A stretch of DNA of 64,000 nucleotides. Origin: Bolinopsis microptera. Taxonomy: Eukaryota; Ctenophora; Tentaculata; Lobata; Bolinopsidae. How positions within the stretch are numbered: position 1 is the first letter of the stretch; each line of letters opens with the position of its first letter. Position numbers and translations under genes: made by a program. Below the pieces are notes generated by a model. The model did not search any database and was not told where the DNA came from. It saw nothing but the letters and a program-made list of their open reading frames with translations. The stretch is taken from the NCBI RefSeq assembly GCF_026151205.1, contig NC_087078.1, positions 9,130,675-9,194,674 of the forward strand. Direction: 5' to 3'. This document shows positions 1-64,000 of this stretch, in pieces.

Positions 1-405
1 ATCGTCACTGACATTACATTCATTATTCCCACGGCCCAGGAATGCAGTGCATCTCCAGCCCCTATATACGACACAGCCCTTTATGATTGGCTTACATTGA
101 ACACGTGACGTATTACCATGGTTACAACAATTAGTGGCGACCTTTTCTAGAGTTGGCTTTTATACAAGCTCCATTGTTTATTTATAAAATTATATATTAA
201 CTGTAATACGCCCGCTGGTGGATATAATCCACATCACCTCGACCCGCGGGCGGAAAAATCGTATAGCACTCGGGCCCGATGGGCCCTCCGTGCTATACGA
301 AAATATGTCCTCCTCGGGCTAGCGCCCTCGGGGACATATGAAATATTGCACGCGCGTGCGCGTGCAATATTTTGTTCCGCCCGCGAGTCTCCGGTGATAT
401 GTATA
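1..405 (-). repeat. Multi-hairpin repeat, inverted copy cut by the window edge
   Basis: This is the reverse complement of the repeat at about 6390-6800, nearly identical base for base. It includes the segments TATAGCAC...GTGCTATA and AATATTGC...GCAATATT that fold back on themselves. The copy runs off the left edge of the window, so its full length is unknown. Together with the + oriented array at 6390-8549 it makes an inverted pair enclosing roughly 6 kb that contains the first anoctamin cassette. Confidence 0.85.
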
Positions 406-1765
406 TATATCCCCGGGTCAAAATCGGAAAAAATCCTACATTTTAATATACTTTAATATACCTACAAATTACAATTAGAAGATTTATATTCTTCGTTAAG
501 ATTTACATGATGAACTATATTTTTCACTCAGATTCGCAAGATAAGCCTGTTTTAGGAATAGTACATGAATTTCCATCCAGATTGGTCAAAAATTGGCTGA
601 GCTATGAGCTTAAAACAGTATGCCCATATTTGGGCATACGGTTTTGCCCAAATTTGCCCAAATTCGCTTTTCAAAAATTATAAATTATTTTAATATTGTT
701 GCCAAATGGTACATGCCCGTACATTAGCAAAAGATTTCAGGCAGGGGACATGCCGATCTGGCAGGGGTATACCAAACTTCTTAAACTTTCACTTACAGGA
801 GACAAAATAGGTCACAAAAATTCTATTGTATCGATCTTGGCCGATTAGGGCATATTGTCCACCCCATTTATATTGCTGTCTTTGTTATTTAATTATCAAT
901 GGTTATTGTTATATTATATATTACTATCTTACAGTACTACTAGCTGTCTTTTGTAGTACATGCCCTGCTTCCTTCCATTCCTAAACTACCTTACAAGCTC
1001 TTCCTCTTTTACACCCTTTTCACTCACTTCATTTCACTCATTCACTTCATATCTTATTACCACAGTATCTGCCAAAACCAACATGGCCCATGTGGAAGGG
1101 GGCCTTGACGTTGTTTACCACTTGGCCCTGCATCCCAAGCTGACGGTCGGCTTCCACTCTCTAAAAACATACCTTCAGTGAAGGCAGATGGTCAACAAAT
1201 AGCGATGCTAGAGCTTGGTGTGAACAAATCTTGACCTACTTTCACACCTTTGGGACGACTCTCGCAAATGCGAGAGTAATGACCCCGGGGAGGGCCCCAT
1301 TGGTTTTAGTAGGTTGCATGTTATTAAAAAAATTTAAATTTTTTTTTTTTTTCAATTCGCTTTTGCCCAAATTCGATAAAATTTCAATATTTTTTAATGA
1401 GACTAACTCTATGTGAAAGATATAACTCAGTGTTTGTTGAATATATTGGATACTAAGTAAAAAGACCTCCATGAACAAAATTGGGAAAATTGCACATAAT
1501 ATCTCGGTTCGGAATACTAGCCAAAATGACTTCATTAAAATTGAAATAACTCCATCAGTTTTCAATATTTTTTCAAGAACTTTTTGGAAACGATTAAGAA
1601 TTGCATTTCAAGCTTATTTTGGGCAACAATTTTTGATGTAGGCCTCCAAGGAGATAGGGATATATTAAAGTATATTGTAGGTATATTAAAGTATATTAAA
1701 GTATATCCCCGGGTCATAATCGGGAAAAATCCTACCTTTTTATATACTTTAATATGGTTGTGCCC
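406..1765. repeat. AT-rich segment bounded by related repeats, no gene
   Basis: A segment beginning CCCCGGGTCAAAATCGG at about 413-470 recurs in direct orientation at about 1706-1760. The part around 440-470 also recurs inverted at about 1665-1700 (TATTAAAGTATAT units). The palindromic phrase TGCCCATATTTGGGCA near 620 resembles one near 30205 inside another element. This looks like non-coding mobile-element sequence. Small open frames here have no splice context or recognisable domain. Confidence 0.45.
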
Positions 1766-1784
1766 CCCCCCCCCCCCCCCCCAA

Positions 1785-2820
1785 TATCTTATTTATCGTA
1801 GTATTTATTTTCATGGCATTTACTTTCATGGTATTTCATGGTATTTCTTTTATCCGTGTATCTCTTAATTAATATATAATTAGTGAACATTTCCATTTTT
1901 CAGCGGTTCATTTCTCCGTGTTTCTACTCTTCACACGTATAAATATAATTACTCCTAATTTAAGGTTGTTCTATACCTATACATCTGTTATTACCGGATA
2001 AATACGTTACATTTCACATTTCAAATTTCACTTTAAATCTCGCTTTACATTTCGCTTCTTTGTCCGTACTCAATTTATTCCTCTTTTCACAGAAGAGGAA
2101 ACATATAATGAGGGCGGTGGGTGCGGAATCGAACTATTAGAGTATTAGCCGTTTCCCGCACATATTCTCACTAACAGCCGTTTTCCGTCTTTCGCAGCTT
2201 TTAAACCGTAACCGGATGTTGAAGCCGGGACCGAATTCAGCCGAATATCCAAAATGTTGGGTAAAACTAAAAGGACGCCAAATTTATTTGCTGAGTAGAT
2301 TACCAGTAAAACATCCCAACACGAGGATTGCACTCTTACAAGTCACAGCTTTGGGACATCATTGCAAAGTACTGATACCCTATTAGAGGTATTGTAGGAT
2401 TGTCTCCATTTGTAGAATGCAAATTGCTGATACCATAACTCGATAATGGGTAAAAGGGGAGAAGGAATCCCACTTTCCGGCATTCCGTTCTAATGTGATC
2501 ATTGTTGATGTAGAAATAATCTGGGGATTGTTTAGAAATATCAGTTTGTTTTCATCTAGGATTGTTTCAAATTGTGTATAAATTTTCTTTGACATCTGAT
2601 ATTCGTACTGGCTACTAGTTTATACTTTATTCCTGACAGTACTGCAGCTGTACTAATAATATTGGCCCGTCTCCGCTGATTACTCCAAACAAGCACACAT
2701 TTCTCTGCAACTGTACTGTTCTAGTGCTGCCTGCTAGAAGGAATCCAGTTCCTACCCTCATTCCACAAATATATTAGCCTTCCTGTTGTTCCCTTTGCTG
2801 TAGTTTAGTGAGTATTAGAG
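1785..2820. other. Stretch without recognised gene
   Basis: The stretch follows a short C tract at about 1765-1783. I see no open frame with convincing splice sites on either strand and no long repeat. Confidence 0.5.
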
Positions 2821-2821
2821 T

Positions 2822-2886
2822 TCGTTGCTATAGTGATCAGTTTGTTGCTATAGTGATCAGTTTGTTGCTATAGTGATCAGTTTGTT
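2822..2886. repeat. 20-bp tandem repeat upstream of cassette 1
   Basis: The unit GTTGCTATAGTGATCAGTTT is repeated three times in near-perfect form, followed by a partial unit that ends at the ATG of cassette 1. It lies in what would be the 5' untranslated or promoter-proximal sequence. Any regulatory role is unproven. Confidence 0.8.
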
Positions 2887-2889
2887 GGT

Positions 2890-3353
2890 ATGACTACAGA
2901 GTATATACCACTCTCCATCCAAGATAAGAATCAGCAAGTGAGAATGAAAGGACACAATCACACTGTTACGACAGTGCTGGTTCTGGCTGAGGAGCTTGAG
3001 GATGATGAGAAGGAACTCCGAGAGTATTACGAGGAATTGTTGAGGTGAGTGTTAACGATTAACCAGATAGTAACCTAGTGACCAGATAGTAACCTAGTAA
3101 CCAGATTGCTTTGCATGAAATGTTACCTAGCACCTCAGAGAGATCTCAGCCCTGACCAAGAGCTTATTATACATGACGGTGAAGTGTTGAGATATGAATT
3201 GTGTGTATTCCAAGGGAGAAAGGTGTGAAGCTACAGGAGGTAGAAATAGAGGAGGGACTGAAAGTGGTGCTAGTGGAGTCTGAGTGGGAGCTGCTGGGCA
3301 AACAAGCAGAGGAATCGAAACTTAGCACGCCAACTGTTGCAGATACATACGAG
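2890..3353 (+). CDS. Anoctamin N-terminal cassette 1 (dimerisation module)
   Basis: There are two exons, 2890-3044 (ATG, ends in phase 2 at GTGAGT) and 3215-3353 (ends in phase 0 at GTGAGT), giving 98 codons. The product contains TVLVLAEELEDDEKELREYY, then EELLREKGVKLQEVEIEEGL, then VVLVESEWELLGKQAEE. This is the order seen in the cytosolic anoctamin dimerisation domain: a strand of VLV type, an acidic helix, then a strand leading into a helix that reads like WEVLxxYAE. No transmembrane exon follows before the next cassette. Either this is an alternative 5' end for the anoctamin core at 32819, with which its donor phase agrees, or it is the surviving front of a broken paralogue. Assignment rests on reading the domain by eye. 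The 5' start is the first ATG after the 20-bp repeats. Confidence 0.65.
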
Positions 3354-3440
3354 GTGAGTGTTACTTAGTAACTTAGAAACCAGATAGTTACCTAGTGACC
3401 AGATAGTTAGTTACCTTAGTTGCCTAGTAACCACGAGTTA
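3054..3440. repeat. GTAACCTAGTGACCAG-type intron repeats
   Basis: Short runs of AGTAACCTAGTAACCAGAT lie on both sides of the second exon of cassette 1. The same unit fills introns of the complete anoctamin gene, for example 39640-39720, 39900-39990 and 40470-40680. Confidence 0.8.
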
Positions 3441-3987
3441 GTTTCTTGCCGGTTATCTACTAGAAGAGAGATCACACAAAGATATCAATAGTTTATTTAT
3501 ATATTGGAATGAGGATCCCCAAAGTAGACTAATATTAAAAGAGGATATTTAATTAAATAATAATTCTTTCAGGGGATTATATATTATATTATTAAATACT
3601 TGAAAGCCCGTGGTCACACTATGCAACTTTTATTTGTTTACCTAATTTGCACGTGGGCGGTCGTACAGACATACAAAAACAATTCTTTGAATTATAATAT
3701 AGATTTGATATTAAATTTCAACTAAACTATTACGGGATCTTGAGATATTTCTAGGAGTATTCCTAACTTCTTGATGTAGTGCAAATTAGGGGATCACACT
3801 CGTCACCTCCAAATAGAATTATTGCAAGAGCAAGAATCACCTAGTTCACGATTCGGAAATTCCTAATGATATGTGCTTGTGTTTAAAATCCGTCAGCAAT
3901 CTAACCCCCCCTACCCTAAGATGAGTAGTGCTTGTTTACCCAAAGCTGGTTGTTTTGACACATTTACCAATGTCGCGTGTCCTATTA

Positions 3988-4027
3988 ACTGAGGCAGCAC
4001 AAGAACTAATGGTTGTAATGCCAACGT
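3988..4027 (+). pseudogene. Relic of a cassette-2-like exon
   Basis: The sequence GAGGCAGCACAAGAACTAAT followed by GGTTGTAATGCCAACG closely matches 9987-10024 in the second exon of cassette 2 (GAGGCAGCACAACAACTAAT, then GGTTGTCATGCCAACC). The matching stretch encodes EAAQELMVVMPT, the end of the dimerisation domain. It is preceded by an in-frame stop (ACTGAG read as TGA in the other frame) and lacks the rest of the exon. It therefore looks like a decayed duplicate, implying that at least one more cassette once existed here. Confidence 0.6.
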
Positions 4028-4128
4028 CCAACCTACGGAATAAGAACAATTCTAATGCCCAAACAAACCACTAATAGACCAGTTACCCAAGTTTGTGTAA
4101 AATTTACACTAAATTACTGGCAGTTTGT

Positions 4129-4866
4129 CTTAAGGGGGCAGGGGGGTCTTTATGAAATTTCTCTCAAAATTGATTTTATAGTTGTTTCTAATAGAGGGGA
4201 GTGATATCTATCTGCTACTTTTGGTCCCATGGAAAAATATTGTTCCTAGAGGAAATTATTGGCGGTCAAAGGTCAGCGCTCATGTGTAATTGTATTGCGC
4301 TAGCGATTTTCAATCACGCGCCCTGAAAATCGAGTCTAAAAATCTATCTTCTCCTACATTTTTTGAGCAATCACCTTGAAACTTTCAGGATATGTTCTAA
4401 GGAGCATTTAGAAACTTTTGCTCGTTTTAGAATTTCGAGATAGGCCTTTAAACATTTTTAATTCCATTTTGAAAATCTTGGACCTGGAAAAATCGTCAAA
4501 AAAAGAGATCCAAGATTTTCAAAATGGAATTAAAAATTTTTAAAGGCCTATCTTGAAATTCTAAAATGAGCAAAAGTTTCTAAATGCTCCTTAGAACATA
4601 TCCTGAAAGTTTCAAGGTGATTGCTCAAAAAATGTAGGATAAGATAGATTTTTAGACTCGATTTTCAGGGCGCGCGATTGAAAATCGCTGGCGCAATACA
4701 ATTACACATGAGCGCTGACCTTTGACCGCCAATAATTTCGTCTAGGAACAATATTTTTCCATGGGACCAAAAGTAGCAGATAGATATCACTCCCCTCTAT
4801 TAGAAACAACTATAAAATCAATTTCGAGAGAAATTTCATAAAGACCCCCCCCCCTGCCCCCTTAAG
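4129..4866. mobile_element. Full-length hairpin MITE with TTAA flanks
   Basis: The element is one long inverted repeat. The left arm starts GGGGGCAGGGGGGTCTTTAT and the right arm ends with its complement, with mirror-image sequence continuing to a short centre near 4495. TTAA stands on both sides (4130-4133 and 4862-4865), the target site used by piggyBac-type transposons. A second member of the family is at 59039-59769. No transposase is encoded, so it would be non-autonomous. Confidence 0.85.
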
Positions 4867-6385
4867 TAAGACCATAGTACTATGGTTGTATTACTACAAT
4901 GCTAAACTATATACTACTATAGTATATAGTTTAGTAATGATTACAACATTACATTTATAATTGAGTATTATGTAACGCGATGGAAATATTTTAAGCGGGT
5001 AATATCCTGTCCAAACCCAGGATACATAACATGAAGACGTTGTTGTAACTTTGTATGAAAAGCATTAATATACTATATAGTATACTATATTCCACTACTC
5101 CAGATGCAATGTGTAAACCAAGACGGAGTTCTAGAACTTTATGTCATATTTTGTTTTTGTTTAAAAGTACAGAGCCTCATCACACTTCTACTTCCAATCT
5201 TTTACTTTCTGTTTTATACTTAATTGTAGTAGTTTCGTACTCTCATTGACATGTACTCTATTTCTGAACCAGAAATAGTAAAGAAAAAACTCTGGTGACC
5301 TAATTTTGTTTCCGTTTTAATTTAAAGTTTCAATTCTGAGTTTTCTTTCGGATAAGTTCAGAATTTATCGTTTTATGTAGACTGATTCTTCCTGTTCTAA
5401 CAATGAACCGGATCAGACTGTTAAGTGTTAACCCCCCTCTGTTGATAACATTATTCAGACGATAACGCGATTATTCATTCTTATTGCACCTACAGAATGT
5501 GCAAATTGCAATATTCAATTTCAGGTGTAATTGTATCTGTGATAACACTAAATATCACTGCTCTGTCATGATCAGAATACTTAAGTTATTTAGTTATTTT
5601 TAAACCTATGACATTATACACATTCAAGATCTAAGAACGTTAAAATATTAATAACAGCCTCAAGATAATCGAGATAAAAAAGTTAAAGTTAGATGCTACC
5701 ACACACCGGGTGTCTTGATATATATTTTATGGTATATATGAAATATGATACCTAGTTTAACGAACACTTAAATTGATTTATATCACCATCTGGGACACAG
5801 GTATTTATAATCGAAATCATGTATAAGAAAGAGATGTGGGATGTGAGCCAGTATAATAGTGTCTGGTTTCTGTGTGCTTTGAATATTACCCTCTTGGTAA
5901 CCTTAATGCTTCTTTTTAAACACATAAACTTGTCACTAACAAAGTTAACAGTTACATAATATAATAATATTTAGGTTTGTTGTGTCTATGTTAGGTTGAT
6001 AATTATGAAGTGTTGGAACTCCGAAATAGGTTAAATCTAATCATCAGTGTCCCGTTAGGGCGCTATTATGGAGAAGAGAGGTCAATTCAGACTAAGCACT
6101 AGATAATGTATTTGAGTTTACAGTTATCTGCGTGTGTTGAATATTGTACACTACATATTTAGCATACATATATCCTACATAATTCAGCTGTTGAATAGTA
6201 TTGAGCCCCTTTATGTTTAGCACCCTTTTTTCTTAAATTGTTAGAGGTTCGTCAATAATCTGCTTATTACATGACCAGATGTTGTAAGTAAGTTCCTAGA
6301 GGGATCAAGATTAGGCTGGTAATTACATCAGAACTTTAAAAGGAATATTTAGCGGCGTAGTTCACGGCGTATTATTATTATTGAT
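4867..6385. other. AT-rich stretch without recognised gene
   Basis: Only short open frames without domain or splice support were seen. Near 4905-4935 there is a small palindrome, AAACTATATACTACTATAGT and its mirror, of unclear meaning. Confidence 0.5.
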
Positions 6386-6389
6386 CATG

Positions 6390-8549
6390 ATATATATACA
6401 TATCACCGGAGACTCGCGGGCGGAACAAAATATTGCACGCGCACGCGCGTGCAATATTTCATATGTCCCCGAGGGCGCTAGCCCGAGGAGGACATATTTT
6501 CGTATAGCACGGAGGGCCCATCGGGCCCGAGTGCTATACGATTTTTCCGCCCGCAGGTCGAGGTGATGTGGATTATATCCACCAGCGGGCGTATTACAGT
6601 TAATATATAATTTTATAAATAAACAATGGAGCTTGTATAAAAGTCAACTCTAGAAAAGGTCACCACTAATTGTTGTAACCATGGTAACACGTCATTTGTT
6701 CAATGTAAGCCAATCATAAAGGGGTGTGTCGTATATAGGGGCTGGAGATGCACTGCATTCCTGGGCCGTGGGAATAATGAATGTAATGTCAGTGACGATG
6801 AATATCAATAATATAGGGTGACCGATTATAGTGCTGATGTCTATTATGTAGTGTGTTATAATAACTTTGATATAACTCAAAGTATCATGTCATCTGCTCA
6901 CGAGCTGCATGATCCTACCGGACACAAAAATAAAATGTATATATAGTCAGTGTAATAAGGAATTTCACAAGGAGACGATACAGAAACTGAAAATATTTTA
7001 GAGAACTCCGGGCTATATTGCTACTGGTCAAATTAAATGTCACTTGTTAACGGGCTATATCATGAGCGGGCTGTAAAGATATCGGGCCCTTTTACAGCGG
7101 GCTGGTGAGAGCCCGCTATGCGAAAAAGCGCACGCTGGTGGATATATATACATATCACCGGAGACTCGCGGGCGGAACAAAATATTGCACGCGCACGCGC
7201 GTGCAATATTCAGCGTATTACAGTTAATATATAATTTTATAAATAAACAATGGAGCTTGTATAAAAGTCAACTCTAGAAAAGGTCGCCACTAATTGTTGT
7301 AACCATGGTAACACGTCACGTGTGTCGTATAACTATATAGGGGCTGGAGATGCACTGCATTCCTGGGCCGTGGGAATAATGAATGTAATGTCAGTGACGA
7401 TGAATATCAATAATATAGGGGGATTATAGTGCTGATGTGTATTATGTAGTGTGTTATAATAACTTTGATATAAATCAAAGTATCATGTCATCTGCTCACG
7501 AGCTGCATGAGCAGCCCTACCGGACACAAAAATAAAATGTATGTAATATAGTCAGAGTTGAAAAATACGTGAGATAAATTTTTTTCAGTGTAATAAGGAA
7601 TTTCACATGGAGACGATACAGAAACTGAAAATATTTTAGAGAACTCCGGGCTATATTGCTACTGGTCAAATTAAATGTCACTTGTTAGCGGGCTATATCA
7701 TGAGCGGGCTGTAGAGATATCGGGCCCTTTGACAGCGGGCTGGTGAGAGCCCGCTATGCGAAAAAGCGCACGCTGGTGGATATATATACATATCACCGGA
7801 GACTCGCGGGCGGAACAAAATATTGCACGCGCACGCGCGTGCAATATTTCATATGTCCCCGAGGGCGCTAGCCCGAGGAGGACATATTTTCGTATAGCAC
7901 GGAGGGCCCATCGGGCCCGAGTGCTATACGATTTTTCCGCCCGCGGGTCGAGGTGATGTGGATTATATCCACCAGCGGGCGTATTACAGTTAATATATAA
8001 TTTTATAAATAAACAATGGAGCTTGTATAAAAGTCAACTCTAGAAAAGGTCGCCACTAATTGTTGTAACCATGGTAACACGTCACGTGTGTCGTATAACT
8101 ATATAGGGGCTGGAGATGCACTGCATTCCTGGGCCGTGGGAATAATGAATGTAATGTCAGTGACGATGAATATCAATAATATAGGGGGATTATAGTGCTG
8201 ATGTGTATTATGTAGTGTGTTATAATAACTTTGATATAAATCAAAGTATCATGTCATCTGCTCACGAGCTGCATGAGCAGCCCTACCGGACACAAAAATA
8301 AAATGTATGTAATATAGTCAGAGTTGAAAAATACGTGAGATAATTTTTTTCAGTGTAATAAGGAATTTCACATGGAGACGATACAGAAACTGAAAATATT
8401 TTAGAGAACTCCGGGCTATATTGCTACTGGTCAAATTAAATGTCACTTGTTAGCGGGCTATATCATGAGCGGGCTGTAGAGATATCGGGCCCTTTGACAG
8501 CGGGCTGGTGAGAGCCCGCTATGCGAAAAAGCGCACGCTGGTGGATATA
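6390..8549 (+). repeat. Tandem array of multi-hairpin repeats
   Basis: There are three direct units, at about 6390-7129, 7130-7770 and 7771-8549. The complete form, best seen at 7771-7977, has an outer stem (CGCTGGTGGATATA with TATATCCACCAGCG). Inside it is a second stem (GACTCGCGGGCGGAA at 7801 with its near complement at 7935). Within that stand three perfect or near-perfect hairpins at 7819-7848, 7851-7887 and 7891-7930. The middle unit has lost the second and third hairpins. The array ends with another copy of the outer-stem half at 8531-8549. The short open frames through it are by-products of the repeat. Confidence 0.85.
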
Positions 8550-9439
8550 GGTTATTATAGGGTGTGTACGTGTACGATATTTGTGGCATTCGATGAGGAA
8601 TGATTACTCAATTTCTACATGAACAGCACTCGCTTCACAGTGGTTAGTGGGTTATGTTCGCAGTGTAATGTGAATGTTATGAGATCATGCTGGATATATT
8701 AGATTTTCCTGGACGATGAACCGGATTTATTATTTCACTGTCACTTGTGCGTTGCTCTTTATCCATTCTTTGTTCTTCTGATCCTTTTTCTTGCCTGACT
8801 TTGTAAACCTAGTTACATTATGATCATGTAACTCTCATCAGAGCAGTTACTTGATCACTGTCCAGTTTAATGTAAAAACTTTAAAAGACAGTCATTATTT
8901 TGTTCGTGATTTTATTCGAATCCAATTTGTTCTTCAATCGTACCGATTTTCAAGTTGCATTTCAAGTCGAAGCTATATTTCTTTATTCGTTAATATACCG
9001 ATAAAAATTGTGTATATCTATTATCCGCTAGCTGTACACATAATTAAATAATCTGGTTATATAGTTAATAAAATAATCTAAAATCATTTATACTTTACAC
9101 TCGTCTCGTCAGTTTATAAGTTCAAATTACTTTACGTTAATAATGTACCGCGGGTACATCACTGCCTGACAATTACAGTATATTCACCGTTTCTTTCTCG
9201 GAGGTGTACTATCTAAGAAACGGAATCCTGGTCACGTCCAATCGTACTATCTCGATCTATTTTTGTACGTCTCGTTGGTTTGATATTAGTTTGATTTTAA
9301 CACTCGCAGTCATTTCTCGGTGGTTGATAAGAACTGCTTATGAAAAGACAATTTTTAACGAATCTTTATTAATATTCTAGTAAACACTGATAAAAGGAAT
9401 TAACCGCTACTGAAAGACTATACCCGAATCCCTGGCTGA
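8550..9439. other. Stretch without recognised gene
   Basis: AT-rich sequence. The one 66-codon frame at 8851-9051 lacks any recognisable domain or splice border. Confidence 0.45.
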
Positions 9440-9490
9440 AGTCTTATCTACTCCCGAAAGAAGACAATCCTAGCAGAAGGCAGGTCTCAG

Positions 9491-10054
9491 AGTCTACTGT
9501 TGCCTAGCAACACACAGAGGAACTACAACTACAAGCCTCCAGGGGGAATGGCACTGTATCCCAATATCAACCTCCCTCTAGCAGAGATGATGTATGGGAG
9601 ACAGAACTGGTCACTAGTTGTGCTCATTAATGCCCCTGAGGATGATCTTAGTGATAAAGGTGATTGGTTACAGTCTTATTTCACTATTTACTAAGTTATT
9701 TTGCACAATAATCCTAGAATATCTTTCAATTTTACGAGTATTTTATAAAGGTTGTTTCAGATACCGTTCTTTTCATTAAAGCAACTATTTCTATCACGTG
9801 TCACCATGGTAACACGTGACCATGCTATCACGTGTCACCATGTTAACAAGTGACTCCCCCAAGCTGCGGATCTAAAGCAAGAGTTCCTAGAAAAGCTAGA
9901 CGAGAAGAAGCTAAAAAAGTTTGACTTTGATTTGGATGATTACAAAAAGGCTACTGCTATAGAAGCGGATATAGAACAACTAGCGGAGGCAGCACAACAA
10001 CTAATGGTTGTCATGCCAACCAAGCTGGGATACAACACTGATTCCCTCGATCAG
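9491..10054 (+). CDS. Anoctamin N-terminal cassette 2 (5' end uncertain)
   Basis: The two exons are roughly 9491-9659 (phase 1 end, donor GTGATT) and 9864-10054 (phase 0 end, donor GTTTAG). The frame is open upstream to 9440, and AG before 9491 is a plausible acceptor, so a further 5' exon may exist. An internal ATG at 9548 is another possible start. The product has NWSLVVLINAPEDDL, matching the first strand of the anoctamin dimerisation domain. It continues with an acidic/lysine-rich helix (FLEKLDEKKLKKFDFDLDDY) and IEQLAEAAQQLMVVMPTKLG, which corresponds to the WEVLxxYAE...RMP segment. The split codon across the intron is consistent. No core exons follow. Donors are weaker than in the other cassettes. 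Confidence 0.5.
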
Positions 10055-11313
10055 GTTTAGTGCAGTGCACACACTTGCAATTATAATAAATGTTATTTAC
10101 TTTATTTATTTCGATAACTTATTACACTGCTAATAGCACGTTAGACCCTTATTTAGGGGATTATCTCCCAGATTTACCTTAATATCTTTGGATCTGATTT
10201 TAAGCATTGCCGGTTGGTGCTGATCTCCATAGTTATTAATGTACTTGCAGTAATGAACAGTAGTACTTGCAGTAATGAACAGCACCAGAGGCTTGCGTCA
10301 GATACTATTAACAGTGAAAGTTATTGTCTCTTTATTCGATCACATTCCACTATATCTAACCTAGGACTTTGCCGTCATAAAAGACGTTCACCAGTGGATG
10401 TCCAGAAGATCTATTTTGGTGACTAGAGTGACATCATTTTATTTTTACCGTGTCTTGGATGCTTTCCTCTTTGGTTTTATATAATATGTTTTCTCCTCTT
10501 TATTTTTCTACTGAAGGAAGTTGGGACTAACTCTAAAGTTGCGACCTGCGAAACCTGATGCGGAACAGGGATCTATGGAGATTGGAGGGGTTATCAATAT
10601 CTAATGTAGATCGAACTTAGTTCCGACCTAGTAGTAGTAGTAGTTTATTTCAGCAACTCAACAATTTTGCAAGTATATAATACGCGGAGAGTTAATAAGG
10701 ATATTCTATAAATCAAACATTAAATTTGAGCGTACGAACCTCTTGTAAGTTTTGAAGACAAACTAACACAACTTAATACCTACAGTTGTAAATATTCCAT
10801 CGTGACAATTTCAATGAACTATTCAAATCAGTGCATGACATGTAAACTATAAAATACTACATTGTAATGAAGCACAGTATTGTGGTATCTGAAGAACGAT
10901 TGTTATTCTGTGGAAAATATAATTAAAAAATTAAAAATAAATATTAGTATAAACTAATCAGGTGGAACATGTTTACAATTAATTCGTCAACAGAAGAAGT
11001 ATAAAACCCAATGAAGCCCCCCGAATATTTCTAATTTTGGCAGTCCCTCAACTATTTGTTTTTTACAAATACATCAAAATAAACGATGCTATGCTATGTA
11101 CTACACGTGACGATAATTCGTCATGCTTAGCAAAATGCGAGTTTCTTTCGCTTGTACATTGCTCCTTCATAATATCTGAGCTCAGTCTGAGGTTAACTCT
11201 TCACTTGTTGTCTGTAGCTAGTTAGTATTCCTTATAGTTATAAGGCAATGTTACCAAGGTAACTCTACCATATAAGGTTTTGTTTCTAGTTTTGTTTCTG
11301 TTTCTATTTGCTG
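10055..11313. other. Intergenic or intronic stretch with a dispersed repeat
   Basis: At about 10512-10574 lies a copy of a short dispersed sequence (GAAGGAAGTTGGGACTAACT...GATGCGGAACAGGGAT) that recurs on the - strand near 53620-53670 and, more diverged, near 52905-52955. Otherwise no supported gene. Confidence 0.5.
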
Positions 11314-12035
11314 ATGACGGAACACGAGGATGATGAGTTGGAGGAGATCGTGTGCCAGAGTACAGAGCCTAAAACTGTTCCTTCCCCCGGATCTGTACCT
11401 CCTAAGGCTCAGTCACACGCTTTCGGTAAGTGTTTTTGTTATGCCTTTCTTTGTTATGTGTTTTTTAATCAAATACTAGTCGCACATTTTATCACATTTT
11501 GGCGAACGAAGAATACTTAAAGTCTATCACCCAGGGTTACCCCAATAATGCAAATGTATCACTCCTTGTCCAGGGCTAGGAATGTATGACGCAGAACAAG
11601 TGAACTACTCTAACCCGTCTGTAATTCTGTGTTGTCGGCAGAACACTAAGCCATTGTTGTTCCAGAGGAGAATGGAGTGGGAGCTAAACTTAATGAGGAA
11701 ACACGGGGCTGACATTCAGTACCTCTCATCAGGTGAGGAAACAGTGTTCCATTTATAACCATATAAGGTAACAGTACCATATAAGGTAACACTACAATAT
11801 AAGGTAACACTACCATATAAGGTAACACTACCATATAAGGTAACACTACCAAGGTAACACTACCTTATAGGGTAATATTACCAAGGTAACACTACCATAT
11901 AAGGTAATAGAAGGTTGTTCCTCAGGTGCGGACACGTATGTCCTAATATGGTTCCCATATGAGTCCCTTGGTCGCACAGCAGAGGAGCGAGTGTTCGCTA
12001 TGCCAGTTATCACCCCTGCTGATATCTTTACACCA
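11314..12035 (+). CDS. Anoctamin N-terminal cassette 3
   Basis: There are three exons, 11314-11425 (ATG, phase 1), 11574-11732 (phase 1) and 11926-12035 (phase 0), with exactly compatible junctions and 127 codons in total. The first exon is acidic and proline-rich (MTEHEDDELEEIV). The second gives NPSVILCCRQNT and RRMEWELNLMRKHGADIQYL, matching the VLV strand and the FExNLRxxGL helix of anoctamin dimerisation domains. The third gives DTYVLIWFPYESLGRTAEER then VFAMPVITPADI, close to the family's APWEVLxxYAEExxxxMPI segment. The last donor is GTTAGT. No transmembrane exon was found between here and 18332. Confidence 0.65.
11748..11912. repeat. 18-bp minisatellite with CCATATAAGG
   Basis: Units of CCATATAAGGTAACACTA are repeated about eight times with small changes, within the second intron of cassette 3. 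It belongs to the same sequence class as the larger array at 12914-13508. Confidence 0.85.
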
Positions 12036-12913
12036 GTTAGTATTCCTTAAAAGATATAATGTATTGCCTGTTATCACTAATGTCTTTACTCCTGAAGTAA
12101 GTGTAAACATTTAACTTTATTATCTTATCTCAGATAATACTCGCATACCAATTATGTGGTCTTAAAAAATACTTAATTTGTGCTTAATTTAAGTACGGAT
12201 TATCCCACTGGGTTAACAAGCGCTAAATAAAGTAAAAGACTTCCATCACATGTTGTAGAAGGAAACAGCAATTTAATGCACCAACTATTGCTGACAGTAG
12301 TGAATTAGCCAGTAGTATTATAGCAACCATCATAACTACCTAGAAAGAAGCAGTAGGATACAGGATTGTGTGAAGCTGTGGTAATGGAGGAGGGGCCAGG
12401 GGGTTCCAATAGCTATATTCCCATTATCACAGCGATGGAAGCTGTTGTTCTTGTTGTTATGACATCGCTAAATGTCGAATTAATTTTAAATATATTTTGT
12501 TAGGCTACTAAAACAGAGACATCCCCAACTTGCTAATCTGCCTGTAGAAGACCACAGAAGATCACACAATACTAAAAGAGCCCCCCCCCCCCCCTGGCTC
12601 TTTCCCCTCTCCTGTGAATGCTAATTTCCTCAGACCCCATTTCCTGTTCATGTCAGCCTTGTTATTACTGGATTGAGATCTCAGTAATATTATAGCAGTG
12701 TGTGCTCTTGTAACCATGGTAACCTTGTTTGCTGCTCTTGTAACCATGGTAACCTTCTCTTGTTTGCTGTTATTTTCTGAATCTGTTGTCTTGAAGTATT
12801 TACTTCGTGTTTGAGGTTTTCTGACAGAAGCAAAACTAAGACAAACTAACAGTGACAAACACACACAAAAACAACAAGTCACACACAATATTTCACTACT
12901 GTAACAGGCCATT
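12036..12913. other. Stretch without recognised gene
   Basis: It contains a C tract at 12581-12594 and two copies of CTTGTAACCATGGTAACCTT near 12710-12755. Open frames continuing into the minisatellite to the right are repeat artefacts. Confidence 0.5.
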
Positions 12914-13508
12914 AACCCTACCATATAAGGCAATGGTAACCCTACCATATAAGGAAATAGTAACCCTACCATATAAGGCAATGGTAACCCTACCATATAA
13001 GGCAATGGTAACCCTACCATATAAGGCAATGGTAACCCTGCCATATAGGGCAACAGTAACCCTGCCATATAAGGCAATGGTAGCCCTACCATATAAGGCA
13101 ATAGTAACCTTACCATATAAGGCAATGGTAACCCTACCATATAAGGCAATGGTAACCCTACCATATAAGGCAATGGTAACCCTACCATATAAGGCAATAG
13201 TAACCTTACCATATAAGGCAATGGTAACCCTACCATATAAGGCAATGGTAGCCCTACCATATAAGGCAATGGTAACCCTACCATATAAGGCAATAGTAAC
13301 CTTACCATATAAGGCAATGGTAACCCTACCATATAAGGCAATAGTAACCTTACCATATAAGGCAATGGTAACCCTACCATATAAGGCAATGGTAGCCCTA
13401 CCATATAAGGCAATGGTAACCCTACCATATAAGGCAATGGTAACCCTACCATATAAGGCAATGGTAACCCTACCATATAAGGCAATAGTAACCCTACCAT
13501 ATGAGGCA
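12914..13508. repeat. 24-bp minisatellite, about 25 units, each with a CArG-like box
   Basis: The unit is CCCTACCATATAAGGCAATG followed by GTAA. Units differ by single changes (ATGGTAA, ATAGTAA, TAGCCC). Nearly every unit carries CCATATAAGG, which fits CC(A/T)6GG, the consensus bound by serum response factor. Because 24 is divisible by three, both strands are open across the array and give long repetitive frames that should not be read as proteins. Confidence 0.95.
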
Positions 13509-16500
13509 ATTCTACTGCATGTTTACTCTTCCATATTACATGGTAATGCCCTGCTAGAAAGCAGGATCATTAATAGTTCGGTCATTGACCCACACTAGCA
13601 CTAATGATTATTGATAACATAACAGAAACGTTCTATAGCTGCAAAATATACACAAAAGTACAAAATTTACTACATACATGATTTATAAATGTACACAGAT
13701 GTACAAGTTACTTAATACATCATTTACTTGATGTATAATGTATAATGGCTCTGTAATAGTAATATAGTAATATAGATTATAGGGGGTATCGCACGTGACA
13801 GCAGACCCATTAGCTGCAGCTGATACAGAGAGCTCAATACACACAGTGAATTTGTGGTCGTTGTTTCAGTTGGAGCTTGTAGTATATCTTTATATATTAT
13901 TATACTGTAATGGTCACTAATGGTCACTGTAATGGTCACTGTAATGGTCACTAATGGTTTACTGCTAGAGCAGCACGCTGTCTAACCTCCATATTGTTAT
14001 TCTGATGCACTCTGTTTGTAGTTATCTTTATTGTTACTGTAGTTCCTTCACATTTATATTGTTTACAAGCTTACAGCTAGACCTATATCTCTATCCTACA
14101 CAGCTAGACCTCTATCTCTACCCTATACACAGCTAGACCTCTATCTCTACCCTATACACAGCTGGACCTCTATCTCTATCCTATATAGTTGGTTATTTAT
14201 CTTGATGCACAATGTATTACTCTAAGTTTCACGTGGTTCCATGTGTTGTCACTGAAATAACTGAAATTCATTTTAACAAACGAGAGCTCTCTTTTGTTTA
14301 ATGAATAACTTGGTAATTACACTAACACACGCTCTAGTTGCTCGCTGTGCTATATCTAGTTTCACGTGATATTCTCCCACACGCTGGATTGTTAGCTCTG
14401 TAATGATGTAAACAACAGACACCTGCGCTATCGATAAGAGGAACTCTTCTTCTGTGTTTGCAGCAGAGCTAGCGATGTTGATAGTGATGTTATTATATCC
14501 GGGTCGTATATAGTGAGTTAGTTTTATTTAGAGGTGCATTATGTTTATTTTTGCTGCTGATTTATCTTTAAATTAATATCAACGTATCCCTATAAGCAAC
14601 AAATCCTGATATCGTTTTCATTTGTAGCGAGCCTATCATTTGTTTGATGAATAACACAAGATAACAACAACTAATTTAACAGCTGTTAGAAGCTGTATTG
14701 GCGAATAGTTGTAGAAGCAGCTCTCGTTTCATGCTGTCTAACACACACTATATTTGAGAAGTGGTATGTGGTGTTAACTCTAAAGTGTCATTAGTAGAGG
14801 TAGTATCGTTCATGCAAGCAGTGTGTTTTCTTGTGAGCTACACCTCTATCCTACACAGCACCTCATTTGTAAGGTTCCTCATTTCCTGTTGTTAGGGTAC
14901 TCATTTCCTGTTATAAACCCAAAGCCTAGTTCAAGCCTTGAAAGCTTTATCCTGATTCTCGACTTAAAGGTCTCGTCTAGATGATTTAAAAGATCCTCTT
15001 TTTGGCTTTGAACTAATTTCGTTCTCTTTGATGTGCTCAGAATAAAATGATCAGAAATTTACAGCGATTCCATAATTTGTAATCCAAATAAATGACGCAG
15101 CTAAGCAAGGCATGGACCAGCAAATTTATCTTATTCATCCTCAGCAATTAGTGTATAATTTTGACCGTCTGAATTTTCTCATACTCTTGACTGCTTTTTC
15201 GACCAATCATTTGTATGATGGTGGAATTATCGCCTGCACACTAATAAAACACCCATAATTCGACACCCAATTGTAGAGACTTCTTGAAGCACCATTATTT
15301 CTCTAATACTTGTCTCTTCTGGTTGATCCTTATAGATTGGTGCACTCCATATGATCACTGATCCAGGATACCAATTATTCCTCATCAAGTGTTAATCAGT
15401 CGACAATTTATTTTAATTCCAAGCCGCCTGATAATCTGAACACGGTAAATTGTCGGTACTGTACTAATTTGAGGTGAGGAAGGAGAGTAGCCTAGCAACA
15501 GAGAGAGTAAGAGGTGAAGGTAGATCGTCTTAAATGCTCTCTTGTCTGCTGTCTACAGCTGTCTAGTTTGTCCGTTTGTGCAGCTGCACAGCTGATTAGC
15601 TGAATTTAAGAGCTATATTTCCTGTAATATGGAGATAACTATGGAAATCATACTCTTTTTACACCTGACAGTGTCATAGAACAGCTGGTAATAAACGTAT
15701 AATTGCTGGGATTATTTACTATCATACTTGGCGCTCTGCTTTGACAAGTTGAGTGTGTTGAATGTTGATCCTGATTTCAAATTGTTGGGAGATAATCCGG
15801 ACTAAGTGGTCACACTCGGTTCCACCCGCTATATTCAATAAACGTCCCCCTTATCGGGCAATCAATAAAAACAACAATTTTCCAATTATCATAAGAACGG
15901 CTCACAACCAGGCTATCTTGCACTGACTGTTGACCAGCCTGGTTTCCTATTCACTGACCACTGGTACAATGAATACCTCAATACCTGTCCAAGTGGGAAT
16001 TCTATGATTTAATAACGCAGAATACCTCCAGATTATACAGGCTGATAACCTCCTCTGCAGAGGTTATCCTGGTAAATGAAGTGAATCAGCTCTGTCAAAT
16101 TCCTTTGTGAAGATTTCTCTTACTCTCTTAGTCTACACAACTACCAAGTGCTTTTGTTGTGAGCACTCCAAAACAATCCTCCCCGGGAATGTTATTATTT
16201 TTCTATTGTTCAGTCTGTAGGTTTAATTTGCATGGTATTCAATTTGTAAAGGTATAATGCACTCTCTATCTCTTCAGTCTCTGATGTTTTATTGTTAGAT
16301 CGGCCACGTCCTGAAAAGTATTGTGTTGAATTCAGGAGATTATTCGTCCATGAATTGTTTGATTTTGAAAGTAATTTATTCGTTGGTAGATTTTGTCTGT
16401 TTTGGAGGATAGTAGGATTAAGGATACTCCCTCATATTACTCCTTCATAATATATTTGACTTTTGAGAGTGATAAAGCTATTAATCATTCGTTTCTCACA

Positions 16501-16827
16501 AAACATTTGATATTTCTGCTAGCACTACAGCGAAAAAAGTGCCTTTTCGCACTACTATCTCCAGAGAATATCTGGGAGATAAGAACCAAATCTAGCCCCC
16601 AAATCCAGCCCTTTTCCCGCTACTATCGTTCTAGGCTTACATTTCACAAAAACTTAGTGCTTATTGACTACCAGTATAATACCACAGTGATATGTGATTA
16701 AAAGATTGTTTACAAACAGTTGCCTTGTTTCCCGTAGTTGTTTGCTTTAAGACACCCTTTGTCCACTATTATTATCATGTAGGGGGCTATGGTCATGGTC
16801 AGCCTCCTATTCTCATGATTATATGTA
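13509..16827. other. 3.3 kb without recognised gene
   Basis: The region holds a short tandem repeat at about 14085-14185 (ACAGCTAGACCTCTATCTCT units) and TAATGGTCACTG units near 13905-13960. I found no exon chain. The 102-codon frame at 16393 has no domain or splice support. Confidence 0.5.
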
Positions 16828-17975
16828 CAGTAAAACCCCGATTTACCGCGGACTTTGGGGGAAAGAAAACATCCGCGGTAAATCGGGGTTCGAGGTAAAT
16901 CGGGGTTTTGTTTGTTTACATTATACATATGAGGGACCACATACAAAACTGGTATATCTGAACATATACCAATTTTGCGCAGGTAGCTCATAGTCTTCAG
17001 GGTGAAAAGGTGCATCTTTGGAATTTTTTTTGAACAATTTTGAAGAAATTTTTGAAAAAAAGTGAAATCTTATTTTTCCAAAACTGGTATATGTTACAAT
17101 ATACCATTTTAGCTTTTAACAATCATGAAAACAAAATGGTATATCTGCAGATAGACCACCTTCAAGAAACTTATCTTCAATAAAACCGGTATATCTATAC
17201 ACATTTTATAGACTTTAGCCAGCCCAAATGGTATATCTTCAGATACACCATTCTCAGTTAAATTATTTTATTTTTTATAGTATAGAAAAAATGGTATATC
17301 GTGAGATATACCAGTTTTGGTACAATTCTAGTTTTAACAAGAATTGCGCCCGTTGTTTCGTTTTGGCGGACGCTAGATTTCCGTTCACTATAACTATAAA
17401 TATAAGCTCCAATCAGCTCACTTCATAATAATAATATTGATACACATCAGTACACTATACTACGCATGCCACGTACAAATTGGGCTTGGCCCGCTTATAA
17501 CCTAATCATTAATTAATACTATACAAGTACATTGAAACACAGTCGCGCCGCGCATTCATTGACCACAGGTTATCTATACATCACATCTCCGCAAGCAATC
17601 CTCGCGCGCTGTACTGCGCGCTGGTTGTCATGGTAACGGACGGAAGGACAGATGACAACATACTCAGACCCGCCTACCGCTATCTCCAAAATCCACGTTT
17701 TTCTGCAAAAACGTCCATTCGTAACCTTTCACTATTGCCTTTTTACAAAAGGGTGAACGGAAAAAATGGTATATAGACAGATATACCATTTTTTAGAAGT
17801 GTTTTTTACACATGATATAGAATCTTTAAATCAGTAAAATGCATTTATCTCAAAACTATCAAAAACAGATATACCAGTTTTGCATGTGGTCCCTCATATT
17901 AAGATGTTAAGCCCTATTTGGGGGAGAGAGATGGCCGCGGTAAATCGGGGTTCGCGGTAAATCGGGGTCTTGCCG
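16828..17975. mobile_element. Non-autonomous TIR transposon, TA target site
   Basis: The left end is CAGTAAAACCCCGATTTACC and the right end carries the complementary CGCGGTAAATCGGGGT. TA lies on both sides (16826-16827 and 17976-17977), as for Tc1/mariner/pogo-type elements. Inside is a second inverted pair: GAGGGACCACATACAAAACT near 16930 and its complement near 17880. Many copies of AATGGTATAT(CT) or its complement are spread through the interior. A 67-bp relative lies at 61062-61128. No transposase frame survives. Confidence 0.8.
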
Positions 17976-18331
17976 TACCCAAGGCCAAGTACATTCCCTG
18001 CTTTGTCACTTATATTAACTTCAATGCCATGTAATTATTGTAGACACTATATTGAATATTTTAGGGCGCCAATCATCTAACCTTTAGATAAATAACTGGT
18101 CCAATCATACCAAATATGCTATAATTGTACCTTGTACGCTGCTATCTCCATTCTCTCCTGATATAGAATTTTCTTTCATACTACATTCCCTCACTGAGTC
18201 ACAGAGAGACAATAACAATATAACGATAACACTGAACTACAACACAAGGTAGTCTTATTAGCTCGATTGTTGTTTATCTTGTTCCGCGAAGGTGTATACA
18301 AACAGACAGACAAACAGACAAACACACGGTA

Positions 18332-19569
18332 ATGTCACGTGTTTCATTTGAAGGAGGTGGTTACACTGCATGTCCTGAAGAGCTAGTAGAGATGACAGAG
18401 GAACCCGGTGAGAAGAAGGTGAGGAAGAAGGTGAGGGAGGCGGTTACAGAGCTAGACCTCCTTGCTGAGGATGTGGACAGGTTAGTGCTTGTTATTTCTT
18501 ATCATACCAAAGGTAATGTTACCTTGGAAAATCCGTATAAGGTAATGTTACCTTGGAAACAACCATATAAGGTTATGTTACCTTGGTAATACAACCGTAT
18601 AAAGTATGACCTCCTTACTGCTGATTGTTGTGGACAGGTAAGAAGCTTTTTTATCTCTTTTCCTTTCGAGGTTATCTCTATATTTTAGATGTATTTATGC
18701 TTATCTAGAACCCCATCAGAAAAGTAGCACAGGGTCTGTGTGTACTAGTGAGTCCTATAAAGTACTGGGATGATGACGAGGAGGCAGATGAGGAGGAGCT
18801 GGAGAAGGAGGATCTGAGAACGAGGTTCAAGAGAAAACTTGTGGGCAAAATGAAAGGAGACAAGGCCGTGATGAGAGGGGGTCATATTAAAGATGTAGAT
18901 GTTCCCGAGGATAATCTCCGTTACACCCTGGCATGGTACGGTACCATACTAACAACACAGTTACTATAGTAACATAGGGTTAAGACGTTCGATCTTCTGA
19001 AAATCTGACTTAATCATGTGCAATTTCTCAAACACTTTCACTTTCACTTTATAATCCCTCCTCAGGTATGACGATTACAAGTTGTTTGCAGAGTTGGACA
19101 TGTGCAGGTTCTCCATGCCTCTAAATCTGGAGGCTAACTATGCCAGCTCTGAGAGTTCCGTAAGCGAATACCTTTATAAAGTACCATATATGGCAATGTT
19201 GCCATAGTAACACTACCATAATATAAGGTGTAGAACATTATACTTATAGATCTTCTAACTCTGCATGAGATTTTGAATGCTTAGTATAGCCTGATACAAG
19301 CTAGCAAATGCTGCTAGATATTTCGCTGTGAAGAGATTTCGCTATCAAACCTACCAGCAGGGTTAAAAGCAAAAAGCCCCTAAAAGATGAAAATCTATAT
19401 TTGGTCACACTGCCATATATACGGTCATGTTACCATATATGGTTATTTTATACCACGTGTCGCCTGCATTATTGCATGTTCGCTAAGCTGGCTACCACAG
19501 GACAGTTCTGAAAGTGAGGATGAAGAGAACAACGGGAGTTTAAATTTATTAGAGACTATCATGTTCCAG
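18332..19569 (+). CDS. Anoctamin N-terminal cassette 4
   Basis: The exons are 18332-18480 (ATG, phase 2), 18720-18935 (phase 2), 19066-19159 (phase 0) and probably 19501-19569 (phase 0), giving 176 codons. An upstream AG at 18710 would give a stop, so the acceptor at 18719 is preferred. The second exon gives GLCVLVSPIKYWDDDEEADE, the VLV strand, then a basic/acidic helix (DLRTRFKRKLVGKMKGDKAV). The third gives LAWYDDYKLFAELDMCRFSM, equivalent to the WEVLxxYAE...FxMPL segment. The fourth exon (SSESEDEENNGSLNLL) resembles a stretch near the N-terminus of the complete gene ([14 protein letters not shown]). It may therefore belong to the start of another cassette instead. Both 19159 and 19569 are phase-0 ends. 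No membrane segments follow. Confidence 0.65.
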
Positions 19570-21303
19570 GTACCCAAGTGTTTCACTTTCACTTTCTCTA
19601 TTACAAAACCTCTCTTACTCTAAGCGTTCCCTTCAATTCTTCTTTTTCCTTGTAAAGAGAGTTCTAACAAACTCAGACACATTGAACTTTTACAGTTCTC
19701 TGAGTTGAGCTCTCGTGTGTCTTTAACTAAAGTAACCCAAAGCAAACGTACTCATCTCATAAAATGAGGTCGATGTTATGATATAGTACACGAAATGTAA
19801 TATAAAAACACTCCGAGATATGAGATATCTGTTATTTTGATTGGATCTAAATTCATCAAAATACAAAGTTTGTATCATAACCATATCTTACGTTGGAGGT
19901 TTTTAACACTAGTTTATTGCTGAGAAAGGGTAACACAAAGAGATAAAACACACACTGCAACATAAAACACACACTGTAACATAAAGAAAGCACTGGCTTG
20001 TTAGTGTTGTGGGTGTTCAGAAGATGTGGCTGCTACTTCCTTCTTGGAGGCACCGTCAAACACACACTCTTTCAAAACTCACTCTTACTAGTGTTACCAT
20101 GGTTACACTAAACCTACTGTTAAACTCTTATCCTCAACTTTGTTGATACACTACTTTATTTTGGGTGTTTTCGCCGTTAACCAGCCTTGTTCTTAACCTC
20201 TATTTAAGAGTTATATAAATTATATTGCGATTTCAGCTGAAAAAATCTGTGAGAGGTTTGTTTGATTTTGCAGTGCTGTTTGTTTGAGTTACATAATTTA
20301 ACGTAGTTACAGCCTTGGCAACTACTAGCGTGTTTATTATACTTCTCGTCGTCCAGCCCCGGTGCACCGCATTAATCAACAAGGTTTATTAATATAAGTT
20401 CAGTTTGTAAGACTCATATTTGTTAGACTCGTGTTAATTATGAAACTCAATATAAGCATCTCTTGTCACTGGTGTCCTGTATATTGTTACTTTATACTTT
20501 TATACAATGAACCTAGTGCTTTGTTACTGCTGCTTCTAACAAAACCAACTCACGCTCCATTATATTTATACTTACAATGAGAAAGATAAAAGAACCTTAA
20601 GTCCTGTCCGTCAGTTAGCTCTCACTTCTCGGCTGTTAAATATCGTATAGTATAGAATTTATACTTAGTATAAGTGCAGTAGTTGGTAATCATTTCAGAT
20701 AAGAGATGAGCGTCACCCTTTCAGATCTTATCTTACTGTTAAGTTTTTGAATTTGTTCCATTTTGTTTTTTAATAGTTTTTTTCTGTCCTGAATTTTAAT
20801 TTCTCCTTATTCCCTGGACGCAATTTTAAATTTATCATTTACATCACATCTCGTTATATTTCTCCAACAGTGTCAGATAAAACATGATGAAGTATTCCAT
20901 TTAATAATTGTAAGGAAACTGCTGTAACATAATCTCCATTATTCGAATATAACTGATAAGCCAAGACTAGAGCCGTGAAACTTCAGACACGGTCTACTCG
21001 TAACAACACCCCCCCCCTGGCCCTGCTACCAGGTGCACTCTAACCACATCTAACTTAGTAAACTAATAAACACAACAAAGTTTTGGCTGAGAGACCAGAG
21101 CTTTAATAGATTATAGCTGCGTGCAAACATTCTGTGAGGGGCCTTAGTTTCCAGCTTCACAATAAAGACATTTCACATTTTTTTCTTAGCTAGTTTCTGT
21201 GTTTTCTGTGCTGTGAGGCCGGCTGAGTTGGTTGATAAACCCGGAACTGCGACAGTTACAGAATACTGTGACAGTTACGGAATACTGTGACAGTTGCAGA
21301 ATA
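19570..21303. other. Stretch without recognised gene
   Basis: Mostly AT-rich, with a short C tract near 21008. Just before cassette 5, at 21246-21302, the unit CAGAATACTGTGACAGTTAC is repeated about three times. Confidence 0.5.
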
Positions 21304-21894
21304 ATGGATACAGAGAAGGTTCCTATCATCCAGAAGGAGATCTCTCCCCACTACTCCACCATCCAAGCTGATACCTCTGCTGTGTCACATGATGTTTCAC
21401 ATGGATCAGATATTAATGGTAATATGATGGTTTTTCTTTCGGAATTTATAAGTTCACCTTCGTTTTTAAATAAATTTGAAAAATGTCTCGTACTAAATAC
21501 CACACGTTTAACTCGTGACACAAGTTTGTTTCTTCACTGTCGGAAGTTCTAAACCCCTCCTCCTCCCCTCTTATGTAGTTACTATAATACTATGGTTACT
21601 TTGTAGTTACTACGGTTACTTTGTAGTTACTAAACTCCCCCTCCCCTCTAAGGCACAGTGTGTCTAGTCTGTGCTGCTCACAAAGAAGAGGAACTATGTG
21701 ATCTCAACACTACATTCCTAGAAGCACTAAAGGAGCAGGGAGCTATGATCACTAAACTAGTAACCCATAGTAACCCTGGTTACCCTGGCAACCCTTCACA
21801 GCACATTCTTCATTTATCTCTCGGGCGAAGTGCGCTTGAGAGGGTTGCTACAAGTGTTCATCTGAGCATGCCCCTTAACGAGAGGTCTAGTCTG
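21304..21894 (+). CDS. Anoctamin N-terminal cassette 5 with domain exon A
   Basis: The exons are 21304-21418 (ATG, 38 codons plus one base) and 21653-21894 (phase 0 end, donor GTGAGT), 119 codons together. Exon A encodes TVCLVCAAHKEEELCDLNTT, then FLEALKEQGAMITKL, then HILHLSLGRSALERVATSVH followed by LSMPL. This is a whole compact anoctamin dimerisation domain in one exon: VLV-type strand, FLEALKEQG helix, and a second strand-helix ending in MPL. A homologous exon B lies about 780 bp downstream with identical entry and exit phases. No transmembrane exon follows. The ATG exon may be preceded by untranslated sequence; CAG just before the ATG could also be an acceptor. Confidence 0.68.
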
Positions 21895-22171
21895 GTGAGT
21901 GAAGCTTTGTCACCTAGCAACCTGTTGCTAGGTAACCTAGATAACCTTTGAAACGAAGCTAAGGAATCTTGCATGGCTTTATGCTGAACTATGAATATTC
22001 AAACATTTAGAGACGGGATCAATACAAATTTACATGTAAGAACTAAGAATGCATTGAATATTTAAATGATATAAAGAATCCCTAATTTTACTTAACTAAA
22101 ATGTTGAAGAATCCCCTAATTAAAAACTTTACTTATTTCAATTTAGTATCCGGATTCGTTATATTATATAC

Positions 22172-22258
22172 AGGGTGGCCCAAAAGTAACTACCCACACG
22201 CAACCCTTTAATAAATCACGTATTGTCGCCATAAAGTGAGATCGCTTTGAGGTAGGAA
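22172..22258. mobile_element. Solo mariner-type terminal repeat
   Basis: CAGGGTGGCCCAAAAGTAAC begins here and the next bases (TACCCACACGCAACCCT) are shared exactly with 61496-61530. Sequence resembling ATAAAGTGAGA(T/A)CG(C/T)TTT also occurs after both. The CAGGGTG(G/T)CCCAAAAGT start is typical of mariner ends. No matching inverted end was found nearby, so this is a fragment or a very diverged MITE. It lies between the two alternative exons of cassette 5. Confidence 0.6.
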
Positions 22259-22669
22259 CTCCAAAGTATATATATATCATCTTATAGCTTGCTTTGTTAC
22301 CCCCGTTTTCCAACCCGTTCGCGTTACTATATGAGGTCGTAATGTACCTATAAAGCTTGGCGAGCTTTAGTTTTATCCCCGAGTCAGCTGCATCCGTTAT
22401 AAATGGTAGGACATTGTCTTCTTTTTGTACTTATAGCCAGTTTCAGTTTGTTGAGTATATAGTTCAAAAGATTGATTAGTTTGTAAACGTTTGTTGATTA
22501 AACGTTATGAGACGACTTCATCTGCCATTTCCTTTATAGTTTTTGAGGAGATTCTAAGTTCTTCAGTCACTACCATTATCCTTAAACACCCCTCTTCTCA
22601 AAGACTGGTGTGCCTGTAGAACTACCATATATGGTAATGTTGCCATAGTAACACAACCATCATTCCAAG

Positions 22670-22890
22670 GCTGGGTGTGCCTAACTTGCCATCATCACCA
22701 AGACGAGGAACTGAACGCTCTGTTTCTGGACAAACTAAAGGATCAGGGTGCCATTATCACCAAGCTACCCTTTACAAACTCTGATGATCCTTCTTGCCAA
22801 ATGTTAACGATCTCCCTGGAACCGGAGGCTATGCAAAGGGTGGCTGTTAGTGTTAGTTTGAGGATGTCCCTTAAAGAACAGTCTTGTGTG
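22670..22890 (+). CDS. Alternative domain exon B of cassette 5
   Basis: This 221-base exon has AG before it and GTGGGT after it. It encodes WVCLTCHHHQDEELNALFLD, then KLKDQGAIITKL, then MLTISLEPEAMQRVAVSVSL followed by RMSL. It aligns along its length with exon A (TVCLVCAAHKEEEL..., LKEQGAMITKL, LERVATSVHLSMPL). It enters in phase 1 and leaves in phase 0, as exon A does. If A and B were joined, B would be read out of frame and meet TAA at its fifth codon. Use of A and B is therefore mutually exclusive if both are functional. Joined to the 21304 exon it gives 112 codons. Confidence 0.65.
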
Positions 22891-23779
22891 GTGGGTTGCT
22901 CCTGAGCTCAATTCAGTTACCTAGCAACCTGCTGAGTGCTGAATTAAAACTCTTTACGCATGTCTTTTTGCTGATGTTTTTATTAATAATAAATAGTTTT
23001 CAATTGTGATGAAAATCCGTAAGCCCTTTTTAAATCTGAGATTAGAACCATCCTGATGATTGCATATTTGTAAAAGTGGATCCGAAATGTTTATCACTGT
23101 TATCCTGTTATTGATGATGACCCTCTGCCTGAATTGACAAAGGTAATCACTCTACACTCACCTGCTGTTACTATTTTCTCACCGCCTCCAGTAGGCAGTA
23201 TACCTTATCGGTCCTAATTTGGAGGACTCTATTGAAATACCCACTAATGCTTGCAATTAGGACCGCTCATAAGTTGGCCTGGTCACAAGTTGGCCTGGTC
23301 ACAAGTTGGCCTGGTCACGATTGACGATTTACTCACATTAGGGCTGATATGGTATTCACAATTATACAGAACAATATGGGTACTTTGCGTCATCTGCAGA
23401 TTTAAACGCGTTTTACTATTACTATCATTACACATAACTATCGTCTTATCTCTTTACCTCAGATTTGTAGATTCGTAGTTAGTTCTAAACTGGTATAACT
23501 GTATAATCCCTGGAGTTTTTCAACAATATCTGTGTTGTTAACATTTGTACAGTATTTTGCAGTTTGTCCATGTTGATGTGTCACTCATCTTAAATGCCGA
23601 TGACTTGATATCGTTGGAAAATTACCAAAGTAAAACTCGTGAGTGATCTTAATTTGTGGGTCATGTCTCGTGTGGCATAACCGTTATAACACGTTACTCA
23701 TTCATTGGGTGTCGAATGTTTATTATAATTATTTACGTATATTACAATGTTTAATAACGAGTAGTACTCATCAAGTACA

Positions 23780-23872
23780 TGTATACATTATACCAATGGA
23801 AAGTGGACAATGTATACTGTATAATGTATACTGTATACTGTATAATGTATATTGTATATTGTATACTCTGAC
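23780..23872. repeat. TATACTGTATAATG-type simple repeat
   Basis: AT-rich tandem units of roughly 14 bp lie directly upstream of the ATG of cassette 6. Confidence 0.7.
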
Positions 23873-23878
23873 CCAGAG

Positions 23879-24965
23879 ATGAATGATGAGCCACCTCCTA
23901 CTATCACTGTTAACGGCTATGTTAACAACTCTCTTGAAGTGCTAGATGATACTCAGGACACTACCACTAACTCCTCCTACCATGAGCTGTTTACTACACG
24001 TAGTGAAGCTCACCTTCACGTCATGAGCGACACTGATTCTAATGATGAACACACTGATACGTCCTTTGTAGACAACTTTAAACTGACTCTCAGACAGAAG
24101 ACTAGTGTGGCGGAGGGTTCTGGTGGGATGGGTATGGGTATTATAACTGATGTAATGAGTTTGGGGCGGCAGATTCAGGATTATCCGGACCATTCTGAGA
24201 TTGATATCATCTTAGTTTCCAGGCATGACTTTCACTTTCACTTTCTGTTTATTTTCCTGTAAATCTGAATTAGCAAAAGCAGAAGCTGGACTCTTTTATC
24301 AATTTTAGTTCACTAAATATCTATTATATTAGGTTGACCGAGGTTAATGGTCAGTCACTTTCACTTTCATTTTCATTTTCACTGCTGTCTAGGTGGAATC
24401 TGGAGGATGAGACTCTGGAGAATGAAAGGAACGAGCTCCACAAAAGTCTGAAGTATTACGGTGTACCTAGAGATGAACTAAACAGAAAGTTAAATGCTGG
24501 GGAGTATGTGGAGCCAACTATAAGACTCTCTCATATGAGATCTGGTACTGTTTTTCAGTTGTATTTCTATTATATTTCTGTTAGAAGACATTCAGTAACT
24601 CTGCCAGTTTAGAGGAGTAAAAATGTGATGGAAAAGTTCAAAGAAAAACCAAGATCTTACTAGCCAGATCTTATCTAAGTTCTGACTCTTCAGCCTGCCA
24701 TTAATAAAACATTTACACCTTATAGTATCAGGTTGCCAACCTTTCACTTTCATTTTCGCCTCAACTGATCATTTTCACTTTCACTTTAGTCTCAGGTATG
24801 CAGCTGATAACCTTGGTATCAGCTAGTTTCTGGCGTCTTAGTAATGAAGCTGAGTTTTGTCATATTCATCTCCCACTCGACCTCCTCAAGATAATTCCAG
24901 CTCATCTGATAAAAAAAACTGATGATCTCAGTAATCCTGCACATGTTCAGAGGCTGTTTAGTGGG
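23879..24965 (+). CDS. Anoctamin N-terminal cassette 6
   Basis: The exons are 23879-24222 (ATG, phase 2), 24393-24544 (phase 1) and 24796-24965 (phase 0, donor GTGAGA), 222 codons. The first exon is an acidic, serine/threonine-rich leader ending EIDIILVS, the VLV strand. Its best donor is AG|GCATGA, a GC-AG intron. The GT alternative seven bases earlier would give a different phase and spoil the join. The second exon has ENERNELHKSLKYYGV, the FExNLRxxGL helix. The third has SNEAEFCHIHLPLDLLKIIP then AHLIKKTDDL, like the family's FVKIHxPWDVLxxYAExLxIKMPI. Intron borders carry CTTTCA-rich pyrimidine tracts. No membrane exon follows before the complete gene at 29064. Confidence 0.65.
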
Positions 24966-27900
24966 GTGAGAACACGTGCAGACTGTGAAAATGTGCACGT
25001 GCAATATTCGTCCAGGCTGTGCACGTGCGTTATGTTTTACACGTACAAATTGTTCGTACAATTATCCTGTTTCTGCAACTGTGAATATAATATTTGTATA
25101 GTGCGTGCACTTCTTTCAAGGTAAACATTGAAAGATAATATTTTTGTTTGTATAAAATATTCGTGCTGGAAACTTCACATATTATGATATTATGTAACAT
25201 ATGTATGCATGCTGTTAATTTCACTTATTAACATATACCATACATTATATTAACCTCAAATGTTACAGGAACAAAGTGGTTTCGCTCTGACAGCGAAATA
25301 TCAAATAAACTCTGTAAATGTTCATATTACCATGGCACCGACAGTCGACACATTCGTAATTTTGATTTTATGAAGCTGCTTGCTTAGGCCGCGTGTTTCA
25401 CTTGTATAATTTGCTAAAACTAAAACTTAAAGTTGCGCAATTTTAATTATCACTTCAATACTGTTCTACAGAACACCATCTAAGTGATCAGCATTTATGA
25501 ATTATAAATGAAATTTTGTAAATTTATAAAATTATATAAATTAATCATATCGCAAATGCCACAGTATCTGCATAGCTGCAATATTAAATGGTATTGTAAG
25601 ATACAAATTAAACGGTGTCTCAGCACTCAGCAGTAACATAATATCCGCGAGTAACCGTCACTTCCTCAGCTGTGCAGTTATAGAGTAAAACAGTAATCAA
25701 GTAAAACTACTTAAACTCAATTCTCTGTCTCCCAGATCATTATTGCTGCTGCTAATATTAACCTTTATATTCCAATGTAAGATACTTACAGTTAGTTCTG
25801 CGATATAGACTGATTTGTCACTCCACGATTGATTCGACACCGATGATTTGTCGTATTTTACAAGGGGAGTAAAAGGAGGAGTTACTTTAGTAACTAATAG
25901 TAACCAATAGTAACCAATAGTAACCAATATTAACCACTTCATCGTAAGCATTAAGTTACACGGAAGTAACTTAACTCAATCACTCGCTTGCCTTGAGGCA
26001 ATTGTTTTCTAACGTCTCCCTCCCGGTGTAGTGTGCGTCATATTCACATATTCACATATTATAATGATTCTCACTCGTTCGTGGACGTGTATTTTTATTA
26101 AACAGTATAGCTTTATCGACAGATTCGCAATCGGGACAGTTCGTATTACAGATCAATATGGTTAATATGGTAAATGGTTCCTATGGTTGCAGATCCCCCT
26201 CGCCTCCGTCAGCCAGATTTACACCTAGAAATTACATTAGCTTAAACATTACCTGTCCCCTAGATCCCACTCATTAGTTGAGATTACTAGCTTAAGATCT
26301 GAGGAACATACGTGTAGTGATATTGAGATGTGTTGTGATGTAAGCATGTAGTGAAGTAGTGTAATAGACTATAATAGTGTAAAACTTACGAAGGACCGCT
26401 TTTAATAACACTCATTAGATACCGTTTTTTATTTAGTTTACCATTTTAACAGTATATATGGTTTTTAATAGTATTATATGGTTTATTAATGTTTAGTGTT
26501 GTTAAACAAATGTTAAGTAATATATAACGTATTTTGGTGATTTCCCGATGAACACTCACAGAGAAGGTTACTTCTAATAGTACAATTATTTCCAGTCCAT
26601 TTCCTCTTCTGCCACTTACTTACTTTACGTTACACTTACAATAGTATTTACCGTACTTATCTCCTCTTATTTCTCTCTTATCTTACACGTGTATTTTCTC
26701 TTTACGTGAGTTAGTTTCTGTCGCAGTCCTCTACTTGCTTAGAAGCTATGATTCAGAAGTTCTCAAGGGTGACCAGGAGTTTATATAGAATGGGTTTGCT
26801 AATGTTGCAGAAGAAGTACAGGTTCAGCTTCATTATCTTAATCTTTATTTTAACTTATCAGGTCTATCTCTAAAGCGTGATCGTCTCGGTTTACATATTG
26901 TAGTGAGATAATCTCCAAAGAGAAATGTAAGGTTTTAAAATAAAATCCAGTAAATAAAAGTACCCTATACTTAACTTAACCTCTCCTTCTGACGCTGTTA
27001 GCTAGAACTCTGTATTTTACACAGGATTAGCTGTCTTAACTTGTACCTGTGTCGCACTGTTTACAATTTACATGTACGGGAAACGGTAGAAATTTGCTTG
27101 TACTAACAAAGCCTAAAACTATTTGTAACTAACAGTAATAATGCAAATATGTGTTAGCCCAACAGGTAACCATGACAACCTAGAGACTGGAGGCTGGAGG
27201 GGTTCGTAGTCACCCAGCACAGCTGTGTTTCATTTGTTAACGTTCTAAGAAATCCTATATAATAACGTAAATATATGTATTTAATATTCTTTTGTTAACT
27301 CAGAGAATATAGATGACGTTATACCATACATAATTGAATGTGATGCACATTTCACACCATGTATTATTAGTCATTAGTTATACCGTTACACCTGTGTTTT
27401 ACTCTTAAACCTTTTATAATTGTATTTATTTTTATTTATTCGTTAGAGTCTCCCGAAGTTCCTTCATTTTCCTGACCTCTCGTCAATTTGGCTCAAACTT
27501 TTTCTAATTTCGTCTAATGGAGACTTATGATCTTCCTTACGTCATTACACCAAGCACTACGTAGCCTGGCCTGGTGTAGACGCTTAGGTTACTTTTAGGC
27601 CTCATGTTGACCTTGTTGACTTTAACTCTCTTAAAATACGTTGTAATTTGGTTATGTTGAAATCATAACCATAACTGACAGCGCTCTCCACCTCCAAACC
27701 CTGTCATCACAGTAGCCTTGTTATAAGTAATGATAGGATAGTAATAGTAATACCCTATTCTCTGAATAATATTGCAGTGGTCTCATTCCATGATGAATAA
27801 TGAACAGCAACCACAATGCACATAATACACATGCATAATACATACTACAATCACATCTTCTCGCGTAGACAAGTAGATTAGTAATGATTGTGTAATTAGG

Positions 27901-29063
27901 GTAGCTTCATTCAGCATCCTTTCCAGCAGCATCACGCCGGGTCTTTCAAGGTTCATAGCCTAGTCTGCAGTGGTCCATATTAGCGGTCTAATAGAGACTG
28001 CTAATAGGGACCGCTAATAGGGATTGCAGCAATAATAATTCGCGCAAAGTATCCTGAATTGTTTTCTTTTATTTCTTTTATTTCTCCCCTTTTCTGTATC
28101 ATTAATATTGGGAAGTTTGTTCTCTGGTCCACTTTTCATTAGTTAAGTATCTATACCACAATGTGAGGCTGTGAATATTATAAGCCTTTGTTAAGATGTT
28201 GAGTCACCAAGTTCCTTTGTTAGGTCACCAAGTTGGTGTGTTTGTCCAGTATGGACAATGACACTAAACCACAAGTACACAACCCCACACTAACACTCTA
28301 AACTTAAGCTTTATAAGCTTTACACCCCGCTGTGGTGTCTGTACTGTGTGCGGTTCTGTTGTTATAGATTTAGGTTACTTAACTGGTTGTGCTTCAATCG
28401 TTATCAGCTGTATAAATGCAGTATATCTTGTAAGTGAGAACTTGGTAGTTGGTGGTTCCAGAATCCAGACACTAGGTGGCGAACATGGAACTTAATATTG
28501 ATATTGAGCTGCAATGGAATGCGCTTAATAAACTCGGATGTATCATATTACTGATTTACTGGTTCTATTCTGCTCTGATTTTAGTTTTAACCAGCTCCGG
28601 TCGGTTCAAGTACTCTAGTTCGACAACTAAAGTTCGTCAGAAATCACCTCTGTCGAACTACATAACGTGTCCAACTACAGAACGTGTCGAACTACAGAAC
28701 GTGTCGAGGTACAGAACGTGTCGAACTACTAACTAGGTGTACCGCTTAGATCACAGTTACCTCATTGGATTTGGAATGTAAACACTCCATAATTCGATAA
28801 ATTGCCGAATAAACTGCTGTGTAACCCCTTGTTTATGTTAATCAGATTGCGTTGTGGACAGTGTAGACTGTACATTCTCAGTGATATTACTTTGTATCTC
28901 TATTCGTTATTGGTTGTCATAAGCAGTTTAATTTCCTGTATGATGTACAGACTTTTATATTTTGTATTTGACGTTTTAGTTTATCATTAAGTTGATATCC
29001 AGTGTTATCTTGATTTTACTTTGTTAGATAAGAGTTGAAGTTAAGAAGTAAAGAACCTGTTTT
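24966..29063. other. 4.1 kb without recognised gene
   Basis: AT-rich. TAACCAATAG units occur at about 25888-25935 and GAACTACAGAACGTGTC units at about 28665-28730. Two short frames starting with ATG (26749-26832 and 28482-28733) have no recognisable domain. The second could encode one hydrophobic segment (LGCIILLIYWFYSALILVL), but nothing else supports it. Confidence 0.45.
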
Positions 29064-32000
29064 ATGAGCAGCGAATGTCTACTGCGTGACCCCTCACGCA
29101 ATACACTCGACAATGGCGTCAAGTCGCGTGACCCCTCACGCGTTGCCACGTCGTCCTTTGGTAGTGGTAAATCCTCGCTAACACGTGACAGTACGCGTGA
29201 CAGTGCACGTGGGCGCTACCACTTGGTAACTGACGTGCTTTTTGATGAACTAAGGGGATTAAACGTGTCCTGTAAAACTTCCTCCACTGAAACTGTAGTG
29301 AGGTAGCTAGATACCAATTATGAATTAGACTTACTAATCTGCAATACTATCTGCAATACTATTACTAGTAGTACAGCAAATGTTCTGCAATCATATAATC
29401 AACTGTTGGGCTACCAGAACTAACTAGATACACATTATGAATAAGGTCAGTACTGTAGACTGCTATTACTACTACTAGTACTACTAGTACTATCTGTACT
29501 GCAACAACATAACTTAGGATCCGTATCTCTTCGTAAAACAAACTATTATCATTTATTGTCTTAACATCGTGCAGACGATTTACATATCTTTAAAATGCTT
29601 GTCTTTACATGATATCTGACCTGGTTTAAAAAGTTTAAATGACAATCGGTCTTGTAAAATTGAGTTATTAGATATTCACATGATCAGAACTGTTGCTACA
29701 TTGTCCTGGTTACCAAGTAACGGTTACTGGGGAGGGGGGTTCACCCTGATTTTTTTTGAAACTTGGTTTCGAGATAGCAGTTGACCAACAAACTAGGACA
29801 ACAAATTTGACGGCCAAGTTCTGAAAAATGCACAGCAAATTTTAGAATTTGGCCTTTGGCCGCCAAATTTTTTTAAAGGCCTAACTCAAAATTCCACTAC
29901 AAAACTTAAGATCGAAATGCGATTCTACATCGATTCTGAAAATTTCATGAAAATATAGTGAAAACCTATCGAGATTTATTGTTTGAGCGAAATCAGTTTC
30001 GCAAATATCGCAAACTGACATATGGGCGATTTTGTTCATTTTTTACGATTATTTGAACACAGGATCCACAGTTAGATAGATATTGAGCTGATAATCGTAG
30101 AGAATGTGTAGTTTCGGCTTAACTTTTATATAAAGTTGGTTTCATTCAAAATGTTGATATTTGACCTATTTATGGGCCAAAATTGATCAAATTTGGTTCG
30201 TATGCCCAAATATGGGCATATAGTTTTTAGCTCATAACTCAGTTATTTTTAGTCCAATCTTAATGAAAATTCATACACGAGTTCAGGGGACCAATAGCTA
30301 CAAGTAGAGTACCTAAAATTTAGGTTTTGGGCATGTTGAGGGTATTTGGCTAAATTGGGCCTAATTTGGACCAAATATGGGCGTGGCTGCCCTGCGGGCA
30401 CCGTTTTGTGTTTGGGTCCTGGACCCTCACAAAAAATCAGGGTGAACCCCCTCCCCCCTTAACTACCACCTGGAAAAATAAAGGAGTCTGTTAAATGCTC
30501 GTAAATATTAAATACTTACTTGTCTACCTGTCAGTGCTCCTTTATAAAGATGTCTGCATGCCCGTCTTGTCTCTTATGGTCGTCAATATAACCACCGTAT
30601 AAATGTGATAAGTAACAGTCCTAAATAATGTAACAGGCGCGAGTAAGTTAAACCGGAGGAAAATAAAATGATTTGATTTCTAAATAAGTTAATATCTAAT
30701 GAAATAGCAGAAAAGTAAGATATGATAAATTAACAAAGCTAATTATCCGAGCGAGACCCTCTGTTGCTAGTGACTCTGATGATAGCTCACTGTTAATGAG
30801 TTCTCAAGAGGTAGCCGAGATTTATCTTTAGTCTACAACGTGATCTCCCAGCGTGGAATTGGGAGAAGTTTCTAGAACTACAAATCTTACGTAAGATGAG
30901 TTATTGAGCTTGTAAGGGATTATAACAGAGTCATTTAAATAACATCATATAATTTGTAAACTTATCGTTAGTAAGTTAGAGAGTAAGAGGATTGTTTGTA
31001 CAACAAAGCCATTTTTACCGTCCCAGTCCCTACCACAACCTCAAACTGCGTGCGACGTGACACCACATGTCGTGACGTGACACCACATGATGTGACGTCA
31101 CACCGCCTGATAGTTTAAAAACGCATGGTTCCGAGTAGTCTCAAGTGTTCATTATCCCTCCGTCTAAATAGAGCTCTGTAATTACTATCACTGTAATACT
31201 GTGTGTTCGACTACTTTGTACAAACCCACGTATCTTTTGCCGCTTATCTACTCTCGTTGTGACTTTTATGAAATTGGATACTAGCCGGTCAGTGCTCCTT
31301 CGTCAAGATAACGTGTTAATAACTGAATTTTTTACTGGATTAATATGATTTTCACATTATATCATTTTTGCCAAGCAACAGTATCTATTGACCTAGTAGC
31401 CAAGCTTGACTTTCTAAATGTTAGTTACTAGTAACCTAGTAACGGTATGTTCCTGAATTTTAGTTACTAGTAACCTAGTAACGGTATTTCTCCGGCAGTG
31501 GTGACACAGCAGCGCACTCAGAAGAACCCAAAACCTCTAAACGAAGAAAGGTGCAGTCGAAAAGAGCTCGACAGTACGAGGTTTCCGGTGACCTAGAAAC
31601 AGGGTCCGGTAACCAAGCAACAAGCTCAACTACAGAAGGCAGCTCTAGTCCTGAAAATGAGAATTCTAATTTAAACTTACTGACGTTCCTAAATGGACAG
31701 GAGAGGGAGAACGGAGACAACGAGGACAGCGGGAACAAGGGCGTGAAAAGAGAGAAAAAAAGTGCAGAAAGAGTTCCTAATTGCTACAGAAGGTGGGTTG
31801 CTCCCCCTGATGTAAAGGTAGACGGAGGTACGAATATCTCCCCCTCTCCATCTAGAGTCTCCCTCAATCTCTATCCTCGCCCTCCTTCCTCACCCTCTCC
31901 TGAACACTCCAGAGCTTCGCGGCGGCGGCTCAAACCTCCTCCCTCTCCTCCCTTCCTCCATCCCTCTCCCCCTCTCCACAGTCACCACCTCCACACAGAC

Positions 32001-35000
32001 CGGAGTGTCCAGACCACAGACTCAGCTCTGCACTGTATCCGCTGCTCTCGCCTCCTCTCTCCCCCCTGCAACCCCTTCACTCGGCCTCCCTGCCCTGCGT
32101 TACCACGTGCTGACATTGTGCTGGTTAACAGTACCGCTCATATCACACACAGTGACTCTCTGTTTAGAGGAGAGTTTGAGGATAACCTGATTGAGGAACT
32201 GGGGGCTACTATACAGAAGATTAAGAGTTATGAGAAGGAGTATGTGTACACAGTGATAGGGGGAGGCTGGGAGTGTCTGGTTGAGAGTGCCGTACAGTTC
32301 CACGTGTCCTGTCCTCTTAACGTCACCAGGACTGCTCAACATAGGGTGAGATAGCACGTGCGTGTTGGTTACTAGGGGATCTAGGCAGTAACCATAGTAA
32401 CCACCTAGTTACCACATAGTTACCATTTAGTAACCTGGAATCGGCCAATAGCACGTCACTTTTGGGTCTTATCTCTTAATAAAACAAACAAAAAATTCGA
32501 TCTAAAATTCCCATTTGATTTGCTGTTTGTTTATTGGGTGTGCTGACTGCTGCGTTGTTTATTTCTGTGTTGCTGGTAGCATGGTTTGGGGATCACTAAT
32601 ATTTGTTTGGGGTTTATCTATTTTATCTTGTAAATTAAGGGGCGGTCTTAACTCTGGTGTCTACTATCAATCAAACTATTTTGTTAAGAAATGTTCCTAT
32701 GGTAAAATTTATGAAATCAAAATGAAATAATGTTCGAGACTCATTTTCCTCACTAACCCATTATATTGTAAAGTTTGATTATATCTATTTTACATTGTTA
32801 ACCAGTGTTTCTTTTCAGATAGAGGATGAAGGAGAGGAGGGTATTATTGATAAGATAACGAGCTTCTTCGAGACTGATCAGGAGGTCGACTATATATCAG
32901 CTCCGTTCAGGTAGGCTTGGTTACCATCTAGTTACTTAGTAACCTAGTAACCAATTACACTCTTAGTTACCAGCTCGTAAGCATAATAACTAATATCTGA
33001 TAATTTAGTAACTACTATTTGGTATCCAAGTAATCAATATAAATTAGTAACCAATAATTTCTAACTAATAATTTCTAACAGATGGGACAAAAAGGAGCTG
33101 TTTGCTGGTATCGAGGATCCGGACACTTTCTTCAGATCTTCTCTCCGATCCTTCCTTGTGAGTTACTTAGTAACATAGAACCTTGTTAGTTACATTTTTT
33201 TAATTCAAAATATTATGCTCAACTTTTTGCTAATTCATCTAATAAGAGTTTCATATTTTCAGACTCATCACATTCTGATACGAACTGACGTCAGCAAAAA
33301 GAAGGACACCTCTGATGGAATCAATATCCGAGGTGAGAACCACAAACGTACACACAAACTTACAAACAGACAAACAGACAAATTCACTGAATGGGTGTTC
33401 TTGAAACATACACTTGATACGATAGACAAATTAACAGACTGGAACACAAGAAAATATTATCACAAACTAAGGTGTCAAGGTACATGACATGCTGTGTTTT
33501 TGTTGTGTTATACACGGTATGACGTCACTTGTACGGTATGACGTCACGTCACATCTAAATATTGTATCCTGTGTTCAGCAGGAAATACTCAAACGAAGGG
33601 AGGAATGAATTCTCTTGGTAGGAGACGGATTCTGGCATTTTTTTATGTCTTTAATTTCCTCGAGAATTGGGTCCCTTTTTTTCCGTCTTAGTTTATTAGA
33701 CAGTCTTTTAGTTTCCAAGTGTCTACCGCGAGCTTTTTGTGTAATTTCCGTGTGTGCCGATTTGTGCCGCCCTCTCTGCTGTTCTCGCGTTTGCGCTCAC
33801 CCACTCCTCAGTGGGCTGTTCACTTGACAGAGATACTGTGGCTGACACTCCCAAAATTTTCTCACTACTGCTCAACCAAAAATCATGCAATCAAAATCAC
33901 TATACACTCACAATCATATAATCAAAACACAATGCTTTGAAACATACTTTTTCTGTTTGAGATTTGGATGTAATGTCCTAAATTATATTTCAAATGTTTA
34001 AAAAGATCAGATTAATTTTCTTAACATCTTAGTCTAGCTTTCCACAAAAATATTAGTAACCTAGTAACCAGTACTGGTAACCATAGTAACCAGTACTGGT
34101 AACCATAGTAACATATAAATGTTAACTCTGGAGGTGAGACACCAACAAATCAGTTTCCATTATTGACCAATCGAACCGGGGGTGATGCAACGTCAATTAA
34201 TGTCAGTATTCCATAAAAACCCCAAACTGACATTGACATTAATTGACATTAATTGACATTAATTGACATTAATTGACATTAATTTGTCTTGAAATTTGAG
34301 ATTATCATTATTCGATATATATTCAAGATATTCACGTCTATCATGTAAGTTAGACCGTTTCAAAAAAACAAAGTCCTTGAATAATTATGAGTATGTTCTT
34401 ATCTGTTGATCCTTAGGTTCAAAGACCACCAAAAAAAATTTCAGCTTCCAACTCTTCCATCTTCGGTCCCCACCGGCCACGCCCATATTTTATTGGTTTC
34501 TTATACAGGTAAAATATTTAGAATCGGCTTTTTTAGTATGAAGGAGTAATGTTAGCTGTTTAAGATTCGTTATTCAAATATAAATGTCATTAAGGCATTT
34601 CGTTTAATGTGGGTTCTAAATTCTGATGATGTTGAGAACCACGCCCTTGGATGGCCACGCCCATTTAAGAAAATTAAATTTCGGAAAACCGTATTATTTT
34701 AGTTTTATTGTTTAATGATCTGAATTTTTTCACATTTCCATATGTGATAGTAGTGAATAAATTGATGATATAAACGTTCTAAAGTGCTAAAAATATGGTA
34801 GAACTACATAATCTCTGGTCGAAAAATATCGTGTCAATTAATGTCAGTATTCCAAAATTTTGTAAAACTGACATTGACATTAATTGACATTAATTGACAT
34901 AAATTGACATTAATTGACATTAATTGACATTAATTGACGTTGCATCACCCCCATCGAACCCCAGAATCACTGCCACGTGCCGACCCTCCCCACCAGAATC

Positions 35001-37432
35001 CACATCTGCTGTCATAACTGTTATCTTCTTTATATATTATATATATATAATATATATATTATATATCTTCTTTATATATATCTTTTCTAAAGAGTGCTCT
35101 GTTTGTTTTATCTGCTTTAACTTAAATGTCTTAAAATTTATAGCTTTTAATTATTTTGTTACTTTTTAATCATTTTGTTACCTTGGCAATATAATTACCT
35201 TATTGACCACCATCTAGTAACTTGGTGACTAATACTAGTAACTTATTAACCAGTATTTGTAACTTAGTAATCAGTATTAGGGACCTAGTTACCAGAATTG
35301 GTAACTGAATAACCATTAGCAGTATCCTAGTGACCAGTACTGGTAACTTAGTAACCAGTATTAGTAACCTAGTAACGCCCCAGGTTTGAACTACCTGAAG
35401 CTGAAAGGAGTCTACACTGACGTGTTTATTTTACACGACAGACCCTCTACACTGCACAGAAGAAAGGCTTTCAAAGAAGAGGACGAAGATTCGGTACCTG
35501 ATATTTTACTTGCTAATTAATTAATTAAAGAATTATTTAATTTGAATAATAAAATAATTTGGGTTGCTAATTAATTTAGATTATCAACTGATGATATTCC
35601 TAATTATTTACTAACTCTGTCACTTAATGTACAGTTGCTAACAAAGTATTCATATTCTATTATACTATGTAAATTGTAAGTATTCATCATCTGAGTAGTT
35701 CCATTTAGTGTTACAAGCTCTAAATAACAGATATATTATCATATCAGGAAATAGTAAGTAAAATTACGAACGAAGTAAGTGTTAACAAACCAAAAATACC
35801 AAACTAGTACATAAACACTATACCTACGTACTATACCTACGCTGAAAAAAAGAATGTAAAATACTACGCCCTCCTGCAAAGTAAAACAGAAAATTGAATA
35901 ACACGGAGACTTAAAACTTTCTTTTAAAAAATCTATGCAAATGATGATATCATGTAATATAACGTTCCGGTTCTTACCCAAACAAGTGTTCTGCGGAGTT
36001 TATTAACTTATATTCACACTTGTATGCTTATAATATACTACTGAGCTCCGCCACTACTGGACTGCATGAACAGTATCTTGCTGAATAGTAGCAGCAGTAA
36101 TAGTATCTCCTCATTTAATACGCTCGTGATTTCTTAATCAGAATTACTCTTTTCTTTGATAATGTCGCATCCCTCCTTATTTATTGTTTTCAAAACTATT
36201 CGGTGAAACTTCGTCATGTCGTATACCTCGTGTCGTATACCTCGTGTCGTATACCTCGTGTCGTATACCTCGTGTCGTATACCTCGTGTCGTATACCTCG
36301 TGTCGTATACCTCATGTCGTATACCTCGTTTCGTATACCTCATGTCGTATACCTCGTGTCGTATACCTCGTGTCGTATACTTCATGTCGTATACCTCGTG
36401 TTGTATACCTCATTCCTGTAATAACTAACTTTCTATTTACTAATTAGAAACCACAAACCGGTATTAGTAACCCGGTTACTGGTAACCTAGTAACCAGTAT
36501 TAGCAACTTAGTAACCAGTATTAGTAACTTAGTAACCAGTCAGTAACCTAGCAACTTTGGCAGAAAGTTGTGGACCCCAGAGCTGAGCTATGGAGCAGTT
36601 GGAAACTTTGGTACAAATTCCAACCCCTCTGGAAAATACGGAACTATTTTGGAGAGAAAATAGCTTTTTACTTTGCTTGGATAGGTGAGTGTTATGTTTT
36701 TACAATACATTATACATTGTACATTGTATAACAAGTTTGATAGTTCAGTATTATCAGGAATTTAAAAGTCGTTTTAACGACTTTTAAATACTGGCCAAGC
36801 CTCTTTTTTAGTAACCTTGTAACGACTATACCCCCTCAGAACTTTACATATTGACGCTCATCGTCCCCACTATATTCGGCATCGTCTCTTTTATCTACGG
36901 AATCAGCTACTCAGGAAAAGGTGTCAGCCTAGACGAGGAGAACGTCACAACGGCTCTGTACAACGCGTTTACAATCTTCAATAATCCTCTTACTCCCTGG
37001 TTCTCTCTAGCTCTCTGTATCTGGGGGACTCTCTTTGTGGAACAATGGAAACGGAGGAGGTACTGTTGGGTTATCATTTGTTTTGTTAAATCTTGTAAGA
37101 TCGTTCAAGAATGTAAATTTGGTGGCCTGCATATTTTATCATTAAAGTAAAGGATACATTGAATTGAAGTATCACCCCAATGAATATAGTAACCATAGTA
37201 ACTATAATAATTAATAACCAGCAACCATAGTAGTAACCCATTTAACTATAATAACCAGTTACCATAGTAGTAACCTTAGTAACTTCTCCTTAGTAACTCC
37301 CTCAAGTACGAGTGGGATGTGAGCAACTTTGAACAACTTGAACCAGACAGACCACAATTCTACGGTAAGTTTTAATTCTCAATTGTTACTATGTAGTTAT
37401 GTAAGATGTTTAATTGTCATTTATCTGCCCCG

Positions 37433-37486
<54 letters not shown>

Positions 37487-40400
37487 GTTATATAACCCCT
37501 CATCTCAGGAAGTAAGACGAGAAAGAACCCTATAACTGAGGAGGAGGAGTGGTACTACCCATTCTACAGACTCTACCTCAAGATCTCCTTCTCTGTACTC
37601 ACTATCGCCTTTATGGTGTTCCTTGTTATGGCTTCTACTGTGGGTGAGTAGTTTCACGTGACCATCGCAACCCGCTATATAAAGTCATGTAACCATAGCA
37701 ACACTACCATATAAGGTTATATTACCATGGTAACCCCATTAAAACACTACTATCAAGACAATTGAAGTCACCTCCCCACCAGTAGTCAAATATATTTGTA
37801 ATTAAGTTCTATTTGATCACGTGACCTTGCACCACGTGACAATTTGATTGTAACCATGGTAACTGTATTTGTATTGTCAGGTGTTATCGTGTTCAGGACT
37901 GCCTTCAACGCTGGAAACTACCTGGCCAGTCTTCCAGTTAGGGAAAGTTATGAAACCGATGCGGCGTTTGAGGCTGCTACGGCTCTGTCTAAAGATAATA
38001 ACGCTCTCTACACATCCGTTCTGTCTTCTGTTCTCAACGCACTGGCTATTATGTTCCTGGGATTTGTGAGTATAACTTTCCTTTTATATCCTTATATGGT
38101 CATACAGGGTGAATGGTATATCAAATGATGGAGTAGTTCGCTGTTTATTAGTCTCATGGTTGAAATACTGATAGTTAGATAATATCCGGTTGGAAGAGAC
38201 AAGGACAAATGAAACAGGAAGTTAGGAATGTAGGCAAATTTTCGGCGTCTTCAGGCTAAAACTGGTACAAATGTTAGTATACAATTATAAATGGTTCTAC
38301 ACTTGTTAAAATGCTAAATTAAAATTACACACACTGAATACAGGTTACATCAAATAGTATTATATTTTAAAAGGTTTATAAATTTGGTTTTCGTAATTAT
38401 ATTTATTTAGGACGTTACAGAAGGAATTGATTTAATGTAGTTGAAGGAGTCCTAACCCTCCTCACGTCCATAAATATAGTTTTCTTTGCATCATATATTA
38501 CATATTAAATGGTGATGTACACACGTTTTACACTCTGTCCGAGTACATGATATCTACCGAACATGAGGGTCGTGTGCTATTTGTTTAAATTTGTCTCTGA
38601 ATATTTTGTAAAAGAAATCACTTAAGCTTCTCACACTCTTCCTTATTATTGATACTAGGTTTAAATAAATTAATGTAGTACGCTTCTGTCACTTTTCGTT
38701 AAATGGTGCTATATAAGTTAATTTCTAAAATATCGAAAGAAATGTCTGGATCTAAGTTATTGTGAAATTCTAGGGTGAATGGTGATGTAAAAATGATGTT
38801 GGGATTGTAAAAATGATTTTGAAATTGTGATGGAGCCAATTTTGAAAGATGAATTGCTATTAGTTCATAAACGTTACAAATTTCATTCTTGCTTCTCCTT
38901 TGATGCTGACTCATGATTTGGTTCTTTTTTCAGGTATATGAGAAATTAGCGTATATGCTAACTAACTGGGAGAACCACAGGACGCAAACTGCTTACGATG
39001 ATGCGCTTATTATCAAACTATTCGCATTCCAGTTTGTTAATAACTATGCGTCTCTTATCTACATTGCTTTCTTCAAGGTAAGTGTATTATTATTATTTTT
39101 TACGTTTTTGAATTTTTAACACTTGTTTTTAGATCATGAATACGATGTAGTTACATTGAAACGTCGAGTAATCTCCTTTCCCTAATAAGAGCATTTTTAC
39201 TTGTCGCAACAACCGGGATAAAGATAATTTTACCCAGAATACATTACAACAATGCGACTCATAAATAATACTCCAATCCGGATTTTACATAAGTGTATTA
39301 TATTCTCATTTTCTATTTAAACTGTTTTTTAACGGCTAACTTTATTTCCGTTCTGTGATCTAGTAGAGCAGTGCAGTGGAACCTAGTTATGAACTAGTAA
39401 CCTAGTAACCAGCTGGTTACCTAGTAACCAACCAGTAACCCCATGTCCAATGTTCAGGAGGATGTGTCTGAGAATGGTATGTTCGGAATGTCTTCATGGA
39501 AAGACACCTGCGGATACGAAGATAGCAACGGAGTAAGTTATTTCTAATCTCAAATATTTACGAAGGAGAAAGTAATGCTACTGAACACAATATAATACTT
39601 CCTTTTTTTACTCGAATTATCCTCTACGATTATTGGTAACTAGAAGGTTACCCAGTAACCAGATAGTAACCTTGTAACCAGATAGTAACATAGTAAGTAA
39701 CCAGGTTGTAACCTAGTAAAACCCCACAGAGGCCTCTCTGCTACCCTATGCTGGTGATGCAGGTCGCTGTTCTTATGATCCTGAAACCGATGCCCAAGTT
39801 CTTTAAAGATGTTGTAATTCCTATTCTGCTTACTTTGTGGGCTAAATTCAGAAACAAGTGAGTTATAGAAGCAAGCTAATCTGATAAACTAGTGACTAGC
39901 TATTAGTAACCTAGAAGTCAGCCTAACCTAGTAACCTAGCAACATAGTAACCAGCTAGTAACCAGCTAGTAACCTAGTAACCAGCTCACTAAGTAGTACT
40001 CACAGTGTGCTACCCAGAGACAGTAATGATAATATAGAGGCAGTTAATGCGGGTCCGGAAAAGACAAAAGAGCTGATTGATATTATTGAGGAGGACAGGA
40101 AACTTCTCGCTGGAGATACTGTGAGTTTTAAATATCTTCACAATTTCACGTTATATTTTTTTCCAGATAGCTTTCTGCCGAGATATACGATTAATATATT
40201 GATTCCCGTGATGCCCATATAAGGAGATGTAACACCACGTGATCCCCAGGATTTCACGCTGTCTGAGTACACCGAGAAGTGTATAATGTACGGTATTATC
40301 ATGCTGTTTGGCACTGTGTTCCCTCTAGCGCCTCTAGTCGCTCTTATCTGTAACATGGTGGACGTCAGAGTGGACGGTTACAGAATACTCTGGAAAAACA

Positions 40401-43310
40401 GAAGATACATTGCACAGCGTGCTGAGGATATTGGTTAGTTTCACTTCATTCCTAGTCGTTTCCTGTTTAACCAGCCAGTAACCTAGTAACCAGTTAGTAA
40501 CGTAGTAACCAGCCATTAACCTAGTAACCCGCTAGTAACCAGCCAGTAACTTAGTTACCAGCCAGTAACCTAGTATTAGTAACCAGCCAGTAACCTAGTA
40601 ACCAGCCAGTAACCTAGTAACCAGCTAGTAACCTAGTAACCAGCCCGTAACCTAGTAACTAGCTAGTAACCTAGTAACCATCTCCTACTCAGGTATTTGG
40701 CAGTATATTCTAGAATTTCTGAACATGGTGGGTGTTGTGGTGAACTCTCTTATCTTAGCCTTCACTCTGAAGGGAAGCAGCTCTATTTTATTCAAACCAG
40801 ATGTTGAGGGATCGAACATCAACTCATATGAACCGTGAGTTTTGGAGTTTTTTCTTTGTTTACGCACTAGTAAATATAAAATCAATTTGGAAACAGAATA
40901 TCAGGCCATTAAGTTCATTAAAATTCCAGTTTACAAACGAACCCTTAAAAGGAGACTGAATGAGGTCAATAGATCTGAGTATTCTCTTGCTAATAAGCGT
41001 GTTAAGAAGAGCTGCAAGAAGGACGATGAGAACTGGGCTTTACGGGTTGCAGCCGATCTGGAAACAGCTTCTTCACACGGTCAGCAGAGGGAGGTCTGGC
41101 AGATGATCAAGTCCTTGTCAGGCAAGAAAAGTCAGAAGTCAACTGCTGTCAGAGATAAAACCGAGAAGTTGATTTCTGACCCCGCTGCTCAACGAAAACG
41201 ATGGGGTGAGCACTTCGCTGAACTACTAAACCCGCAGATAGGAGACGTGGACCTTTCAGACCTAGACAGTCTAGAGGTCGCACCATATTTTCCGTATCTG
41301 AGTGATAGTGATATACCCCCTAGCAGAACAGAGATCTCTGAAGCTTTAAAGAGTCTGAAGAATCACAAGAGCCCTGGAATTGATGACATTTCCAACGAAC
41401 AGCTGAAGTATGGGGCTCCTGGTCTTTTAGACAGGCTTGAGAAACTGTTTGCACGTGTATGGGAGACAGAGAATGTGCCAGAGGATTGGGTTAAGGGTAT
41501 CATTGTTATTGTCCCGAAAAAGGGTGATACATCATACTGCTCGAACAACAGGGGCATTACCCTACGCTCCACGGCATCAAAACTCTATCAGATAATAGTG
41601 TTGCGACGGATGAATGCGGGGCTTGAAGAACTGCTCCGAGAGAATCAGTGCGGGTTCAGGAAAAACAGGTCTTGCATAGATCAGATTTATTCGCTCCGTA
41701 CTATTATTCACAACAGCATTGAGTTTAATCTCCCCCTTTACATAAATTTTGTTGACTTTAAAGCGGCATTCGATTCACTTAATCGGGAGTTTATCTGGAA
41801 AGCTTTCAGTCATTATGGCTTGCCTTGTAAATACATTCGCATAATGCAAGCATTCTTTTGCGGCACCGTCAGCGCTGTCAGACATAATGGCGAGCTCTCT
41901 GAGTGGTTTGACGTTACATCTGGTTCTGGGCAGGGGGATATTCAGGGTCCACCTATCTTTAATGTTTGCATCAACCTGCCTGCGCAGCGGGCTGAGGATA
42001 ACAAAGTGTTGTCACACGGGGCAGTGCTGCAGAGAGCTACCACCAGCTCTGGTCAGGATACAGTCGTCCTGGATACTGACTATGCAGATGATTTGGCTAT
42101 CATGGACAACACCAAGGACGGTCTCCAGGAGACAACTGATCTTTTATGCAAGTATGCGGCTCAGGCTGGCCTCAGAATCAATGCGAAGAAAACAGAGGTT
42201 ATGGCCATCGGCAAGAATACATCACAGAGGCCATATACTGAAGCATCAACAGTGGACATTACAGTAGGACACGGCTATCCAGCAAGTCAGCAACTTCACT
42301 TACCTTGGGTCGATTATATCAAGTGATGGGACTATTGACCGGGACTTGTCTGCACGGATCCAGAAAGCCTCAGGAGCATTCAATCAGCTCGGTAATATTT
42401 GGAAGAATCGCAATATCCAAACTAACACCAAAATACGGATATATGTTGCAGCGGTTCTAACAATATTACTTTATGGAAGCGAAGTCTGGAACACTACTTC
42501 AAAGCAACTACATCGCTTCGAAGTTTTTCATCAAAACTGTTTGAGGAGAATCCTTCGAATTAAGTGGTTCCACCGGACGAGCAATGTTCAAGTGTTGGAG
42601 CGGGCAAGAATAAACCCGGTTATAACCTACATCAGTGCCAACCGTCTTCGCTGGTTTGGACATGTTTCTAGAATGCCGGACACCAGGCTACCAAAGTATC
42701 TACTTGATTGGACACCTGCTCACGGCCGAAGATCACGTGGGCGGCCAAGAAAGAATTGGCGAACCTGTGTCCTAGAAGCAGGGACAAAAGGATTTCGCGG
42801 CATGTACGAAATCGACGCAGTAACATTCACAGGAGATCCAGACATTGTATTTGATAAGGTCCGAGAGTTGGCAGGAAACCGAAAGCACTGGAGAGAGATG
42901 ATACGACATAAGCGGCAATTCCTTGGTGCAGGCCACTCGAATGATTGAGGAGACCTTATCAAGTATCAAGTAAGTAGAATGAGGTCTGATTTATTCTTGT
43001 TGTTTGGTTAAAACTCTGCATCTCAGGTGGATGGTAGCGTTTGCATTTGAACACGTGTGTTTTGCACTGAAGTTCATTGTTTCCTACGTTATTCCTGACG
43101 TGCCCAGTGACGTGCAGTTCAAGATGAGAAAGGTACGTGTTTCTCTTTCACTTTCGTTTTGATCGGTTTCGCTTTCATCTATGTCTTTAACTAACTAACC
43201 TGATTTTTATATCTGATTCGCTTCAGGAACAATTCCAAGTAAACCAGCTCTTTGAGAAGGGACCAACTAAGAAGGACAGTACTGGAGCTAACGGTAACCC
43301 TACAGTGTAG
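29064..43310 (+). CDS. Complete anoctamin (TMEM16 family) gene, 19 exons, 1047 residues
   Basis: TMEM16 proteins are dimeric Ca2+-activated chloride channels or lipid scramblases. Exons: 29064-29302, 31499-32345, 32819-32910, 33082-33157, 33263-33332, 35384-35493, 36564-36684, 36840-37059, 37294-37364, 37509-37643, 37881-38065, 38934-39077, 39458-39532, 39730-39857, 40006-40120, 40250-40433, 40693-40834, 43027-43132, 43227-43310. They total 3144 bases and every junction keeps frame. Exons 1-2 give a disordered, Ser/Pro-rich leader, then [23 protein letters not shown] and [17 protein letters not shown] (dimerisation domain). The core shows [127 protein letters not shown] and [20 protein letters not shown], all in family order. 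The first exon is the least certain part: its ATG and split codon fit, but it has no domain. The stop lies inside a GTAACCCTACAGTG repeat, so the last intron-exon limit could differ. Confidence 0.93.
29729..30460. mobile_element. TIR element in intron 1 of the anoctamin gene
   Basis: The left end GGGGGGTTCACCCTGATTTT and the right end AAAAAATCAGGGTGAACCCC are inverted copies of about 25 bp with G/C tracts outside them. The interior, about 700 bp, has no transposase. It contains TATGCCCAAATATGGGCATA, a palindrome also met near 620. Target duplications are not clear. Confidence 0.7.
32346..32440. repeat. AGTAACCACCTAGTTACC repeats at the variable/constant junction
   Basis: The first part of the intron between the dimerisation-domain exon and the first core exon consists of GTAACC/GGTAAC-type units in mixed orientation. 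The same type fills the starts or ends of most later introns (32930-33060, 34055-34110, 35210-35380, 36460-36545, 37185-37290). Confidence 0.75.
34178..34952. mobile_element. 775-bp TIR element with 8-bp target duplication (hAT-like)
   Basis: The ends are GGGGGTGATGCAACGTCAAT and its complement. ATCGAACC stands directly outside both ends (34170-34177 and 34953-34960), a perfect 8-bp duplication as made by hAT-type transposases. Next to each end is a run of TTAATTGACA decamers (34223-34285 and 34872-34938), which forms long subterminal arrays. It lies in intron 5 of the anoctamin gene and encodes no transposase. Confidence 0.85.
35030..35085. repeat. Short AT-rich palindromic repeat in intron 5
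   Basis: TATATATTATATATATATAA and TTCTTTATATATATCTT-type units occupy this stretch. Confidence 0.6.
36214..36415. repeat. 14-bp minisatellite in intron 6
   Basis: GTCGTATACCTCGT is repeated about fourteen times between anoctamin exons 6 and 7, with few changes. Open frames of the [11 protein letters not shown] or [13 protein letters not shown] type, on either strand, are products of this repeat. Confidence 0.92.
37430..37484. repeat. Poly-C tract in intron 9
   Basis: A run of about 50 C interrupted by one G lies some 25 bp before the acceptor of exon 10. A G-rich complementary strand this long is prone to length error in assembly. Confidence 0.9.
38066..38933. other. Anoctamin intron 11
   Basis: An 868-bp intron with no supported coding sequence. 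Small frames on both strands lack splice or domain evidence. Confidence 0.7.
39388..39998. repeat. GTAACCTAGTAACCAG arrays in introns 12-14
   Basis: Blocks at 39388-39440, 39640-39722 and 39900-39993 are made of AGTAACCTAGTAACCAGCT-type units. They directly precede the acceptors of exons 13, 14 and 15, leaving only a short pyrimidine/CAG stretch between repeat and exon. Confidence 0.85.
40466..40683. repeat. 16-bp minisatellite filling intron 16
   Basis: About fourteen units of CCAGTAACCTAGTAACCAGC type occupy almost the whole 259-bp intron between exons 16 and 17. Confidence 0.9.
40857..42990 (+). mobile_element. 5'-truncated LINE (non-LTR reverse transcriptase) in intron 17
   Basis: Two overlapping frames, to 42326 and 42346-42948, encode most of a non-LTR reverse transcriptase. 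In order: a linker ([17 protein letters not shown]), [87 protein letters not shown], the catalytic YADDLAIMD, then after the break [27 protein letters not shown] and [17 protein letters not shown] frameshift lies near 42265-42285, where [19 protein letters not shown] becomes readable in the other frame. No endonuclease domain precedes the reverse transcriptase, so the copy is 5'-truncated and dead. The clade is not certain from this alone. It is in the same direction as the host gene and wholly inside intron 17 (40835-43026). Confidence 0.92.
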
Positions 43311-43500
43311 TTACCATGGTTAACATGTAGTTACTAACGGTAACCCTAAAGTGTAATTACAATGGTTACTATGTAGTTACTAACGGTAACCCTACAGTGT
43401 AATTACCATGGTTACTATGTAGTTACTAACGGTAACCCTAAAGTGTAATTACAATGGTTACTATGTAGTTACTAACGGTAACCCTACAGTGTAGGGAAAA
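43290..43500. repeat. Repeat overlapping the anoctamin stop
   Basis: About 60-bp units (ACGGTAACCCTACAGTGTAG, then TTACCATGGTTACTATGTAG, then TTACTA) are repeated nearly four times. The first copy supplies the last codons and the TAG of the anoctamin gene at 43308-43310. Each later copy contains the same ACGGTAACCCTA(C/A)AGTGTA. Confidence 0.85.
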
Positions 43501-44961
43501 AAATATTAAAGTTGTTACTCATTGTTACTGAGTCTCAACCTGAGGTGACAATTGTTATATATCTTTAACTTCTCATTTAAACGATATTATGATGAATTTT
43601 TAAAAGCTTTGTAAATGAGGAAAGCGATTTACGAACGGTAGTTTTTTTTGCTTGAAGTTTTGGTTTTTTTCTAGTATATTAGCATATGCTACAGTTCTAA
43701 TGTTACTAAAGTTACGATGTAGTTACTATGGTTACTATTAAGTTACTGTGATGACTAAATAGTTACCACGGTAACCATGTAGTTAATAAAGTATCTATGT
43801 AGTTACTATGGTAACTGTTTAGTTACTATGGTTACTATTTAGTTACTAAAGTAACTGTTGTACGCTGATGTTGAGGGTAATGACAGTCTATGATTTTGTA
43901 TAGGACAGTGAATTTATATATTACATGATATTGATAATCTAGCTTTATTTTTAGTTTTTAATTTCACTAAACTTTTTTATCTAATCTGATTTTTGTGCTT
44001 AGTAACTATGGTAGCTGTTATCATGGTATTTAAACTGTCATGGTAGCTGTTTCCATAGTAACGGATGCCACAACTCAATCAAGTTTGATCAGATCTGTTT
44101 TCAGTTTTGTCTCTTATCGTGGTTATTGTAGTTATTGTGTTACGATGATGCGTTGCCATGGTAACTGTTTCCACGTGTATTTGTTACGCGTCCTCTTAGT
44201 CCTATTTTTACCCAATAATTTATTTTCTACGTCACAAAGAACATTTCTATTTTCAATTTTGCCCGCTAATGGTCGAATTCGGACAATTATTATGAAATCC
44301 GCTAAATAAGTATATTGGCAATATTAAAAGTATAAAAGTATTAACCTAATATAACGATAGTTTTGATTTTAAATACTTTATATGGGTTTAAACCTAATAC
44401 GGGTTTTACCAAATTGTTTATGAATTTAATGGAAATGTCTTTGAAATTAAACATCATACCTCATTGAGACTTTAATGTAAATAGCACGGTTTGTAGTTAA
44501 TGAGCATGCCCATTAGAATTGTAAATCTTCTTTTAGCTGAACCAAATCTTAAAGTTTATATAAACGTTGATGAGAGAACATATTCTACAATTTAAGCAAT
44601 GCCTTATGTTTAATTTTTTTTTTCAGTATATTCCTCTTTGTGATATGTTTTGAGATCTAGATGTAGTTACTATGTTTCTTGTTAAATGTGAGCTTAATTT
44701 CATTTTTGTTTCACTTTTCAGTGAAACCCACTAGATAACAAAGTCACTTTGCTGATCTCTTTTATTTCATTTCAATTATAATCTCAATTACTTTAAAATA
44801 AACACTGATCGTACCCTAATTGAGATTTAGAGTGTATCATTATAAAATACTAAACTTAGTGAGGTTGATAATGAACTTTAACTTAAAGAGGTGAAAGATA
44901 TGGCTGCGTGCAACTGCAATAAATGCAAATGATGGGACAATTTTGATTAATGATTTTAATC
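43311..44961. other. Region 3' of the anoctamin gene
   Basis: This is presumed 3' untranslated and intergenic sequence. GTTACTATGGTTACTATTTA units continue at 43700-43860. AATAAA-type signals occur near 43783 and 44797; which one is used cannot be told. No further gene is seen. Confidence 0.5.
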
Positions 44962-47117
44962 TGGCTCTTACTAATTCGCTCGCCCAAAAATTATCACGTG
45001 ACTTTGGTTTTAATGGTTTTGCAGCCGAACAAAACGGTTTTTACACATAAACCCTAATCCCACCCCTAACCAGAAGTATAACTCCGAAGCTATCCAAATC
45101 CCTAACCACAACCTTAACCCTAACCCGAATTGTCTTGTAGCGCGATGCACTACTGGGTCGCGCCGCGCATCGAATAATTCTTCTCGCAACCACAGGTGCA
45201 GATCGGCAAGATGCGAAGGATTGACATCGTGAATCAAGAATTGTCATACGTTGTATGACCCGCCGCGCACGAAGTGCGCGGCTCCCCCTGTATCGTCAGG
45301 ACGACCGTGGGTGTCACAACGTGATACAAAAGTAAAACCCGAACCCTAAACAATCGAATTTCTCCAGGAAAGCATTTTTACCCTACCCTACGTCATATCA
45401 TGATCTTGTAGCGCGATGCACTACTGGGTCGCGCGCGCGCATCCAATAATGCTTCTCGCATCCAATGCTTCTCGCATCCAATAATGCTTCTCGCCGATCG
45501 TATGCAGATCGGCGAGATGCGAAGGATTGACATCGTGAATCAAATCATGATCCTGTTAGTATAATAATGACAACGCAATTTACTGGGCGGTGAGCTCACT
45601 AGCTCAGCCTGTCATTCCACCAAATCTCTGTTTATGGTTTATGAACATTAATATTATAGCCCAGGCCCCCAGGTAGCAATGTAATAAAATACTGTAAACT
45701 AGATAAACATTACCTTTTGCGCCATTCCTATTCTGCGTTACTGGGCCGCGCTCAGCCTGTCATTCCGCCTAGCCTAATTTCTATTTTATGTCCATGAGCG
45801 CTCTTATCACTTCTTGCATGTAAAAGAATTTATTAATAATAATAATGCAGTAAGCTAGTGCTACTAACCATATATTACATAGTATTGATTCGAACGATGT
45901 CAATCCTTCACTACAGCTCGGCGAGGCCCAGTGCACAGTGGTGCATCTCGCCGATCTACTGCATATACTGTGGTTGGGAGTCGTTTAACGGGTGATACTA
46001 GTCGTAAAATATTTATATTTCTTTTATATCAGGAGACAAAACCGTCGCGACGAGTCCAGACTCAGAGTCCAACTCGGCGCGCGTCTTGGTAGGTTATAAA
46101 CCTACAGTACACAGTACAAGGGGTCGTTCACATATTACGTAATCATTCGAAAACTCTTCCCCCTCAGCTGATTACGTAATATGTGAACGACCCCTTACGA
46201 TGTACGAGAAGCTAAGATTATTTGATGCGCGGCCTAGTAGTGCATTGCGCTACATGAACGCTTATATGTCATATGTTATAACCATATAATTGCTACCTCC
46301 CTTTTATACCTTTGTGTTTGAGCTGGAAAATTATTGAAGGTCGAAATTTAACGGGTGATAGTGCTTCAAATATATTATTATTCTTAAGACCGTCGACGAA
46401 ACGAGTCCAACTCGACGCGCGTCTTGTTAAACCTACAAGCCGAAATACGATAAAAGGGCAATAATTGTCTTTTAGTTGTTCGAAATGATATTTAGATTTT
46501 AAATGAATATTTGATTTAAATTATTTCGTCTTTTCGTAACTTTCTGTCCACGTCGGCCGTTACTGGGCGGCGCTCAGCCTGTCATTTTACCGAATCTCTA
46601 TTCGGATTTTGATTATGAACATATTGATATATATATAATCGCTCCTACTAAATCGCTCGCCCAAATTTTAAGAAAATTCTTGTGAAAAGGCCCTTTAGGC
46701 ATGACAGTGATCTAGCGGTGTATTTTTGGACGCTGATTCCGAATCACCCCCCATGACGTAGGGTTAAAATGCTTCCCTGGAGAGTTATGGGCAAAAAACC
46801 GTTTTTGTCACGTGACAGGCTAGTAAAACGTGAATTCGATTATTTAGGGCTCGGGTTAGGGTTGTATCACGTTGCGACCCCCACGGTCGTTTCACTATGG
46901 TGACGATACAGGGGGAGCCGCGCACTTCGTGCGCGGCAGGTCATACAACGTATGACAAGGTTAGGGTTAGGGTTGTGGTTGAGATTATGGATAGCTTCGG
47001 GGTTATGGTTAGGGTTAGGGTTGGGATTAGGGTTTATGTAAAACCGTTTTGTACGGCTGCAAAACCAAAAAACCAAAGTCACGTGAAATTTTTGGGCGAG
47101 CAATTTAGTAAGAGCCA
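44962..47117. mobile_element. 2.15-kb long-TIR element with telomere-like repeats in its arms
   Basis: The two ends are inverted copies over roughly 400 bp. Shared parts are TGGCTCTTACTAA, CGCCCAAAAATT, CACGTGACTTTGGTTTT, AACCCTAATCCCACCCCTAA-type runs, CGCGCACGAAGTGCGCG and CCCTACGTCAT. The arms hold CCCTAA/TTAGGG-like runs at 45050-45130 and 46955-47035. The centre repeats TACTGGGC(G/C)GCGCTCAGCC with CTGTCATT three times (about 45582, 45740, 46560) and contains a small nested hairpin MITE at 46118-46196. No transposase frame was seen. Frames such as NPNPNPNHNPEA are the telomere-like repeat translated. Confidence 0.8.
46118..46196. mobile_element. 79-bp hairpin MITE
   Basis: GGGGTCGTTCACATATTACG at the left is matched by the exact complement at the right (GATTACGTAATATGTGAACG then ACCCC), leaving a short loop. 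A 172-bp relative with the same ends is at 50050-50221. It is nested in the larger TIR element. Confidence 0.85.
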
Positions 47118-47138
47118 TATATAATAGCCTGCAGGTAA

Positions 47139-47323
47139 AGCCGTAGTACATACATATTACATTACGATGGAAACTACATTGCAAGAAAGCTGCGATAAAA
47201 AGCCGCGCCGTAACACGCTCACGGCTGTACTGTTACGGCGCAGCTTTTTATGTGTTATGGCAGTTTTCATCGCAATACGTAGTTTATATCGTAATGTAAT
47301 AAGTATGTACTAGTACTACGGCT
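47139..47323. mobile_element. 185-bp foldback element
   Basis: The arms of about 85 bp are imperfect inverted copies: AGCCGTAGTACATACATATT at the left and its near complement ending AGTACTACGGCT at the right. The inner stem AAAAGCCGCGCCGTAAC / GTTACGGCGCAGCTTTT closes it. It sits just beyond the right end of the 2.15-kb element. Confidence 0.75.
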
Positions 47324-49667
47324 CAACAAGTATATAAACTTGCAGCATGAGCAGGAGCAACTGCAGACATCACGGTGAAAGACCCGCTTATGCGAGACAA
47401 AGAAAGGAGTCACTGTCAAAGAAGCTACCCAGACCAATAATAAAACAATTTTCATTCATCATCATGAGCATTGCAATTAGCGAAGGGTTCCTCCTTTGTT
47501 GTACTTGTGGCATTAAAGTACAATTTTAAGTTCTCGTTTAGAACTAAGAGTGGAATATGATATTTAGGTTTTAACTGTTAAAAAGTGTATCAAGTGTGTG
47601 CGTGCATTGAGCATTTAATGATAATCTACAAAGTAACCCAAGTAACTAGTCGTTGAACTAAACAAATTATCAGTCACACATTGAAGTTACCTGCTTCTAC
47701 TAATTCACTCGTCAGCGCAATTTCACGGTTATTTTAAGCACAATTTCTCAGAACAGTGGTGTTACATTGTTACAGTGGTGTAACGAAGGGTCCCACTCTG
47801 GACATGGAGGGCACCAAATCGTCGTTTGAATATGGGATAAAGGGAATGATAAACCATCCTTTATGCTTTAGTTTCTAATCATCAGGGTCAAAACCATCAT
47901 CTTCGCTTCATCAAGTTTATCAAATTTGAAAGATGTTTTTTGATTAATACGCTGTAACAACCATCTTAGTTTCAGTTTATTTCAAACAGTGACAAAATCA
48001 GACACGGTCCATAACTTTAACAATAAATAGTTCAATAATTTGACAATGGCAAAAACTTGTAAAGTATTCCATTAAACTTAAAGATCCCTGCAGTGAAAAC
48101 TAACTTCATCTACAATAATGTTCCCATGGAAACCTACCTTCTATGGTAGTGTAACCACAGCAACACTACCATATATGGTAATGTAACCACGGCAACACTA
48201 CCATATATGGTATTATGATATAAGAATCTGGGATTGCAAGGCAACATCTGTAAATAACGATTTGAGATGTCTCAGAAATGGAAACGAACGGAATATTCCA
48301 AAATTTTACTAATTATGAATAATATCATATCAGTTTTGCAGGGGTTTGGAGATTGCAATTTGTACTATATTAGCAAGACAACAGAAATTAGTTAATATTT
48401 TGTTAATGATAACATTCCAATACATTACACGTAATATTCATTCTAAAAACAATCTCTCATTCAATTCAAATAACGTGTAGGCATGTGAGCTGGATTTTAC
48501 ATATTTGGCGAACTGCCAACTATGGTATTTTAACCACGTGACGAATAGCTTTAACAGGTGCTGGAGGAGTCCATTAAATAATTATGATATTGCTGATTTC
48601 TAATACTACTAAAACATAGTTATCATTATATTGGAAAGTTGAGCTGGATCAAAAACTCTATTAAAATTAATTTTCTGATATAAAAAAGGCAAATCATGTG
48701 TAATCAAGTTCTAATTTTCATTTAATATTCATCATATAATTTATGAATATTGTCTTCGAACGCAAGTATCAACAAGCTAATTGCATTAAGTGAATCAAGA
48801 GCATAATCGTGCGTTATTAGGGAAAGTTCTAGATTGTGAGGTTTAAATCCTAACATTCAGACTAGGAAACATCTGTATATAATTAAATTTTCAGGTTTGA
48901 GTAGGAATAAGAGCCATCATTTTTGTATTCATATTTTTGCGATTGTAATTTATAAATATAATTGAAGCTCTTTAGCTATTTCACGGATTTGACAAACAAC
49001 TTACATTTTTCTTTATTCATGGCTTCATTATTATAAGGAATAATTATCTCACTATATTAGGTTATAACCATGGTAACACTACCATGATAATGGGTAGCCA
49101 TGGTAACCATAGTAAAATGTTTCACAATGATGAATTGTTAAAACAAATTATTAAAGTCCAATTTTCAAGTCATTGTCTATCTAACAGGTAACTATGGTAA
49201 CCATCTGAACTTAACCAAATGTGAAAAAAACAACAATTTCTGGGAATATTTTAATTGAGCTCTATTCCGAGTGATTCAACTTAATCAATCAGAGCGCTGT
49301 AAAAGTGCACAGGAAATAATCTGTCAGGTGAATGATATTAATCACGTCTGATCCCTGAAATGCCACAAAACTTCGAGTAAAAAAGGTTTCACCTCTATGA
49401 TGATATACACAATGTTAATCATGATTGACGTTGTAGTTACCACGGTTACTTAAGGTGGTTACCTAGGTTACTAAATGGTTACCAAGGTTATTAAATGTTG
49501 ATGAGCAGCACTAGTTTCTTTCCCAATGTTAGCAAACAACTTCTTGATCAAATTAAGCAGCGTAAACCGAAGATAATATTGTATAAAATGTGACGTCACT
49601 ACACGTGGTATGACGTCACTACACGTGATATAACGTCACTACACGTGATATGACGTCACTGCACTGG
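47324..49667. other. 2.3 kb without recognised gene
   Basis: CCATATATGG with flanking GGTAATGTAACCAC occurs in tandem near 48165-48215. Near 49590-49665 are four units of TACACGTGATATGACGTCAC type. The ATG frame at 47347-47529 shows no domain. Confidence 0.5.
49591..49664. repeat. 20-bp tandem repeat with CACGTG and TGACGTCA
   Basis: Four units of GACGTCACTACACGTG(G/A)TAT lie just 3' of the stop of the - strand gene. Each joins a CRE-like TGACGTCA to an E-box-like CACGTG. Confidence 0.85.
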
Positions 49668-51654
49668 CTAGCAACAACAGTAGTACATGGAAGCGACGAG
49701 GGAAGCTAACACTTGGAATGCAGATGGTCCGTGGTGGGAGTTATTGAAGGGGGGCGGGTCCTCCGGCGGTTGACACTCTCGCGCATATTTACACATCTTC
49801 TCATCTAGCTCCTTAATAGCTAGCGCTTCTGGGCGCTGAAATATTGGGATTAGTATTCTAGTCTAGCTCCTTAATAGCTAGCGCTTCTGGGCGCTGAAAT
49901 ATTGGGATTAGTATTCTAGTCTAGCTCCTTAATAGCTAGCGCTACTGGGCGCTGAAATTTGGTTAAATTAGGTGCAACTACAACCTAAATTTGTATGTTT
50001 CTGATAATTCCTTATATGCTAGAAAGGGAAAATGGTCTTTTCATGTAAAGGGGTCGTTCACATATTACGTACGTAATCACTTTTGGACAATTTTACCCCC
50101 CCCCCCCCCCTCCGTAATAGTTTTACACATAGCTATTGTGTCAAATTACACTAGCGTAATCATTTGGAAACCCCCCCTCCCCGGTCCCCCTCAGCTGATT
50201 ACGTAATATGTGAACGACCCCAAAGGTAACTGTTCAACATTTTTATGTGATTACATCATGTTCTCAATAGATGTAATTAATGCGAAGTGCTGTAATTAGT
50301 TTATAGATGTAGATTGTAGTCACGTTGAAACGTTGAACAGTTTCCTCTCTGAAAAGATAATTTTCCCTTTCTCGTATATACGGAATTATCAGAAATTTAT
50401 CAGAAACATCACAACAATTCGCTTCATGAATAATGTTATCCTATCCGAATATTACATTCCTAAATGTGCACTAAAAGAAGAAGAACTTACCGCAGTGGAT
50501 TTAGAAGATACAGTTTTATCAACAATATAGCTCCCAATCTCTGAACCATTCCAACAGTCCAGATTATAATCGCTGATGGAAATGTTCAGCAGCGAAGTTG
50601 TTGTTCCAAGATCCAAGGGCGGGAAATTTAGCCCTAACTTTTCACGGCATTTCGGTAGGTGACTTACAGCTGCTGAAAAGAAAATGTTATTTGTACTGTA
50701 TATACAGGTAATGTGTGGGCTAGACGCTTCATTGAAAATGACTATGAAAAGAACACATCTTTGTCGACATTTTGTAGAATTTGTAAACTCATATCAGCCC
50801 CTCAATTCTGATTAAGGTCCAAGTAATCTTTGGGGGGGGGGGGGGGGGGGGGGGGCTGACCATATTAAAGTAATCTTTGCTATAAGATGACGTCACTAAC
50901 TTTTAGGGGAGGAAGTGGTAGGAGGAGGAGGAGAGCTAGAGGAACGAGGATCTGAAACTGCTTCTCTTCTTGATAATCTTATATCTGATAAAATACCTTC
51001 ATTTGACCCGTGATACACCTGAAGAAGGTTAATAGGTTAATTAATCAGTTAATTTAAATGACAAATTAATTGGTTAGTTGATTAGATATCAGAAAACAAG
51101 TTGGTTAGCATGTTAACTTTGAAATGTAACTTTATCTAAATGGAAATATTCCTCCTCGATGGTGGATGTATTGCTTGTACTGTATACTCAATAACAATGA
51201 CAGCAAAGAATAAAGTACCCAGAACCTCGACATTTCGCGTGCCTTGCTCTACCAAGCAAGGCACGCGAAATGTCGAGGTTCTGGGATCATTCCCCAGTTG
51301 TCCCTAGTTTTTCAGAATTAATCATCACCTATAGACAGCATGAGAGTAGGCCCTGCCATCTCGAAGTGATAATAATAATTAAATGTTTCGCAGATTGGCA
51401 ATTGATCGGTGTAGTTGGTGTTGTACACACTGCACTGATAATGATATCACGTTGAACGTGTAATGTAAATATAGTGTGGATACATGCGAATATATATTCT
51501 AAATATCTGATAAACTAACATATTCCTCAGCTAGTAGTTGGTTAGGGACATTGCTCAACTTCTCTTCAGGAACCATGCTCTCCTGACTCCGGCTGTAATC
51601 TAAACTTCCTGTTGAGCGCTTGTGTGAGTCAGGCTGGACACACTTCATGTACGC
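49668..51654 (-). CDS. 3' end of an unrecognised - strand gene, four exons
   Basis: In transcript order the exons are 51654-51520 (phase 0 to 0), 51018-50901 (phase 0 to 1), 50672-50491 (phase 1 to 0) and 49835-49668 (phase 0, ends TAG). All have AG before and GT after, and the split codon fits, giving 200 codons. I do not recognise the protein. The first exon is polar with KCVQPDSHKRSTGS and SRSQESMVPEEKL. The second ends in a Ser/Pro run (PRSSSSPPPPTTSSPK). The third is compact with cysteines (LPKCREKLGLNFPP, DYNLDCWNGSEIGSY). The last gives ALAIKELDEKMCKYARECQP and a C-terminal cysteine run. The mixture suggests a disordered linker between folded parts. The 5' exons lie at higher coordinates and were not found with confidence. 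Confidence 0.6.
49800..49960 (-). repeat. 58-bp tandem triplication of the last splice acceptor
   Basis: The segment with AATATTTCAG|CGCCCAGAAGCG and the next 11 codons is present three times with exact 58-bp spacing, giving acceptors at exon starts 49835, 49893 and 49951. From the two upstream copies the frame closes at GACTAG after the ELD codons. From the third it continues for 45 more codons. Confidence 0.88.
50050..50221. mobile_element. 172-bp MITE related to 46118-46196
   Basis: The ends GGGGTCGTTCACATATTACG and CGTAATATGTGAACGACCCC are identical to those of the 46118 copy. The interior has C-rich tracts. It lies in the last intron of the - strand gene. Confidence 0.85.
50315..50465. 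repeat. Dispersed repeat, relative in anoctamin intron 12
   Basis: ACGTTGAAACGTTGAACAGT...ACAACAATTCGCTTCATGAA...ATCCGAATATTAC resembles 39152-39290 (ACATTGAAACGTCGAGTAAT...ACAACAATGCGACTCATAAA...ATCCGGATTTTAC). It is a diverged dispersed element of unknown type. Confidence 0.5.
50831..50855. repeat. Poly-G tract
   Basis: A run of about 24 G lies inside an intron of the - strand gene. Confidence 0.9.
51228..51286. repeat. Short perfect hairpin
   Basis: CAGAACCTCGACATTTCGCG, then TGCCTTGCT, is followed within a few bases by its exact complement AGCAAGGCACGCGAAATGTC, then GAGGTTCTG. The arms are about 29 bp with almost no loop. It lies between two - strand exons and could be a tiny MITE. Confidence 0.8.
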
Positions 51655-52129
51655 CTGAAATAAAACTTGCTTTATTAAGAGAATCAGAACGAGAACAATA
51701 CTTCTGCTTATAAAGTTTTCAAATCATATCAATTTGAATTTAGTGGGGGCTCCCGAGGATGATGTTTGAAAGAGATCCTATTACTGCGTCACGTATTTGG
51801 TTCATTTGCAGTAGTTGTGACAGTGAACGATTCGATTGAACACCTTGGAATAGAAGAGGAGATGGCAGTTGGAAACTACTGAATGATAACTGTGATTTGG
51901 CGCGCGCGAGCGCAGCATTCAGCGCACGCACTTGATGTTAACAAGAGCGCGCTATTTTATGCATAAGATTCGCACCGCGCGCTCCGTAGACGATAAAACG
52001 ATCGTCGCGAAATTTCGTGACACATAATATTGACAATTACATTTAAGTGTTTTAGTTACTTCGCGTATAAATAGCATAATTACAAATATTTGCCAATATA
52101 AAAATTTTACCAACATAGTATAAACTACC

Positions 52130-53720
52130 GATATAGTATGTTTATCTGTATAATAAATTTAGTATTTACTTACTTACTTTGATACTTATATACCAATATA
52201 ATATTTTAATATATAGTACAAGAACATTCACTGTCTGACTTAGTTATTATTTGATAAAATAAGATTTGTGTAATCAGGCCTACTGTTAGAGTACTACAGG
52301 AGGAAAGTAAGGTACCTTTTGGTGTAAATCATAACAGCGTGTACACTAAGTTGTTTACACATACATTTATGTATATTGTTTGTCCATGTTATAATATGTT
52401 GTTTATTATGTTGAATTTTCAAACTATTTACAGTAAGGTTCTACGTCGTACCAACTTCTACTTGATGAAACCCCCACCGCCCCACGGCCCCGAAACGTAC
52501 CTTGTACAGTCCATATTCAAAGTTAAATGAGTATCGTATCTTATTGAAATCTGAAATCTGATGAGTTATGCATACATGTGAATTGATAAGAGAATATGAT
52601 AAGATAAAAATAAAATATTACGCCGAAGATGTATAACAAGTTTATAATGACAGCTAAACGTACATATATCTATATATAGTGTTAAGTATAACTACTGCAA
52701 CAGTAACTAGTTTTATGTATTGTAGATAAATCTTATATATAGTACAAGAACATGCGATGTCTGAAATTAAAGCGTTGTATGTAATAAAATAAGATTATGT
52801 AGAGATCATGTAAGTGATTATTAGTACACAAGTAGAAAGTAACGGTACTTTTGTATTAATCATAACTACTAGGTGACACTAAGTATTTTACAATACATCC
52901 TGTCCCCATCAGGTTCGCAGTTCATCTAGTTTGTCCATTCCTGACCACAGCTTTTGTACAAGTTTTACCGCGCAATTAACAGCATCAAATATATCTGCAA
53001 ACAGTCAGGAATGTTAATAATCAGTTGCCTCGTTGTGTATATTATAAATATTCAGTTATACGTTGCGAGGTAGACTTAAGGTACATACGCTCAGTACACA
53101 CTTCTATACCTTGTTACCCCCCCCCCCCCCCCCCGGCCCCCCGTACCTTGTTACCTTGTTACAGTACCATATTCAAAGTTAAATGTAAGTATCAGCTCAT
53201 CTTATTCTAAATCTGTAAATCTAATGTGTTATCAGTAACTGTGAAAATGATAAGAGTATAAAGATAAGAGTATAACTAATATATAATATAGCTAAGAGTA
53301 TAACGCTAAGTTTATAAATGACTAGCCGTAACAACTGTACTATATAGCTATATATAGTGTTAAGTATTAACACTTCAACAGTAACTAGTTTTATGATATT
53401 GTAGATAAATACTACAGTATAGTATAGAAAACTATGCGGAGTGCAAATTATACAGCGGTTGCTATGGAAACAGAGAGAATATAAGTAAGAGACATTGTAC
53501 GTGATTTAATTAGTACACACAAGTCATAACAGTAACAGAGTACATTGTAGTATTACTACTACTACTACTAGGTCGGAACTAAGTCATGTCTACAATTCTA
53601 CATATATATCCCTGTCCCGCATCAGGGTTCGCAGTTCCTCTTTAGAGTTTGTCCCAACTTCCTTTAGTAACATAGACATATAACTTTGTTTCAATTTCGG
53701 TCGGCCTTGCTGTGCTCTAC
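52130..53720. repeat. Diverged tandem duplication, unit about 520-670 bp
   Basis: Three units begin near 52215, 52740 and 53405. Shared landmarks are ATAGTACAAGAACAT(T/G)C, ATAAAATAAGATT, GTACACAAGTAGAAAGTAAC, CCATATTCAAAGTTAAATG (52511 and 53168) and GTTAAGTAT(T)AAC. Two units contain C-rich tracts before TACCTTGTTAC. Two carry the fragment GAACTGCGAACC(C)TGATG on the - strand. Confidence 0.6.
53603..53692 (-). CDS. Possible small exon or transposed exon copy
   Basis: On the - strand a frame reads MSMLLKEVGTNSKEELRTLM then RDRDIY before GTAGAA. A decayed - strand copy near 52905-52985 gives VQKLWSGMDKLDELRT, and a + strand copy at 10512-10574 has stops. Three copies suggest a repeat family whose one open member may or may not be an exon of the - strand gene. 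No product is recognised. Confidence 0.25.
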
Positions 53721-54895
53721 CATGCAAGTTCCCATAAGACTAAATCACTGGCCAGTAGCTCAGGATGTCTGACATTATAACAAAGTACATTATAATACAT
53801 GTAATTATAGCAAATATAACTTTATACTTTTTAAGTTATACATACACTAAAAATAAACAACACTAACTAAATTGCCTTACATTAAAAGTAACACTTATTA
53901 GCAATTAGGCTATAATCAGTTAGAGTTATTTTTCAGTGTTAATTTGGGCACGTGATTGTAACTGATTGCTAACTGAGGCGGTTTTGAAAAAGTCTATTCA
54001 AATGTATTTAAACTGGAACACATTAGTTGTCGAAAATTAAGTGCTTCTTAAAAGTCACAATGGTGGTCTTCATGTTAAATACGGGACAATGGCGGGACAT
54101 GTGGTGGACAATTCAAACTTGATGTACCGTCACAATAGTGACTTAAATATACCAACAATAACATAAAGTGAAGGCAGACCCCCAGTCAAGGAACATGGTC
54201 AGCTACCAGTGCAACATAAAGTGACATGTCCTTTTAAACAATAGTAGATACACTATAGTATGGTAGATACAATACCTAATAAACTGCAACATGTTGCAAA
54301 TCTCATGGGAATAAGTTTTAATATAGAGCACGCCAAAACATAAAATATTAAACATATAATATACAACAATAAAATATAAAACATAAAAATATATACAGCA
54401 TATTAATATAATGAAGATTGATAATACGATATGACGATTAGTTAAACACGGAGCAGGCACTGCAACTGAGTGGGATCAAGCAAGCAACACGCAGGAATAT
54501 CACATTCTAGGTCACTCTAATATCAGATAATCTATACTAATAATCTCAAGATGTGTGTTCGTTCGAGAGTGCGTGAGACACTTTAATACAATATTACCAA
54601 ACTGCCGTTATTATTAGAGTACTAGTGTAACCCGGTGCCTACGGCCGGGAGTTAACTGTCGCAGTTGAAATGTAAAAGTATAAACCCGCCTATTACATTC
54701 GAAAACATGCATTACATTTTCGTAGTTAAACCGGTGCGAAAGCATGAAGTCGCTCAGTCCAAACAGACCGCAATTTAATTGTTAGTGCCACTCACGTATC
54801 TAATAGGTAATACTTGATAGGGAATCTTGAGGTCTACTGCCAAATTACCTAATTATATAGCAAATATGTTATGGGGGAGAGAGTGAGAGTGGGAG

Positions 54896-54898
<3 letters not shown>
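53721..54898. other. AT-rich stretch without recognised gene
   Basis: No exon-like frame on either strand. An inverted pair, TAATCTCAAGATGTGTGTTC at 54541 and AACACACATCTTGAGATTAT at 55124, brackets the CA repeat. Its outer part is TCTATACTAA / TTAGTATAGA and it continues inward to GTTCGTTCG / CGAACGAAC. The bracketed 54530-55152 may be one TIR element. Confidence 0.5.

Positions 54899-54960
<62 letters not shown>
54899..54960. repeat. (CA)n microsatellite
   Basis: About 31 uninterrupted AC dinucleotides. Confidence 0.97.
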
Positions 54961-54962
<2 letters not shown>

Positions 54963-55442
54963 TAGTATCTCATTTGGGTCACAAAATAATCAATTAAACC
55001 ACTTACCACCGGCCAATTTAAAAAACCTTAGTCATTTGGCTTGGTCAGAGTTTTGTCGGCACTATACCGAACTCTAACTGTTTTCTTGATTGAGCCGTTA
55101 GGAAATTACACGCGAACGAACGAACACACATCTTGAGATTATTAGTATAGATTATGAAATGTTAGTCAGTTCACACAGGTAACCAGATAAGTTCCCCGTT
55201 GTAATCGTCTTCCTACTACCAGTAACATAACACCTACATCAAGTGTTCTACCCGTTATCACACCTGGCCTCAATAATACAAAAGTCTAATACGAAAGTAG
55301 ATCATATTACTGTTAGAGAGGTGTGGAACCCTTTCAGATGAAGCTGAACGCAATTAACACACGTCTTTGAAAGCAATGCTTCAATAAACCCCTCCAGTCC
55401 TTTGTTAATTAAAATATATCATCATGTAAACATGATGATATT

Positions 55443-55742
55443 ATCTCCCTCTCCCTCTCCCTCTCCCTCTCCCTCTCCCTCTCCCTCTCCCTCTCCCTCT
55501 CCCTCTCCCTCTCCCTCTCCCTCTCCCTCTCCCTCTCCCTCTCCCTCTCCCTCTCCCTCTCCCTCTCCCTCTCCCTCTCCCTCTCCCTCTCCCTCTCCCT
55601 CTCCCTCTCCCTCTCCCTCTCCCTCTCCCTCTCCCTCTCCCTCTCCCTCTCCCTCTCCCTCTCCCTCTCCCTCTCCCTCTCCCTCTCCCTCTCCCTCTCC
55701 CTCTCCCTCTCCCTCTCCCTCTCCCTCTCCCTCTCCCTCTCT
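55443..55742. repeat. (CTCCCT)n hexanucleotide repeat, about 50 units
   Basis: Roughly 300 bp of perfect TCTCCC units, all pyrimidine on the + strand. Every long frame through it ([18 protein letters not shown]) is a translation of the repeat and not a gene. Such homopurine-homopyrimidine tracts can form triplex DNA. Confidence 0.98.
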
Positions 55743-55984
55743 CTCAGTGCCGGTAGTGAGATCACTATTAATGTAACAGAGGTTGTTACACTGCACTACT
55801 TAGGCAGACATAGTTTATACAGTATATAGAGTTGTGTGTACAATGTGGTCCACATACAAATAGGCTCTTCCTGGACTTTACATGAACTATAACACTAGTA
55901 ACCACGGTAACTGTAGATTATTCAACTAGTATTTACCATGGTAACAATGTGACCAGTTTCTACTTTGACGAGACTTCTCTCAAT

Positions 55985-56035
55985 AATTTTATGGGTGTTC
56001 CACAGGGTTCTATAATAGGGCCATTTCAAGGTGAA
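55985..56035 (+). pseudogene. Reverse transcriptase relic
   Basis: The frame reads NNFMGVPQGSIIGPF. (G)VPQGSxLGPLLF is a signature of non-LTR reverse transcriptases (motif B region). The frame ends shortly after and nothing else of the enzyme is visible, so this is a small dead fragment. Confidence 0.5.
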
Positions 56036-56574
56036 CACCGTAAGTTGTTCACACAGATTTATCACTACGTACAAGAAGATACATAATAATACGTATAATG
56101 TGTATTTTGCATAGTTTTGCACATGAAATCAATTGGTAAAATTCAGATTCTATTGTATAAAAAGCTTAACTTGGGGATCATTATCATTTTGGGCTTCCAT
56201 GGTTGAAAATTCCTTGAAAAAATATAAAATCCTCAATCTATTTTGTGAACTGAATGAGAACATTTAATATTTGGTATATCGGGTGAGATGCCGTACAGCT
56301 GAGTAAGATGAAATTATAAGTAACATGTAATTTCGCTAAGAGTGTATCAAATGCCACTACTTCATGGTAATGTCAGGTGATATGTAAAATGTAAGCCAGA
56401 CAATCCAATGAAAATGTTCACATAATAATACACATAATAAGTAATAACATAATATAATAATAATGCAGACATAATATTATTATCCTGTGCACGAGGAACG
56501 TGAAGGAAGTACATGATTTATTTCCTACTGAGACTTTTATTTGTCTAGCTAAGTACCGAATTAGAATATTCATC

Positions 56575-56865
56575 ATAATATTTATATGAAATTTATATGA
56601 AATATATATGAAATTTATATGAAATTTATATGAAATTTATATGAAATTTATATGAAATTTATATGAAATTTATATGAAATTTATATGAAATTTATATGAA
56701 ATTTATATGAAATTTATATGAAATTTATATGAAATTTATATGAAATTTATATGAAATTTATATGAAATTTATATGAAATTTATATGAAATTTATATGAAA
56801 TTTATAATTTGAAATTTATATGAAATTTAAATGAAATTTATAAGAAATTTATAAGAAATTTATAG
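56575..56865. repeat. 11-bp minisatellite
   Basis: About 25 units of GAAATTTATAT, degrading at the right end to AAGAAATTTAT. Confidence 0.95.
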
Positions 56866-57256
56866 ATACTATGAAACTAGAATAAAACCAACTACAGTAC
56901 AGAAATTTGAGAAGGTTAGAATATGTTTTTATGCACATACGTAATGGGGGTGTCGACTGTCGAGGGGGTGAACACAGTAAGGTTAAGAGTCTAGAGATTA
57001 GGTGCCTGTCTAAACATTTTTCATTTTCACTAATAATAATATGTGGAGTTGAAATATTTCACTAACGTAGCTTCATCATGGTGTTCGAGTGAATCAGTGT
57101 AACGTTACGACAGAGAAACACGTAAAACGAGTTAGAGTTGCCATGGTAACAACTACACCACGTTACAGTACGACAGAACACAAGGAATACAAATTTAAAA
57201 TCTGTTACAACAGTAACTGTTAAGATAATAACAATATCATAAGATTTAGATTTAAT

Positions 57257-57291
<35 letters not shown>

Positions 57292-58567
57292 GTCATGTCC
57301 GTCTATGTCCGCCGTCCTGTCCTTTTTGGATTCTATGAGACAACGGACGTGTTTTTTGGGACATTGGCGGACACGGACGGACATTGGCGGACATTGGCGG
57401 ACTCGGACGGACATTGGCGGACTCGGACGGACATAAGCGGACCCGGACGGACATTGGCGGACTTGGATGGACATTGGTGGACATTAGCGGACATTGGTGG
57501 ACATTAGCGGACAAACATTTTGAGGACTGAAGAGTACTGAAGAGTACTGAAGAGTACTGAGGAGGATGGCTGCGAAGGATGGCTGAGGAGGAGGAGGACT
57601 GAGGAGGACTGAGAAGGAGGAGGACTGAGGAGGATGGCTGAGGAGGATGGCTGAGGAGGATGACTGAGAGGGAGGAGGAGGAGGAAGAGGAGGAAGAGGA
57701 CTGAGGAGGAGGAGGAGAAGGACTGAGGAGGAGAAGGAGGACCCAGGAGGAGGAGGACCCAGGAGGAGGAGGACCCAGGAGGAGGACCCAGGAAAAGGCC
57801 CCAAGAGGAGGAGGAGGACTGGGGAGGAGGAGAACTGTTGAGGACTGATGAGGATGACTGAGGACGAGGAGGAAGAGTAGGAGGAGGACTGAGGAGGACT
57901 GAGGAGGATGGCTGAGGAGAATGACTGAGAGGGAAGAGGAGGAGGAGGAGGAGGAGGACTGAGGAGGACTGAGAAGGAAGAGGAGGACTGAATAGGAGGA
58001 GGAGGAGGGGGACTGGGGGAGGACTGAGGATGAGGAGGAGGACTGAGGAGGACTGAGGACTGAGGAGGAAGAGGAGGGGGATGAAGAGGAGGAGGACCCA
58101 GGAGGAGGACCCAGGAGGAGGAGGACTGTTGAGGACTGATGAGGAGGACTGAGGACGAGGAGGAGGAGTAGGAGGAGGACTGAGGAGGGGAGGAGGAAGA
58201 GGACTGAGGAAGATCAGGAAGACCCAGGGGGAGGAGGAGGAAGAGTAGGAGGAGGAAGCATCTAAATGTTATTTCCATTTTTTCCCGTTTTTGTCCATTT
58301 TTGTCCGCTCTATTTTTTGTCCGTTTTGAAAATATAGGGTACCGAACGGACAAAAAACATGATCCCCCTATAACAGCAAAAATTGAACATTTTATTTAGC
58401 AATTTAGGTGTCCATTAATGTCCGCCTATGTCCGCCTATGTCCGTCTATGTCCGCCTATGTCCGCCTATGTCCGCCTATGTCCGCCTATGTCCTGTCCTT
58501 TTTGGATTCTATGAGACAAGCGGACATAGACGGACGTGACACCCCCCCCCCCCCCCCCCCCCCCCCC
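57257..58567. mobile_element. 1.3-kb element with G/C-tract ends and polypurine core
   Basis: It starts with 34 G and ends with about 26 C. Next to these are inverted copies: TGTCATGTCCGTCTATGTCC on the left, GGACATAGACGGACGTGACA on the right. TTTAAT stands outside both ends (57251-57256 and 58568-58573), a possible 6-bp target duplication. Both ends carry TGTCCTTTTTGGATTCTATG with AGACAA. The left part has (ACATTGGCGGAC)n and the right (TCCGCCTATG)n. The centre, 57525-58255, is made of GAGGAGGACTGA units, nearly all purine on the + strand. Confidence 0.7.
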
Positions 58568-59038
58568 TTTAATATTAATATAATTTACTAAAAAGAAAAA
58601 GAAAGATTATGATGCTGGAGCCAGGCCACTTTGCGCGAAAAGACGCGAAGAAACGAATTTGTTACTGTTACAGTGTTAGTGAAAGCAAATACAAAATGAA
58701 TTGGTACGAGATAGCGCTGGTACAGCAATGTTCATGTACTGGCCAGAGAGTCGACGAATTTCTTGTTGTTGTTAATACACGTAGTAGCAAATCTAGCAAC
58801 GACTCTCGTGAGGGCTGCCAGACCTTGGGTCAGAATTGATATGACCACCATATACGTCATTATGTACAATTAACATGCAAGCTTCTGGTGTATAATTAGT
58901 GATGTGATCCATGGATTTAATATAAGCTCCAGGTAAGGGATGACAGTGTGAAGAGGATAAGATTATGTCGCAGATGGTGTGTTTGGATTTGACATGATTG
59001 TCTGGATCTTGTCTAAGACTTTTCGCCTCGATGCAGCG
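58568..59038. other. Short stretch with one unassigned frame
   Basis: A 77-codon frame at 58609-58839 (cysteine-containing, with RICYCYSVSESKYKMNWYEI) has an ATG but no recognised domain. I would not call it a gene without expression data. Confidence 0.35.
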
Positions 59039-59042
59039 TTAA

Positions 59043-59765
59043 GGGGGCCGGGGGGGTCTTCATCAAAATCCTCTCGAAATCGAGTTTATAGTTGTTTCTG
59101 ATAGAAGGGAGTGATATCTATCAGCTGCTTTTGGTCCCATGGAAAAATATTGTTCCTAGCCGAAATTATCGCCGGTCAAAGGTCAGCGCTTATGTGTAAT
59201 TGTATTGCGCGAGCATTGTATTTCGCGCGTTCTGAAAATCGAGTCTAAAAATCTATCTTCTCCTACATTTTTTGAGCAATCACCCTCAAACTTTCAGGAT
59301 ATGTTCTTAGGATCAGTTTGAAGAGAACTCTAGAGCCAGAATTTTGAGATAGGCCTTTAAAGATTTTAAATTCGATTTTGAAAATCTTGGACCTCTAAAA
59401 ATCAAGGTCCAAAATTTTCAAAATCGAATTAAAAATCTTTAAAGGCCTATCTCAAAATTCTGGCTCTAGAGTTCTCTTCTAACAGATCCTAAGAACATAT
59501 CCTGAAAGTTTTAGGGTGATCGCTCAAAAAATGTAGGAGAAGATAGATTTTTAGACTCGATTTTCAGAACGCGCGATTGAAAATCGCTCGCGCAATACAA
59601 TTACACATAAGCGCTGACCTTTGCATTTGGCCGGCGATAATTTCGGCTAGGAACAATATTTTTCCGTGGGACTAAAAGCAGCTGATAGATATCACTCCCC
59701 TCTATCAGAAACAACTATAAACTCGATTTCGAGAGAATTTTGATGAAGACCCCCCCCAGCCCCCT
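59043..59765. mobile_element. Second full-length hairpin MITE with TTAA flanks
   Basis: It starts GGGGGCCGGGGGGGTCTTCA and ends with the near complement, with a mirror image throughout and centre near 59400. TTAA flanks it at 59039-59042 and 59766-59769. The body matches the 4134-4861 element at most positions, in the same layout (AGGTCAGCGCT, TGTAATTGTATTGCGC, AATCTATCTTCTCCTACA). Confidence 0.85.
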
Positions 59766-59769
59766 TAAG

Positions 59770-60652
59770 ATCACAATGGTTAAGGAAGTTATCTTCATTT
59801 TCAATGATACCAGAACCAAAGACTATATTGCACCAGGATCATATTCGCTCAACGCGAGGAGTTGTGCAATGTGCACTGATCCCCAGTCTTGTGATATTCG
59901 TAAGGTCTGCTACAATACAGTATTGTAACAATACTATCCAACAAGTTGCCATGGTAACAACTACACCACGTGACAATACAACAGATCACATGACAGTACT
60001 ACAGATCACTACCCAACATGTTACACTTGAAACGTTGTTACAGTTTCAGAGGTCGTATTACAAACCGTATATATAATTTTGAATTTGGGGACAGTGTGGG
60101 GCTGATTGGTATTTGATATTTGATATTACGGTTTCTAGAGAGGCAGGCAGCTGTGGGAGTATGTTTCAGGGAATAGAAACTATATTCAGTGGCTGAGTGT
60201 AGTTTTAGTTCATTCCTAGTAGTAACCATGGTAATTAATAAAGTTTTAAGTTATAATCGTATTATTCTCAGTTCTGAAGTTCAATTCTATATATATCATA
60301 TTCTTTCTAAACTGTATTTCAAAATGTCTAAAGTCTTAAATTACTAACATTTTAGCAACATCATAAAGTGAGACAGAATTAAGAGGAGATTATACAGCGC
60401 CGTCTCTCTGATGAACACTCCCATTACATTAAACGTTAAAGAAACGTTATAATAATGATATGCAATAAAAGAAGTAATATAATATGCACTAAAGTGCACC
60501 TTGCATGTTGCTGAGTGGAGCTAGCAATACGAATAGAGCTAGTAATACAGTTTAGAATTATGAAATACAGCGATGAGGTAGTTAGAATGTAAGCTCTGTG
60601 GAAAGTGAGATGTATCACAGAGTTTTTTGCTCCCTACATTTTTATCTTATAG
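59770..60652. other. Stretch without recognised gene
   Basis: Repeated phrases such as ACCACGTGACAATACAACAG occur near 59966. The short frames (59740, 59804, 60038) have no support. Confidence 0.45.
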
Positions 60653-60766
60653 ATATTTCACACAAGCCGAAGTTTGAACAATATAACCCCCCCTGGCCCC
60701 TCCCCCTTTCGATTTCATACCGGCCCCTCCCAGTAGACTACATCGCTCCGGCACCTGTAGAGCGAG
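60653..60766 (+). CDS. Candidate isolated exon, unrecognised
   Basis: A 114-base open stretch has TTTTTATCTTATAG before it and GTACGT after it, entering and leaving in phase 1. It encodes HKPKFEQYNPPWPLPLSISY, then RPLPVDYIAPAPVER. Its base composition is richer in G+C than the surroundings and it is proline-rich. I do not recognise it and found no partner exons on the + strand. Confidence 0.35.
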
Positions 60767-61061
60767 GTACGTGGGGTTTATGTCTTTATGTTGTAGTTAT
60801 AACACATCAGACTATGTGTGGACTCACTGTATAATAACACAACAATGAAGACGCTCCTTATTGTGATGAGCTTCAACACGTGATGCCCATATAAGGTATG
60901 CTGCAATTTTCTACATTACAACGCTTTTCTGCTCATAACAAGATTGTAATGGGAAAGTTTTCCTCTGGGTCTACTCGAGTCGGGAACATGATGAGATAAG
61001 AATTAACGTGACAAGAGTTCACAGCTGTATCAGATTAACAGTGATGATACTCCGTATACTG

Positions 61062-61128
61062 CAGTAAAACCCAGATTTACCGCGGCTATCTCTTTTCCCC
61101 AACGCCGCGGTAAATTGGAGTATTACTG
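61062..61128. mobile_element. 67-bp MITE related to 16828-17975
   Basis: CAGTAAAACCCAGATTTACC at the left and CGCGGTAAATTGGAGTATTA then CTG at the right are inverted copies of the ends of the larger element, with only about 20 bp between them. Confidence 0.7.
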
Positions 61129-61201
61129 TATAATGTTTATAATATAGTACTGTGAAATGGCGCTCACAATCTTCTCTCTTGAATGATTCACATTCGCATT
61201 A

Positions 61202-61358
61202 CCACCCCCATGATCACACCACACCCCCCCCCCCCATGATCACATCCCCCATGATCACATATCCCCCCCCCATGATCACATCCCCCATGATCACATATCC
61301 CACCTCCCCCCATGATCACATTCCCCCCATGATCACATTCTCCCCCCCCCCCCCCCCA
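61202..61358. repeat. CCCCCATGATCACAT minisatellite
   Basis: About nine units of CCCCCCATGATCACAT with variable C-run length. Confidence 0.92.
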
Positions 61359-61495
61359 TGATCTATATAAATCTTTCAACCTCTTACAATACAAAAGAGG
61401 TAACTAACTACACTCTAATTAAGTGTAGAAACACACTGCAGATACAGAGAAAGGAACAATATAACATTGTTATATATCCCACTTATAATATGCAG

Positions 61496-61540
61496 GGTGG
61501 CCCAAAAGTAACTACCCACACGCAACCCTATAATATTTCA
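61496..61540. mobile_element. Second copy of the mariner-type terminal repeat
   Basis: CAGGGTGGCCCAAAAGTAAC and the following TACCCACACGCAACCCT are identical to 22175-22212. The inner sequence diverges, then becomes similar again around CACTATTGTCGTTATAAAGT near 61667. Confidence 0.6.
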
Positions 61541-61829
61541 CGTAATTCGTTTCAGAATTGCTCACAAATTTCAGAGAATATAGATATGGGTCAAACTTAG
61601 ATTTCCTGAACATTTCGTAAAATGTCATCAATTACAGAGGGTGTGGCACGCCACTCCCTCTTTTTCACTATTGTCGTTATAAAGTGAGAACGTTTTAAGC
61701 TGTAGTATTAGGGGAGAGGAGGGAGCTACGATTTCAGGAAATAGTTTAAAAGTCGGAACGGTTCGGTAAAATTCTTGACATTATTATCGTCCAACCAATA
61801 CCCGAAATCTTTAATATAAACATCTCCTG

Positions 61830-62597
61830 TTTTCATCTATTTTAGGTAGGTAACAGCTGTAGCCCTACATTATATGATATGCAACTTTAACTAGACCTAT
61901 AATAAATATAATGATAATATTATTACATATAATATCATAATATTATTACATAATACCATACAAACGTACACACAACCGCACAGGCCCCTGTCCCCCAATA
62001 TTTCTCAATTCTCTCTTGTACTGAATTAGTCATTATAAAGGTAGTGAGCAGAAACAGAGCTTACATTTATTATTATATAAGTTAAATGGTACGCTAACTA
62101 TTTGAAAGGTAAGTCTACCAATAAATTCACGTTTATATAATATATTATCATTAGAGTATTCAAATGGTATTAAAATAGTATTAGTCTGGAGTCTGGACAT
62201 TTTAAGTTAGTTACGGGTTACCATGATAGCTGGATAAAAGATAATATCTCGAAATTTCAATTAAATAACGCTAAAAGTAGCCGTATAACCAAACCCCGCG
62301 CCGCCAGTTCCCAAACCTCGTGATGCCCATATAAGGTCCTTATATATAACAAGGAGACCCCGAGTGGTCGACCCTAATGAAACAGATAGCTTAAAGCTTT
62401 AGATCGTTATTAAACGCTTGTGATTTATTATATTTATGCTTTATTATATAAGTGCTTGTAAGGTAAAGATTAGAATTAGAAGGTATTGCCATAAAAGTGA
62501 AAAAACGTTATATGGAAACATTACTCTATATATAATATGGTAGTGTTATTATGCGATGGTAACATTACCTTATATGGTAACAATAAAGGACACTCAC
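61830..62597. other. Intronic or intergenic stretch
   Basis: No exon seen. GTGATGCCCATATAAGG at about 62322 is one of at least four dispersed copies in the window (40208, 60883, 63217). Confidence 0.5.
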
Positions 62598-63066
62598 CAG
62601 AACGCCATGCTGGTAGATAATGTCCTCCAGTTTTCCCTCAACTACAAAGTCTGAGAGTAAGAACACGTGACTATAAAGGCTGCCCAGGTCGTGTTCACAG
62701 AGTCTCAGTGTTAACTCTGACATAGCGCTCATTAGGTTATCCCATCTCTTATACAGCTCCTCTAGTTGTGGTACACAACCCGACAACTGGGGGGTAGAGA
62801 GGTGTTAGTAAACACGTGATCTGACACGTGGGCAGGTTATCTGACACGTTGGGAGGTTATCTGACACGTGGGGAGGTTATCTGACACGTGTTAGATACTC
62901 ATAGATAGTCAATCGGCTATCAATCAAGTCGTCAGATCAATTTTCCGTTCCAAAATAGATGTAACATTTAAAAATTAAAGTGATAATGAGTACTTACAAG
63001 CTGTTTATAAAAGTCAGGACACACAGCCGTCTCCGTACACAGCGAGCACTGTTGCATCTTAACTAT
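62598..63066 (-). CDS. Two exons of an unrecognised - strand gene
   Basis: Exons 63066-62998 (69 bases) and 62786-62598 (189 bases) both start and end in phase 0, with TTTCAG and CCCCCCAG acceptors and GTAAGT and GTGAGT donors. They encode MQQCSLCTETAVCPDFYKQL, then GCVPQLEELYKRWDNLMSAM, SELTLRLCEHDLGSLYSHVF and LLSDFVVEGKLEDIIYQHGV. The product looks helical, like part of a HEAT- or ARM-type solenoid, but I cannot name the family. The stretch 63651-63706 on the - strand (ELHLSPTNNSGILSEILQNK) may be the preceding exon, with its acceptor after TTCTAAAG. Whether these belong to the same transcript as the four exons at 49668-51654 is unknown. Confidence 0.6.
62810..62895. repeat. 22-bp tandem repeat with CACGTG
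   Basis: About four units of GGTTATCTGACACGTGGGGA lie in the intron between the two - strand exons. Confidence 0.88.
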
Positions 63067-64000
63067 CTGAAATAGGAGACAAATGTCAAACACAAGGAAA
63101 CATTTTTAACGGTTTTCCGGTAGGGAAAACGGTTGATTGGACTATGGAGAATTCAATTTACCTTCCGTGAAATAATCATAACTATAAATCAAGTATATTA
63201 TAATATATAACACCCACGTGATGCCCATATATATAAGGAGATATAGAGACACATGATGCCCATGTGAGGAGATGGCTGTATTTAAGTATTTAAACGTCGC
63301 CAGTCCTTTACCCACTGCCGCACTGCGAGCTAACCATCATGAAGTATTTCTAACTACTTATACAACAATGAAACGTTTATCCCTTATTTGTATGAAAAAT
63401 CTCAAATTGTTGTTTCTGCTATAACATTGGTCCTAATTTTTCCGTCTAAGTAAGTACAAAATGCTCTTAATCCTCTTAATACCGGCTCATATTCAGAGTG
63501 TAGTGTTTAAGGAGAACGTTAGTCGTTAACTTAAATAATAGCAGAATACACTAACTCTCACATTTCAACATAACAAACCACCGGTCCCTCTGTAATTTGG
63601 TGAATCACCGGACCCTGTATATAATACACATAATTTATTACTCTCAGTAACTTGTTCTGCAGAATCTCACTGAGAATCCCAGAGTTATTGGTAGGGGAGA
63701 GGTGGAGTTCCTTTAGAATTGGGTAGTAGTAGGGTCAGGGACAGCTGGGTGGGTGAGAGTAACACGTGACTGGGTGGGTAACACGTGACAGCGTGTGAAG
63801 TATGGACACCTGGTTAGGGTGTTACCTTGGTTGTTACCACATATTATTATGTGTATAGTTTATTTAACACGAACTACTCAAACCTACTATTTGAGAAAAC
63901 AGGGTAACATAATCTCTAAACACATCATACTAGAAACATAATGACAAATAAAAAGAACTGGCTACTACTCAAACAGCAAGTTGGAAATATCAGGGCAGTA
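63067..64000. other. Upstream part of the - strand gene region
   Basis: Apart from the possible exon at about 63651-63706 on the - strand there is no supported coding sequence. CACGTGA(C/T) recurs (63214, 63763, 63783), as does GATGCCCATATA. The gene probably continues beyond the right edge. Confidence 0.4.

Follow-up and report, generated by a model that had tools for sequence, protein, structure and literature searches.

Why is one complete anoctamin core preceded by seven + strand exon groups, M1–M7, in the ctenophore Bolinopsis microptera (contig C7)? The window, by which we mean the whole 64,000-nucleotide stretch analysed, most likely belongs to a variable/constant anoctamin gene, with at least nine cassettes sharing one core acceptor. 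Such a gene can probably build many protein versions.

The seven exon groups and the core have usable splice sites throughout, and both lie on the + strand where a preliminary description had placed them. The modelled introns are GT-AG, apart from one GC donor after 24222. The count of seven modules in a row holds for the window, but the row itself has at least nine, all on the + strand, as two further modules, M-1 and M0, are located upstream of the window. In all nine modules the exons are open, have splice sites and end in phase 0. Each module has a candidate start codon, which in M7 is provided by an exon at 29064. The start codon of M2 is uncertain; its exons were modelled from 9548, rather than from 9491 as described previously. 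The modules M1–M4 and M6 are built as follows.

2890..3353, + strand: module M1 (exons 2890-3044 and 3215-3353), with a phase-0 end; N-terminus of isoform X24, letter for letter
9548..10054, + strand: module M2 (exons 9548-9659 and 9864-10054), with open exons, GT-AG splice sites and phase 0
11314..12035, + strand: module M3 (exons 11314-11425, 11574-11732 and 11926-12035); N-terminus of NCBI isoform X16
18332..19159, + strand: module M4 (exons 18332-18480, 18720-18935 and 19066-19159); N-terminus of NCBI isoform X8
19501..19569, + strand: optional exon of M4, phase 0 on both sides; present in isoform X8 and absent from the Mnemiopsis model
23879..24965, + strand: module M6 (exons 23879-24222 with the GC donor, 24393-24544 and 24796-24965), open, phase 0

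Module M5 has two second exons, which look like alternatives to each other.

21304..21418, + strand: first exon of M5, presumably common to both alternatives; open, GT donor, phase 1
21653..21894, + strand: second exon of M5, copy a; leave-one-out profile E 1.4e-6
22670..22890, + strand: second exon of M5, copy b, a diverged duplicate of copy a according to their alignment

The two copies have the same residue in 38 of 72 aligned codons, and their insertions and deletions are whole codons. On this codon comparison, the selection between them is purifying: Ka/Ks is 0.31 at a Ks of 1.3, and pn is smaller than ps in 2000 of 2000 bootstraps. Both copies stayed free of stops in 234 of 5000 neutral simulations, which modelled substitutions only.

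Module M7, the closest to the core, probably begins with a separate first exon.

29064..29302, + strand: probable first exon of M7, with an ATG, an open frame and a phase-2 donor matching the acceptor at 31499
31499..32345, + strand: second exon of M7; leave-one-out profile E 2e-5; related to P0121 and P0122

P0121 and P0122 are the two relatives of M7 found elsewhere. They keep 75/81 and 57/80 of its domain residues, compared with 143/171 and 78/180 residues of the linker.

As a family, the modules resemble the N-terminal halves of anoctamins beyond what is expected by chance, judged from sequence. The alignment of ten modules matched 50 non-ctenophore anoctamin N-halves with 98.0% probability and E 2e-13 (one comparison), while none of eight column-shuffled module alignments exceeded 2.2%. 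An alignment restricted to the seven sequences not seen in NCBI proteins gives 98.0% as well. Taken singly, the modules are harder to recognize. M6 alone matches anoctamin N-halves with 89.2% probability as a single-sequence profile; M2 and M5b reach 0.2% and 5.0% against non-ctenophore proteins, and match anoctamins only via the other modules. Leave-one-out profiles recover four of the nine groups at E < 0.01 (M1, M2 with E 1.8e-5, M5 and M7) and miss five, and in pairwise alignment most module pairs are near the shuffled level. A Pfam scan of nine single module pieces, which cover part of the module exons, gave an Anoct_dimer match in one (M7, E 0.077, below the cut-off); PF04547 was matched by a core piece. 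The Anoct_dimer match in P0003 excludes the part derived from M4; from the start of this match, each module would span roughly the first 90 of the 221 positions of PF16178. The modules had been described as anoctamin dimerisation modules. They belong to the anoctamin N-half as a family, but each encodes no more than the N-terminal part of the dimerisation domain, the remainder being encoded by core exons.

The core completes this domain and continues into the membrane body.

32819..35493, + strand: constant exons 1-4 (32819-32910, 33082-33157, 33263-33332 and 35384-35493), remainder of the dimerisation domain; reproduce NCBI proteins P0001 and P0002 exactly
33579..33617, + strand: optional constant-region exon of 13 codons, required to reproduce isoform X8
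36564..43310, + strand: constant exons 5-17, encoding the transmembrane core of the anoctamin and its C-terminus; PF04547 in P0001, letter-for-letter match

The 17 core exons reproduce NCBI protein P0001, in which PF16178 (3.5e-26) is followed by PF04547 (7.1e-124); both families are present in all five proteins scanned. The acidic residues of KDVV, EYTE and DVRVD align opposite those of TMEM16F, which we take to be the calcium-binding residues of transmembrane helices 6-8; an asparagine of helix 6 is not kept. The constant half of the N-terminal domain is identical at 109/116 and 110/116 residues, compared with 479/561 and 472/563 over the remainder (Fisher 0.010 and 0.0012). We considered whether this half is specially conserved to fit many partners; the comparison proves little, because other core segments are equally conserved (57/58).

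Protein models of Bolinopsis microptera join three of the nine modules to the core. NCBI isoforms X24, X16 and X8, representing clusters of 1, 3 and 24 members, respectively, carry M1, M3 and M4 on the core, with the joins exactly at 32819. Window exons reproduce X24 and X16 letter for letter, and X8 with one extra exon, 33579-33617. From their "isoform X" names, we take the NCBI models to be automatic predictions. Both other joined proteins come from different data. P0004, a 762-residue protein encoded by a JGI contig from other material, contains a relative of M1 (46/74 residues) joined to the core; the contig, of 2,580 bases, is too short for the introns. P0005, a model from Mnemiopsis, contains a relative of M4 (84/99 residues) joined to the core; the Mnemiopsis core belongs to gene ACHWQZ_G002375. 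Three protein searches revealed no product that joins M-1, M0, M2, M5, M6 or M7 to the core. M0 and M6 each served as a query in one of them and M-1 in none, but any core-joined isoform should rank high in one of the searches. Such isoforms of these six modules would probably appear as separate clusters.

The splice phases are compatible with such joins. The statement that the modules end in phase 0 and meet a phase-0 core acceptor is correct for all ten alternative ends, two of which belong to M5. Inside the modelled cassettes, all 14 obligatory acceptors are in phase 1 or 2, not 0; in the core this holds for 9 of 16. A cassette donor misjoined to another cassette therefore shifts the frame. 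Of the exons modelled before the core, only the optional M4 exon has a phase-0 acceptor, and it is harmless because it is in phase 0 at both ends. The cassette acceptor phases may thereby keep the system clean. The phases of the modules are partly inherited, and are therefore not independent evidence.

The surroundings of the locus were scanned over 224 kb, comprising the window with 120 kb before it and 40 kb after it. Outside 32819-43310, no core match with tblastn E < 1 was found in the 224 kb; the best other match has E 1.4. Within this range the core is the single full one, as proposed previously. Close copies of the constant part were also absent among 37 anoctamin loci. Other anoctamin places number about 20, according to a grouping of 53 matches in which the best candidates were scored; the examination for arrays covered two of them, on contig C4. 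No additional module with a profile match of E < 0.5 was detected on either strand of the 224 kb beyond the nine modules and one pseudo-exon; the modules are so diverged that further ones could have been missed.

3925..4071, + strand: open frame of an M2-like pseudo-exon (LTEAAQELMVVMPT...), probably decayed; match to M2 at 3985-4029 by tblastn

The match to M2 extends over 15 residues with 80% identity (tblastn), and the pseudo-exon is the top non-module profile match in eight of the nine leave-one-out scans.

The reading of the locus as a variable/constant cluster, put forward in the preliminary description, is supported by the joins of M1, M3 and M4 to the core at 32819, by P0004 and P0005, and by the lack of other core matches below E 1 in the 224 kb. 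In such a gene, each cassette would contribute its own start codon, followed by a variable tail at the N-terminus and a distinct form of the opening part of the cytosolic N-terminal domain. The phase-0 donors of the cassettes would be spliced to the phase-0 acceptor at 32819, across up to about 51 kb in the case of M-1, and the constant exons would finish the N-terminal domain and supply the entire membrane body. M-1, M0, M2, M5, M6 and M7 would be used like M1, M3 and M4, although some cassettes may be intact yet unused. The swapped part may tune the sensitivity to calcium, calmodulin or lipids, trafficking, or subunit pairing.

It is possible, if rather unlikely, that the array is mixed, with M1, M3, M4 and probably M5 and M7 as functional starts, and some of M-1, M0, M2 and M6 silent or dying in a process of birth and death. 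The protein models seen hold M1, M3 and M4 only, the evidence of conservation or selection is limited to M1, M4, M5 and M7, and the M2-like pseudo-exon fits this course; the exons of M-1, M0, M2 and M6 are nevertheless still open, with splice sites and phase 0 retained.

How a cassette is chosen is a separate matter. We favor, with some reserve, separate promoters, one in front of each cassette, as the main means of choice. That each module has a candidate start codon matches the arrangement in UGT1 and other promoter-choice clusters, as presented in passages of PMC3325998. The unlikelier course is that a single long transcript is spliced selectively, or that each module receives a trans-spliced leader. 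The search for a promoter word common to the nine start codons found none, as the best 9-mer precedes three of the nine and 300 random sets gave 2 to 4. This result and the spliced-leader trans-splicing known from ctenophores both speak for the unlikelier course.

It is highly improbable that the joins are gene-prediction artefacts chaining unrelated upstream exons to the core: the read support of the NCBI models is not visible, but P0004 and the Mnemiopsis protein P0005 show two of these kinds of join, M1-type and M4-type, in other data. Equally improbable is the competing idea of the preliminary description, that the row is made up of relic anoctamin paralogues whose cores have been lost; the decayed pseudo-exon shows that pieces do die here and six of the nine modules lack an observed joined product, yet we reject it because the core remains that it predicts are missing from the 224 kb at tblastn E < 1, all nine modules have open exons, splice sites and phase-0 ends, and three are core-joined in NCBI proteins.

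A variable/constant anoctamin gene has counterparts among known systems. Clustered protocadherins, in the passages describing them, likewise combine a variable array with constant exons. In protocadherins the variable exons specify the extracellular recognition region, whereas the variable part of the anoctamin is the cytosolic N-terminus. The vertebrate variable-first-exon clusters UGT1 and GCNT2 are alike in having tandem starts, common downstream exons and a variable N-terminus (passages of PMC1885805 and PMC3325998). In contrast to these, the anoctamin units are cassettes of two or three exons, the join is positioned inside one domain, the product is a member of a family of channels and scramblases, and the host is a ctenophore. 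The Ugt1, Gcnt2 and Ugt2a layouts are termed vertebrate-specific in a passage of PMC1885805. Anoctamins with alternative starts are described in passages of PMC8480199 and PMC8835819: segment a of TMEM16A is under an alternative promoter, TMEM16B has long and short N-termini, and TMEM16F has an alternative starting exon. These differ in providing longer or shorter N-termini and optional segments and, in the same passages, no row of homologous replacements of a domain part.

A search of the open-access literature found neither an anoctamin with alternative first exons or compared with protocadherin-type first exons, nor an alternative first exon in a ctenophore. In passages of PMC7003098, TMEM16 appears as a comparison with TMC and in a reference title, and the passages of PMC12221973, among the papers found for Bolinopsis microptera, do not mention anoctamin. 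The kind of layout is already known from UGT1 and clustered protocadherins.

We speculate, as a distinctly doubtful extension, that the cassettes form an intracellular subunit-identity code, in which a cell type picks one or a few of about ten versions and, as anoctamins are dimers, pairs of versions, at most 55 from ten, set the calcium or lipid sensitivity and the partner choice of a single channel or scramblase core. If true, a membrane transport protein would carry a variable/constant system like that of the protocadherins. Ctenophores are regarded as the sister group to other animals, and the choice in such a code could possibly be made via the enhancer-promoter loops of ctenophores.

A ctenophore anoctamin with a variable/constant layout would show that this layout originated separately in a family of channels and scramblases. 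With about ten different N-termini on a single constant core, it would also offer a natural series, in which the role of the anoctamin N-terminal domain would be directly testable by swapping isoforms.

The window corresponds to C7:9130675-9194674. The array gene consists of a row of variable exon cassettes, or modules, on the forward strand, followed by one constant core, and extends over about 63 kb. The preliminary description of anoctamin N-terminal cassettes in a row before a single core is borne out, with the row now comprising nine modules instead of seven. Modules M1–M5 and the main exon of M7 were modelled without recourse to annotated proteins; a probable first exon upstream of the main exon of M7 was modelled in addition. 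The second exon of M5 is present as two copies, M5a and M5b. Every module supplies a candidate start codon and a tail, together with a stretch that fits VVLV ... LRxxFxxxLxExG ... ExLxxxAExxxLSMPL. The first profile scan, covering the window with 60 kb upstream and 40 kb downstream, pointed to two extra modules:

C7:9126211-9126884 and 9127112-9127283, + strand: module M0, open frames, GT-AG borders, phase 0
C7:9111184-9111254, 9111410-9111537 and 9111997-9112091, + strand: module M-1, open frames, GT-AG borders, phase 0

Adding a further 60 kb upstream to the scan gave no extra match with E < 0.5 besides a pseudo-exon at window positions 3925-4071. This pseudo-exon is a decayed partial copy of the last M2 exon, and may be read as a sign of module birth and death. 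Copies of a dispersed repeat at 151-456, 6315-6643 and 7698-8033 have open frames in common on both strands. Tandem arrays with 24-base and 14-base units are located at 12913-13510 and 36217-36411. Upstream of the window, at about C7:9058750-9064455 (L022-L023), open frames recur every 64 bases over several kb, and the open-frame list therefore indicates a long tandem array.

The core (32819-43310) is composed of 17 exons with consistent phases and GT-AG borders throughout. One splice model began exon 13 at a point 12 bases upstream of where the NCBI protein has it. The 681-residue constant part carries the later portion of the dimerisation domain together with the entire PF04547 region. In a comparison with 37 anoctamin loci, its matches at other loci show 23-65% identity per segment. 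Introns at 34-41 kb contain frequent repeats of the TAGTAACCAG kind, and the last large intron (40835-43026) harbors reverse transcriptase-like open frames at 40839-42948, named LINE-like by eye.

Judged by alignment, the modules, taken as a family, are anoctamin half-domains. Profile alignment of the family to 50 non-ctenophore anoctamin N-halves scores 98.0%, against at most 2.2% in eight column-shuffle controls, and the seven module sequences not found in NCBI proteins again score 98.0%. Among 6,174 open frames of 224 kb, hmmsearch with the non-ctenophore profile finds five at E ≤3, all of them module exons (M0 2.8e-5, M6 0.0046, M3 0.13, M4 0.4, M1 2.3). Single modules score from 96.4% (M0), 89.2% (M6), 85.7% (M1), 82.4% (M3), 63.6% (M5a) and 63.5% (M7) down to 32.0% (M-1), 23.8% (M4), 5.0% (M5b) and 0.2% (M2). 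Leave-one-out profiles built from the other modules recover M5 (1.4e-6), M2 (1.8e-5), M7 (2e-5) and M1 (0.0014); M-1 (0.018), M3 (0.043), M0 (0.055), M6 (0.54) and M4 (4.2) are not clearly above the pseudo-exon. In pairwise alignments M5a-M5b stands out (z 26.6), M1-M2 (z 8.4), M1-M3 (z 7.0) and M1-M7 (z 6.5) are moderate, and many pairs are at the shuffled level. The Pfam match in the M4 protein of isoform X8 omits the M4 part, and in a Mnemiopsis leidyi model (P0005) it extends into that part. Going by TMEM16 structures, the module stretch would be about half of a ferredoxin-like domain. The earlier assignment of the cassettes to the anoctamin dimerisation module thus stands for the family, but not for a whole domain, whose later part lies in the core, and several modules are weak singly.

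Conservation was compared for M1, M4, M5 and M7. Between the two M5 copies, 38% of the aligned bases differ, third codon positions accounting for the most (27, 15 and 41 differences at positions 1, 2 and 3), and Ka/Ks is 0.31. Two M7 relatives from ENA contigs, P0121 and P0122, keep 75/81 and 57/80 domain residues and 143/171 and 78/180 linker residues, respectively. Both look genomic, because they read through the M7 splice donor, continuing like the window frame (HRVR). M1 keeps 46/74 residues in P0004, a protein from a JGI contig, and M4 keeps 84/99 in P0005.

All modules end in phase 0, and the 14 obligatory acceptors that the models place inside modules are each in phase 1 or 2. A module donor therefore fits the constant region in frame and not the inside of another module; the one exception is the optional M4 exon, with phase 0 at either end. 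We consider the 14 of 14 suggestive, because only 9 of 16 core acceptors are other than phase 0; shared intron ancestry weakens the comparison. The modules' own candidate start codons would argue for module-specific promoters, an arrangement known from the UGT1 cluster (PMC3325998). No shared sequence word was found before the module start codons. In ctenophores, enhancer-promoter loops form where CTEP proteins bind an unmethylated GC-rich motif (PMC12221973); a role for such loops at the anoctamin array is speculation.

Querying proteins with the spliced core retrieved three B. microptera clusters, represented by the anoctamin-7-like isoforms X24, X16 and X8, with 1, 3 and 24 members. Their representatives start with M1, M3 and M4 including the optional exon, respectively, and continue into the core. 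Splicing the window exons together yields X24 and X16 letter for letter; reproducing X8 requires a 39-base exon at 33579-33617. In P0004 (762 residues), an M1 relative is followed by a core with 588/677 identical residues. Its 2,580-base contig has fewer than 300 bases to spare, too few for the introns, and looks like a transcript. In P0005 the core is preceded by an M4 relative. A search with pieces of M2, M3, M5, M6 and M7 returned solely X16, and one with M2, M5a, M7 and M0 pieces among proteins of about 144-458 residues returned the two M7 relatives and none for M2, M5a or M0. Since X24 and X16 are separate from X8, isoforms with other modules should form their own clusters, listed in the core search; they are probably absent from the protein databases searched. 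The proposed variable/constant organization is thus supported for M1, M3 and M4 by B. microptera protein models, with two kinds of join also supported by other data, and is the best inference for the other six modules.

A PF04547 profile search of the 264.65 Mb genome gave at least 53 matches in at least about 20 places by our own grouping. At C7:12.15 Mb and two further loci, L005 and L007, the PF16178 match lies in one open frame spanning the point where the array gene splits. At another anoctamin locus, on the reverse strand at C4:11867813-11868904, a 31-residue segment (TEAHDMPSNHRQLLRFYWASFRRWNKHQPLN) occurs eight times in tandem, nearly unchanged and in frame, directly before the first membrane helix and within one 408-codon open frame. 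A similar anoctamin locus about 1.2 Mb away (C4:13045726-13045950) has two copies. Several anoctamin-core matches cluster at about 615-700 kb of C11 and may form a tandem anoctamin gene family.

The array gene is a fresh variant of the known variable/constant layout, here on the anoctamin family, for which none was found in the open-access literature searched. The predicted module-core proteins have 779 to 1043 residues, and the net charge of the half-domains ranges from -14 (M1) to 0 (M3). The mammalian anoctamin N-terminus is described as carrying sites for calmodulin binding, a PIP2-binding cluster and a region resembling an EF hand; segment a of TMEM16A has been tied to surface expression, and TMEM16A splice forms have been suggested to form mixed dimers (PMC8480199, PMC8835819). 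It is natural to infer that swapping modules may alter the response to calcium, lipid or calmodulin, the localization, or the pairing of the ctenophore protein.
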